Source: Haliotis asinina (taxonomy: Eukaryota > Mollusca > Gastropoda > Lepetellida > Haliotidae). Taken from it: DNA of 64,000 nucleotides. This document shows positions 1 through 64,000 of this stretch, piece by piece. The first letter of the stretch is position 1. The number at the start of each line of letters is the position of its first letter. The notes under the pieces are model-generated. The model was not told the DNA's origin and did not search any database. It worked only from the letters and a program-made list of their open reading frames with translations. The DNA lies in contig NC_090280.1 in NCBI RefSeq assembly GCF_037392515.1, forward strand, positions 22,821,118 through 22,885,117. The letters run 5' to 3'. The translations under genes and the position numbers were made by a program.

Positions 1-59
1 AATTAATCAACCTCTCTGAGCTACCCGTGATCTGAATTCAACATGACTGTATAGGTAAC

Positions 60-720
60 TGGCAGAAAAGCGCGAGATTGCGAGATTGCGAGATTGCGAG
101 ATTGCGAGATCGCGAGATTTGTCAAGTGTCGCAATCTCGCGTTCTCACGTCCTCGCGTTCTCGTGTTTTTGAAAATGGCTATCTAGAACTGTATATGCAA
201 TTGGTACAAAAGCACGAGAACGCGACATTGCGAGATCGCGAGATCTCGTGTTCTCGCGTTCTCGTGTTTTTGAAAATGGGTATCTAGAACTGTATAGGCA
301 ATTGGTACAAAAGCACGAGAACGCGACATTGCGAGATCGCGAGATTTGTCAAGTGTCGCAATCTCGTGTTCTCGCGTTCTCGTGTTTTTGAAAATGGCTA
401 TCTAGAACTGTATAATTTTATGCAATTGGTTCAAAAGCACGAGAATGCAAGATCGCGAGATTTTTCAATTGTCGCAATTTCGCGTTCTCGTGTTTTTGCT
501 AATGATTACATAGAACTGAATAGGTAAATGAAACCAAAACTACGAGAACGCGATATTGCGAGATCGCGAGATTTGTCAAGTGTCGCCATCTCGCGTTCTC
601 GTGTTTTTGAAATCACAGTCTAGTACTATATTGGCACTTGGAACAAAAACACGAGAACGCGAGATCGCTAGATTTCTTAAAAATCGCAATGTCGCGTTCT
701 CGTGTTTTTGAAAATCGCTA
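60..720. repeat. Palindromic ~100-118-bp satellite array
   Basis: About six degenerate tandem monomers. Each carries CACGAGAACGCGA and its complement TCGCGTTCTCGTG around a GCGAGATCGCGAGAT core, separated by a spacer containing ATCTAGAACTGTATA. Spacer starts at 181, 282 and 400 give steps of 101 and 118 bp. Every monomer can fold into a long hairpin. No coding potential; short reading frames here are by-products of the repeat. Confidence 0.85.
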
Positions 721-1727
721 CAATGCCATGGAAAAATATCTACTGCGCCAGTTGATGGTTAAAGTATGGATTGATAAGATGAAATCTATTTAACTTGATA
801 TTTCCATCTTCATTGTGATGGTAACAAATGAAACATTTGAAGTTTAACTATCTGCCAGTGGGAACATTGTGAGGACTGAAAAGTAACGAAGTCAATGTAC
901 ATCTTTAGACTTATATAATAATATATAATCCTAATATATATATATATATATATAATCCTAATTAGTTTTGTTATCATATTATTTCGCGTTTTGAAACTTA
1001 ATAAGAAGCGTCATCATATACGTATAGTGCATATATAACATTGTACATGTGGTAATATCTAGACATTTTATAGATTGGCAACCTGAATCATATTTCACAC
1101 ACACGCCTTAAGTGCGATCTAGTGTATGTTGAATCATTACCAAACTGAAAAATTAGTCTCATCGATCAGTTCAGACAATGATCTACAGCTCGTCCAATCC
1201 GATTTTTTTTCGTGTGAAAGTGAAAAGAGACAATGCAAACATCTATTGTTACACGAAATTCCAATTCCTTCTTTCATAAGCAAATGGTATTTACAAATTA
1301 ATTTCAATTTTAAAGATTTTAAAAAGTCGTATTTCTATATTTAATATCGAGGTTTAGGCAGCATGGCGTTAACTGAGACGTCACAGACTGCCACTGTTTG
1401 AAGTTAAGGGGTTTGGTGGCAAATGTAAGCGGGCGGAGCAGAAAAAAAATCCCCAGCAAAGCCCGGAGAGATTTTCACGACTCAAAGGGGTTACATATGC
1501 TACCAAAACCGAGGAGGAGTATTTTATCCAAATTTGAACAGTCATGAATGTAAAACACAAATACTAGTTTGTATTAATTCAGATTTGTGCAATTTTTCTT
1601 GTGTGAACACTATATTGATGGAACAGCCCTCAAATGATGGATCAGCCTGGCATTCAAAACCTTGTCTTGCACGTTCATAACACGTGCTAAACGTGCCCTG
1701 CACGTGCGGCTGCTCATTCTTCTCTGG
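721..1727. other. Unique AT-rich spacer, no gene seen
   Basis: No recognisable gene or element. There is a short (TA)n run at about 936-953. Reading frames are short and lack domain signatures. Confidence 0.6.
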
Positions 1728-2010
1728 TATCCTTCGTAGTCTAGTGGATAAAACCTCCACGCAAGAGAGCGAACGGTTGCGGATTCCAAACCAGTTACCA
1801 GCTGTATTTTGGAGTGTGTGAGTGAGTATAGTTTTACGCCGCACTCACCAATATTCCAGCTATTTGGAAGCGGTCTGCAAATAATCGAGTCTGGACCAGA
1901 CAATCTAATGAGCAACAACATGAGCAGAGATCTGTCCAACTGGGAACCGATGACATGTGTCAACCAAGTCAGCGAGCCTGACTACCTGATCCCCTGTATT
2001 TTGAAAGTTT
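1728..2010 (+). mobile_element. SINE copy with tRNA-like head and ~260-bp family body
   Basis: A tRNA-like head (GTAGTCTAGTGGATAAAAC at about 1735 resembles an A box) runs into the common body of this genome: TTTTACGCCGCACTCACCAA, then ATCGAGTCTGGACCAGACAA, then GATGACATGTGTCAACCAAG. The copy is truncated before the CCCGGGACCTTCACGGG end seen in other members. Whether head and body are one element or two adjacent insertions is uncertain. Confidence 0.6.
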
Positions 2011-2175
2011 TCAGTAATGTAATATTTTGTGATAGCTGTATCAGTCATAAAAAGCATGGTCATTCCACCTTTCATTTGGTTAAATAACGACCATTTCCAA
2101 ACCTAAATTATGACATGGTCGAAATGTAACCTGACATGAGATTTCAAAACGTGTTCTTCAAAACCTAGGTTTAGA

Positions 2176-2435
2176 TTGAGTGAGTTTAGTTTTACGCCGC
2201 ACTCAGCAATATTACAGCTATATGGCGGTGGTCTGTAAATAATCGAGTCTGGACCAGACAATCCAGTGATCAACAACATGAGCATCGATCTGCGCAATTG
2301 GGAATCGATGACATGTGACCACCCGATCCCGTTAGTCGCCTCTTACGACCAGTTGAGTCGCCTTTTATGGCAAGCATGGGTTGCCGGAGGCCTATTCTAC
2401 CCCGGGACCTTCACGGGTCCTAGGTTTAGAAATGA
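2176..2435 (+). mobile_element. Dispersed ~260-bp SINE-like repeat, nearly full
   Basis: Runs from GAGTGAGTTTAGTTTTACGC to CCCGGGACCTTCACGGGTCC. The most complete copy in the left flank. Other copies lie at 13580-13817 (minus), 25958-26235, 27573-27777, 31668-31870, 46672-46830 and 53645-53845. Confidence 0.75.
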
Positions 2436-3044
2436 TCAGTGCAACGTCACAGCAGAGCACTACCTGATTACGGAAGAAACCTAGTTTACTGCAGACAAAA
2501 TCGGAGATAGGTTAATAAGAGATCGTTATCAATCTTCATTGCGCTTCTATGAACGTTTTATCACCGCCACTACGTTTCGTTTCGTTTCCTATGCTATCCT
2601 ATTCCCTTGTTTTGTTTTGTTTTTTTCATTAAACGTCCGGCTCTCGCCGTGTCTGTATTGAAGCGTTGGTGTTGTTGTTTACTGGCGCTCGCTATACAAC
2701 TAATAGTGTCCACGTTCTATCACGATCAATTACGCTCCTTTGTGCTACGACACATTCTTCTGCGTTTGGTGTGCTTTCCTATGAATTGTGTCACGCTGCC
2801 AGACAAAATTAATTATTGTGAATTCATGACATAGCTTGAAAATCCTTTGTAATTTGCATAACGAAGTGTATGGTAGTGTATATAAGCCCGCTCCCGTTGA
2901 TAGAATTTCCTATGTACTTCAGAATCCTCAACATGTTCATTATACTTTAACAAACGAAATAGTGAACTTAAGTGTCAAATATAAGTAAAATCATGAAAGT
3001 GTCTGGAAGCTGAGGAAAATATTTACGTCAGTGAGCGATAAAAT
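2436..3044. other. Spacer, no gene seen
   Basis: Nothing recognisable. The 75-codon frame at 2607-2834 is low-complexity and has no homologous second copy in the window. Confidence 0.5.
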
Positions 3045-3185
3045 AATGCTTAAGGTCGTATCGGTTCGCAGCTATTCGCAGCAAGACCGGCAGTTACAGC
3101 AAAATTCACAGACCAGTGAGAATCTCAATAACGTAATATCACATACGGCTATCATTAGTTTGTCTCACAGTCCCTAAAGACGTAT
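3045..3185 (-). repeat. ~150-bp repeat, inverted copy of 11195-11350
   Basis: The sequence from TAATGCTTAAGG to TGTCTCACAGTCCCTAAAGA is the degenerate reverse complement of 11195-11350. Shared blocks include CACAGACCAGTGAG and GTCTCACAGTCCCT. The pair faces each other across about 8 kb that includes the LINE. The family is not recognised. Confidence 0.65.
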
Positions 3186-4180
3186 TTGAGCCCACCCATG
3201 GGAGAGATTTTTAATATCGCTCTCAATTAGCGGAATTAAATAAACATGAGCTGAAATTTGTCAGGATACTTACAGACATACTTTCATTTATTTAGAACCC
3301 CCAAAATATTACTTCGGCTAGGGCCGAGCTCTCAAAGCTTAAATCTAGAACATGGATCTTGAATTGTAGTTAAATCCCTAGATTGGTATCATATCTACAG
3401 ATGTTTACGTAAATATGATTCCAATCTATGGCTTGAAATACACTTGAAGATACATTTGAGAGGTCAAAGATGCTTCTGAAGGAACGTGCCAAGCCGGACA
3501 GAACGCTTGTGATATAGTGTGTCTGTTGAGACTATATAGAAAAGAGTGCTGTGCTTTGAGCAAACTTGTTGGCTCATGCTCTATTAAGTTTTATTTAGGT
3601 AGATATAATTGCATTTTGTCTGTCATGTGTACTAGTAAATTTATGCATTTGCATACTCGCGGGCTAACGGCTTTCGGTTCAATTTATGCTTTTCAGAATA
3701 CAGTGGAAATACATACGATTTTTGTACGTGCGAATGCTTGGTTTGATCCTTTATAACATAGTACAAAATGTTGTGATTTAATATATTTCTTTTAAGACAT
3801 ATTAATAATCATGTCACAGTTGCCCATGGCCACTCTTCTTTAACATAAACGTGCTGATGCAGCATGAGACAATAAAGGTTAATTAGGAAACCCCAAGAGT
3901 TTTAATTAAGGAAAGAAAAGCTGTCAAAACACTGTCACTTCCTGCCCAGGACCCCAGGATGTCACACCCTCACAAGCTAAGAGAAGTAAGGAACCTTCTC
4001 ACACAGCTAGACAACACATAACAACAAGACAGTATCTTTTCTCTGGGACTCTCGGTATGTTATGAATGTTGGTTTTTCATCGTTAACTATACATTTTCAA
4101 CCAAACCATACCTGGAATTCAGATTTCGTTTTAATATTCTGCATTCCAGTTTTAGTAGTACCCGGTGGCCCCATTTAGGC
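3186..4180. other. Spacer, no gene seen
   Basis: AT-rich sequence with scattered short reading frames only. No splice-flanked domain exon recognised on either strand. Confidence 0.5.
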
Positions 4181-4189
4181 CATCCCGCA

Positions 4190-4400
4190 ATCAGGTGTTC
4201 TCGCGTTCTTATGTTTATTGAGATCGGTACATAAAATAGAAGAGTACGGGCAACTCCTGCAAAAGCACGAGATCTGTCAAATGTCGCGATCTCAGAAATC
4301 ATTACCTGGAACTGTATGGGCCATGGACACAAAAGCACGTGAACGCGAGACTGCGAGATATAACTGATGCAAACTCTTGTCAGTTTCAAGTCCTGCTTTG
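4190..4400. repeat. Dispersed degenerate copy of the left-edge satellite
   Basis: Contains TTCTCGCGTTCTTATGTTTA, AAAAGCACGAGATCTGTCAA and CACGTGAACGCGAGACTGCG, the same blocks as the 60-720 array, about 3.5 kb away. Roughly one and a half monomers, more diverged. Confidence 0.7.
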
Positions 4401-4769
4401 TACTTGGACGAATGACAGATTCCAGCCACGCAGTAGTTTACCATCTCTAATGACATGATTTTTGATTGGATCGAGCGCAAATTCAGAGAATTCATGTATT
4501 TTCCAAACCCAACATCTCTATATACATTCTTCATGGATAACGACTTGTTTTAGTGTGTATGATTTTGTTTGACAACATTATATGAATCCATACTGAAACG
4601 ACGCATCAAGTACACAAAAAGAAGTTGTTATCCATAAAGAATCTTACTTTCTTGTGACTCGCTATACTTCTAAAATGCCCATCAAACAGATCATCTGTCT
4701 GTACACACAATGAACCCTCAGCATATCAGCAAATGAAACAGCCAGTCTTTCAATATCTTTCAATAGTTT

Positions 4770-5165
4770 ATTTATTTCAATACTGAAAGGCCTCAGGCCT
4801 ATAGTATAAAACACACATCATACTACTCATGATATAAAGTAGTATAATATCATGGAGTCATATCATACCATATAATGCTGTATCACGTCATATTAGATCA
4901 TATGATATCAGATGGTACCATGTCATGTCATGTCGTATCATATATGTTCTCACATCGGAAATAGTATCATACCATATCATAATACATCATATCATCGTCT
5001 CACGTCATATCCTATATATCATATGTCAAAGATCAGCTTGTACATCATATATAATGGCATATCAAATCATATACATGACATTTTAGCAAATGTAATATAG
5101 TATCATGCTAAATCACTCACTTCTCGATATCACACATATCTTTATATCATTTGTAGGGCGCACTC
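4770..5165. repeat. CATAT/ATCAT-rich simple-sequence tract
   Basis: Long imperfect run of ATCATATCATAC-type words with no coding potential. It abuts the 3' end of the minus-strand LINE and may have grown from that element's tail. Confidence 0.6.
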
Positions 5166-8100
5166 CATATACATATCATTTATAGAAGAATTGTCTGGAT
5201 AGCATAGCTTTGTGAATAAAAATTGCAATATTTTGGATTACCTTTTCATTTGAACACGTCAACAGTGAAGAGAATTTGGCAATCGATGGATGTACAAAAT
5301 AGTATTCTTTCATATATTTTCTACGTAGTGTATCAAATGCTGGACAGACAAGAAGGAAATGATATTCGTCTTCTATTGCATTGTTAGTGCAACATTTACA
5401 TAGTCTATCTTCTCTTTTTATATTCATAAATCTCCCCTTTTCAATCAATAAATCATGGGATGAGCAACGAAAACGTGATAATGCTGTTCTGAATTTCTTA
5501 ACATTTACACATGATAGATAACCTTCAGTATAAATGTGGGTTTTTAGTGTTGAGTAATACTTACACTTTGTTGATAATGAAACAATTCCCAACCACTTTT
5601 GTTGATATATGTCTTTTAATCTTTGTGTGAATGTGTTTAAAAACAGTGATGGGGCGAACACTTTTTGATCATACCATAGGTTATGGAATCCAGTTGAGAA
5701 GAGTAGGTTTTTTACTTCTGATACCCAGTTCTGCTTACCGTTTTCATGCAACAATAACATCATTTCATAACATTTTTTGGGTAAACGGTGTGATGACATG
5801 TTTAATAACTTTATCCAATATTTGATCACTCTAGTTTGCTGGAATATGTGGAGGGGAAACCTGCCACATTCTCCATATACCATAACGTCTGGTGTGCTCA
5901 TCTTTACTCCGAGAAATGTTTTACAAGCAAATAGGTGAACTTTTTCTATACAATCAAAGTATTTCAAGCCCCAAATTTCGGCACCATAAAGTAAAATCGG
6001 ACTGATTTTGGTGTCAAATATTCTAAAAAAGGATGCTAGATTTATATCTCCTAATACTCTCAGGTTTCTTAATATACCGATTAGAGCCTTACGTGCTTGC
6101 ACAGATGCGTATTTTGTGTGTGTCGACCATGACAGAATGTTTGTAAAATATACTCCAAGGTATTTGTATGATGTAGTTCTTTCTACGACATTACCCTTAT
6201 AATACCATATTTCCTTTTTCGATAGTTTACCTCCTTTCTTGAATGCAATTATTTTTGTTTTATTCATGTTTACACTTAGACAATAATTTTGGCAATAGGT
6301 TTCTAATTCGTTTATCTGCTTCTGTAGGCCGTTTATAGTGCTAGAAATGAGAACAATGTCATCTGCAAATAATAAGAGGAAAAGATAGAACATATCGGGA
6401 TGCAACTGGATACCATGTGAGCAATTTCGCTCAATCTGTACCGCTAGCTCGTTTATGAAAAAAGAGAACAGGAACGGGCTGAGTACGCATCCTTGCCTAA
6501 CTCCAATGTTTACATCGAATGTTGCAGACACCTCGGTGTTGTTTCTAACACAGGCTTTCACATTTTGATATATATCACTTAATAACTTACTCATTTTGGG
6601 GCTAAGTCCATTCATGTTAAATAATGACCAAAGTTTATGTCTTTGGACAGAATCAAATGCCTTAGAAAAATCAACAAACATTGCATATAGCTTACCACTC
6701 TGTGTATTCAAATATCTCTGGATCACACTCTGTAGTATAAACATGTTATCGGTTGTTGTGTAACCCTTTCTAAATCCTGCCTGGGCTTCATTTATTTTGT
6801 CCATTGATTCACCCCAAAAAATTAGTCTTTGGTTAACAATCGATGTGAACACTTTACTGAATATGCTCAGCAATGTGATTCCTCTGTAGTTATCTACTTT
6901 ATTTAAATTTCCTTGCTTATGTATAGGCACTATTATCCCAACCGACCAGGCTGTAGGAAAGGTCCCTTTTTCTAATATCAGATTAAAAATCAATTCTAAA
7001 TACGGTAGAAGAAGATCAGCAGAGTGTTTAAAGAATTCTGGAATTACATCATCTATTCCCGGGGATTTGTTAACTTTAAGGTTATTGATACTTTCTAGAA
7101 TCTCTTGTCTCGATATAGGAGAGTCAAGTATATCTTTTGAAACGTCACTGGTTGGGTTAGAGTCTTCTGGCCCACCTTCATTACTTTTTGTGTCTTCCTC
7201 GCTACCCGTATTTTGACATGCAAATAGGTCTCTAAAGTGGTGGAACCATTCCTGGGTTTGGATATCATTATAAGAATCCTTTTTCTTATTTAGGGATTTA
7301 AGTTCCTGCCAAAATCGTTTTGAGTCATTTATATTTTCTTCTATTATTTTTTGCTTATTGTTATAAAATGAAGTACGTTTATATTTGCAGAGGGCATTAT
7401 ATTTATTTCTTAACAGGTTATACTGTATCAATGAGCATTTATCTTTATCTTTCCTGAACCTATTCAAAGATTTACAGCGTTCAGCTTTGAGTTTTCTGCA
7501 TTCATCGTCAAACCATTCGTTCAGATCATTTCTCGTACTTCTACACTTTCTTTTCATATCTGACGCTGCCAGGCAAAGGGCATCTACTATAAGATTAACG
7601 CTAGTGTCTATACATGTGAATGCACTGTCCACAGATTTATCTAAAATATCTTGCACAGGGTCCGAGAGAATGTTCTCTCTGAAGGAGTCAAGCTTGTTAT
7701 GATCCCAAACAAATCTATAAGTATTCTTACAACCAGATTTCGTACGCGACGATTTCACATGAAGCGTACGTAACTTCATAGTGAGCGGAAGATGCGTTGA
7801 CTCGGGTCGAGACGTTATCTCAAAATCAGATACATATTCAAACAACGGTGCAGATGATATAATATAATCGACGACGCTTGCGCCGTTATTGCCAATGAAA
7901 GTGAAATCTCCAACTTTAGTGTCAGACCCACATCGCCCGTTCATTATGTGTATGTTAATTACTGCACAGAGATCCAGAAAACATTTTCCAAAGTTGTTTA
8001 TTATCTTATCGGCAGAGTAACGCACTTGGTTGAAATTATCACATATAAAGTCTAGGAATGCAAAGTTTTGATTTTCAACTTGTTCAAGTATATCGTCTTC

Positions 8101-8640
8101 GACAAAATCTGCATCTGTACCTGTCCGTGCGTTAAAATCTCCACCGCATAAGATCAAAACATCTTCGGGGATGTCACTAAGTATTTGCAGTAGACTATCT
8201 TGGAAAATACTAATACCATTTTTACATGATAACACAGGTCTGTTGTACCAGGTAGATGATTCTGGGTGTACATAGACACAGGCATATAGAATATTCTCAT
8301 CCAGACCAAACATCTTTTTGTCAAACATAATAAATATGGAATTTTCAGTGATTTTCGACCACAGTAAAAAACTTCTCAAACTCTTTTTTTATCAAGACAA
8401 ATATTCCACCAGATAATCTACCGCATTTAGCAATTCGTTCAGCATGTTTGCTTATCGAAACGTAGTTTGAAAATACATCTTGTATATACAGATCATCTAC
8501 CCAAGTCTCAGTTAAACCTATTACATCAAAACTCTGTAAGTAATTTATAAAGTCGGATTCAGAAAGTTTATGGAAAATTCCTGAAATGTTCCAAAATATA
8601 AAATGGATGTCTTTATCTGACCCATTTGTGTTTGATCACA
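5150..8640 (-). mobile_element. Non-LTR retrotransposon (LINE), APE + RT type, 5'-truncated
   Basis: One LINE on the minus strand. The main frame (8379-5176) carries the end of an apurinic endonuclease domain, a complete reverse transcriptase and a C-terminal Cys/His finger. The start of the endonuclease lies in another frame (about 8625-8380: FWNISG near the start, then GLTETW), so one frameshift, near the A7 tract at about 8385, separates the two. No start codon or ORF1 is visible upstream of 8640. The domain order fits the Jockey superfamily (CR1/L2/Daphne-like); the exact clade is unresolved. Related 3' fragments lie at 14830-15192 (minus) and, on the plus strand, near 16.1, 35.9 and 57.7 kb. 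Confidence 0.85.
5176..8379 (-). CDS. LINE ORF2-like polyprotein: endonuclease / reverse transcriptase / zinc finger
   Basis: Open for 1067 codons. Endonuclease motifs: GGDFNART and STHLPL. Reverse transcriptase blocks in order: NKSPGIDDV, YRGITLLSIFSKVF, QAGFRKGYTT, VDFSKAFDSV, GVRQGCVLSPFLFSFFINEL, the catalytic FADDIVLIS, YKYLGVYF and ILLYGAEIWG. The C-terminus has a CKCC...HFLLVC finger typical of LINE ORF2 proteins. The product would nick target DNA and prime reverse transcription there. The uninterrupted frame suggests a young insertion. It has no ATG at its start because the first endonuclease residues are in a different frame just upstream, so this copy as read probably does not make full-length protein. 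Confidence 0.85.
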   Translation of the reverse strand: MRSFLLWSKITENSIFIMFDKKMFGLDENILYACVYVHPESSTWYNRPVLSCKNGISIFQDSLLQILSDIPEDVLILCGGDFNARTGTDADFVEDDILEQVENQNFAFLDFICDNFNQVRYSADKIINNFGKCFLDLCAVINIHIMNGRCGSDTKVGDFTFIGNNGASVVDYIISSAPLFEYVSDFEITSRPESTHLPLTMKLRTLHVKSSRTKSGCKNTYRFVWDHNKLDSFRENILSDPVQDILDKSVDSAFTCIDTSVNLIVDALCLAASDMKRKCRSTRNDLNEWFDDECRKLKAERCKSLNRFRKDKDKCSLIQYNLLRNKYNALCKYKRTSFYNNKQKIIEENINDSKRFWQELKSLNKKKDSYNDIQTQEWFHHFRDLFACQNTGSEEDTKSNEGGPEDSNPTSDVSKDILDSPISRQEILESINNLKVNKSPGIDDVIPEFFKHSADLLLPYLELIFNLILEKGTFPTAWSVGIIVPIHKQGNLNKVDNYRGITLLSIFSKVFTSIVNQRLIFWGESMDKINEAQAGFRKGYTTTDNMFILQSVIQRYLNTQSGKLYAMFVDFSKAFDSVQRHKLWSLFNMNGLSPKMSKLLSDIYQNVKACVRNNTEVSATFDVNIGVRQGCVLSPFLFSFFINELAVQIERNCSHGIQLHPDMFYLFLLLFADDIVLISSTINGLQKQINELETYCQNYCLSVNMNKTKIIAFKKGGKLSKKEIWYYKGNVVERTTSYKYLGVYFTNILSWSTHTKYASVQARKALIGILRNLRVLGDINLASFFRIFDTKISPILLYGAEIWGLKYFDCIEKVHLFACKTFLGVKMSTPDVMVYGECGRFPLHIFQQTRVIKYWIKLLNMSSHRLPKKCYEMMLLLHENGKQNWVSEVKNLLFSTGFHNLWYDQKVFAPSLFLNTFTQRLKDIYQQKWLGIVSLSTKCKYYSTLKTHIYTEGYLSCVNVKKFRTALSRFRCSSHDLLIEKGRFMNIKREDRLCKCCTNNAIEDEYHFLLVCPAFDTLRRKYMKEYYFVHPSIAKFSSLLTCSNEKVIQNIAIFIHKAMLSRQFFYK

Positions 8641-9945
8641 TTTGTGTCAGAAGCCGTCGTTACTCCTGAGTGCACATTCAGGTGCTAAGACTGGGTTCGG
8701 TCTCCCGAGGACTTCGTTTCGGGGGAAGTAAGTCCAAGTACAACATATTGCACTTTTGAATCGCGATTGTACACTTATAATTTTGTTTATTTCTTTTTTG
8801 TAAAAGCAGCAATGTATATTACATATCATGAATAAGTGATGAATGTGTTTTAATTATGTTTGATTTTTTGGTTGCATGTGACCTTTAATCATTGAACACA
8901 ACAGGTATTAATATGCTTGTAAACCAAATAAAACTCAGCACTCGGAATATCATTTAACAAATTGTAGTAGTTCGTGTTTGGTACTATGTTCTCTATCCTA
9001 TAAGTATGAATACATTTGACCAGTGTATGGCACTTATACGAGGTTATTGCATACGTTGACTGTGCGGATGCTGGATGTGTGGACACAGTCCCGTGTCACC
9101 CACAAGATAGGTTTCGTTGTACAATATTTTTAGTATATTCTAATTCAGCTTAGTATGTAACACGACTTCTGACTGGTCAATGCTATGAATTTCCGACCGT
9201 ATAATCAGCATATACGGCAGCAATTTGAAAACCGATTAACCAAAACCTTTGAATGAATCCCAACACTGTCAGGGTAACGCTGTTTTTTCATATTTTGTAT
9301 ACATTTGCAGAAGCACTAGGTCAGTTAACTCACCTATCCCACAAAAAATGGATGGAAAGACAGCGCAGTATCATAAATTTTGTTGTAAGATCAAACAATT
9401 TACTTGCAACAGGCTGTTCACCCATCATTGTTAGATCATGGAACAAGATTCATGACGTCATTATGGAGTGTCACGTCAACCACTATAACGTCATTTGACT
9501 AAAGAACTGTAACGGTCCGTCGGTAAGGAATCAAAGGACCATTATCATTTACAGCGGTCCGCTCATTTCTGATAACCAGAGGGCGGTTTCATGTTAATTC
9601 CATTTTATTTTAACTGTAACACTATGATTTATTCATCATAGTCAGGCTTAGTCAGTGTGAACATAACAACCGTGCTGAAGGGAACTAATTTGTCTGGTGA
9701 TTGTGTAAGTTCATGGAGTGATATGATTAACCTTTGAGCTAGGGGAACTTTGACCTGATTTAAAAAAATAATTTTGTTTTCACTAAAACCAGCATAAAAC
9801 GAGTTGAATTAGAATTGGGATAATGTACTGTGGTTGACGAATTAGGGACGTAATTAAGTTATATAACCTACGGTACACATCCCCAGTCCGTCAAACTCAG
9901 TACAGTTATCCCCTCTTTTCACCATTAGGCCACATGTTATTTTAA
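8641..9945. other. Spacer, no gene seen
   Basis: No domain or element confidently recognised. 8645-8760 may include the 5' untranslated part of the adjacent LINE. Around 9500-9580 there is a diverged relative of the foldback element at 9946 (blocks GGACCATTATCATTTACAG and GGTCCG). Confidence 0.45.
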
Positions 9946-10076
9946 GGTAACGCTATTTTTCAGGGCATATCATTTGCGAAAGCCCGAGGTCTTTCACAAA
10001 ATGCCCGACGAAGGATCGCAGTTAGAAAGGACCGAGGGATCCTGTAAATGATAATGCCCTGACAATTAGCGTTACC
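9946..10076. mobile_element. Small foldback (MITE-like) element
   Basis: The left end GGTAACGCTATTTTTCAGGG and the right end read in reverse complement (GGTAACGCTAATTGTCAGGG) match over about 30 bp, giving a 131-bp near-palindrome. No target-site duplication is certain. No coding capacity. Confidence 0.65.
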
Positions 10077-11194
10077 GTTATTATAGCTAAAATAAATATA
10101 ATTTTAGTAAAAAAGAACACAAGCAACGCCATCGGTTTAGAAGCATTTACTGCTAACAACAAACGACGAAGATCAATGACACACATTTTACAAATATAGA
10201 CACGACATAGAACAACACAGATGACGTCAGTGCTCAACAACGTTAGCCTTCCAGTCGATATTTTTATTGCTGTATGTTGTAATTTATGGAACGATTGTGA
10301 TGGTTGGCACAAGCAAGAAAGTGCATGATGACACATGTGTATGTGACGAATGTGATCATTATATTGTCAATAATGAGCTCAGGTTCAAACGAGCCGTAGG
10401 TGATTGAACTTCAACTGCTGAGCTACTTATGACGTCACCTAACAACGGGATGGATAATGACCCTCATCAAGCATTTTACAGGCATTAGCAAGCTACATTG
10501 ACCGCTCATTTCCGATAACGTGCGATAATAATTCTATCCATTTCAGCTCTAAAACTCTTTACGCAACGTTCATTTTGTTGATCACTGTAAACATGTAATC
10601 ACGAAAGTGACCTGTGTTATATTGCATGGCGTAATACATGTATACGCCCTCTGTTCATTATGAAGGCATGTTCATCAGATGTGTTTTAATGTTATGTACA
10701 TAGTGTATATTATTGTTATTACAGGGTGTGTTCTTCCCGAAATATATGGAAATAAACAGGTATCTCACACATAACCCCTAGTCTGTGGTTAATAAGACAT
10801 TGGAACTTATGGCTACCACAGGAAAACTAATATTTACGAAACAAATGTATTTCTATTTCTTTGAATGTGGAGACAAAAGATTAATGCAAGGCAGGGTGTT
10901 TTGTAGTCAGGCTGGAGCAGAAGAAAATATATTGATTAATATTTCATGGCCCATAGTGATGAAAATGGTGTCGAGTAAAACATTGGACACGCTCATTTTA
11001 GCCGATTGATACAATTTGGTGTGTTAGAATTTTGCTTGAACGTATATGTTAGCCTGGCATTAACGTTTTGCCTGTGAATATATACATTTTTGATTGTATA
11101 CCCATTTAAACTGAAACTGCGCCCAAGACAGAATAGACCTGAACCCGAGGAAAATCAAGACTTGCTTCATTTAGGGCTAAACCATTGCAGTGAG
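10077..11194. other. Spacer, no gene seen
   Basis: A 74-codon plus-strand frame at 10785-11009 has no recognised domain and no second copy. Nothing else stands out. Confidence 0.45.
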
Positions 11195-11350
11195 GGCTGG
11201 ACAGTAGAGAAAGATAATGTCTTCAGGGACTGTGAGACAGACTAATGCTGGCCTCGTATGATATTACATAATGGAGAAACTCACTGGTCTGTGATTATTT
11301 CTGTGACTGCCGGTGTTGCTGCGACTAGCTGCGAACTGACGCGGCTTTAA
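11195..11350 (+). repeat. ~150-bp repeat, inverted copy of 3045-3185; left edge of receptor cluster
   Basis: Plus-strand counterpart of the repeat at 3045-3185 (AGGGACTGTGAGACAGACTA and CTCACTGGTCTGTGATT). It ends just before the first receptor-cluster homology at about 11.4 kb. Confidence 0.65.
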
Positions 11351-11571
11351 GCATTATTCCATACAATACACACATGAACACACACAATGCACACATGTAC
11401 ACACTCACTGCACACTAACACACACATATTCGGACCCATGTCGCTATATACCAGCATACGATAATTTCCTCCCCTCAGCTTTCACTATTGGCAATAGAAG
11501 GTTAAACAGCTATTCATTCATGTTGGTGATGCATTGCAACAGTCAACCTTTATTCTTCATATACTACTCAC

Positions 11572-11925
11572 GTACTACAACGAGGACCTGTCTACATCCA
11601 GTAACTTCCTACCTATTGGTTCCCTGACAGTAGTAAGTACCAGCGTCCTGTACAGTAACATTGTAGATGGTAAACCCCAGCTGTCCGGTCTGTGATGGTG
11701 AGTCCTCCCCGGTGTATCTGATCCTGGTCCTGTAGCCGGTGTGACTGCTGTTAATTACCTCTACACGGTGTGTCCTGGGCTGGACCAGTAACAGTCTCCC
11801 AGGTACCGAACCATTCAGCCATACAAAATATACGAAGCTGACATCCTTTGGCTTCATGGTCATGGTAACATCTTCGCCAACACGTGTAACAATGTATGGG
11901 TATCCAGTTGTCATGGAGGCAAGAC
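11572..11925 (-). pseudogene. V-like Ig exon V1, hybrid of alpha and beta types, with premature stop
   Basis: A 354-nt phase 1-1 exon with acceptor GAGTGCAG and donor C|GTGAGT. It encodes a V-like domain: GYPYIVTRVGEDVTMTM, then FVWLNGS, RIRYTGEDSPSQ, VQDAGTYYC and TGCRQVLVV. An in-frame TAG (at 11609-11611) replaces the CAG codon found at this place in the beta copies, just after the F-strand cysteine, so the domain loses its last strand. The left flank matches the alpha exon at 51150 while the right flank matches the beta exons at 32005 and 53990. No Ig, membrane or tail exons follow to the left in the window, so this is an orphan at the cluster edge. A short secreted product is possible but less likely. 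Confidence 0.75.
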
Positions 11926-13579
11926 CTGCACTCAAAACAAATAATACTCACTAGGTTGACATAAATATTGGAGCATATTATTTCAGCCTGCTCCATATAA
12001 TACAAGTTCACAGATACATACCACATATACAGGCACGCAAACGAAATGTAAGTCACAAATTAAAGCGTCAAAATATGAAGCAATACTATTTTCATAGAAA
12101 ACACTGGTCACTTATAAAAAGTCATGTAAAGCTCAGGATAATTCAAATGCTCTTTTCAGCTAGCACATACATACCACACACATGTAAGCCCCAAAACAGA
12201 ATGTGAGTCACAGACATATCTACTGGCGTGGTAAATTCATACTGACACATCACGCACTTTGACATTTGTTTTTAAGCGTTGAAATATTTAGTTTCGCTGG
12301 ATAATATTTCCCTAAAAAAGCGGGTAACTTCCCGTTGAATTTGAACCTATGTTTACGTGCGCTTAACGTTACATAGTCAGTAATGAGTTGTTTACATTCA
12401 TATCCACAGACAAATAATGTTGGTGACAAATTACTCACAAAACTGCTTTTGTTAAGTATTATTGCAGCTATATGGCGGCGGTTTGTATATAATCGAGTCT
12501 GGAATAGAGAATCCAGTGATCAATAGCATGAACATCAACTGCTCAACCAAGTCAACTAGTCACCCGATACCGTTAATCAGACAGATTGTTGTATTGGTTA
12601 TGGGGTCATGTTTGCCTGTACAGTTTACAAATCATCTACGAATGGTCAAAATATGGGTATAGAAAGGTTGATCGATGTTTGAAGATATTGTGAGGGAATA
12701 AAGTGGTTATATTGAACATTCGGCAGGAACAGTTAGTTGTCCATAATAAACATTTTGTAGCAGTGAAAACTATTCATCTCGTATATCCTGTTTTTTTCCT
12801 AACAAATGAAAAAAATAGGGTTGTATGTTTGAGTTTGTGCCGACCATCACAGTGTGAACGGTAAAATTCTGTTATTGGTGTATCATCGTCATTCCTATAT
12901 ATGTTGACTTTGAAATGGTTGTGGGATGCTCTATATTTACAAAATCCCTGGATCAAATGATGAGTTCTAGTTTCGAGCGTAATAATGTTCATTCATTAAC
13001 AACAACTTGAAACAGAACTTACTTACTTTTATTTGGGTACGTGGAGTTCCTTCTTATTATTGAAAATTCTAAATACAGACAAACAGACTTTATACGCTTG
13101 TTGAACCAGTCTCGATGAAAATATTATACTGAGATATTTATAATGCGTCACTAACAGTCACTGACAATGATGACGTCGTTACGGAGCACAATAATAGCTG
13201 ATGTGTCGAGATTCAGTTCCAAACCCACTGGGGCAAAACGATTCCAGAAAATTCAATTGTCTTTGGAGACCATAGATGATGTTACATAGACTTACAACTA
13301 GGAAATGAGTTAAATGGCCTACAAGCTATATTCAATCCAGAACGTTCATGTGTTAAGCCTTGAGTCGACGAACGGATTATATTTTCTTAGCCAATATCTA
13401 TTGTCTATCTAATTAGCACATGAACTGAATCCACATGTAAACCTAATATCTACTTTTGTCCAGAGATGATTCAACCGTTTTCATTATGGTTTGCCTAAAG
13501 GGACACGCATTTTAAGCGAAATGTCTCGAGTGCGTGCCACTGTATACGTATTTGGGTATTACTTGCTTCTCCGACTAGT
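11926..13579. other. Flank of V1, homologous to right flanks of both beta exons
   Basis: Diverged counterpart of 32354-33300 and 54338-55300, including a shared partial SINE (about 12458-12590, 32900-33050, 54885-55030). No coding exon recognised. Confidence 0.6.
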
Positions 13580-13817
13580 GAAGGTTCGGGGTAGAATAGA
13601 CCTTCAGCAACCCATGCTTGCCATAAAAGGCGACTAACGGGATCGGATGGTCAGGCTCGATGACTTGGTTGACATACGTCATCGGTTCCCAATTGCGCAG
13701 ATCGATGCTCACGTTGTTGGTCACTGGATTGTCTGATCCAGACTCGACTATTTACAGACCACCATCATATAGCTGGATTATTGCTGAGTGAGGCGTAAAA
13801 CTAAACTCACTCACTCG
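13580..13817 (-). mobile_element. ~260-bp SINE-like repeat, minus orientation
   Basis: Reverse complement of the family, from GGTTCGGGGTAGAATAGACC to GAGGCGTAAAACTAAACTCA. Absent at the matching sites in units 2 and 3, so it probably inserted after the duplication. Confidence 0.75.
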
Positions 13818-13889
13818 TTTGCTTCTCCTAATATGTTTTAGTAGTATAAGCAGATTTGATATGTGTTATTGAAAACTGGAGATATTAAA

Positions 13890-14100
13890 ACTAACTGACC
13901 ATGCTTCTCAGTCTTAAATATGTCAAAGTTCACACTGGTAACGAGTATCCGGGCCCAGTATCTCTAAAGCTAATAGAACCAAGGCGTTGTACGTTTATCT
14001 GTTTTGAATGGATATATCCCAGGGTCAAATCCCCTACCACATATGCCCGTGGAATGCTTGCGACTGACTATCGTCCAAACTAATCTCAAGTTCACAATAG
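13890..14100. mobile_element. Old LTR-like fragment shared by all three units
   Basis: The block TTCACACTGGTAACGAGTAT...GGGCCCAGTATCTCTAAAG also occurs at about 34570-34790 and 56414-56640. It resembles the GTCACACTGATAACGAAGGT segments inside the LTRs at 47112 and 49497. Read as a fossil piece of a related LTR, older than the unit duplications. Confidence 0.45.
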
Positions 14101-14829
14101 TAAGTTTTATATGTGAACGCGATTATCTGCGATAGCTAGAACAGAACAGAATACGAATAACAGTCGCAACTTAAGGGGTGTAGTAAATTCAGTCAGGTAT
14201 GTAACGTTGCTTCCTTCTGGTTCGATAAATTTTTACTACTGCTATTCTATTTTAACTTCAATCTAACGGACATCGCTTTACTATTTGTTTCCCTTGGCAC
14301 TACCTTCACGTTGATGTGCAACGGTGCAACCTCTACCAAAGTCAAAAGGTTTATTGTACAAACGGCAACCCACTCATATACATATCATACTGTTTCACAC
14401 GGGAATGATACATTCTTTAAAGACTTTGTTACTTTTAACTAGTGCATGTTTATTATAATAATGTATAGTGAAAGGTTTGATATCTGAGGTTCGTTCTTAG
14501 TCCTTATCAAATGATTTGTAATATATTTCTTTCGAAGATCACTATAAAATGGACAGACGCACACAGAGTGAATTTCATTTCCTATTTGTATATGCATAAC
14601 TGACATATTCGTTCCGATTTTGCAATGAACAATTTTCTTCCCTCATTTTCGACATGGTCTAATGAACCTAGCCCATATTAGATGAAACGGTTCCCTACAG
14701 TTTCCGGCGTGAGTATTGATGAAAAAAATTCCGGTTGAAATAAAGTCTTGAACGTTTTGTAATAGGCATAACGTGAATCATCTTCTAAAGTTGAATGCCA
14801 CTCGAGCTAAATATATTTACAGACCGAGT

Positions 14830-15192
14830 TCAAAATTCTTTGAGAAACATGTCTACATTTCCAACTGAATCACCAAACCATATACAACCATAGCCATGGA
14901 CAAATAGAAGATTCCTTACACGCGATACCTGTGTAATTTCCCCCATGTTATCTGAATGTAAAATCACGTTGTAGCTATACTGGGAAGACGGTGTCCATGC
15001 ATATGGAGAAGTTTGAACCAGTGTTTTAAACATCTGGGAATTAATATATATTGGCTTTCTCCCACATTCACCATGCACCATACAATTTGGTGTAGAGGAG
15101 CCAACACTAAGAACGTTCTCCAAACATTCATACCGCTGGAATCCCCATACCCCTGAATCGTATGATAAAGTTGGTTGTATAATATGGCTCAC
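14830..15192 (-). mobile_element. LINE 3' fragment
   Basis: An open frame on the minus strand includes YDSGVWGFQRYECLENV and MVHGECGRKPIYI. These align with YGAEIWGLKYFDCIEKV and MVYGECGRFPLHI of the LINE at 5176-8379. The part between reverse transcriptase and finger is kept; the ACKTFLGVK-like stretch is missing. Confidence 0.7.
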
Positions 15193-16029
15193 GTATTCTG
15201 CATTACTGTTTAAGAAAGTTCATTTAATACGGTTAACGCTACGCTGTTTTGTGAAAATGTAGGTTGAGTGAACGTCCACCGTGCTGATGTGTGAGTATTA
15301 ACTGAACAATTGCTTTACCTGTATACTTTTGAATGTTATCGAGACCAATGTAGTATCTGTAACAAATCTATATGTGATGTTTATGTTCTTTGTTAGCTGA
15401 TTGCTTTGTGAACATGCTGTGATAATTCGTTGTAAACCATTCTGTTAATGACTACGTAGCACACCATTCAGCTACTGGTCGTTTATGTACGAGGGAATAT
15501 AAAGGAGGTTCTAATTATCACCAAGACGTTTTCAGGGTAGAAACTTCATTTTTGATTTTTGGACCTTAAGAGCTCTTTACATTGTCACCATCCACAGTAA
15601 CATATTTCTCCCAACATTTCTTGACCTTGTGCAGACCTCTTAAATAGACCCCCTAATTTCATGTAAACACTCCGTCTCTTCAATGACCTCAAAGGTATCA
15701 TCATAATGGTGTCCACATCTTGGCTCATTTGTCAGCGACATATGTTCAGTTTGAAAATTCCGTTTTACATCTCACAAGTATCAAAAGATGGACTGTCTTC
15801 ATCATAAACAGATTTCATCTCCTTTTGATTCTGTCGGGCAGTGCAACCATTCAATTGCAAAAGGTTGATAACACTGCATGACTCAATCTTCTGGAAACAT
15901 GGGGTTACTTGTGTTTAGGATGAACTACCAGAAGAATTAATAAAGTGAAGCAAGACGTTACTGGTCCATTAATTAGATAGGGATTACTGATATTGCCTTG
16001 TCGTTTTCAGCACAATTTACAATACATTC

Positions 16030-16240
16030 CTGGCGATAAAATTATTCTTATTTTACTGCATGAGTCTGAGGTTTGCTGAGTTAGAGAGCGTAACAAATAT
16101 ACAAACCATTCACATCTTTGTATGTAGAAGCTTTCTTGGAGTGAAGACATTGACACCAACCTACACAGTATTGGGTATATGTGGCAGAAATCCTTTGTAT
16201 ATTCTTACATTTAAATGTTCCATGAAATATTGAATTAGAG
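16030..16240 (+). mobile_element. LINE fragment, unit 1 copy
   Basis: The frame with HIFVCRSFLGVKTLTPTYTV and GICGRNPLYI matches HLFACKTFLGVKMSTPDVMV and GECGRFPLHI of the LINE. The same fragment lies at 35800-36015 and 57640-57845, so it predates the unit duplications. Confidence 0.7.
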
Positions 16241-16629
16241 TATTATATGTACCTAATTTAAGATAGCATATTTAATGCAAGTGGCAAGAATACAATGTTC
16301 GCTTGAACCGGACTCTCACTCCCATCGCTTCTGCAGTTCTAAACCTAGAAGTTATACTTTCTGAAAGGGTACTTTTGGCAGCATACCTCAAGTAACAAAC
16401 AATTGCAAAATCCCCTAGGAAGAGAAGTGTCAGACAGGAATTAAAGACAGGAAACAGAAAGCAGTGGTGGAACTAGAAGAGCATGTCTTTGATGACTGGA
16501 CGTGTTAATGACAGACTGGTAAATAAGTGGAAACATGAAGTAGTTGGAAACCATATTTTAAGAACCAGTCTGTAATGACGTCTTCCTTCCTGGTCATTAA
16601 CAATCTATTACGCCCAGCTCCATTGAAAA

Positions 16630-16790
16630 CTGCCTCGTGCCTTTGTCCGATCTGAAACCACGTACAGTTAAAATCGTTTTCTGTGCCACAGTACAGAAAT
16701 ACACAGCTGTATCGTTTTCGAAGGGTGTTATTTCACATTCCATTTGTAACTTCAGCATTTATCATCCAAAACTGTGTACAACAGGAGATA
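16630..16790 (-). pseudogene. Relic of the 3' half of a V-set Ig exon (unit 1)
   Basis: On the minus strand the frame reads EITPFENDTAVYFC, then TVAQKTILTV. This resembles the E-F turn, F strand (DTAVYFC) and G strand (KTILTV) of a V-set domain with a very short loop between. Upstream of an in-frame ATG the frame is closed and I cannot find the B strand. Copies at 36413-36570 (DTALYFC) and 58240-58390 (DTAVCFC) show decay. It differs from the cluster's V-like exons, which have DAGTYYC. Confidence 0.45.
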
Positions 16791-17454
16791 TGGATTGTGT
16801 CAGATCAGACAACATCTCGTAGGAGATATCATTTTAACAGTAGATTTTGCACAAAGCCCTGACAATGCTATGACGTCATGAACTCGATAACGTCACAATG
16901 TTATGACATCGATGCACCGGAAGTCTGATGGCAGTGCAGTCTTCAGACATGTACAGTTTTCACTGAAAACTAATCAAGAATGATTTTGGATGATAAACAG
17001 AATCTCACTCTCGTGTTTACTGATATCAATTATATCAATACCCGTTGGTAAAGGTGATAATATCCTTGCCAAGCCTCGGATATTTGTTACTTTATCAACT
17101 TGTGTTGATATACTTGATATCAGTAGACATTTCGATGAGATTCTCTATTTCTTTACACGAGTGGTTGACTGATATCTGCAGGAAACGGGTTGTTCAAATG
17201 TCAGCTGGTGTTAAGCTACAGATCACGATACGTCAGTCCTAAGACAAATACCTCCTGAGGAATACATTCTAGGCAGAGTGATACCAATCCGGAAGTAGGA
17301 TAGCAGTAATGTGAATTCCTGTTTAATGTGGGACATCTGTTTGAAGTAATCTGGTTGATCAAATTTGCAGCATTTAAAACTAAAGTAAAACTTTTAAAAC
17401 ATTTATAGAAGACATAAAAACAACGATTTAACGATTTTTAGCGATTCTTATTGA

Positions 17455-17545
17455 ATCGTGTGTGAGAGTGTTAGTCCGTGCGTGCGTGCGTGAGTGCGTG
17501 CGTGCGTGAGTGCGTGTGTGTCCATGCGCGCGTGTGCATGTATGT
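17455..17545. repeat. GTGC-rich microsatellite
   Basis: Imperfect (GTGCGTGC)n tract. The counterparts at 37270-37340 and 59095-59140 differ in length. Confidence 0.8.
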
Positions 17546-17755
17546 TGAGAATGGGTATTATATTTATGTAGAGTTTTATTTGAGGTGCTGACAATCAAAA
17601 GATCACAATCGGAAACCGATCTGTTACTTATGATTTATGGAATTAAGAAATTGTGGAGCCTTGGCCGACAAGCCCATCCATTTACCTCATGTGCAAATTA
17701 CCATGTGCAATCCTATTATGTGTGTAGTGTTTGATATATAGAGAAAACTAAACTA

Positions 17756-17872
17756 TGTCCCATGTAATACCTTATTTATCAAACGAGTGAATGGTTTGGG
17801 GTCTAAATCGCTTTCGCTCGTTAGATACCGATGCCATTCACGAGTTTTATAAATATGGTGTTACACGGGACA
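17756..17872. mobile_element. Foldback element (unit 1)
   Basis: Near-palindrome: left arm TGTCCCATGTAATACC...GAGTGAATGG..., right arm ...CCATTCACGAG...GGTGTTACACGGGACA. Present at the same relative place at 37552-37668 and 59355-59471. Confidence 0.7.
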
Positions 17873-18370
17873 CAGTTTCGTATTTTATTTATTACTCACC
17901 CGGCATTAGCAAAATAATATCGAGCAAAGTACTTCTTTACTAGGAATTCCACGAGTGTGATGACACTAAGCTTTCCGAAAGTCAAGCAAGGTCTAATGCT
18001 ATTGTGACCGAGGTATTAGCACGTCATAACAATAAAACACTTTGACGTCATACGTACGCCATCACGTGATGTTATTACACAATGTGTAACTTTCTAAAAT
18101 TACCTAACAGTGATTTCTACAACGGATGAGTAATAAAATGTCGATCGGTGTGTTGAGAAAGCATAAGAGTTAAATCTTTCTGATAAAAAAGGTTAAAGCT
18201 ATATTGATTGACAAATTGTGTGCACAATCCTCTGTTAAAAATAGCATCGTGGAAAACATTTCCTGTTGTTGGATGATTAGTAAATGAAGTACTTTTGTTT
18301 TGGCAGCTGAAACGTTAGCTTGTTGAGATGTTGAACTGTATAGGCTGTGTTGAAAAGTGGAGACACGTGC

Positions 18371-18868
18371 AGATGTGGAACTGTACCGTCAGTTTGGGTT
18401 TCACCTAGTACTGTGGTCCTCTGTTGAGGAAGATGAAGGATGGAAAGACGTGTAGATGTGGAACTGTACCGTCAGTTTAGGTTTCACCTAGTACTGTGGT
18501 CCTCTGTTGAGGAAGATGAAGGATGGAAAGACGTGCAGATGTGGAACTGTACCGTCAGTTTGGGTTTCACCTAGTACTGTGGTCCTCTGTTGAGGAAGAT
18601 GAAGGATGGAGAGACGTGTAGATGTGGAACTGTACCGTCAGTATAGGTTTTAGCTGGTACTGTGGTCCCCTGTTGAGGAAGATGAAGGATGGAGAGACGT
18701 GTAGCCGTGGAACTGTACCGTCAGTTTAGGTTTCACCTGGTACTGTGGTCCATTGATGAGGAAGATGAAGGATGGAGAGACGTGTAGCCGTGGAACTGTA
18801 CCGTCAGTTTAGGTTTCACCTGGTACTGTGGTCCTCTTTTGAGGAAGATGAAGGATGGAGAGATGTGT
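18371..18868. repeat. 83-bp minisatellite, six units, overlapping gene A last exon
   Basis: Unit starts at 18371, 18454, 18537, 18620, 18703 and 18786, with the next boundary at 18869: exactly 83 bp each. The rightmost unit holds the end of the gene A coding sequence and its stop; the other five lie in the presumed 3' untranslated region. Unit 2 has one repeat (38329-38411) and unit 3 has five (60083-60497). Confidence 0.9.
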
Positions 18869-18999
18869 AGATGTGGAACTGATCCCGCAGGAGTCGTTCG
18901 TAATCGTATAGGGGTAAGACATCGTTGTTGGAAGCACGAGGTACATCACTGAAGTCATGGGATAATCTCTCTGCCATCACAGTGAGATATTCACCAAAT
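18816..18999 (-). CDS. Gene A last exon: ITAM-like cytoplasmic tail
   Basis: Acceptor TTACAG, 184 nt, entering in phase 2 from the 16-nt microexon at 19343-19358. It encodes 60 residues with GEYLTV at 2-7, then YDYERL and IYTSL. YERLLRDQFHIYTSL fits the ITAM pattern YxxL-x7-YxxL. In known ITAM receptors, Src-family kinases phosphorylate both tyrosines and Syk/ZAP-70 binds through tandem SH2 domains. Ser-rich end, then TGA. The same exon has identical length in units 2 and 3. Confidence 0.75.
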
Positions 19000-21900
19000 C
19001 TGTAATCACAACATTACACTTATGTTGCACTTGCCCATAGGTGTATGTATTTTTCTTTCAAGCAGTGTGCAACGGAAATCACCTCCTATAAACCACTTCA
19101 ACTATGGTCATAGATTTCCAACACTTTTTTAGCAAATTGTGCATCAGTTACATAGATACATTTGCTACTTTCTCTGTCATTTCCACAGGTAATCGATGCC
19201 GGCGTTTATCTAAGATTTCTAAAGGTACGTTGAGTAAATGGTGTTTGACACAGAAGACAGCAACCGTTCATATGAAGATTTGTTCACTAGTTATTACGAT
19301 GACTGACTCCAGCACTTAAGATAAAAACATGAAAACGTGTACCTGTTGTCCTGGATCTCTGCAAGTAAAACAAAAGACTGAGTAACAGTAAAGAATTAGT
19401 CGCTCTCAGACTAGTCCATCAATATCACCAAAACTAGAACACTATAAATATGGCTTCATTATGCTCATATGGGGAATCGAACCTGCGTCTGTGGCGTGAA
19501 CACCCTATCCACTGGCCTACCGACCGCTCCATTACTGAATAAAGGAATCAAAACAACTTCACAAACTAAAATGAGAAGAAAATATTGCAGCACGTCAAGG
19601 TGAACCACGGATATGCCCGTATACTGTTCGACGCTGCATTCAACAATATCCCAGCTAGACTACGCTTGTCTGATACACGCCAGACTTGCCGAGAACACCC
19701 AGTGGTTGATATAAAGATTTACGCAACTGGGATACGTCGGAAAAACATGCATGAGCATAATCAACCAGCGTTTCTCACCTGTTGTAACAAGCATGGTTGT
19801 TGAAGTTCTGACCAGGCCCTCACGTTGGGGTAAATTTTTGTTGGTTGTGGTGTGTTGGGGATTGGAGGGGTGGGGGTTGAAACTTACATTGCATGCAAAA
19901 ATATTCATGCATTCGTTGTACCTTTCACGTCCCTGCAAACAAGAACAGTGACTGCTGCCACCACAACTGCCACAGCAGTCAGCATAATGGAGTAGACAGC
20001 TACGATGGGGACGATGTCGTCTACGTTTGCATCACCTTCTGATACAAGACAAAGATGACACATATCCGTATTAAGTATGATAATTCATGTGACAATATAG
20101 CGACGTATTTCACCATGGTGTATTTTCTAGTTCCTGTTACAGCACTAAATAACTTTATGACATAAATAATGTCAACTGACAAAACAGTATTTTGCTCTAC
20201 AAGAACTATGACACAATAAAGTAAGCAAGCGATGAATAAGGAAGAATCATTCACCGGGATGACCATTACAGCTCTCCAGACTAGTGGATCCTTTTCCCCA
20301 ACACGTCCTATCACCAATATCTGGTCGTCCTTTATGAACACTGAGAAATGTCCTACGTATTCGGACATCTGGAATATCCGACTCTATTTACAATGTTATA
20401 GCTATTCTATTATGGCTATTTCAGACTAAATAATCGGGGGTTTTGGTCTCCTTGGTTGGTTTGAGACACAGTCCTGTTCCAGGCTTCAGACACTAGCCAG
20501 TTCGTGCTACGTTTACTCGACATATCAGTACCCTATACGGCAGTTCGAGTTTCACAGTGGTTACACATCATGCTAGTTGTTAACCTTCAGACACCAACCT
20601 TCTATTTCCTGGTAGCTCCCATCATTTTCGTCTTCCCTGTGATACGACACCACACTGGTAAAAGGGAACATTGAACGTGAGCATAATGAGAGGAAATTAT
20701 TAAGCTGTGACACGCTCTCAGTTCATGTCGCGCTCCTAGTCGTGTATAGTTTTGTCTGGTTGGTTTGTTGTTTAACGCCACACTCAACAATATGACAACT
20801 ATATGTTGACGATCTATAAATAAATGGTCTTGGATCACATAATCCAGTGTTCAACAGCACAAGCTGTTCGTCAGCTTTTACGACAAGTATGGGTTGATGA
20901 AAATCACTTTACCACGGGTAATTACACCCATGTGGTGATGAAATATTTATTCATCTTACTTGAAGATTGATGAACATACTCACCGATGACGAGCACATCC
21001 TCTCTCTGAAAGTTTAAAGTGTGTGGGAACAATTATGCATACCAACTTAAAGTATATATTTATTTCTTGCACACTGATGTTACCATTTTTTCTCCATTTA
21101 GAAGTTTAAGAGTTTAAGAGATACTGTACATCATACGGTATGAGTTTCAGTAGAAGGTCAATCAGTGCTAATAGTTGTCAGAATTATAAAATGTTAATAG
21201 ACCTGTAGTCTTGGTTGCAAACGGTTCCGGACTGTTTTTCAGACATTCTACATAACACTACCCCTTAAATACTTCGCATGACCTGTTTAACGTCATCTGA
21301 ATCAACCGACGTGACGTACTAGAATGACGTCCAGCACCAACCTACTATCTCCTCGTAGCCTCCGCCTGTGTCTGCGTCACGGGTGTAAGTGACAACGCTG
21401 GGGGAAGGAAATGTAGAAGGTAGTTGGAATCAAGGATATTTACAAAAAGCAATCCGCTGTCCTCAGACACAAAATTTTGCAAAAGGACAAAAAAGTTGTT
21501 ACAGTTATATGCATGAATGTGTTAGCAAAATGGGTAAGTAAGTTAATAGTATTTGAAGCTCTTCTAACGTTTGCCTGAAAGAACGAAATCTTTTTGACAC
21601 CAACAGCTCATTACCGATGTGCCATTAATTCTGCTTGGGCTTATGCCTCACATATACTGCTACTGATAAGTGAAATAGAGCTAATCAAATCACTGTATTT
21701 GTGATTAAGTGTTTCCACAATAGCAGCTACTACATAATTTTAAGTCAGCTGTTTACACATTTGGCCTTACTCACCGATTACATGTGCATCCTTTACCTGA
21801 AACAAATAATTTTGTGTAAATAATGACATATCCACAATGTTAGATGCAAAATAGAAGATAAACGAATTTCCGGTATAATTATACATCTTTGAAGTGGAAA

Positions 21901-24900
21901 TAAATATCTTGCTATTTGTAGAACGACATGTTTATAGAACGACATGTTTGTAGAACGACATGTTTGTAGAACAAACGCAACCTGAGTAACACCAGTGTCT
22001 TGAAGCATGAATGTCGATTAAAACTAGTGTCCTGGAGCCAATGTAAACATAAACTTGGAAACTGAAGTCCATTAAACATGTAAATTTGTGCACACTGTTG
22101 ATATATATCCTCTTCAAGCATCATCTTGAAGGTTCCATACAGAATTACTTTAGAAACGCGAGTATCATATTATCATTCATTATGGAGGATGCAAAACGAA
22201 CAGAAACTGTGCTCAAATTAATCTGACTTTCACAGATGAACTTGACGCATACCAAGAAATGCCCACGTGACCCACCATTTGCTGGAAATCAACTTTTCAC
22301 CTGCAAAATCCGTGAAAATGCATAAACGTGGCGTTTTCACAACACATTGTCAGATCAGTCAACTGTATACCAAAATCACACCGAAATTTTGAACTGCACC
22401 AAATTGTTGACTTGGGTACAACATGTGATCGAGCACATCTTTGCCAACCATGTGTCTAGCCCGAGATCGCCGCATACAAGTTCAAGCCAGCCTCCAGAAC
22501 AGATATTACCATTCATGGAAGAAGGGATATCGTCAGTCTCCAGACGGTACGATAGCGATTACGTCAGCAAGGGCTGCGTGCGCATAAGTATTCTATTCAC
22601 TGACGAGTCCTGATTTCATCTCAGTCATGCGTATACAAGGATCAGAGTGACGTGGACAGCGTAACGGTGATTGTTGAGTTCAGCAGGGCTGAGGGAAGCG
22701 TATTACTAATGATTTGTTGAGAGACTGATAGTCATGGTAGGACACGTGTGGACGTCTGCCGTAGTCGAGTTACAGCTCAAAATGATACTTACTGAGAACA
22801 AGAGTCGTTCCTGCTCCCAGCATGGCGCCAGATCAACGTCTTCACATTTTGCAGCAGGATTATGCAAATGACGGTCAAAACCGTTACTGACATTGGCTCT
22901 GTGAAAGTTTTGAGCGCGTTTGGAAATAAATTTGATCCCTTCAACGTTATCGTTAATTCAACTTTGCACTGACTACTTTTGTTTTTTCTTGTGTTTCAAC
23001 CCTGATTGACAATTTCAGTGTCAAGAGGGACAAGTTCTTTTCTTCGTTTAAAACGGAGATTCAACGTCTTATCCCAATGGTGCGTTTCTAAAGTAGTTCA
23101 GTATACTTCACAGTCTCCTCTCACAATCTGTCCTCTTTCAAACTCTTCCTTAAAGACGGTCTCAGATTCCATTTCCCCACAAGAGACTTAGTCTTCTTCC
23201 TTGATGAATTGTTACCATCAAGGACACTTTTACATTTAATCAAGATACACAACAGACACGTAACAAATCACACCTAGAGAGAATCAGTAATATAGGTAGG
23301 ACAAAATCATCATTTCCTTGAAAATGTATCACATGTCAGTATGAAGTGAAATAATTATCAGCTAGCTTTCTACTGAGTATGGGTGGAAATAGACATCAGC
23401 CTCTACATACCAAAGTATTGTAATATGTTTTACAGACAAAGAAGAGGCTTGAAATCAATACTTATTAGTACTGCTTAACATTTCTATAGGTGCATAGATG
23501 TATATGAGTTGTGGGGTAAAACTATTTAAAGTACTACTCTGGTAACTATCTGATCCCCCATCCCCACCTTCCTAACCAGCGCGTCGTTTTCCCAGACTGT
23601 CATACATTATTCACTACATATAAGAAAGTGCAAAGGGATAACTTACTGACGATGCACTGAACACATACACACGCACACACGCACACACGCACACACGCAC
23701 ACGCACACTCACGCACACGCACAAGCATCCACTCAACACGCTATTAAGTGAGATCGGTATATGTAATTACTGAACCAAAGTGTTTGTGAGTTCTAGTCAT
23801 TCACTGTCACATCACACCGTTTTACCTCCACGTCTCTGTTTTCTACAAACAACAACCATGACGACGACAGTGATGATCACGATCAGGATGGAGCAGACAG
23901 CAGTCACTGGGACGATGGAAACGACACCAGATTCATTAAGCTCACGTGCTGAAACATTTAATATGGACAACATTCAGTTTAGCATTGTATAATCCTGTTT
24001 ACTTTTCAGAAACAAATAACATCCAAGATATGTTGCTTTATTTAAGGTACATGATGTGAGTGAGTAAATGAGTGGAGTTTTATATCACTTATACCCCAGA
24101 AACATCACCCCTCTTAAGAAGATTTTAATTAGGTTCATGGCATGTCAACCGGGTTGACCCTTCCGATGTTCATCTAAAATGACACTTTCCAACTGCAATA
24201 TAACCAGTTGCGTTCTCGATACAACACCCATCGATCCATCTTCATAGAGGGATCCAATAATAATGGTCAAGTTACCAGTGCTACTGTCATTGCATCAATT
24301 TGAAGGGAGTAAAAACTTTATTACATATCTCATGCAAATATAATCTTGAATTTTACATATTCTGTCACAAAGCATGTTTCCGGAATCTGTGGAGGCCTTA
24401 CTGAAGACCTCTAGTGTCAGGTTGCGTGATGCACTCCCATGGCTGTTGTTGACGTGACACGTGTACTGTCCAGACACAGACACATCTATAGCTGGTATAG
24501 ACAACACAGCCTTCCTGTGTCCTGTAATCACCATCTGTCTGGATGTGTCCCACCAGGTTACAGTGCAGGCAGGGTTACAGTCAGCAGAACATCTCACTGT
24601 TACAGGTTTCCCTTCTTCTACCTCCAGATCGTCCCTTGTGCCGTGAAACTGTATCTGGTCAGGTCCATCTGCAAAGCATGTGATATAATCAGAAATAATA
24701 ATTTGATAACTTGATATTTTCTTCTATCATACCAATACCACTGTCACATACCAAAGTAACCACAACAGAAGAATAGTTTGTTTTGCAAAACTTTATTCCT
24801 CCCCTTAAGATATAAGTAACCCCAATACCTATACTAAACTAATTCTACAGGTGCAAATACAACTAACTAATCTAATTACCTAACCTAGCTACATATACAG

Positions 24901-27900
24901 TTCTGTCTACCACTTATATTGCTAAAGTTCTAATAATACTACTACTACTACTAACTACACTAAAATCCTAATACCCTCACTAATATAGATAATGATTACA
25001 TATAATCCCAATCAGAAACTAAACAATTGAACTAAATAACAATAAAGGAATTTTCCACTCAGAGAGAACACTTTCTCTTTACAATGTAATCAGAATGTCA
25101 GTGCACTTTGGTTCCACTTGGTGACGTCATAGTATTTGTGTGGTATCCCTCACACCCAGGCGATGGTTTCCCTCACGGAGTTTAAGGGGCTTGTGTAATG
25201 GTTGATGGCTGTGCCATATATAACAATATATAACACACTCTAACAATACCATACTACATCTATTTACAGTACCATAAACTAATTATATAAACGAAATCAT
25301 CTGTGATCTTGACAACCACCTTATATCAATTTCACTTGAATTAATATTTCATCAACTTTCGGTTTAGACTTTTGAAGTTGGTTAGGTTTTATTTTTTACT
25401 CAATGCCTATTCTACTTTTAGTGTTGATCACATCTACATCTGCTAGCCTTGTCGAGTCTAGGCTCACCAATATAAGACTCCCAGTTTCAAAGATCTTACT
25501 GTTGTCACGAAAATATTACATTCAAATGCAAACGACGACACATTACGCACATTCTGTTTTCGTTCCTCTAAGTCATACGTGTACGTATCAGTCAGGTATT
25601 CCGACTGGATGGTCGACCGCGACCGCAGCAGGGGAAACGTCCAATGTTTTCTTTGTACGAGCTGGATAGCCGCTCAACTGTGATTTTGTTAACAGTGGGA
25701 ATCTACAGTCAACTGTATTTTGTATGTACACGTCCGATATTGTCATGTGTATGCTCCGCCTGACCAACGTTGACAGTTCGAGTCATGTATTATCTTGACG
25801 TTCCTGTATATCTCATCTGATGCCCTTACGATTGTATCTCTAATGATCAGTGCCTGTACCAGATATTGTCAACGTTTCATGCATTTTACCGTATTCTTAA
25901 TTGTAAACCCAATATTGTCACGATTTTAAAAAGAAGCGTTTTTGAGGACAAAAACCCCATGAGTGAGTGAGTGAGTAGGTTGAGTTTTACGCCGCACTCA
26001 GCAATATTCCAGCTATATAGCAGCGGCCTATAAATAATCGAGTCTGGACCAGACAATCCAGTGATCAATAACATGACCATCGATCTGCGCAAATGGGAAC
26101 CGATGACATGTGTCAACCAAGTCAGCGAGCCTGACCACCCCATTCCGTTAGTCGCGTCCTACGACAAGCAGAGTCGCTTTTTATGGCAAGCATAGGTTGC
26201 TGAAGGCCTATTCTACCCCGGGACCTTTACGGGTACTCGTCGATAAATCACTGTAGATTATTTTTCCCATAATTTTCTTGCATCTGTGCATGGTCAGAGT
26301 TTTCAGGGTCAAATCACACACTCCTGACTGAAAATTGTAAACATGAAATTTTCATGCCATACTTTCAATCGCTTTGATCTGATTCAGTACATATTATGTA
26401 TTGTTAGTTTTGTGTCGATCTTTCGTATTTCAGCTGAGTGGCCCGTGCCCGTTTTTTGCTCATTTAAAATATATGTCCAGGTGAGAAACAATGACATTAC
26501 ATAATTTTAAAGTGTTCGTGTATATTGGACATAACACCTGACACCGCTTGCCTTTGAAGCTGAAAGCCTTCACCACAGATTCTGGCTGTGTTCTCTTCCG
26601 AAAGTTCTATATCAACGGACGCCAGTAATGCCTTTTTGTTAGCGCTATGAGTAAACATGGTGTGGAGTTTGGAGCTATATAAATTGACACATTATTGTGT
26701 AGCTGTCATTAAGTCCTATCAGAACCACAAAGGTACTATCATAATAATGATTTAGAACATAACGGTTCTATGTAAGTTGTATGCTAAGTTGCATAGATAT
26801 GCGAGGTTCCTGTACCGTAAACAAAGGTACGTTCTTACTCACAGAGGACATCCAGTACATGTTCGTGACTCCAGTCAGACTCCAGCCCCTCCTCCACAGC
26901 CTGGCAGCTGTAGGTGTCTCCCTGGTTCTCTCCGCTGACCTGGGTTATTGTCAAGTTATCTCCACCTGTTGGAGACTCATCACCAGATTCTAGGAGGGTC
27001 CTGTCCCTCCTCCAGATGTAGGTCATGGTCAGTTGGGGGTGGTCCGGGGGCAGACTCCGGGACGAGGAGTTGGAGCATGTGAGGGTGACATTCTCACCTG
27101 ATACAGGTGAGGCAGGTCCGGTGATGGTAGGTGTGGTTGGCCTCTCTGTGAAAACAATTTAACAGCTTCGCCGAGACCTTAACACCAGTACTAATCAACA
27201 TGGTTTTACGAAATGTGTGAAAAACATTTTAAAATATGAATCCACTGAGACATAATGAACTAAATGAACTGAATGAACTAAATGCTCTGACACTTTTATT
27301 AATGACGTATTCACCTTTATTGTCAATCAAATAAGCGCCAGCGACACGCTAATACTCCTAATCGGTTTGTTGATTAAATGTTCTACACAACATTTAATCA
27401 GTTGGCTGGACTAATCCCAAGGTGCGGCGTAAAAATGACATTAGATATGCTCGTTGTTGTTACCTTGACTGGCGCTCGGGATTATAGCAACGAGACAGGT
27501 GGATTCGGATATACTGCGAGTGAGTAGTTGGTTGGACTGTTGTTAACACGTAAGAACATTCCATATATATATATATATATATGGCTGCGATCTGTAAATA
27601 ATCAAGTCTGGACCGGACAATCCCGTGACCAGCATCATGAGCATACATCTACGCAATTGGGATACGATAACATGTGTCAACCAAGTCAGCGAGTCTGACT
27701 ACCCAATCCCATTAGTCGTCTCGTGCGACAAGCAAGGGGTAAAGAAGACCAATTCTAACCCGGATCTTCACGGGTATACTGTGAGTAGGCTTGCCATGTG
27801 TAACTCGACAAAAGCACATGCATGCACACGCACGTACACACACACGAGTCTTTATATATGGTTAATTACGTTTTAGTTTAGACGCATTCTTTTAGTTATC

Positions 27901-28455
27901 TACCGTTCTGTTAACTCCACTCAGTACTCACGTGCTACAACGAGGACATGTCTACATCCAGTAACTTTCTCTCCATTGCTTCCGTGACAGTAGTAAGTAC
28001 CAGCGTCCTGTACAGTAACATTGTAGATGGTAAACCTCAGCTGTCCGGTCTGTGATGGTGAGTCCTCCCCGGTGTATCGTATCCTGGTAATGTAGCCATT
28101 GTTGAATACCCGTACACGGTGTGTCTTGGGCTGGACCAGTAACAGTCTCTTAGATACAGAACCATTCCCCGCTAAATAATACTGGAAGCTGACATTTTCT
28201 GGGTTCATGGCCATGGTAACATCTTCACCAGCACGTGTAACAGTGTGTGGGTATCCAATTGTCATGGACACTAGAGCTGTATACGAAAAGGTAATTAGAA
28301 TCAGAACTCAACAACACTAGATACAGACGTTAGACATTGCGTAAGATTAAAGTGAAAAGCAACTTAATCAGAGATTCAATATATATTTCAGTTTTCGAAA
28401 ACAGATACATACCAAACCCACATAGTGCTACGGACACAATGGAACCCAGAAACAT
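18816..28455 (-). CDS. Gene A: IgSF receptor with ITAM-like tail (spliced, predicted)
   Basis: Predicted exons, 5' to 3': 28455-28413 leader, 28276-27932 V-like, 27145-26843 Ig1, 24668-24402 Ig2, 23948-23826 TM-a, 21796-21775 microexon, 21397-21342 Y1, 21005-20984 microexon, 20654-20599 Y2, 20038-19922 TM-b, 19358-19343 microexon, 18999-18816 tail. All junctions have AG/GT sites and matching phases; the sum is 1554 nt, 517 residues. Likely residues: leader 1-14, V 15-129, Ig1 130-230, Ig2 231-319, TM-a 320-360, cassettes 361-412, TM-b 413-451, tail 452-517. It should be a type I surface receptor. Because TM-a and TM-b in one chain would put the tail outside the cell, I expect one of them to be skipped; both are symmetrical phase 1-1 exons. 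No stop or frameshift seen. The ligand is unknown. Confidence 0.7.
19343..19358 (-). CDS. Gene A 16-nt microexon
   Basis: Acceptor TTTTACTTGCAG and donor GTACACG. It joins phase 1 to phase 2 and adds EIQDN. Copies at 38889-38904 and 60972-60987 add ENQDN. Without it the tail exon would be out of frame. Confidence 0.65.
19465..19532 (-). mobile_element. tRNA-derived SINE head (unit 1)
   Basis: On the minus strand TAGGCCAGTGGATAGG (A-box-like) is followed by AGGTTCGATTCCC (B box). The flanking sequence does not complete an acceptor stem. Counterparts at 39050-39110 (degenerate B box) and 61101-61159. Confidence 0.6.
19922..20038 (-). CDS. Gene A TM-b exon (second transmembrane exon)
   Basis: A 117-nt phase 1-1 exon, acceptor TTGTATCAG, donor G|GTACAA. 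It encodes EGDANVDD, then a hydrophobic span IVPIVAVYSIMLTAVAVVVA continuing AVTVLV, then CRDVK. The length is a multiple of three, so inclusion or skipping keeps frame. Nearly identical to unit 3 (61558-61674); unit 2 (39387-39503) differs at a few sites. Confidence 0.75.
20599..20654 (-). CDS. Gene A Y2 exon (YQEI cytoplasmic motif)
   Basis: A 56-nt exon with acceptor CCCTTTTACCAG and donor G|GTTGGTG. It encodes VVSYHREDENDGSYQEIE. Same length and phases as Y1 at 21342-21397 and similar sequence, so the two arose by internal duplication. YQEI is a YxxI motif of the kind bound by SH2 domains when phosphorylated. Confidence 0.7.
20755..20945 (+). mobile_element. Divergent SINE-like repeat in intron
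   Basis: Variant of the common body (TTTAACGCCACACTCAACAA, then GATCTATAAATAAATGG). Shared with 40228-40410 and 62395-62565, so it predates the duplication. Confidence 0.6.
20984..21005 (-). CDS. Gene A second 22-nt microexon
   Basis: Flanked by acceptor TTTAAACTTTCAG and donor GTGAGTATG. In the frame set by its neighbours it adds ERGCARHR, paralogous to the microexon at 21775-21796. Conserved at 40458-40479 and 62630-62651. Confidence 0.65.
21342..21397 (-). CDS. Gene A Y1 exon (YEEI cytoplasmic motif)
   Basis: A 56-nt exon with acceptor TTTCCTTCCCCCAG and donor G|GTTGGTG. It encodes VVTYTRDADTGGGYEEIV. Phospho-YEEI is the textbook optimal ligand of Src-family SH2 domains. Conserved in unit 2 (40827-40882, TRDANTDGGYEEIV) and unit 3 (62988-63043). 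Confidence 0.7.
21775..21796 (-). CDS. Gene A first 22-nt microexon
   Basis: Acceptor TTTGTTTCAG and donor GTGAGTAAG. It joins TM-a (phase 1) to Y1 (phase 2) and adds GKGCTCNR. Unit 2 copy 41280-41301, unit 3 copy 63421-63442. Confidence 0.65.
22330..22930 (+). mobile_element. Tc1/mariner transposase relic (unit 1)
   Basis: Plus-strand pieces read RDRR..., then LFTDES, then VEFSRAEG, in the order of a Tc1-like DDE transposase. Several frameshifts and stops; terminal repeats not identified. Counterpart at 41790-42380 in unit 2; unit 3 enters it at the right edge (63975-64000). Confidence 0.65.
23668..23732. repeat. ACACGC microsatellite
   Basis: (ACACGC)n-type tract. The unit 2 counterpart at 43098-43190 is longer. 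Confidence 0.85.
23826..23948 (-). CDS. Gene A TM-a exon (first transmembrane exon)
   Basis: A 123-nt phase 1-1 exon, acceptor AAATGTTTCAG, donor G|GTAAAA. It encodes TRELNESG, a hydrophobic span VVSIVPVTAVCSILIVIITV continuing VVMVVV, then the basic stop-transfer CRKQRRG. The basic end predicts a cytosolic C-terminal side. Confidence 0.8.
24402..24668 (-). CDS. Gene A Ig2 exon
   Basis: A 267-nt phase 1-1 exon, acceptor TGCTTTGCAG, donor A|GTAAGG. Ig fold: VTVRC (B strand), VTWW (C strand), DVSVSGQYTC (F strand), NLTLEV (G strand). Two further cysteines (ADCNPAC) lie between B and C. The membrane-proximal Ig domain. Unit 2 copy at 44186-44452 has the same length. Confidence 0.85.
24742..25314 (-). 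mobile_element. Solo LTR with 5-bp target-site duplication
   Basis: A 573-bp element bounded by TG...CA and flanked by the direct repeat ACCAC (24737-24741 and 25315-25319). On the minus strand there is a TATA-like stretch near 25216 and AATAAA near 24790, which sets its orientation. Unit 2 has the empty site at about 44515-44523, so the insertion followed the duplication. LTR retroelement fossil; family not assigned. Confidence 0.75.
25958..26235 (+). mobile_element. ~260-bp SINE-like repeat, full length
   Basis: Runs from GAGTGAGTGAGTAGGTTGAG to CCCGGGACCTTTACGGGTAC. The unit 2 copy is cut at about 45225, after CTATAAATA, where unrelated sequence follows. Confidence 0.8.
26843..27145 (-). 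CDS. Gene A Ig1 exon
   Basis: A 303-nt phase 1-1 exon, acceptor TTGTTTTCACAG, donor T|GTGAGT. It encodes RPTTPTITGPASPVSGENVT, LTC (B strand), TYIWRRD (C strand), then NQGDTYSC (F strand) and EHVLDVL (G strand): a standard C2/I-type domain with Cys, Trp, Cys. Unit 2 copy at 45949-46248 is one codon shorter. Confidence 0.85.
27517..27777 (+). mobile_element. SINE-like repeat inside a beta-type V flank
   Basis: Begins ACTGCGAGTGAGTAGTTGG and includes (AT)n at 27562-27582 and the common body. The same block precedes both beta exons (31618-31870 and 53597-53845), which shows that the left flank of the gene A V exon is of beta type. Confidence 0.7.
27932..28276 (-). CDS. Gene A V-like Ig exon (alpha 2)
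   Basis: A 345-nt phase 1-1 exon, acceptor TTTTCGTATACAG, donor C|GTGAGT. It encodes a V-like domain: GYPHTVTRAGEDVTMAM, SVSKRLLLVQPKTHRV, RIRYTGEDSPSQTGQLRFTI, VQDAGTYYC and TGCRHVLVVA. The usual B-strand cysteine is absent (VTMAM); instead a second cysteine lies 12 residues after the F-strand one. Sites NVS, NGS and NVT are potential N-glycosylation sites. The ligand-facing domain. Confidence 0.8.
28413..28455 (-). CDS. Gene A leader (signal peptide) exon
   Basis: ATG at 28453-28455, then MFLGSIVSVALCGF, donor G|GTATGT in phase 1. Splicing to the V exon gives ...CGF-ALVSM. The hydrophobic core and small residues fit a signal peptide. An upstream in-frame ATG (MFIRKYC...) would extend it; I prefer the internal ATG because the upstream part is less conserved between units. 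Confidence 0.65.
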
Positions 28456-28635
28456 TGTCACTACTACGGTGAGCAGAAACTGACAGATACAGTCTCTGAT
28501 ATAATGCGTCACATAATGTAGTTTCACTAAGCAATATTTCCTGATAAACATTTCCCGGTGAACCTTACGTTGTGCGACGATATTTCACTGTGAATGATAT
28601 ACGTTTTTTTGTGAATATGTCCTCCATCAACGCCC

Positions 28636-28850
28636 ACATGGATACAATGTGTCAAACCCATCTCTGGTGATCACCCACTCACGCACAGATTCATCCACTC
28701 ACTCACCCACCGATTCAACTACTCACCAAATCACCCACTCACTCATTCACCTACCCATTCACCCACCCATATTTACCTACCCAAACACTCACTCACCAAC
28801 CCACCTATTCACACACCCATTCACCCACTGATTCACCAATCAGTTTTACT
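28636..28850. repeat. SINE tail fragment plus CACTCACC simple repeat
   Basis: GATACAATGTGTCAAACCCA matches the tail of the tRNA-SINE at 50198-50335 and runs into a CCCACTCACTCA tract. Same arrangement at 51705-51955. Confidence 0.65.
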
Positions 28851-28859
28851 GCTTGTACG

Positions 28860-31615
28860 GAAAAGTACTGTGTTTGACTCGGGGTATCGCTACAAGTGAT
28901 ACCTATTTAAAATATTGATAATCTGTCTACAAATCTGACATGACGCGATAACGCTAAATATAATTTCGCTGACAAATGAGTATTAAATGTTAAAATCTCA
29001 GTGCTTACAAATACATATTTTCACCTCCTCCACAGCATGGCTGCTTAATTTGAATACACCTCTCTACCCACACACCACTGCAACCCAACCACTCACACCG
29101 AGATTCACCCTCTCGTGAACTGTCAAGAGTAATATTCCCTCTATCAAACATTTACTATTTGACCAGCCACGTCTTTCTCCTCTCACGTACACACATACAA
29201 AATATAATGCAGTACGAATATGGCAGGTAGCGTTTTGATGTGAAGAATGAAACACCACTCCGAAATTTTGATAGCAAGTGTAAACCAGCGGGGGAGGGAA
29301 AATCCCAGGGATATAGAAACGAGTTCCGTACTTCCGTAAACTTTGTGCGAAGCAGGTCTCCTGAACTATTTGTGATAGCTTGGTACACATGTCAAACATG
29401 ATCCCAAGATGTGTGTTTTCGAGGTTAGACCCTGATATGGTTTCATATGGTTTCCCCGTTTGGAAATGACTTAGCCTGTGATTAAGGGGATGTCAACTTG
29501 TTCAGAGCAGATCTCGTAGCTAGCTTCGTAGAACTTGGAACACATGCCAAGCATAATTGATCCCTTTCGGGGATTAGACCCGGACACGAATTTTTTTTAG
29601 GTTTCCATGTCCTTTGCAGATCACCCAAACGTTTGCTTTATCAAACGTGGTACACATGTTCGCTTTGTTCACCATCATCCCTAGATGTGTCTTTCGGGTG
29701 TTGCACCAGTGTGTGAAATTTGTTTGTTATTTTTTGTTTGGTTGGTTGGTTGGGTTTTTTTTCTTTGTTACCTTGAGAAGACGTTTGACATTGAAATTGG
29801 AACAGAACCTTAAAACTGTTCACTATTACTTCACCAAACTTGGCATATGGATAGGCCTGGTGGTATAGTGACGCCTTCTTTTAGGTTTGGATATCTGAAT
29901 AAAATATTTTGGGCGTTTAGATGGCAACAACTTCGACCTCGACTGACTTTGGTGGTAGTGTTCTTTCTAGGAGCACAACTGTAAAACCTTACAAGCCTCC
30001 CACTCTACCATATGCACAGCAAAACACTGGCATACAGTTGCGGGGGATATTGATGACTTTTGTCTTAATGGTTCGTTCCTATTGACAGCAGGGTGATTAT
30101 TTAGAGAGATATTCAATCTACATACCTCAAGGAATATACAAATAGTCCTTATAAACCTCATTGCAAAATGCCTGCGATACTTGTGATCATATTCTGTCCT
30201 TCACTTGATGAAGGGAAGGAAGTAGCCCAGAAAAGTCGTGTTGTAAATAATAAAGACGTTGTAAATCCATACACGATGCAGTGGTTTGTCAGACAGCTTC
30301 TCCACAGTGACCGACTCCTGGTAGACTTGGTGAAGGATTTCACTTGATGTACATCACTGTACTGTCGATCATCACTGTACATCACCATCAACAAAACCTT
30401 CCAAATTCAAACCTTGGCACACAGAGAATAGCTGTGGAATTCCTTGTTTTCGTTATGAGTCTTGACATGCATCATCAGAGGATCATCACATAAATACATA
30501 TGTGCAAAAGTACACAATAAGATTCTGCCATGAAGAGCCTCCACATTAATCAAAACCCGGCCTTCCGAATTGATTGGCATACACAAAGGATTAACAGACT
30601 TAGAAGCGTTAGAATGGAAAATTCTAAAACAGTGAATCACCATGTTTGAAAGGTATTTTTGACTAATAAGAATAAAGGAAACAGCTGTATGTGCTGCACT
30701 GCAACATGGCCATTACAGACAGTAACATTGGTGATTTATGGATTAAGCACGAGCCAAAGTGAGTGAATGTGTTGCAATATGGAAAGAACTAGATGACATT
30801 GAAAACTCAGTATCTGAAAAAGTTAATACAGCGTCTACAAGTACAGTTAAGTTCTGTCTGAAGTGTTGCCAAAACCTTAGTGAAACGACACTTTGAAATG
30901 AAAAGTCAAGGGCTGTTTGAGTATAGGTAGGTTCGATTCTCCTCGTATGAAAACTTGTTGAAGTATGTTGCATTTTTGGCATTCATGCCATAAATGGTAC
31001 ATTATGTGACCAGTTTATATGCTTTGCTTATAATAGTCTCAGTGCTGTTGCCTATGTTAGGTTCTTCCTCGTTGCTTCCCTTCATCATACACTTTAACTC
31101 ATGTCACTTGCTCGTCTCATGCACAGTCAAGCTCCCCACATCGCTCTTTGACACACATTCACCTCTAACAGCAATACACATGAGGATAAACCGGACAAAT
31201 GGACAAAATACATGTGGCACGAGGGTGAAAATAGTGCATTCTTTACAAACATTAGGTTACACTTTCACACTGGTAACTCTTTTTCCGAAAGCAGCTGATT
31301 ACACAAAAACATACATGATGGTACATTTGCTTTAACAAATCAGAACACAACCGCTGTGGTGGGATTAGGAATTCAAAATATAAAGCATGAGAAATATGCA
31401 GCACTCTGAGCTCAAAGAGATCACAATGAAGAAAGACAGTTACGAACACTCTTCAAATATACTTTCGAATCAAAAACAAATTAACAAGCTCTAATCCTTA
31501 ATTATTTTGGGAAACATTTTCAACTAATATCACAATTGTTACGGTTGATAAATTGCCATTAAAATAGGTATAAGAAATATCCATCGACAGATCAAAATAT
31601 TACACAGACAAGTCT
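28860..31615. other. Alpha-beta spacer of unit 2
   Basis: Homologous to 52020-53595. No domain exon recognised. A conserved 78-codon minus-strand frame (30407-30643 and 52992-53228) has no known domain and is probably kept open by the recent duplication. Confidence 0.5.
30197..30270 (+). mobile_element. Penelope-type / hammerhead-like terminal motif (degenerate)
   Basis: TTGATGAAGGGAAGGAAGTA then AGAAAAGTCGTG, AATAAAGACGTTGTAAAT. This resembles the CTGATGA...GAAA...GTC layout of hammerhead ribozymes carried by Penelope-like elements. The copy at 52785-52855 reads CCTGATGAAG...CGACAAACGTC, closer to consensus. Low confidence. Confidence 0.35.
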
Positions 31616-31667
31616 AAAATACTGCGAGTGAGTAGTTGGTTGCATGGCTGTTAACACTTATAAACAT

Positions 31668-31870
31668 TCCATATATATGGCGGCGATCTGTAAATAATCG
31701 AGTCTGGACCAGACAGTCCGGTGATCAGCACCATGAGCATACATATACGCAATTGGGATACGATGACATGTGTCAACCAAGTCAGAGAGCCTGAGTACCC
31801 GATCCCCTTAGTCGTCTTTTACGACAAGCAATGGGTAATGAAGACCAATTCCCGCCCTGATCTTCACATG
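31668..31870 (+). mobile_element. SINE-like repeat in beta 2 flank
   Basis: Body from GGCGGCGATCTGTAAATAAT through GATGACATGTGTCAACCAAG. Same insertion as at 27573 and 53645. Confidence 0.7.
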
Positions 31871-32004
31871 TATACTTCCATCTTTAACTCCTAAAAAGCA
31901 CACGCATGCACACGCATGTACACACGCACGTATACAACACACACGTATGGTTAATTACGTTTTACATTCATTTACTTATATACCGTTCTGTTAACTCCAC
32001 TCAC

Positions 32005-32353
32005 GTGCTACAACGAGGACATGTCTACATCCAGTAACTTCCTGTCCATTGGTTCCTTGACAGTAGTAAGTACCAGCGTCCTGTACAGTAACATTGTAGA
32101 TGGTAAACCTCAGTTGTCCGGTCTGTGATGGTGAGTCCTCCTCGGTGTATCTGATCCTGGTGCTGTAGCCAACTACTGTTGAGTACCTCTAGACGGTGTG
32201 ACTTGGACTGGACCAGTAACAGTCTCTTAGATACCGAACCATTCACCCATACAAAATATAAGAAGCTGACATTGTCTGGGTTCATGGCCATGGTAACATC
32301 TTCACCAACACGTGTAACAGTGTATGGGTATCCAGTTGTCATGGAGACTAGAG
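32005..32353 (-). pseudogene. V-like Ig exon beta 2, frameshifted
   Basis: Acceptor GAGTGCAG and donor C|GTGAGT are kept, but the length is 349 nt, one more than a multiple of three. The extra base follows AACAGTAGT, so RIRYTGED is read out of frame. The first half is a normal V-like domain (GYPYTVTRVGEDVTMAM, FVWVNGSVSKRLLLVQ). Beta 3 shares the same shift, so the break predates their duplication. Confidence 0.8.
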
Positions 32354-33577
32354 CTGCACTCAAAACAAATATTACTCATGAAAACAAGGCTGACATAAAT
32401 ATTCAAGCACATTATTTAAACCCTCTCAATATATTACAAGCTGACAGATACATGGCACGTATACAGGCAAGCAAACGATATGTAAACCAGGAATTAAGGC
32501 GTCAAACTATCTAGTTTCTCTGAATAATATTTTATTAGAGAAATCTGGTCACTTATAAAAAGTCATGTAAAGCTCATGTAATTCAAATAATGTTCTTTTC
32601 AGCTGACAGGTACATGTCGCACGCACGTAAGCCCAAAAACAGAATGTAAGCCAAAAACCTAGCTACTGGCGTGGTAAATTCATACTGACACATCACGCAC
32701 TTTAACAATTGTTTACAAGAGATGAAATATTTAGTTTCGATGGATAATATTTCCCTAGAAAAAACGGTAGCTTCCCGTTGAATTTTAACACATGCCTACG
32801 AGGTCTTAACCTTTAATAGTCAGTAATTAGGTGTTTACATTCATATGGACAGACAAGTAACGTTGATGACAGATTATTCACAAAACTGCTTTTGGTAGGT
32901 AATATTGCAGCTATATCGCACAGTTCTGTATATAATCGAGCCTGGATCAGACAATCTAGTGATCAATAGTATGAACATCAACCTGCTCAGTCGGAATACC
33001 ATGGTATTTCTCAACCAGGTCAGCGAGTCACCAGATTTCGTTAGTCAGACAGATTGTTTTATTCATTATGCCGGCATATTTGCCCATAATACAGTTTACA
33101 GTTTGACGATATTGTGAGGGAATAAAGCGGTTATTTGAATATTCGACTGGAATAGTTAGTTGGCTATTATAAACATTTTGTAGCAGTGAAAACTAGTCAT
33201 GCCGTATGTGCTGTTTCTTCTGACAAATGTGAAACATGAGGTTTTCAGTTTGAGTTTCAGGCCGACCAAAATTCTGTTGTTGTTAATGATCCCCGAGAAA
33301 GAGCCGTGAGACTTTCATCACCTCACAGAAATTAGGCAAGGAGCACTTCAGTATACTCTGCTTTTTCTTTCCTGCTTTTATTGTATTTTCTCAAACCGGC
33401 CTGGAATAGCTCAATAAAGTCCCAAGTGCTAAAACTGCCACATGTTAAGACATTAACTCGCAAGGTTCACCCGACGAAGGAAGAAGTTCACTGACTGAAA
33501 TGAGAAATTAAAGGGATTCCACAGGAGGACAGAGGGGGACTACGGAGGTCTAGAGGTCCGACGATAAAAGTACAGTT

Positions 33578-33820
33578 TTAGTTGTTCTGTCGCCACAAAT
33601 GCCGCCTTATACCAAGACGTCTCTTTCCTTGAAGACCCTCCGAGACATCGATAAACCCAGCCGCCGTTTCTGAACAGACTGATCCAACATTCATCAGTAG
33701 ACAGCACTCTCTACCAATCACGTCGCTGCCACCCTCTTCCACTTGCAGTCGGCGTTGACGGTGTAGACGGGGGGTCAATGTCATTACACGGAAGGAGCGT
33801 GCCAGCCATACCAAGTCGTG
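33578..33820 (-). mobile_element. Second Tc1-like transposase relic
   Basis: Minus-strand pieces give STDECWISLF then GGWVY, resembling the FTDE...SRF...DGR region of Tc1 transposases. Broken by frameshifts. Copy at 55530-55800; not seen in unit 1. Confidence 0.5.
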
Positions 33821-36412
33821 GAAAGACTGTTCGTGTGCTCATGGCGTGTCCTAGTATTATAGCTGCCGTCCATAGTAAGGTCACGAATCTGCAGACTTTC
33901 AGTTTGTGTCGTGACTCTTTCCGATCTCATAATTTCAAGCATCTTTAGAATAAAATAGGCATCTATTTAGAGAAAAACGTCGTATATTTTGGACAATTGC
34001 CTACGACAAGGCCGGATTTTGACGAGAGATAGTCCACATTGACACGTATATTTATTCCCGTGATTTCACGGTTTTTATAGAAAAGAAAAGTGGGAAGTTT
34101 ATTCTCTATTTGTAGATTTGATCAACCATGAATGATTTTGGGAAGGATAGGAGTTTCTTCAAAAATGTTAAATGGCGTACAAGCTATATACACTCGAGAA
34201 CCTTCATGTGTTAAGCCTTGATTTGACGACAGGGTTATATCCTTAGCCAATATCTATTCTCTTTCTAAATAGCATGTGAACTGAATACACATGTAAACCT
34301 AATATCTAGTTTCGTCCAGAGATGATTGAACTGTTTTCACTATGGTTTGCCGAAAGGGATACGCATTTTAAATGGGATAAGACTGAAGTTGGTGTTTTAA
34401 AAAGTGGTAGTATTCTCTCAAGAAGTGGCAGTTGGTATAATTGGTAGAAAATCTCTCGAGAGCGTGCCATTGTATACGTATCTGGGTATTAATTGCTTCT
34501 AATATATCATCGTGGAATAAGCATATTTGATGTGTTATTGAAAAATGGAGATTTTAAAACTAACTGACCATGCGTCCCAGTCTTAACCATGTCAAAGTTC
34601 ACACTGGTAACGAATATCCGGGCCCAGTATCTCTAAAGCTAACAGAACCAAGGCGTTGTGCGTTTTTCTGTATTGAGTGTATATGGCCCAGGGCCAAATC
34701 CCCTGCCACATATGCCTTCGTGGAATACTTGCGACTGACCATCGATGCTTCGTCCCAACTATATGATATAATCTCAATTTCACAACAAAACAACGTCGTC
34801 GTAAGTTGGGGTTTTTTTTTGTCTGTAAACGCGATTATCTGTGATAGCTAGAATAGAATAGAATATGGATTACAGTCACAAATCAGAGAGCCTAGTAAAT
34901 TCAGTCAAGTATATAACCTTACTTTCTTCTAGTCCGAGAAGTCTTTACTATTGTTATTCTATGTTAACTTAAATCTAATGGACATATCTTTACTGTTTGT
35001 TTCCCTTTACACTAACTTCAGGTTGATGTGCAACGGTTCAGCCTTTATCGTATGGTTCATATATTCTGCATTAATGTTTAAAATTGTTTATATAAGACTC
35101 TTAACACTACGTTGTTTTGTGAAAATGTAGATTCTGTGAACGTCCACAGTGGTGATGTGTAGAGTATTAATTGAACAATTATCCTGACCATTCTAGTATC
35201 TGTAACAAATCTACATGTGATGTTCAGGTCCTTTAATGGCTGATTGCTTTGTGAACATGTTGTAATAATTAATTGTAAACCTTTCTGTTAAAGCCTAACC
35301 AACACGCCGTTCCTTCAATGACCTCACTGGTGACGTCAAAATGGTGGCCAGATCTTGACTCATCTGTCAAAGACATATAATCGGTTGGAAAATTTCTTTT
35401 TTTACATCTCACAACAGAATCATAAGATGGACTATTTCCAGATTTCATTTCCTCTTAATTCTGTCGGGAAGTGCAACCATTTAATTGCAAAAAGTTGATG
35501 CATGACTCAGTCTTCTGGAAACATGGGGTTACTGAAATACAAGAAGAATGAATAAAGTGAAGCAAATAGTTTCTGGTCCATTAACTAGGTAAAGATTACT
35601 CATATTGCCACATCAGTTTCAACATAATTTACAATAAATTCATGGCGATAATTAGAACATTCTTATTTCCCTTTACTAATATGTTGTGTATGGGTTGGTA
35701 CGGTCAAACCTCTTACCAAGAGAACTGATTCCCTAACTCTCTCGCACTGTACTATGACAAATATTACATAGATTCATGCCATCAGTTTGAATAATTCTTC
35801 ATGATATTTGACACTAAAATTATTCTTATTTTACTCCATGTGTCTGAGATTTGCTGAGTTAGAGAGCGTAACAAATATACAAACCATTCACATCTTTGTA
35901 TGTAGAAGCTTTCTTGGAGTGAAAACATTGACACCAACCTACACAGTATTGGGTATATGTGACAAAAATCCTTTCTATATTCTTACATTTAAATGTTCCA
36001 TGAAATATTGAATTGGACTATTATATATACCTAATTTAAGATAGCATATTTAATGCAGAACATGTGGTAAGATTAAAATGTTCCCTTGAACCGGACTATC
36101 ACTCCACTCTCTCCTGCAGTTCTAAACCTAGAAGTTAAACTTTCTGAAAGGGTACTTTTGGCAGCATACCTCAAGTAACTAACAATTGCAAATTCGCCTT
36201 GGAAGAAAAGTGTCAGACAGGAATTAAAGACAGGAAACAGAAAGCAGTGGTGGAACTAGAAGAGCATGTCTTTGATGACTGGACGTGTTAATGACAGACT
36301 GGTAAATAAGTGGAAACATGAAGTAGTTGGAAACCATATTTTAAGAACCAGTCTGTAATGACGTCTTCCTTCCTGGTCATTAACGATCTATTACGCCCAG
36401 CTCGACTGAAAA

Positions 36413-36570
36413 CTGTCTCGTGCCTTTGTCCGATCTGAAAACACGTACAGTTAAGATCGTTTTCTGTGTCACAGTACAGAAATACAAGGCTGTATCGTTT
36501 TCGAAGGGTGTTATTTCACATTCCATTTGTAACTTCAGCATTTATCATCCAAAACTGTGTTCCACGGGAG
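36413..36570 (-). pseudogene. V-set relic, unit 2 copy
   Basis: EITPFENDTALYFC then TVTQKTILTV on the minus strand. Same relic as at 16630; see that entry. Confidence 0.4.
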
Positions 36571-38358
36571 ATATGGACTGTGTCAGATCAGACGACATCT
36601 CGTAGGAGATATCGTTTTGACAGTAGATTTTGCACAAAGCCCTGACAATGCTATGACGTCATGAACTTGATAACGTCACAATGTTATGACATCGATGCAC
36701 TGGAAGTCTGATGGCAGTGCTCTGTTCAGACATGTACAGTTTTCACTGAAAACTAATCAAGATTGATTTTTGGATGATAAACAGAATCTCACTCTCGTGT
36801 CTACTGATATCAATTATATCAATACCCGTTGGTAAAGGTGAAAATATCCTTGCCAAGCCTCGGATATTTGTTACCAACTTGTGTTGATATATTTGATATC
36901 AGTAGACATTTCGATGAGATTTTCTATAGTCTTTTACCAGAGTGGTTGACTGATATCTGCAGGAAACGGGTTGTTAACAGTTGTTCAAATGTCAGCTGGT
37001 GTTAAGCTACAGATCACAATACGTCAGTCCTAAGACAAATACTTCCTGAGGAATACATTCTAGGCAGAGTGATACCAATACAGAAGTAGGAAAGCAGTAC
37101 TGTGAATTCTGTTCATTCCTGTACAATAAGGGAGATCTGTTTGAAGTAATCTGGTTGATCAAATTTGCAGCATTTAAAAATAATGTAAAACTTTTAAAGC
37201 ATTTATAGAAGACATAAAAACAACGATTCAAAGATTTTTAACGATTCTTATTGAATCGTGTGTGAGACTGTTAGTCCGTGCGTGCGTGCGTGCGTGCATG
37301 CGCGTGTGCCTGTGCATCCACGTGCGCGTGTGCATGTATGTTGCAAATGGGTATTATACTTATGTAGAGTTTTATTTGAGGTGCTGACAATCAAAAGATC
37401 ACAATCGGAAACCGATCCGTTATTGATGACTTATGGAATTAAGAAATTGTGGAGCCTTAGTCGACAAGCCCATCCATTTAGCTCATGTGCAAATTACCAT
37501 GTGCAATCCTATTGTGTGTGTAGTGTTTGATATATAGAGAAACCTAAACTATGTCCCGTGTAATACCATGTTTATCAAACGAGTGAATGGTTTGGTATCT
37601 AAATAGCTTTCGCTCGTTAGATACCGATACCATTCACCAATTTCATAAATATGGTGTTACACGGGACACACTCCCGTATTTTATTAATTACCCACCCAGC
37701 ATTACCAAAATAATATCGAGCAAAGTACTTCTTTCCTGGGAATTCCACTAGTGTGATGACACTAAGCTTTCCGAGAGTCAAGCAAGGTCTTATGCTATTG
37801 TGACCGAGGTATTAGCATTTTGACGTCATAACAATAAAACACTTTGACGTCATACGTACGCCATCACGTGATGTTATTACACAATGTGTAATAACTTTCT
37901 AAAATTATCTAACAGTGATATCTACAACGGATGAGTAATAAAATGTTGATCGGTGTGCTGAGAAAGCATAAGAGTTAAATGTTTCTGATAAAACAGGTTA
38001 AAGCTATATTGATTGAAAAATTGTGTTTTCACATTATCGCTGTTGATGAAATATAACATAAGTTTCATGAAACGAAAATAAAAGGTTTTAACTTTATTAA
38101 TTGAATAAAAATGTTTATGCTAAATCAGTGTTGTTAATATACTTTGATATACATTAGTTAAGCTCCTAGATCGATACCAGTACAATCCTCTGTTAAAAAT
38201 GGCATCGTGGAAAACATTTCCTGTTGTTGGGTGATTAGTAAATCAAGTACTCTTGTTTTGACAGCTGAAACGTTAGCTTGTTGAGATGTTAAAATGCATC
38301 GGCTCTGTTGAAAAGTGGAGACACGTCCAGATGTGGAACTCTACCATCAGTTTGGGCT

Positions 38359-38542
38359 TCACCTGGTACCGAGGTCATTTGTTGAGGAAGATGAAGGGTG
38401 GAGAGACGTGTAGATGGGGAACTGATCCCGCAGGAGTCGTTCATAACCGTATAGGGGCAAGACATCGTTGTTGGAAGCACGAGGTACATGACTGAAGTCA
38501 TGGGATAATCTCTCTGCCATCACAGTGAGATATTCACCACAT
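38359..38542 (-). CDS. Gene B last exon: ITAM-like tail
   Basis: 184 nt as in gene A. GEYLTV is followed by YGYERLLRDQFPIYTSL. Changes from gene A (first Phe to Cys, YDY to YGY, FHI to FPI) leave both YxxL boxes and the 7-residue spacing untouched, as expected under selection. Confidence 0.75.
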
Positions 38543-41500
38543 CTGTAATCACAACATTACACTTATATTGCACTTGCCCATAGGTGCATGTATTTTTCTT
38601 TCAAGCGGTGTGTAGAGGAAATCAACTCCTATAAACCACTTCAACTATGATCATAGATTTCCAACACTTTTTTTTAGCAAATTGTGCATCAGTTACATAG
38701 GTACAATTGCTACTTTCTCTGTCATTTCCACAGGTAATCAATGCCGGCTTATAGTCTAAGATTTCTAATGGTACGTTGAGTAAATGGTGTTTGACACAGA
38801 AGACAGCAACCGTTTATATCAAGATTTGTTCACTAGTTATTACGATGACTGACTCCAGCACTTAAGATAAAAACATGAAAACGTGTACCTGTTGTCCTGG
38901 TTCTCTGCAAGTAAAACAAAACACAAACTTGTACATTTCTAAACGGATCGATTCATCCAACACTGAGTAACAGTAAAGAATTAGTCGCTCTCAGAATAGT
39001 CCATCAACATCACCAAAACCAGAACACCATAAATATGGCTATACCCATATTGGGAATCCAACCTGTGTCTGTGGCGTGAACACCTTTTCCACTGGCCTAC
39101 CGACCGCTCCATTACTCAATAAAAGAATCAAAACAAACTTCACAAACTAAAATGGGAACAAAATATGGATATGCCCGTATACTGTTCGACGCTGCATTCA
39201 ACAATATCCCAGCTAGACTACGCTTGTTTCATATATGCTGCATATAGATGATATATATGTTGTTGAAGACAGGTTCTGACCAGGCCCTGCACGGTGGGGT
39301 AATTTTTTGTTGGTTGTGGTGTGTTGGGGATTGGAGGTGGATTGAAAGTTACACTGCCTGCAAAAATGTTCATGCACTCTTTGTACCTTTCACGTCCTTG
39401 CAGACAAGAACAGTGACTGCTGCCACCACAACTGCCACAGCAGTCAGCATAACGGAGTAGACAGCTACGATGGGGACGAGGTCGTCTACGTTAGCATCAC
39501 CTTCTGATATAAGACAAAGATGACACATATCTGTATTAAGTGTGATAATTCAAGTGACAATGCAGCGACGTATTTCATCATGGTGTACTTTCTAGTTCCT
39601 GTTACAGCACTGATTAACTTGATGACATAAATAATGTCAACTGACAAACTAGTATCTTCCTCTACAAGAACTATAACGTGATAAAGTAAGTAAGCGATGA
39701 ATAAGGAAGAATCATTCACCGGGATGACCATTACAGCTCTCCAGACTAGTGGATCCTTTTCCCTAACACGGCCTATCACCAATATCTAGTAGTGCTTTAT
39801 GAACACTGAGAAATGTCATAACTACTCGCACATCTAGAATATCCGAGTCTATTTACAATGCTTTAACTATTCTATTATGGCTATTTCAGACTAAATAATC
39901 GGGGGTTTTGGTCTCCTTGGTTGGTTTGAGACACGACTCCCGTTCCAGGCTTCAGACACTAGACAGTTCGAGCTACGTTTACTTGACATATCAGTACCCT
40001 ATACGGCAGTTCGAGTTTCACAATCCTTACAAATCACGCTAGTTGTTAACCTTCAGACACCAACCTTCTATTTCCTGGTAGCTCCCATCGTTTTCGTCTT
40101 CCCTGTGATACGACACCAGACTGGTAAAAGTGAACATTGAACGTGAGCATAATGAGAGGAAATTATTAAGCTGTGACACATTCTCAGTTCATATCGCGCT
40201 CCAAGTCGTGTATAGTTCTGTCTGGTTGGTTTGTTGTTTAACGCCGCACTCAGCAATATCACAGGTATATGTCGACGGTCTGTAAATAAATGGTTCTGGA
40301 CCAGATAATCCAGTGTTCAACAACATAAGCATCGATCCCGTTCATCACCTTTTACGACAAGTATGGGTTGATGAAAATCACTTTACCACGGGTAATTACA
40401 CCAATGTGGTGATGAAATATTTATTCATCTTACTTGAAGATTGATGAACATACTCACCGATGACGAGCACATCCTCTCTCTGAAAGTTTAAAGTGTGTGG
40501 GAACAATTATGCATACAAACTTAAAGTATATATTTATTTCTTGCACACTGATGTTACCATTTTTTCTCCATTTAGAAGTTTAAGAGTTTAAGGGAAACTG
40601 TACATCATACGGTATGAGTTTCAGTAGAAGGTCAATCAGTGCTAACAGTTGTCACGGATTTTAAAATGTTAAAGATCCATAGTTTTGAATGTCGACAGCT
40701 TGCAACAAGTCCAGGACTGTTTTTCAGACATTCTACATAACACTACCCCTTTAACAATTCGTATGACCTCTTTAACGTCATCAGATTTAACTGACGTGGC
40801 GTACAACAGTGACGTCCTGCACCAACCTACTATCTCCTCGTAGCCTCCGTCTGTGTTTGCGTCACGGGTGTATGTGACAACGCTGGTGGAAGGAAATGTA
40901 GAAAGTGGTTGGAATCAAGAATATTTACAAAAAACAATCAGCTTTCCTCAGACACAGAATCTTGCAAGGAACAAAAATTGCTGTTACAGTTATATGCATG
41001 AATGTGTTCACAAAATGGGTAAGCAAGTTCTGCCTTATCGGTATTTCACGCTCTTCTAACATTTACCTGAAAGAACGAAATCATTTTGACACCAACAGCT
41101 CATTAGCGATGTGCCATTAATTCTGTTTGGGCTTATGCTCCACATATACTGCTACTAATAAGTGAAGTATAGCTAATCAAATCACTGTATTTCTGATTAA
41201 GTGTTTCCACAATACCCTTGACAATTAGCAGCTACTACAAAAATTTAAGTCACCTGTTTACACATTTAGCCTTACTCACCGATAATATGTGCATCCTCTA
41301 CCTGAAACAAATCCTTTTGTGTAAATAATGACATATATACAATGTTAGATGAAAAATAGAAGATAAACGAATGTCCTGTATAATTATACATCTTTGAAGT
41401 GGAAATAAATATCTTGCTATTTGTAGAACGACATGTTTGTAGAACAAATGTCAGCTGATTAACACCAGTGTCTTGAAGCAAACACTTGGAAACTGAAGTC

Positions 41501-44500
41501 CATTAAACATGTAAATTTGTGCACACTGTTGATTTATATCCTCTTCAAGCATCAACTTGAAGGTTCCATACTGAACCACTTTAGAAACGCGCGTATCATA
41601 TTATTATCATTCATTATGGAGGAGGCAAAACGAACAGAATCTGTCCTTGATGTAATCTGACTTTCACAGATGAACTTGATGCACACCAAGAAATGCGTGC
41701 ATTCCTGTATGGTCAAGTGACCCACCATTTGTTGGAAATCACCTTTTCACCTGCAAATCGCGTAAACGTGCATAAAACGTGACGTTTTCACGACACATTG
41801 TCAGATCAGTCAACTGTGCACCAAAATCACACCGAAATTGTGAACTGCACCAAATTGTTGACTTTGGCACCACACGTGATCGAGCACATCCTGACAACCA
41901 TGTGTCCAGCTCGAGATCGCCGCATTGTCTTCACTCTTTTCTAAGGAACAGGTTCAAGTCAATCTCCAGAAGAGACATTACCATTCACGGAAGAAGGGAT
42001 ATCGTCAGTCTCCAGACGGTACGATTGTGATTACGTCAGCTGGGACTGTGTGCGCATAAGTATTCTCTTTACTGACGAGTCCTGATCTCATCTCAGTCAT
42101 GCATATACAAGGGCGACGTGGACAGCGTAACGCCCATTGTTGAGTTCAGCAGGGATGATGGAGGCGTAATGATTTGTAGCGAGTGTAGTGATGGCAGGAC
42201 ACACGTGCACGTCTGTCGTGGTCGAGTTACAGCTCAAATGAATACGTACTGAGAACAAGAGTCGTTCCTTTTCCCAACAGGAAGGCAGATCAACGACTTC
42301 ACATTTTCCAGCAGGATGATGCAAATGATGGCCATACCCGTTACTGACACTGACTGTGAAACTTTTGAGCGCGTTTGGAAATAAATGTGACCCCCTTCAA
42401 CGTTATCGCTAATTCATGTTTGCACTAAACTGAGAATGACTAATTTTGATTTTACTCGTGTTTCAATCTTGTTTGACGACTTCGGTTTCAACAAGGACAA
42501 GTTCTTTTCTTCGTTTATCACGGAGATTCAAGGTCTTATCCCAGTGATGCGTTTTTAAAGTAGTTCAGTATACTTTCACCGCCTTCTCTTATAATCTATC
42601 CTCTCTGTCAAACTCTTCCTTAAAGGCCTGGCTCAAATTCCATCTCCCCACAACAGACATGGCCTTCTTCCTTGATGAATACCAATTGTCACCATCAAGG
42701 ACACTTTTACATTTAGTCAAGATACACCACAGACACGTTACAAATCACACCTGGAGAGAATCAGTTAATATAGGTAGGACAAAATGATCATTTCGTCGAA
42801 AATGTATCACATGTCAGTATGAAGTGAAATAATTATTAGCTAACTCTTTACTGAGTATGTGTGGCAATAGACATCAGACGCGACATACCAAAGTATTGTT
42901 GTATCTTCTGCAGACAAAGAAGAGGCATGAAATCAATACTTATTACTATTGCTTAACATTTCTATAGGTGTATATATGTATATGAGTTGTTGGGTAAAAC
43001 GTTTTAAAGTACTACTCTGGTAAATATCTGACGTGCCCTTTTCCCCGCTCCCCACTACCCTCTCCCACTACCCTCTCTAGTGACGATGCACTCAACACGT
43101 ACACATACACACGCACACGCACACGCACACGCACACGCACACGCACACGCACACGCACACGCACACGCACACGCACACGCACACGCACACACTCAACACG
43201 CTATTAAGTGAGATCGGTATACGTAATTACTGAACCAAAGTGCAAAGGAAGTGTTTGTGAGAGAGACCACTTCACGTCACTCTCGAGTTCTAGTCATTCA
43301 CTGTCACATCACACAGTATTACCTCCACGTCTCTGGTTTCTACAAACAACAACTATGACGACAACGGCGATGACCACGATCAGGATGGAGGAGACAGCAG
43401 TCACTGGGACGATGTTGACGACACCAGATTCATTAAGCTCACGTGCTGAAACATTTAATATGGACAATATTCAGTTTAACATTGTATAATCCTGTTTACT
43501 TTTCAGAAAAAAATAAGATAAAAGATATGTTGCTTTATTTAAGGTACATGATGTGAGTGAGTAAATGAGTGGAGTTTTATATCACTTATAACCCAGAAAC
43601 ATCACCCCTCTTAAGAAGATTTTAATTAGGTTCATGGCATGTCAACCGGGTTGACCCTTCCGATGTTCATGTAAAATGACACTTTCCAACTGCAATATAA
43701 CCAGTTGCGTTCTCGATACAACACCAATCAATCCATTTTCACACACGGATCCAATAATAATGGTCATGTTGCCAGTGCTACTGTCATTGCATCCAAGACT
43801 GTCGCCTCTAGAATTCCCGACAATCGTTCCATTTTCACTGCTGATGCCAAAGCTATCTTCACAGGTATTATATTATATTAAACAGCAGAACCATTCTAAG
43901 AACTTCATCGTTTTTACACTCAACCAGCCAGTGAGCCAGTCAGTGAGCCAGTCAGGCACTCACTCAGTCAGTCACTCAGTCAGTCATATCATCACATTAA
44001 TAGTCAAGATTGACCTCCTGAGCCATATTGCTAGTTTGTATAATACCTGTTCAGAATGTCTGTGTGTTTTGAGAAATTTGAAGGGAGTAAAAACTTAAAA
44101 GTCATTATATAACTGATTCAAATGTAATCTTGAATTTTACATATTCTGCGACGAAATATGTTTCCGGAATCTGTGGAGGCCTTACTGAAGACCTCTAGTG
44201 TCAGGCTGCGTGATGCATTCCCATGGCTGTTGTTGACGTGACACATGTACTGTCCAGATACAGACATATCTACAGCTGGTATAGACAACACAGCCTTCCT
44301 GTGTCCTGTAATCGCCATCTGTCTGGATGTGTCCCACCAGGTTACAGTGCAGGCAGGGTTACAGTCAACGGAACATCTCACTGTTACAGGTTTCCCTTCT
44401 TCTACCTCCAGATTGTCCCTTGTGCCATCAAACTGTATCTGGTCAGGTCCATCTGCAAAGCATGTGAGATGAGAAATAACAATTTGTTAACTTGATATTT

Positions 44501-47500
44501 TTTCTATCATACCAATACCAGCATATATCAATTTCACTTGAATTGATTTTTCATCAACTTTGGGTTTAGAGGGGGTTTTTTTTCTCATGCCAATTCTACT
44601 TTTAGGGCTGATCACATCTACATCTGCTAGCCTTGTCGAGTCAAGGCTCACCAATATAAGACTCCCAGTTTCAAAGATCTTACTGTTGTCACGAATCATT
44701 ACATTCAAATGCAAACGACGACACATTACGCATATTCTGTTTTTGTTCCTATAAGTCATACGTGTACGTATCCGTCAGGTATTCCGACTGGATGGTCGAC
44801 CGCGAGCGGGAGTTTCCCGCTCGGCGGGAACGTCCAATGTTTTCTTTGTACGAGCTGGGCAGCCGCTCAGCTGAGATTTTGTTAACAGCTGGATTCTCCG
44901 ATCACCTGTATTTTGTGTGTACACGTCCAATATTGTCATCGGTATGCTCCGCGTGACCAACGTTGACAATTCGATTCATGTATTATCTTGACGTTCCTGT
45001 ATATCTCATCTGATGCCCTTACGATTATATCTCTAATTATCAGTGCTTGTATCAGACATTGTCAGCGTTTCATGCATTTCACCATATTCTTAAGTGTAAA
45101 CCCAATGTTGTCACTATTTTAAAAAGAAGCGTTTTGAGGACAAAAGCCCCATGAGTGAGTGAGTGATTGGGTTGAGTGTTACGCCGCACTCAGCAATATT
45201 CCAGCTATATAGCAGTGGTCTATAAATAAGGTAACCAGTTAAAACCCCCTTCGTTTAGTGAACGCCCACCATTCAGCAATGCTTGCTTGAAATGCCGTGA
45301 ACATTTAGCCCCGTGGTTGGTATTGAGTCTCCTGTCTTCCGTATTTTCCTGATGTTTTACATAACCTTCTTTTGACCTTTGTCCGTCACCGTACATTTAC
45401 ATTCTCTGAAATCTGCATGTTTGACGATAGAATTGCGAACCCGAGGAACATAAATTGGCGCTTTCCGTAACCCGATTCAATCTGATTCAGTACATGTTAT
45501 GTATTGTTAGTTTTGTGTTGATCTTTTGTATTTGTGCTGAGTGGTCCATGCCCGATTTTGCTCATTCAAAACATATGTCCAGGTGAGCAACAATGACATG
45601 ACATAATTTTAAAGTGTTCGTGTATATTGGACATAACACCCGACACCGCTTGCCTTTGGAGCTGAAAACCCTCACCACAGATTCTGGCTGTGTTCTCTTC
45701 CGAAAGTTCTAAATCAACGGACGCCAGTAATGCCTTTTTGTTAGCGCTATGAGTAAACATGGTGTGGAGTTTGGAGCTATATATATATATTGACACATTA
45801 TTATGTTGCTGTCATTAAGTCCCATCCGAACCACAAAGATACTATCATAATAATGATTCAGGACATAACGGTTCTATGTAAGTTTCATACTAAGTTGCAT
45901 AGATATGTGAGGTTCCTGTACCGTAAACAAGGGTACGTTCTTACTCACAGAGGACATTCAGTACATGTCCGGGACTCCAGTCAGACTCCAGCCCCTCCTC
46001 CACAGTCTGGCAACTGTAGGTGTCTCCCTGGTTCTCTCTGCTGACGTGGGGTATTGTCAGGTCATCTCCAACTGTAGGAGACTCATCACCAGATTCTAGC
46101 AGGGCTATGTCCCTCCTCCAGATGTAGGTCATGGTCAGTGGGGGATGGTCCGGGGGTAGACTCCGGGAGGAGGAGGAGCATGTGAGGGTGACATACTCAC
46201 CTGATACAAGTGAGGCAGGTCCGGAGATAGTAGGTGTGGTTGGCCTCTCTGTGAAAAAAAATATAACAAATGATCCGAGATCTTAACACCAATGCCAATA
46301 AACATGGTTTTACTAAATGTGTGGTTGGCCTGTCTGTGAAAAACATTTTAGAATATGAATTCACTGAGACATAATAAACTGAATGAACTAAATGCTCTGA
46401 CACTTTTATTAATGAAGTATTCACCTTTATTGTCAATTAAATAAGCGCTAGCGAGCTGCTAATACTCCTAACCGATGTGTTGATTAATGCACTACACAAC
46501 TACTTTCCCCTTGGTCAGATGAATAAATCATTTGCCCGGAGAGAGATGGGTTGCTGGATTGATCCCAAGGTGCGTCGCAAAAATGACGTTAGATATGCTA
46601 GTTGTTGTTACCCTGACTGGCGCTTGGGATTATTGTAACAAGACAGGTGGATTCAGACTGTTGTTTTTAACACCGCGCTCAACAACATTCGAGCTATATG
46701 GCGGAGATCTGTAAATAATCGAGTCTGGGCCAGACAATCCAGTGATCAACATCATAAGCATACATTTACGCAGTTTGGGGTACGATGACATGTGTTAACC
46801 ATGTCAAGGAGCCTGACTGTCCTACCAGTTGATCCCAAGGTGCGTCGCAAATGACGTTAGGTATGCAAGTTTTTGTTACCCTGACTGGCGCTTGGGATTA
46901 CAGCAACAAGACAAGTGGATTCGGACTGTTGTTTTTAACACCGCGCTTAACAACATTAGAGCTATATCTTAATACTCCAAACCGTTTTGTTGATTACGTA
47001 TGATAGTTACCAAACAACTACTGGCTGAATCGCGTTAAGCGTATTTTCCAGAGAGAGGCATTGAAAGATGCAAGACTAATCGATTCGGATACACTTATAC
47101 ATGTATTAACATGGTGGAAATGCACAATATTTTATAAAGATTCTATGACAGAATATTTTATTGAAATATCGAAATGCTACACGTGCCACATCTTCAGTCT
47201 GCCAAGGGTCACACTGATAACGAAGGTCCAAGACCAGGATCTTGTAAGTGTCAACAGATAGAGGTAGGCTAATCCAATTTATCGTGTACTTCACTCGTGG
47301 TCACACTGATATCGAATGTCCACGACAAATATCTTGTATGTGTCAGCAGATGCATCGTGTCTTTCGCTTGTCAACGCCGTTGTGGTCAAATACGTTATGA
47401 AAATCTTTATGTAATTCTGACAGATAGAGTAACTCAACTTCGCAGTAGGTACGTTATCGGTACTCGAATTAGGCAATAGGATTGAGATACAACAACTTAT

Positions 47501-50500
47501 CAGCAATATTATCAGTAAACCCGATTAGCTATGACAACTGGGAAAGGGTATAAAACAGGGACGACCACAGTCACAAATCATCCTGTGACTGTGGCGCAAT
47601 AAACTCCTTGTTTATTCACTCAGAGGGTCCCATGTGTTGTGTGGGTTGGTTGTGCCACTGGCGCCTCTGCTGAGCGAGTTGAAACTTCAGCTCGTTCTTG
47701 ATGGGCGGCGGAGGGCCAGTAGTGACCATGGCGGCTCACCAACCCACACACGTGGCAACAACGGACGCAGGACCCAGACGACCCATCCACAGACGACCCC
47801 CTGACTCCACCACAGAACCGGGTGGAACGGACCAGCCACCGGAGGATCCCACAAACCACTGCCCCGGGCACCAACACCACAGGAACCCCCCAGTTACGAT
47901 CTGTGGGTTTACGTCCTACCTGTCCACTTCGCAGTGAAGCACCGGTAGCTGGTTGACATGAGGGACGACAAAGACAGCGTCACCTCGATCGTCATCATGG
48001 ATAACAATAGAAGGAGACCAGACGCAGAAGCCGTTACAATCCGGACATCATCAAGATGTCAGCCGTTTACCAACAAATCAACTCCTTCTGGACCCAACAA
48101 TCAAGTGAGTGAATCAACGTTCAAGATCAAGTCAACCTCGGCATACCTCAAGAATCATCTGTAAGTTTCTTCCGATGTTTGTGACAATATCTGTGAACTT
48201 TGGTTCTGACTCTCACCGTCAACTGTGGACGTGAACTTTTCAAGGACGTTCTTGTGTATGTGAGGTATGTTAGTACTTATGTTGTATCTTCTCCGGTCAC
48301 TGAAAGGTCGTGTTCACGTTTGTCATGGTTGCATATACTGAGTACGTATTGCAATCTATGTGATGTTATCAGACATGCATTTTTATCAGATGAAGTTGTT
48401 GAAATCGGCTAGGTTCTTACTCTACGGTACGATATGGTTACGTCCTACGTCCTACGTCCTACGTCCTACGCCCTACGCATTTACGCATTTAGTGCAGATC
48501 AACGTTATCTGCGGGATCCGAGTCTTCCCATACAAACCAGACTCCCGGTTTCAAGGATTTTTCTCATACGTTGTATGTCTATACCCATCGCTTTAGATAA
48601 TAGCTCTCAAAGAGTTAATCAGTACCCTGTGATTTCATGCTTACATTTTCATATCGTTCTTTTTGAGCATGTGAGCATCAAATTTATAAGTACTCATTGT
48701 GGACATGATATATTCGTGCTTTATCATTAGCTACATGTAAACGTATACATATGTTGTGAAGACCCATTGCTTGGCATATTCCACGAGCTACCTATAAATA
48801 TCTTCAGATAACGTAGATCACGGGGATTTGGGATGTGTCCTTCATACCTAAATTTAATTATGTCAACACCATCTAGATCAAACATAGTTCTAAAGTGCTA
48901 GAAATTGCCCGGACAATTTCACCCAAACCCTATATGTTGTTCTATTTGGTGTACACATTCAGTAACTCACATTTTCTTGTGTTTTGTTTAAAGGAAGGGG
49001 GCCCATCTTTAACATCCTCTGTATCCTGATAGTCGCCATTTCCCATCCATTGTTTGCCTCACCACCGCCCTTTGAAGGCTCCGTACATAACAAATGGTCC
49101 CAAATGCATTTTCATACCCATTGCCCAACTGACCAAATGCATCACGCAATACAACATAGAGGCTCCGGTGAACATCACCAATCTCCAGATAGTAGGTTGG
49201 TTTCGTCCTAGATTATATGTTGACATGACAGGGCTTACCATCACTGACGTTTCTTTAGGTAAGGCTGTCACCTTACCTTCTTCCTTTCTATTGCCATTCA
49301 GAATTGCCTCCTGTTTGCATCCAATTTTAAAGCGGCCATCATGGGTACATACTGCCAGTCGGCTCTGTGAAACGTGCAGGGACACTCTCTGCTATCTCTA
49401 TCTACCCATCTCTGGTTGCGTAAATCTGTATAGCGTCATTCTTCATGCAAAATTTCGGGGCGAAATTTTAAAACGAACGGGGGAATATTATTAAGATGGT
49501 GGAAATGCACAATATTTTATAAAGATTCTATGACAGAATATTTTATTGAAATATCGAAATGCTACACGTGCCACATCTTCAGTCTGCCAAGGGTCACACT
49601 GATAACGAAGGTCCAAGACCAGGATCTTGTAAGTGTCAACAGATAGAGGTAGGCTAATCCAATTTATCGTGTACTTCACTCGTGGTCACACTGATATCGA
49701 ATGTCCACGACAAATATCTTGTATGTGTCAGCAGATGCATCGTGTCTTTCGCTTGTCAACGCCGTTGTGGTCAAATACGTTATGAAAATCTTTATGTAAT
49801 TCTGACAGATAGAGTAACTTAACTTCGCAGTAGGTACGTTATCGGTACTCGAATTAGGCAATAGGATTGAGATACAACAACTTATCAGCAATATTATCAG
49901 TAAACCCGATTAGCTATGACAACTGGGAAAGGGTATAAAACAGGGACGACCACAGTCACAAATCATCCTGTGACTGTGGCGCAATAAACTCCTTGTTTAT
50001 TTACTCAGGTAAGACCCTTTACTTTCTTCTACCTTGGCAAATCGTTACCATTACTGTTCAATGTTTTCTGCAGTACATTTTTGCTATCATGACCACATGT
50101 TAAGATCCTTGGCAAGGTCGTAATGTTTAGGTGGAACGTGGTCGTTAATATATTTTAGACTGTATTACTCTCTATTGCTCTGTTCAGGAGCGGCGAGGTA
50201 CCCTAGTGGCCAGAGCGTTTGCTCGTCACGCTGAAGGCCCGGGTTCAATTCCCCACGTGGGCACAATGTGTTAAGCCCATTTCTGGTGTCCTAAGCTATT
50301 GCTGAAATATTGTTAAAAGCGCTGTAAAACCCAAATCGCACCCTGTACTGCTGTTCATGTTTTGTCTGTTTGATAATAGTGGTTTCGTGGCTGTCGTAGA
50401 GCTTGTCGTGTATTGTTTCAATTGTTGTATTATGAGTAAATACTTTCCAGTGTTGAATGATCCTGGTATAATGTATAGAGTGTGTTCGACACTGTGTATT

Positions 50501-51525
50501 TCATTATGTACTGCGTAATGTTGTTTTGGATATGCTAGTATTTAATTTATAAGATGTATGAACGAAATTGTGTTGATGCTATGTGTTAGAAATGTATCTT
50601 GATTTATGTAGTATGTGTTGTGTACATCGACGTATGATGATTATGTACTTTGTATAGCAGCATGTAATGATAATGTATTTTGACAACTGATTACTGATTG
50701 TCTATATGTTTTAATAATTATTTGTACCCTATATTATTGTGATTAATTATGTAAAATCATCCTGTGACTGTGGCGCAATAAACTCCTTGTTTATTTACTC
50801 AGGTTCTCGTGTTGTGTGTGGGTTGGTATAGTTACACCTCCTAGCTGCCAAGCGAGCTGATTCCCCAAACTCGCGAGTTAACACATGTTAACCTGCGATA
50901 AAGCTTCTTCTCGGCAGGTACAGAAGAACCAGCGTTTCTCTGAAATAGTTGACATACACACCATACACACTTGCACACACGCAAGCACACACACATTAAC
51001 ACAAACATTCCCTCCAGACTCATGTCACCATATCCGATAATTTCCTCTCACCTAAGCTTTCGCTATTGGTAATACAAGGTTGCACAACTGTTCATTCATG
51101 TTGGAGATGCATTAAGACAGTTAAGCTTCATTCTTCATATACTACTCACGTGCCACAACGAGGACCTGTCTACACCCAGTAACTTTCTGTCCATTGCTTC
51201 CCTGACAGTAGTAAGTACCAGCGTCCTGTACAATAACATTGTAGATGGTAAACCTCAGCTGTCCGGTCTGTGATGGTGAGTCCTCCCCGGTGTATCTGAT
51301 CCTGGTCCTGCTGCGTACCACTACACGGTGTGACAAGGGGTGGACCAGTAACAGTCTCACAGATACCGAACCATCCACCCATACATAATACACAAAGCTG
51401 ACATTCTGTGGGTTCATGGTCATGGTAACATCTTCACCAACGCGTGTAACAGTGCGTGGGTATCCAGTTGTCATGGAGGCAAGAGCAGTATACAAAAAGG
51501 TAATTAGAATCAGATACATAGCCAT
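38359..51525 (-). CDS. Gene B: IgSF receptor with ITAM-like tail (spliced, predicted)
   Basis: Predicted exons, 5' to 3': 51525-51150 leader fused to V, 46248-45949 Ig1, 44452-44186 Ig2, 43445-43323 TM-a, 41301-41280 microexon, 40882-40827 Y1, 40479-40458 microexon, 40120-40065 Y2, 39503-39387 TM-b, 38904-38889 microexon, 38542-38359 tail. Sum 1539 nt, 512 residues. All phases match and no stop or frameshift is seen. The first intron (46249-51149) contains an LTR-element fossil and a tRNA-derived SINE. Unlike gene A, leader and V are one exon. Architecture and expected role as for gene A; the same question over TM-a versus TM-b applies. Confidence 0.7.
39387..39503 (-). CDS. Gene B TM-b exon
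   Basis: 117 nt, acceptor CTTATATCAG, donor G|GTACAA. Encodes EGDANVDDLVPIVAVYSVML and TAVAVVVAAVTVLVCKDVK. Phase 1-1. Confidence 0.75.
40065..40120 (-). CDS. Gene B Y2 exon
   Basis: 56 nt, encodes LVSYHREDENDGSYQEIE. The acceptor lies in CTTTTACCAG; the first residue is Leu where gene A has Val. Confidence 0.7.
40458..40479 (-). CDS. Gene B second 22-nt microexon
   Basis: Same sequence and splice sites as 20984-21005 in gene A. Confidence 0.65.
40827..40882 (-). CDS. Gene B Y1 exon
   Basis: 56 nt, encodes VVTYTRDANTDGGYEEIV. The YEEI motif is retained although neighbouring residues differ from gene A. Confidence 0.7.
41280..41301 (-). CDS. Gene B first 22-nt microexon
   Basis: Acceptor TTTGTTTCAG, donor GTGAGTAAG. 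Adds GRGCTYYR in the chained frame. Confidence 0.65.
41790..42380 (+). mobile_element. Tc1/mariner transposase relic (unit 2)
   Basis: Same insertion as 22330-22930. Includes RDRRIVFTLF and LFTDES-like pieces with several breaks; about 30 bp present here are missing from unit 1 after RDRR. Confidence 0.65.
43098..43192. repeat. (CACACG)n microsatellite
   Basis: Near-perfect ACACGC run in the intron between TM-a and the first microexon. Confidence 0.9.
43323..43445 (-). CDS. Gene B TM-a exon
   Basis: 123 nt, acceptor AATGTTTCAG, donor G|GTAATA. TRELNESGVVNIVPVTAVSS, then a hydrophobic run ILIVVIAVVVIVVV and CRNQRRG. Confidence 0.8.
44186..44452 (-). CDS. Gene B Ig2 exon
   Basis: 267 nt. VTVRCSVDCNPACTVTWWDT and VSGQYMCHVNNSHGNASR: same domain as gene A Ig2 with scattered substitutions and all four cysteines kept. 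Confidence 0.85.
45949..46248 (-). CDS. Gene B Ig1 exon
   Basis: 300 nt, donor T|GTGAGT. SGEYVTLTCSSSSRSLPPD, TYIWRRDIALLESGDE, NQGDTYSCQTVEEG. One codon shorter than gene A in the B-C region. Confidence 0.85.
46672..46830 (+). mobile_element. SINE-like repeat, partial
   Basis: ATGGCGGAGATCTGTAAATA through GATGACATGTGTTAACC. A ~100-bp block starting GATCCCAAGGTGCGTCGCAA is present twice (46561 and 46833), a local duplication around this copy. Confidence 0.65.
47112..47622 (+). repeat. 5' LTR
   Basis: 511 bp. Contains two internal GTCACACTGATA...GTGTCA(A/G)CAGAT segments, the TATA-like GGGTATAAAACAGG and the hairpin CACAGTCAC...GTGACTGTG just before AATAAA. Confidence 0.65.
49497..50007 (+). 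repeat. 3' LTR
   Basis: Same 511-bp sequence, preceded by the purine-rich stretch GAACGGGGGAA, a possible polypurine tract. Confidence 0.65.
50198..50335 (+). mobile_element. tRNA-derived SINE
   Basis: A-box-like TAGTGGCCAGAGCG and B box GGGTTCAATTCCCC, then the tail GGCACAATGTGTTAAGCCCA...GCTGTAAAACCC. It does not fold as a complete tRNA. Tail fragments of the same family lie at 28636 and 51705. Confidence 0.7.
50755..50870 (+). mobile_element. LTR 3' end plus leader of a related element
   Basis: 50755-50802 matches the last ~48 bp of the LTRs at 47112 and 49497. It continues GTGTTGTGTGTGGGTTGGTA, a leader also seen near 35690 and 57510. Fossil fragment. Confidence 0.55.
51150..51525 (-). 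CDS. Gene B first coding exon: signal peptide fused to V-like Ig (alpha 3)
   Basis: ATG at 51523-51525 starts MAMYLILITFLYTALA, a good signal peptide with an ALA|S cleavage site, directly followed by SMTTGYPRTVTRVGEDVTM. V-like motifs: YVWVDGSVSVRLLLV, RIRYTGEDSPSQ, VQDAGTYYC, TGCRQVLVVA; donor C|GTGAGT. The usual leader intron is absent: the signal peptide is encoded by sequence that in gene A is intron, and the former acceptor CAG now reads CTG. An upstream in-frame ATG at 51615 (MFIRKYC...) could also be used. Confidence 0.75.
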
Positions 51526-51704
51526 TACTATGGTGAGCAGAAACTGACAGATGCAGTGTCTGATATAATGCGTCGCATAATGTAGTTTCACTGGACAATA
51601 TTTCCTTATAAACATTTCCCGGTGAACCTTACGTTGTGCTACGATATTGTCCTGTGAATAATATATGTTGTTGTTGTTTTTTGTGAATATGTCCCCCATC
51701 AAGG

Positions 51705-51955
51705 CCCACATGGGTACAATGTGTGAAGCCCATTTCTGGTGATCACCCACTCATTCAACCACAGATTCACACACTCACCAAATCACCAACTCACTCATTC
51801 GCCTACCCACTCACTCAATCACTCATCCACTTACCTATTCGCACACTTCCTCGACCACTGATTTACCCTCCCACTCACTCGCTCACCGACTCACCAACTT
51901 GTTTTCACACACTCACTCACCCACTGATACAGCCTTTCAAAAATCAATTCTCCCA
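51705..51955. repeat. SINE tail plus CACTCACC simple repeat (unit 3)
   Basis: Counterpart of 28636-28850 with a different arrangement of the CACTCA words. Confidence 0.65.
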
Positions 51956-52019
51956 TTCACTCTCTGATTCACCAATCACCTTTCACTGCACTGCTTGTAC
52001 TGAAAAGTACTGTGTTTGA

Positions 52020-53595
52020 GTCGGGCTATGGCTACAAGTGATACCTATTTAAAACATTGATAATCTGTCCACAAATCTGACATGACGTGAAAACACAAAC
52101 AGATGAACTTGGTACACATACCTAGCATAATTGATCCCTTTTAGGGGATTACACCCGGACATGAATGTTTTTAGGTTTCCATGTCCTTAGCAGATCACCC
52201 AAACGTTTGCTTTATCAAACGTGGTACACATAGTCGCTATGTTCACCATGATTCCTAGATGTGTCTTTCGGGTGTTGCACCAGTGTGTGAAATTTGTTTG
52301 TTATTTTTTCTTTGTTTGTTTGGTTGGTTGGTTGGTGGTTTTTTTCTTTGTTTCCATGACAAGACGTTTGACATTGAAATTGGAGCAGAACCTTAAAACT
52401 GTTCACTATTACTTCACCAAACTTGGCATATGGATAGGTCTGGTGGTATAGTGACGCCTTCTTTTAGGTTTGGATTTCTGAATAAAATATTTTTGGCGTT
52501 TAGATGGCAACAAGTTCGACCTCGACTGACTTTGGTGGTAGTGTTCTTTCTAGGAGAAAAAACTGTAAAACCTTACAAGCCTTCCAATCTGCCATATACA
52601 CACGAAAACACTGGCATACAGTTGCGGGGGATATTGATGACTTTTGTCTTAAGGGTTTGTTCCTATTGACAGCAGGGTAATTATTTAGTGGGATATTTAA
52701 GCTACACAACTCAAGGAATATACACATATTCCGTATAAACCTCGTTGCAAAATGCCTGCAATATTTGTGATCATATTCTGTCCTTCACCTGATGAAGGGG
52801 AAGGAAGTAGCCGACAAACGTCGTGTTGTAAATAATAAAGACGTTGTAAATCCATACACGATGCAGTGGTTTCTCAGAAAGCTTCTCCACAGTGACCGAC
52901 TCTTGGTAGACTTGGTGAAGAACTTCACTTGATGTACATCACATCGCTGTACTGTCGAGCAGTACATCACCATCAACAAAACCTTCAAACTTCAAACCTT
53001 GGCACACAGAGAATAGCTGTGGAATTCCTTGTTTTCGTTATGAGTCTTGACATGCATCATCAGAGGATCATCACATAAATAAATATGTGCAAAAGTACAC
53101 AATAAGATTCTACCATGAAGAGCCTCCACATTAATCAAAACCCGGCCTACCGAATTGATTGGCATACACAAAGGATTAAGAGATTTAGAAGCGTTAGAAT
53201 GGAAAATTCTAAAACAGTGAATCACCATGTTTGAAAGGTATTTTTGACTAATAAGAATAAAGGAAACAGCTATTTGTGCTGCACTGCAACATGGCCGTTA
53301 CAGACGTAAATCGGTGATTTATGGATTAAGCATGTGCCAGAGTGAGTGAATGTGTTGCAATATGGAAAGATGACATTGAAAACTCTGTATCTGAAAAAGT
53401 TAATACGGCTTCTACAGGTACAGTTAAGTTCTATCTGAAGTGTTGCCAAAAAAAACCATTAACAAGCTGTAACCCTAAATTATTTGGGAAACATTTTCAA
53501 CTAATATCACAATTGTTACAGTTGATAAATTGGCATGAAAAAAGGTATAAGCAATATGCTTCGAAATATCAAAATATTACACAGACAAATCGAAA
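52020..53595. other. Alpha-beta spacer of unit 3
   Basis: Homologous to 28860-31615 but shorter: about 500 bp present in unit 2 (roughly 28980-29500) are missing. No domain exon seen. The Penelope-type motif is at 52785-52855. Confidence 0.5.
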
Positions 53596-53644
53596 ACACT
53601 GCGAGTGAGTAGTTGGTTGCGTTGCTGTTTACACATAACAACAT

Positions 53645-53845
53645 TCCATATCTATGGAGCCGATCTGTAAATAATCGAGTCTGGACCAGACAACCCGGTG
53701 ATCAGCATCATGAGCATACATATACGCAATTGGGATACGATGACATGTGTCAACCAAGTCAGAGAGCTTCCCGATCCCGTTAGTCGTCTCGTACGACAAG
53801 CAGTGGGCAATGAAGACCAATTCCCGCCCTGATCTTCACATGTAT
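53645..53845 (+). mobile_element. SINE-like repeat in beta 3 flank
   Basis: Same insertion as 27573 and 31668. Confidence 0.7.
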
Positions 53846-53989
53846 ACTGCCATCTTTAACTCCACAAAAGCACACGCATGCACACGCATGCACACGCACG
53901 TTTACACACACATGTTTATATATGGTTAATTACGTTTTAGTTTAGGCGCATTCATTTAGTGATTTACCGTTCTGTTAACTCCACTCTCA

Positions 53990-54337
53990 TGCTACAACGG
54001 GGACATGTCTACATCCAGTAACTTCCTGTCCATTCTTTCCTTGACAGTAGTAAGTACCAGCGTCATGTACAGTAACATTGTAGATGGTAAACCTCAGCTG
54101 TCCGGTCTGTGATGGTGAGTCCTCTCCGGTGTATGTGATCCTTGTCCTGTAGCCGACTACTGTTGAGTAATTCTACACGGTGTGCCTTGGGTTGGACCAG
54201 TAACAGTCTCTTAGATACAGAACCATTCCCCCATACATAATATAGGAAGCTGACATTTTCTGGGTTCATGGTCATGGTAACATCTTCACCAACACGTGTA
54301 ACAGTGTATGGGTATCCAGTTGTCACGGAGACTAGAG
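53990..54337 (-). pseudogene. V-like Ig exon beta 3, frameshifted and without splice donor
   Basis: Shares with beta 2 the one-base shift after AACAGTAGT, and in addition the donor region reads GCATGAGAG instead of GCACGTGAG. The 5' half is a good V-like domain (GYPYTVTRVGEDVTMTM, YVWGNGSVSKRLLLVQ). An open frame reaches upstream through the acceptor to an ATG at 54401 and would read as a leader, but the broken domain makes function unlikely. Confidence 0.8.
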
Positions 54338-57300
54338 CTGCACTCCAAACAAATATTACTGATGAAAACAAGGCTAACAGTTGACATAAATATTCAAGCA
54401 CATTATTTAAGCCAGCTCAATATATTACAAGTTGACAGACACATGGCACATATACAGACACGCAAACGAAATGTAAACCAGAAATTAAGGCGTCAAAATA
54501 TCTAGCTTCTCTGAATAATATTTTATTAGAGAAGACTGGTCACTTATAAACAGTCATGTAAAGCTCATGTAATTCAAATAATGTTCTTTTCAGCTGACAG
54601 GTACATGCCGCATGCACGTAAGCCCCAAAACAGAATGTAAGCCCAAGACCTAGCTACTAGCGTGGTAAATTCATACTGACACATCACGCACTTTAACAAT
54701 TGTTTTCAAGAGATGAAATATTTAGTTTCCCTGGATAATATTTCCCTAGAAAAAATGGGTAACCCGTTGTATTTTAACACATGCCTACGAGGTCTTAACC
54801 TTTAATAGTTAGTAATTAGGTGTTTACATCCATATGGACAGGCAATTAACGTTGATGACAGATTATTCACAAAACTGCTTTTGGTAGGTAATATTGCAGC
54901 TATATCGCAGAGCTCTGTATATAATCAAGTCTGGACCAGACAATCTAGTGATCAAGAGCATGAGCATCAACCTGCTCAATCGGAATACCATGGTATTTCT
55001 CAACCAGGTCAGCGAGTTACCAGATTTCGTTAGTCAGACAGGTTGTTTATTAATTATGCGGGCCTGTGTGCCTATAACACAGTTTACAAGTTTGAATATA
55101 TTGTGAGGGAATAAAGCGGTTATTTGGAATATTCGACTGAAATAGTTAGTTGGCTATTATAAACATTTTGTAACAGTGAAAACTATTCATGTCGTATGCG
55201 CTGTTTTTTTTTCTGACAAAAGTGAAAAATGAGGTTTGCAGTTTGAGTTTCAGGCCAAAATTCTGTTATTGGTAATGATCCCCGAGAAAGAGCCGTGAGA
55301 CTTTCATCACCTCACAGAAATTAGGCAAGGAGGTATACTCTGCTTTTTCTCTCCTGCCTTTATTGTATTTTCTCAAACCGGCCTGGAATGGTTCAATAAA
55401 GTCCCATGTGCTAAAACTGCCACATGTTAAGACATTAACTCGCAAGGTTCACCCGAAGAAGGAAGAAGTTCACTGACTGAAATGAGAAATTAAAGGGATT
55501 CCACAGGAGGACAGAGGGGGACTACAGAGGTCTAGAGGTCCGACGATAAAAGTACAGTTTTAGTTGTTCTGTCGCCACAAATGAAGCCTCATAAAAAAGA
55601 CGTCTCTTTCCTTGAAGACCCTCCGATACATCGAAAAACCCAGCCGTTTCTGAACAGACTGATCCAACATTCATCAGTAGACAGCACTCTCTACCAATCA
55701 CGTCGTTGCCACCCACGTCCAGTTGCAGTCGGCGTTAGCGGTGTAGACGGGGGGTCAATGTCATTGCACGGAAGGAACGTGCCAGCCATACCAAGTCGTG
55801 GAAAGACTGTTCGTGTGTTCATGTCCTAGTATTATAGGTGCGTTCATAGTAAGGTCACGAATCTGCAGACGTTCAGTTTGTGTCGTGATTCTTTCCTATC
55901 GCATAATTTCAAGCATCTTTAGAATAAAATAGGTATCCATTTAGAAAAAAAACGTCGTACATTTTTGACAATTGCCTACGACTTACCCGTGGAATTACAG
56001 GCCGGATTTTGATGAGATTCCCGTGATTTCACGGTTTTTATAGAAAAGAAAAGTGGGAAATTTATGCTCTATTTGTAGATTTGATCAACCATGAATGATT
56101 TTGGGAAGGATAGGAGTTTCTTCAAAACGGTTTAATGGCGTACAAGCTATATACACTCGAGAACTTCCCTGTATTAAGCCTTCATTCGGCGACCGGGTTA
56201 TATATCCCTAGCCATATATCTATTCTCTTTCTAAATACCATGTGATCTGAATACAAATGTAAACCTAATATCTAGTTTCGTCCAGAGATGATTGAACTGT
56301 TTTCAGCGTGCCATTGTATACGTATTTGGGTATTAATTGCTTCTAATATATCATCGTGGAATAAGCATATTTGGTGTGTTATTGAAAACTGGAGATATTA
56401 AAACTAACTGACCGTGCTTCTCAGTCTTAACCATGTCAAAGTTCACACTGGCAACGAATATCCGGGCCCAGTATCTCTAAAACTAATAGAAGCAAGGCGT
56501 TGTGCGTTTTTCTGTATTGAGTGTATATTGCAAAGGGTCAAATCCCCTACCACATATGCCTTCGTGGAATACTTGCGACTGGCCATCGATGCTTCGTCCC
56601 AACTGTATGATATAATATCAATTTCACAACAAAACGTCATCGTAAGTTGTTTTTTGTCTGTAAACGCGATTATCTGTGATAGCTAGAATAGAACAGAATA
56701 TGGATTACATTCACAAATCAGAGAGTCTAGTAAATTCAGTCAAGTATATAACCTTACTTTCTTCTAGTCCGAGAAGTCTTTACTATTGTTATTCTATGTT
56801 AACTTTAATCTAATGGACATCTCTTTACTGTTTGTTTCCCTTTACACTAACTTCAGGTTGATGTGCAACGGTTCAGCCTTTATCGTATGGTTCATATATT
56901 CTGCATTAATGTTTAAAATTGTTTATATAAGACTGTTAACACTAAGTTGTTTTGTGAAAATGTAGATTCTGTGAACGTCCACAGTGGTGACGTGTAGAGT
57001 ATTAACTGAACAATTACCCTGACCATTCTAGTATCTGTAACAAATCTACATGTAATGTTTAGGTCCTTTAATGGCTGATTGCTTTGTGAAGATGTTGTAA
57101 TAATTCATTGTAAACCTTTCTGTTAATGCCTAACCAACACACCGTTTCTTCAATGACCTCACTGGTAACGTCAAAATGGTGGCCAGATCTTGACTCATCT
57201 GTCAAAGACATATAATCGGTTTGAAAATTCCTTTTTACATCTCCCAACTGAAACGTAAGATGGACTATTTCCAGATTTCATTTCCTCTTAATTCTGTCGG

Positions 57301-60082
57301 GAGGTGCAACCATTCAATTGCAAAAAGTTGATGCATGACTCAGTCTTCTGGAAACATGGGGTTACTGAAATACAAGAAGAATGAATAAAGTGAAGCAAAT
57401 AGTTTCTGATTCATTAACTAGGATTACTCATATTGCCACACTAGTTTCAACATAATTTACAATAAATTCATGGCGATAATTAGAACATTCTTATTTCCCT
57501 TTACTAATATGTTGTGTATGGATTGGTATGGTCAGACCTCTTACCAAGAGAACTGATTCCCTAACTCTCTCGCACTGTACTATGACAGATATTACATAGA
57601 TTTATACCAATTCCGTTTGAATTATTCTTCAAGGTATTTGACACTAAAATTATTCCTATTTTACTGCATGAGTCTGAGGTTTGCTGAGTTAGAGAGCGTA
57701 ATAAATATAGATACCATTCACATCTTTGTATGTAGAAGCTTTCTTGGAGTGAAGACATTGACACCATCCTATACAGTATTGGGTATATGTGGCAGAAATC
57801 CTTTGTATATTCTTACATTTAAATGTTCCATGAAATTTTAAATTAGAGTATAATATATGCACAATGTAAGATAGCATATTTCATGCAGGACATGTGGCAA
57901 GATTAAAATGTTCCCTTGTACAGGACTGGCACTCCCCTCTCTTCTGCAGTTCTAAACCTAGAAGTTCAACTTTCTGAAAGGGCACTTTTGGCAGCATACC
58001 TCAAGTAACTAACAATTGCAAAATACCCGAGGAAGAGAAGTGTCAGACAGGAATTAAAGACAAGAAACAGAAAGCAATGGTATTGCTAGAAGAGCATGCC
58101 TTTGATGACTGGACGTGTAATGACACACTGGTAAGTGGAAACATGAAGTAGTTCCAATACATATTTTAAGAGCCAGTATGTAATGACGTCTTCCTTCCTG
58201 GTCATTAACGATCTATTACGTACAGCTCCATTGAAAACTGTCTCGTGCCTTTGTCCGATCTGAAACCACGTACAGTTAAAATCGTTTTCTGTGCCACAGT
58301 ACAGAAACACACGGCTGTATCGTTTTCGAAGGGTGCTATTTTACATTCCATTTGTAACTTCAGCATTTATCATCCAAAACTGTGTACCGCAGGAGATGTG
58401 GATTGTTTCAGATCAGACGACATCTAAGAGATATCGTTTTGACAGTAGATTTTCCACAAAGCCCTGACAATGATATGACGTCATGAACTCGATAACGTCA
58501 CAATGTTATGACATCGATGCACTGGAAGTCTGATGGTAGTGCTGTCTTCAGACATGTACAGTTTTCACTGAAAACTAATCAAGAATGATTTTGGATGATA
58601 GACAGAATCTCAATCTCGTGTTTCCTGATATCAATTATATCAATACCGTTGGTAAAGGTGAAAATATCCTTGCCAAGCCTCGGATATTTGTTACTTTATC
58701 AACTTGTGTTGATATATTTGATATCAGGAAACACGAGAGTAAGATTCTCTATTTTTTTACACGAGTGGTTGACTGATATCTGCAGGAAACGGGTTGTTAA
58801 CAGTTGTTCAAATGTCAGCTGGTGTTAAGCTACTGCTCACGATACGTCACTCCTATGACAAATACTTCCTGAGGAATACATTCTAGGCAGAGTGATACCA
58901 ATACGGAAGTAGGATAGCAGTACTGTGAATTCTGCGCATTCCTGTACAATGTGGAACATCTGTTTGAAGTAATCTGGTTGATCAAATTTGCAGCATTTAA
59001 AACTAAAGTAAAACTTTGAAAGCATTTATAGAAGACATAAAAACAACGATTTAACGATTTTTAACGATTCTTATTGAATCGTGTGTGAGAGTGTCAGTCC
59101 GTGCGTACGTGCGTGTGTGTCCACGAGCACGTGTGCATGTAATTTGAAAATGGGTATTATATTTATGTAGAGTTTTATTTGAGGTGCTGACAATCAAAAG
59201 ATCACAATCGGAAACCGATCTGTTACTGATGACTTATGGAATTAAGAAATTGTGGAGCCTTAGCCGACAAGCCCATCCATTTAGCTCATGTGCAAATTAC
59301 CATGTGCAATCCTATTATGTGTGTAGTGTTTGATATACAGAGAAAACTAAACTATGTCCCATGTAATACCTTATTTATCAACCGAGTGAATGCTTTGGTA
59401 TCTAAATCGCTTTCGCTCGTTAGATACCGATACCATTCACGAGTTTTATAAATATGGTGTTACACGGGACACAGTTTCGTATTTTATTTATTACTCACCC
59501 AGCATTAGCTAAATAATATCGAGCAAAGTACTTCTTTACTAGGAATTCAACGAGTGTGATGACACTAAGCTTTCCGAGAGTGAAGCAAGGTCTAATGCTA
59601 TTGTGACCGAGGTATGAGCATTTTGACGTCATAACAATAAAACACTCGGACGTCATACGTACGTCATCACGTGGTGTTATTACACAATGTGTAATAACTT
59701 TCTAACATTACCTAACAGTGATATCTACAACGGATGAGTAATAAAATATTGATCGGTGTGTTGAGAAAGCATAAGAGTTAAATCTTTCTGATAAAACAGG
59801 TTAAAGCTATATTGATTGAAACATTGTGTTTTCACAGTATCGCTGTTGATGAAATATAACATAAGTTTCATCAAACGAAAATAAAAGGTTTTAACTTTAT
59901 TAATTGAATAAGAATGTTGATGCTAAATCAGTGTTGTTAATATACTTTGAAATACATCAGTTAAGCTCAGAGACCAATACCAGTACAATCCTCTGTTAAA
60001 AATAGCATCGTGGAAAACATTTCCTGTTGTTGGGTGATTAGTAAATGAAGTATAGGGTCTGTTGAAAAGTGGAGACACGTCC
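54338..60082. other. Non-coding block of unit 3
   Basis: Homologue of 32354-38328. Contains a partial SINE (54885-55030), a Tc1 relic (55530-55800), the LTR-like fragment (56414-56640), the LINE fragment (57640-57845), the V-set relic (58240-58390) and the foldback element (59355-59471). No receptor exon recognised. Confidence 0.6.
58240..58390 (-). pseudogene. V-set relic, unit 3 copy
   Basis: APFENDTAVCFC then TVAQKTILTV on the minus strand. The F-strand tyrosine is now cysteine, a sign of decay. Confidence 0.4.
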
Positions 60083-60497
60083 AGATGTGGAACTGTACCG
60101 TCAGTTTAGGTTTCACCTAGTACTGTGGTCCTCTGTTGAGGAAGATGAAGGATGGAAAGACGTGTAGATGTGAAACTGTACCGTCAGTTTAGGTTTCACC
60201 CAGTACTGTGGTCCTCTGTTGAGGAAGATGAAGGATGGAGAGACGTGTAGCCGTGGAACTGTACAGTTAGTTTAGGTTTCACCTGGTACTGTGGTCCTCT
60301 GTTGAGGAAGATGAAGGATGGAGAGACGTGTAAGTGTGGAACTGTACCGTCAGTTTAGGTTTCACCTAGTACTGTGGTCCATTGATGAGGAAGATGAAGG
60401 ATGGCGAGACGTGTAGACGTGGAACTGTACCGTCAGTTTAGGTTTCACCTAGTACTGTGGTCCATTGATGAGGAAGATGAAGGATGGAGAGATGTGT
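60083..60497. repeat. 83-bp minisatellite, five units (unit 3)
   Basis: Unit starts at 60083, 60166, 60249, 60332 and 60415, next boundary 60498. The rightmost unit holds the end of the gene C tail exon. Confidence 0.9.
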
Positions 60498-60628
60498 AGA
60501 TGTGGAACTGATCCCGCAGGAGTCGTTCGTAATCGTATAGGGGTAAGACAACGTTGTTGGAAGCACGAGGTACATCTCTGAAGTGATGGCATGATCTCTC
60601 TGCCATCACAGTGAGATATTCACCAAAT
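60445..60628 (-). CDS. Gene C last exon: ITAM-like tail
   Basis: 184 nt. GEYLTV, then YDYERLLRDQFHIYTSL and a Ser-rich end. The segment before the ITAM has changed (AERSCHHFRDV instead of AERLSHDFSDV) while the ITAM is identical to gene A. Confidence 0.75.
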
Positions 60629-63600
60629 CTGTAATCACAACATTACACTTATGTTGCACTTGCCCATAGGTGCATGTATTTTTCTTTCAAGCAGTGTGCA
60701 GCGGAAATCACCTCCTATAAACCACTTCAACTATGGTCATAGATTTCCAACACTTTTTTAGCAAATTGTGCATCAGTTACATAGATACATTTGCTACTTT
60801 CTCTGTCATTTCCACAGGTAATCGATGCCGGCGTTTATCTAAGATTTCTAAAGGTACGTTGACTAAATGGTGTTTGACACAGAAGACAGCAACCGTTGAT
60901 ATGAAGATTTGTTCACTAGTTATTACGATGACTGACTCCAGCACTTAAGATAAAAACATGAAAACGTGTACCTGTTGTCCTGGTTCTCTGCAAGTAAAAC
61001 AAAAGACTGAGTAACCGTAAAGAATTAGTCGCTCTCAGACTAGTATATCAACATCACCAAAACTAGAACACCATAAATATGGCTTCATTATGCTCATATA
61101 GGGAATCGAACCTGCGTCTGTGGCGTGAACACCCTATCCACTGGCCTACCGACCGCTCCATTACTGAATAAAGGAATCAAAACAACTTCACAAACTAAAA
61201 TGAGAAGAAAATATTGCAGCACGTCAAGGTGAACCACGGATATGCCCGTATACTGTTCGACGCTGCATTCAACAATATCCCAGCTAGACTACGCTTGTCT
61301 GATACACGCCAGACTTGCCGAGAACACCCAGTGGTTGATATAAAGAGCGTCGATATACGCAACTGGGATACGTCGGAAAAACATGCATGAGCATAATCAA
61401 CCAGCGTTTCTCACCTGTTGTAACAAGCATGGTTGTTGAAGTTCTGACCAGGCCCTCACGTTGGGGTAAATTTTTGTTGGTTGTGGTGTGTTGGGGATTG
61501 GAGGGGTGGGGGTTGAAACTTACATTGCATGCAAAAATATTCATGCATTCGTTGTACCTTTCACGTCCCTGCAAACAAGAACAGTGACTGCTGCCACCAC
61601 AACTGCCACAGCAGTCAGCATAATGGAGTAGACAGCTACGATGGGGACGATGTCGTCTACGTTTGCATCACCTTCTGATACAAGACAAAGATGACACATA
61701 TTTGTATTAAGTATGATAATTCATGTGACAATATAGCGACGTATTTCACCATGGTGTATTTTCTAGTTCCTGTTAGAGCACTAAATAACTTTATGACATA
61801 AATAATGTCAACTGACAAAACAGTATTTTGCTCTACAAGAACTATGACACAATAAAGTAAACAAGCGATGAATAAGAAAGAATCATTCACCGGGATGACC
61901 ATTACAGCTCTCCAGACTAGTGGATCCTTTTCCCCAACACGGCCTATCACCAATATCTGGTAGTGCTTTATGAACACTGAGAAATGTCATAACTATTCGG
62001 ACATCTAGAATATCCGACACTATTTACAATGTTATAGCAATTCTATTATGGCTATTTAAGACTAAATAATCGGGGGTTTTGGTCTCCTTGGTCGGTTTGA
62101 GACACGAGTCCTGTTCCAGGCTTCAGACACTAGACAGTTCCAGCTACGTTTACTCGACATATCAGTACCCTATACGGCAGTTCGAGTTTCACAGTCGTTA
62201 CACATCATGCTAGTTGTTAACCTTCAGACACCAACCTTCTATTTCCTGGTAGCTCCCATCGTTTTCGTCTTCCCTGTGATACGACACCACACTGATAAAA
62301 ATGAACATTGAATGTTAGCATAATGAGAGGAAATTATTAAGCTGTGACACGCTCTCAGTTCATATCGCGCTCCAAGTCGTGTATAGTTTTTGTCTGGTTG
62401 GTTTGTTGTTTAACGCCACACTCAGCAATATGACAACTATATGTTGACGATCTATAAATAAATGGTCTTGGATCACATAATCCAGTGTTCAACAGCACAA
62501 GCATCGATCCCGTTCGTCAGCTTTTACGACAAGTATGGGTTGATGAAAATCACTTTACCACGGGTACTTACACCAATGTGGTGATGAAATATTTATTCAT
62601 CTTACTTGAAGATTGATGAACATACTCACCGATGACGAGCACATCCTCTCTCTGAAAGTTTAAAGTGTGTGGGAACAATTATGCATACAAACTTAAAGTA
62701 TATATTTATTTCTTGCACACTGATGTTACCATTTTTTCTCCATTTAGAAGTTTAAGAGTTTAAGAGATACTGTACATCATACGGTATGAGTTTCAGTAGA
62801 AGGTCAATCAGTGCTAATAGTTGTCAGAATTATAAAATGTTAATAGACCTGTAGTTTTGGTTGCAAACGGTTCCGGACTGTTTTTCAGACATTCTACATA
62901 ACACTACCCCTTAAATAATTCGTATGACCTGTTTAACGTCATCTGAATCAACCGACGTGACGCACTAGAATGACGTCCAGCACCAACCTACTATCTCCTC
63001 GTAGCCTCCGCCTGTGTCTGCGTCACGGGTGTATGTGACAACGCTGGGGGAAGGAAATGTAGAAAGTGGTTGGATTCAAGAATATTTACAAAAAACAATC
63101 AGCTGTCCTCAGACACAAAATTTTGCAAAAGGACAAAATAGTTGTTACAGTTATATGCATGAATGTGTTCACAAAATGGGTAAGCAAGTTATCAGTATTT
63201 GAAGCTCTTCTAACGTTTGCCTGAAAGAACGAAATCTTTTTGACACCAACAGCTCATTAACGATGTGCCATTAATTCTGCTTGGGCTTATGCCTCACATA
63301 TACTGCTACTGATAAGTGAAATAGAGCTAATCAAATCACTGTATTTGTGATTAAGTGTTTCCACAATAGCAGCTACTACATAATTTTAAGTCAGCTGTTT
63401 ACACATTTGGCCTTACTCACCGATTATATGTGCATCCTCTACCTGAAACAAATAATTTTGTGTAAATAATGACATATCCACAATGTTAGATGCAAAATAG
63501 AAGATAAACGAATTTCCTGTATAATTATACATCTTTGAAGTGGAAATAAATATCTTGCTATTTGTAGAACGACATGTTTATAGAACGACATGTTTGTACA

Positions 63601-64000
63601 ACGACATGTTTGTAGAACAAACGCAACCTGAGTAACACCAGTGTCTTGAGGCATGAATGTCGATTAAAACTAGTGTCCTGGAGCCAATGTAAACATAAAC
63701 TTGGAAACTGAAGTTCATTAAACATGTAAATTTGTGCACACTGTTGATATATATCCTCTTCAAGCATCATCTTGAAGGTTCCATACTGAATTACTTTAGA
63801 AACGCGAGTATCATATTATCATTCATTATGGAGGATGCAAAACGAACAGAAACTGTGCTCGAATTAATCTGACTTTCACAGATGAACTTGACGCATACCA
63901 AGAACTGCCCACGTGACCCACCATTTGCTGGAAATCAACTTTTCACCTGCAAAATCCGTGAAAATGCATAAACGTGGCGTTTTCACAACACATTGTCAGA
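60445..64000 (-). CDS. Gene C: IgSF receptor, 3' part only (5' part beyond window)
   Basis: Recognised exons: 63442-63421 microexon, 63043-62988 Y1, 62651-62630 microexon, 62291-62236 Y2, 61674-61558 TM-b, 60987-60972 microexon, 60628-60445 tail. All lengths equal those of genes A and B and the phases chain without a stop. By analogy, TM-a, Ig2, Ig1, V and leader should lie to the right of 64000. Sequence is closest to gene A across TM-b and the tail. The real coding sequence inside the window ends, going rightwards, at 63442. Confidence 0.7.
61101..61159 (-). mobile_element. tRNA-derived SINE head (unit 3)
   Basis: B box AGGTTCGATTCCC on the minus strand, same insertion as 19465. Confidence 0.55.
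61558..61674 (-). CDS. Gene C TM-b exon
   Basis: 117 nt, same coding sequence as gene A as far as I can read: EGDANVDDIVPIVAVYSIML, then the hydrophobic span and CRDVK. Confidence 0.75.
62236..62291 (-). CDS. Gene C Y2 exon
   Basis: 56 nt, VVSYHREDENDGSYQEIE. The acceptor is weaker (TTTTTATCAG). Confidence 0.65.
62630..62651 (-). CDS. Gene C second 22-nt microexon
   Basis: Identical to 20984-21005 with the same splice sites. Confidence 0.6.
62988..63043 (-). CDS. Gene C Y1 exon
   Basis: 56 nt, encodes VVTYTRDADTGGGYEEIV, as in gene A. Confidence 0.7.
63421..63442 (-). CDS. Gene C first 22-nt microexon
   Basis: Acceptor TTTGTTTCAG, donor GTGAGTAAG; adds GRGCTYNR in the chained frame. The last gene C exon I can see before the right edge. 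Confidence 0.6.

What the first reader, a model, noticed from the sequence alone, without database searches (positions are those of the whole stretch)
11572..64000. Tandem family of putative immune-type Ig receptors with ITAM-like tails in a mollusc
Three head-to-tail units encode V-Ig-Ig-TM receptors whose last exon carries a YxxL-x7-YxxL motif. Sequence shows: conserved splice phases and open exons in all units, plus three broken V exons nearby. Known: this layout (variable-type Ig, TM, ITAM, tandem copies, pseudogenes) is typical of vertebrate activating receptors such as FcR, KIR and NITR families. Inference: an independently expanded molluscan receptor cluster.
Basis: partly seen in the sequence, partly recalled or inferred. 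Interest (0 to 1): 0.9.

Follow-up and report, generated by a model that had tools for sequence, protein, structure and literature searches.

The report
Tandem ITAM-tailed immunoglobulin receptor genes
A stretch of animal DNA (probably a mollusc, not proven here) carries head-to-tail copies of a gene for a cell-surface immunoglobulin receptor with an immune-type activation tail, and each complete copy seems to offer two alternative membrane anchors, so it looks like an invertebrate counterpart of vertebrate activating receptor clusters.

Summary
The observation mostly holds. The genes lie on the minus strand. The window has two complete units and the 3' part of a third, not three complete units. 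Each complete unit reads through a spliced chain (leader, V-like Ig, Ig, Ig, TM, tail) of 424 and 419 aa with AG/GT borders and matching phases; unit 2 has leader and V fused. The last exon carries YERL-x7-YTSL in 3 of 3 copies. The three broken V exons are real.

Best model: splicing picks TM1 plus a long tail (8-10 tyrosines) or TM2 plus a short ITAM tail (4 tyrosines).

Between units 1 and 2, exons show 0 frameshifts against 8.2 expected (P=0.0003). V replacement changes cluster in one half, resembling CEACAM N domains; positive selection there is not significant (P=0.18).

Precedents exist: an oyster Ig/TM/ITAM receptor, Hydractinia Alr clusters, vertebrate CEACAMs. It is a new variant of a known kind. 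Species, transcription and signalling were not testable here.

The parts
28413..28455 (-). Unit 1 leader exon (MFLGSIVSVALCGF), ends phase 1
   Evidence: ATG to GT donor, joins V in frame
27932..28276 (-). Unit 1 V-like Ig exon, phase 1-1
   Evidence: Pfam 'ig' above cut-off, V-set and Ig_3 below; splice sites
26843..27145 (-). Unit 1 Ig1 exon, phase 1-1
   Evidence: Pfam Ig_2/ig above cut-off
24402..24668 (-). Unit 1 Ig2 exon, phase 1-1
   Evidence: Pfam I-set/Ig_3/ig above cut-off
23826..23948 (-).
   Evidence: 44% identical to TM2 over 34 columns, E 8e-7
21775..21796 (-). Unit 1 microexon mxa, 22 nt, phase 1-2
   Evidence: conserved AG/GT in 3 of 3 units
21342..21397 (-). Unit 1 tail exon Ea (VVTYTRDADTGGGYEEIV), phase 2-1
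   Evidence: homologous to Eb
20984..21005 (-). Unit 1 microexon mxb, 22 nt, phase 1-2
   Evidence: identical in 3 of 3 units
20599..20654 (-). Unit 1 tail exon Eb (VVSYHREDENDGSYQEIE), phase 2-1
   Evidence: Ea/Eb pS 0.78, pN 0.31 over 18 codons
19922..20038 (-). Unit 1 TM2 exon, phase 1-1
19343..19358 (-). Unit 1 microexon mxc, 16 nt, phase 1-2
18816..18999 (-). Unit 1 terminal tail exon with YERLLRDQFHIYTSL (ITAM consensus)
51150..51525 (-). Unit 2 fused leader+V exon; the leader intron is deleted, so signal peptide and V lie in one exon
45949..46248 (-). Unit 2 Ig1 exon
44186..44452 (-). Unit 2 Ig2 exon
43323..43445 (-). Unit 2 TM1 exon
41280..41301 (-). Unit 2 microexon mxa
40827..40882 (-). 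Unit 2 tail exon Ea (VVTYTRDANTDGGYEEIV)
40458..40479 (-). Unit 2 microexon mxb
40065..40120 (-). Unit 2 tail exon Eb
39387..39503 (-). Unit 2 TM2 exon
38889..38904 (-). Unit 2 microexon mxc
38359..38542 (-). Unit 2 terminal tail exon, YERLLRDQFPIYTSL (no acidic residue just before the first Y)
63421..63442 (-). Unit 3 microexon mxa
62988..63043 (-). Unit 3 tail exon Ea
62630..62651 (-). Unit 3 microexon mxb
62236..62291 (-). Unit 3 tail exon Eb
61558..61674 (-). Unit 3 TM2 exon
60972..60987 (-). Unit 3 microexon mxc
60445..60628 (-). Unit 3 terminal tail exon with ITAM consensus; V/Ig/TM1 of this unit were not seen and would lie beyond the window
11572..11925 (-). Broken V exon (remnant of a further unit at the array edge): in-frame stop
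32005..32353 (-). Broken V exon: frame-shifting 5-nt deletion; no GT at the place of the unit 1 leader donor
53989..54337 (-). Broken V exon: same 5-nt deletion, V donor GT lost, no GT at the place of the unit 1 leader donor

Best explanation
The locus is a tandem array of paralogous single-pass immunoglobulin receptors. An N-terminal V-like domain that varies mainly in one half (by position its C-C'-C'' part) sits on two more conserved Ig domains. Binding of an unknown ligand (microbe, parasite or self/non-self molecule) would lead to phosphorylation of an ITAM in the receptor's own tail (YERL-x7-YTSL) and recruitment of a Syk-type kinase. Each complete gene carries two homologous TM exons, both phase 1-1. 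TM1 is followed by two [22-nt + 56-nt] tyrosine cassettes; TM2 splices straight to the ITAM end. Choosing one TM would give either a long tail with YEEI and YQEI sites plus the ITAM, or a short tail with the ITAM only. New copies probably arise by unequal crossing-over. Shown from sequence: exon chain, phases, open frames, homology, coding constraint, copy structure. Inferred: expression, exclusive choice of TM, signalling, immune role, mode of copying, mollusc origin.
For: Open spliced frames of 1,275/1,260 nt (TM2 form) and 1,437/1,422 nt (TM1 form) with AG/GT sites. Filtered phase 1-1 scan: 13 of 13 candidates overlap Ig1, Ig2, TM1, TM2. Unit1-unit2 indels in 1,511 exon nt: 2, both multiples of 3, against 10.1 expected; frameshifts 0 against 8.2, P=0.0003 (a first version that counted TM1 and cassettes as intron gave 6.3, P=0.0018). 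Substitutions: intron 8.8%, all non-V exons 6.3% (73 of 1,163, P=0.004), V 11.9%. Replacement changes: V above seven pooled exons of the rest, P=0.0012; within V 21 in one 36-codon stretch against 4 in the last 52 codons compared, P=4e-6, border chosen post hoc. Ea/Eb pS 0.78, pN 0.31 over 18 codons. TM1/TM2 homologous, E 8e-7; Ea/Eb E 6e-6. Both TMs strongly hydrophobic. Units 1 and 3 are 96-99.8% identical where units 1 and 2 are 88-95%.
Against: No transcript was available. The 16- and 22-nt microexons rest on splice signals, phase and conservation only; the donors of Ea and Eb (GTTGGT) and of the TM exons (TM2 GTACAA, TM1 GTAAAA in unit 1 and GTAATA in unit 2) are poor. Pooled non-V pN/pS (0.057/0.085) is only mildly below 1, and per-exon dN/dS of 0.5-0.9 (V 0.96) does not prove purifying selection; unit 1 against unit 3 tail even has 9 replacement and 1 silent change. 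In the variable V stretch pN above pS is not significant (21 of 82 against 3 of 26, P=0.18), nor is V against introns (P=0.06). TM1 diverges near the intron rate (10 of 123). AlphaFold models were poor (pLDDT 47.6 and 58.4) and the fold search found nothing at E<=0.001. The V domain lacks the usual first cysteine.
Confidence: 0.62

Rival explanations
1. Only one of the two TM/tail ends is used; the other is a decaying relic of an older tandem duplication. Each gene then makes one receptor form.
For: TM1 changes near the intron rate (10 of 123 nt); mxa changes in 3 of 22 nt; pseudo-exons are common here (three broken V exons); Ea/Eb donors are weak.
Against: TM1, mxa, Ea, mxb and Eb keep frame and AG/GT borders in every copy in the window (2 of 2 for TM1, 3 of 3 for the others), and Ea and Eb keep their tyrosines; Ea/Eb show constraint.
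Confidence: 0.25
2. The array encodes adhesion or allorecognition proteins (neural, gamete or colony-type self-recognition) rather than pathogen receptors; the tyrosines are mainly endocytic or adaptor-docking motifs.
For: Solved-structure matches include generic adhesion IgSF (Dscam, NCAM2, contactins, titin). YxxL sites also fit tyrosine sorting signals (recalled).
Against: ITAM spacing exact in 3 of 3 tails; variable V, slower chassis, tandem copies and decayed V exons fit recognition receptors. Allorecognition would show the same.
Confidence: 0.25
3. A mostly dead gene cluster: transcribed or not, the copies make no functional receptor.
For: Three of five V exons are broken; unit 2 has a roughly 4-kb insertion between V and Ig1 and a fused leader; dN/dS not far below 1.
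Against: Zero frameshifts and no stops in two complete chains at about 9% intron divergence, P=0.0003.
Confidence: 0.1

Closest known systems
Oyster Ig/TM/ITAM receptor (CgIgIT2 as named in review PMC11999971; passages seen)
   Same: Molluscan, extracellular Ig domains, one TM, ITAM in its own tail; reported to recognise microbes and drive a defence protein
   Different: Five Ig domains reported against three here; no sequence could be compared. The review's own reference list has a paper calling CgIgIT2 an inhibitory receptor, so its statement is not clean. The iScience 2020 paper it cites is not held.
Vertebrate CEACAM family (PMC2832619, PMC5112662, PMC5856374; passages seen)
   Same: V-like N domain plus IgC-like domains, ITAM or ITAM-like tails, clusters with pseudogenes, gene conversion, fast change in C-C'-C'', signalling changed by splicing of TM/tail exons; first solved-structure match for the unit 1 model (CEA, E 1.7e-20)
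   Different: CEACAM ITAM YxxL is split by phase-0 introns; here the ITAM is in one exon with phase 1/2 tail introns. In Xenopus the FG region varies too; here that part is conserved. For the unit 2 ectodomain titin, Dscam and MAG lead, CEACAM6 only E 1.5e-7.
Hydractinia Alr family in the allorecognition complex (PMC11067881 passages)
   Same: Invertebrate clustered single-pass IgSF receptors with many likely pseudogenes
   Different: Cnidarian; no Alr sequence was compared; role is self-recognition.
Dscam exon 17 (PMC1397879 passages)
   Same: Two tandem, mutually exclusive TM exons in an IgSF receptor gene
   Different: Far larger Ig/FnIII protein; here the first TM choice would also bring extra tail exons.

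Membership tests
Immunoglobulin superfamily receptor | Ig domains above curated profile cut-offs | tested here: met
   ig, Ig_2, Ig_3, I-set above cut-off in both full models
Immunoglobulin superfamily receptor | Canonical V-set with B-F cysteine pair | tested here: not met
   B-strand cysteine position is Met in 5 of 5 V copies; F-strand Cys and a later TGC kept in the DNA of all five. Single V exons are under the V-set cut-off 26 (23.6, 19.1, 22.1)
ITAM receptor | YxxL/I-x6-8-YxxL/I in the cytoplasmic tail | tested here: met
   3 of 3 tail exons
ITAM receptor | Acidic residue at -1 to -3 of the first Y (E/Dx0-2Y, PMC2832619 passage) | tested here: inconclusive
   Met in 2 of 3: units 1 and 3 (DYERL), not unit 2 (GYERL)
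ITAM receptor | Tyrosines phosphorylated by Src kinases and bound by Syk/ZAP-70 | not testable with these tools
   needs biochemistry
Paired activating/inhibitory receptors | ITIM-tailed partner ([SIVL]xYxx[LVI], recalled consensus) | tested here: not met
   No match in the tails of 3 units; one ITSM-like TYYRVV in unit 2 only, at mxa/Ea. Other family members outside the window unseen
CEACAM family | ITAM YxxL split by phase-0 introns | tested here: not met
   ITAM lies within one exon, tail introns phase 1 and 2
CEACAM family | N-domain diversification in C-C'-C'' and FG | tested here: inconclusive
   21 against 4 replacement changes between halves, post hoc border; FG part conserved; pN above pS not significant, P=0.18
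CEACAM family | Syntenic position between lipe and bcl3 | not tested
   no search for these genes was made
Hydractinia Alr family | Sequence homology to Alr domains | not tested
   no Alr sequence at hand
   Generic IgSF-level matches only: V exon to KIR/Fc receptors E 0.004-0.07 (60 of 268 rows shown); whole models to PIR-B 4e-8 and 6e-7, LILRB1 2e-5, FCRL4 2e-6. NITR not compared

The most novel reading that the evidence does not exclude
One invertebrate gene, repeated in tandem, encodes by exclusive choice of two TM exons two kinds of receptor with the same recognition domain: a long tail of eight to ten tyrosines (two YE/QEI cassettes plus ITAM) and a short ITAM tail of four. This is a splice-based answer to what vertebrates do with paired receptor genes, while tandem exchange and change on the C-C'-C'' face diversify recognition.
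Probability: 0.35. Interest if true: 0.78.

Novelty: new variant of a known kind. Interest (0 to 1): 0.58.

Why it matters
If expressed in blood cells, it would show a protostome arriving independently at the vertebrate layout of tandem, changing ITAM receptors, and would add a switchable membrane anchor and tail inside each gene. It gives an exact exon map that RNA reads can test at once.

Tried and rejected
Three complete units: rejected, the third is cut by the window end. Frames read through the TM region by the six-frame list (for example YVAILSHELSYLI at about 20.1 kb): rejected, they do not join the Ig exons by phase as TM2 does. CEACAM membership: rejected on intron phases. A protein containing both TMs: the frame is open but it would put the ITAM outside the cell, so rejected as the main form. 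Structure route: AlphaFold models of V and Ig1 were too poor; the fold search with the V model gave galectins and Ig V domains (TCR, antibodies) at E 0.15 and worse, not used; the Ig1 model was not searched. The host genome is not held. The RT ORF found no relative in viral contigs. A bacterial promoter scan has no meaning for animal DNA and was ignored. Rfam and tRNA scans were empty. Pfam hits TraP, UL95, DUF6328 are below cut-off.

Full report
What is there. Self-comparison shows a direct-repeat array from about 11.4 kb to the right end, with aligned blocks of 150 bp or more mostly 75-97% identical. The receptor exons read on the minus strand, so gene order runs from high to low coordinates. 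Unit 1 spans about 28.5 to 18.8 kb and unit 2 about 51.5 to 38.4 kb; of unit 3 the exons recognised lie between 63.4 and 60.4 kb. A V exon at 11.9 kb is the last trace of a further unit at the array edge; a tblastn of V, Ig1, Ig2, TM1, TM2, Ea, Eb and tail peptides against the window (E up to 1) gave nothing to its left but one V hit at E 0.59.

Extracellular exons. V, Ig1 and Ig2 are single-exon domains with phase 1-1 borders, save that unit 2 V starts with its own ATG. The Pfam 'ig' family passes its cut-off for unit 1 V and for Ig1 and Ig2 of both units; the unit 2 V exon passes none. V-set passes only for whole models, where scores of several Ig domains add up. The V domain is unusual: the B-strand cysteine position is Met in 5 of 5 copies, while the F-strand cysteine and a second one (VTGC) are kept. 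Unit 1 has a separate leader exon. Unit 2 has lost the leader intron and the V acceptor AG, and reads MAMYLILITFLYTALAS... directly into V.

TM2, a 16-nt microexon and the last exon join in frame to give YLTV and YERLLRDQF(H/P)IYTSL before the stop, in 3 of 3 units. Under the consensus given in PMC2832619 (passages) units 1 and 3 have a full ITAM and unit 2 an ITAM-like motif.

A filtered scan of the unit1-unit2 alignment for conserved phase 1-1 exons gave 13 candidates, all overlapping four exons: Ig1, Ig2, TM2 and a second TM at 23826-23948. V could not pass because unit 2 lost its acceptor. Further reading found two pairs of small exons between the TMs: 22 nt (phase 1-2) followed by 56 nt (phase 2-1), encoding VVTYTRD...YEEIV and VVSYHRE...YQEIE. 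Each pair is 26 codons, phase 1-1 overall. The chain TM1-mxa-Ea-mxb-Eb-mxc-tail is open in both complete units and, from mxa on, in unit 3. The long tail has 8, 10 and 9 tyrosines in units 1, 2 and 3 counted from mxa, the short tail 4. TM1 and TM2 are homologous (44% over 34 columns, E 8e-7), as are Ea and Eb (50% over 20, E 6e-6). So the 3' end seems to have grown by internal exon duplication. Because the modules are phase 1-1, TM1 plus cassettes, or TM2, can be included or skipped without frame change. A protein with both TMs would place the ITAM outside the cell, so exclusive use is inferred.

Constraint. In well-aligned introns of units 1 and 2 there are 469 substitutions in 5,308 nt and 36 indels of up to 60 nt in 5,373 nt, 29 not multiples of three; longer gaps and poorly aligned stretches were left out, which lowers the expectation. 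In 1,511 exon nt (all unit 1 exons but the leader) there are 2 indels, of 9 and 3 nt. Expected frameshifts 8.2, observed 0, Poisson P=0.0003. Non-V exons change less than introns (73 of 1,163, P=0.004); V changes more, not significantly (40 of 336, P=0.06). Replacement changes in V exceed those in seven pooled other exons (P=0.0012) and pile up in 36 codons (21, against 4 in the last 52; P=4e-6); the border was set after seeing the data, the C-C'-C'' names follow the sequence pattern and a low-confidence model, and pN above pS inside the stretch is not significant (P=0.18). Xenopus Ceacam N exons show fast change in C-C'-C'' and also FG (PMC5112662 passages); here the FG part is conserved. Overall pN/pS in the rest is 0.057/0.085, so selection in the two-copy comparison is mild, and the unit 1-unit 3 tail comparison has 9 replacement and 1 silent change.

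Array dynamics. Units 1 and 3 share 96-99.8% over 22.4-18.8 kb whereas units 1 and 2 share 88-95% there, and at 16.0-18.2 kb both comparisons give 91-92%. This mosaic fits recent exchange between copies. The two broken V exons at 32 and 54 kb share one deletion, so that V was probably dead before these units separated.

Relatives. Solved-structure searches give CEA first for the unit 1 model (E 1.7e-20, best 60 of 447 shown) but titin, Dscam and MAG for the unit 2 ectodomain, that is, generic IgSF; the two queries were not of equal extent. A review states that oyster CgIgIT2 has five Ig domains, a TM and an ITAM (PMC11999971 passages). Hydractinia has clustered Alr IgSF genes with many likely pseudogenes (PMC11067881 passages). 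Dscam has two alternative TM exons (PMC1397879 passages). Horse CEACAMs change signalling by splicing TM and tail exons (PMC5856374 passages). In ten paper searches, several with capped lists (for example 12 of 731), no title or abstract start that I saw described a molluscan tandem cluster of this layout. Most subscription journals are not held, so I do not claim it is unpublished. That YEEI is a favoured Src-family SH2 site, that CEACAM N domains lack the core disulphide, and the ITIM/ITSM patterns used are recalled, not from a call.

Verdict. The finding is real and somewhat richer than reported. It is a new variant of a known kind: an invertebrate-type tandem ITAM-IgSF receptor family with an apparently switchable membrane anchor and modular tyrosine tail. 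Function, expression and species remain inferred.

Noticed in passing
18358-18881 and 60070-60510: An 83-bp minisatellite (6.3 and 5.3 copies) starts inside the tail exon and repeats the DNA for the second ITAM half (FHIYTSLHPSSS); 83 is not a multiple of 3 and the reading frame stops in the first copy. No such array was reported in unit 2.
   Followed up: partly
47104-50008: Two 520-bp direct repeats, 99.4% identical, enclose 1.87 kb inside a unit-2-specific insertion between V and Ig1; LTR-like, but no TG/CA ends with a 4-6 nt target duplication were found within 8 nt of the repeat ends.
   Followed up: partly
5176-8635: Non-LTR retrotransposon: reverse transcriptase ORF open over 1070 aa (Pfam RVT_1, E 5e-34) with a sub-threshold endonuclease match; a further endonuclease-like piece seems to lie in another frame at 8345-8635 (by eye).
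   Followed up: partly
1812-2421, 13578-13816, 25961-26237, 27578-27775, 31655-31867, 46660-46818: Short interspersed repeat of about 150-270 bp in both orientations, MITE- or SINE-like (further copies exist).
   Followed up: no
20933-21152 with unit 2 and 3 counterparts: About 220 bp around microexon mxb nearly identical in all three units (110 columns fully so), above the flanks: gene conversion or a splicing control element.
   Followed up: no
41280-41301 joined to 40827-40882: In unit 2 only, the mxa/Ea junction reads TYYRVV, an ITSM-like pattern; units 1 and 3 lack it.
   Followed up: no
89-720: Tandem and inverted repeats of about 100-230 bp units at the left end.
   Followed up: no
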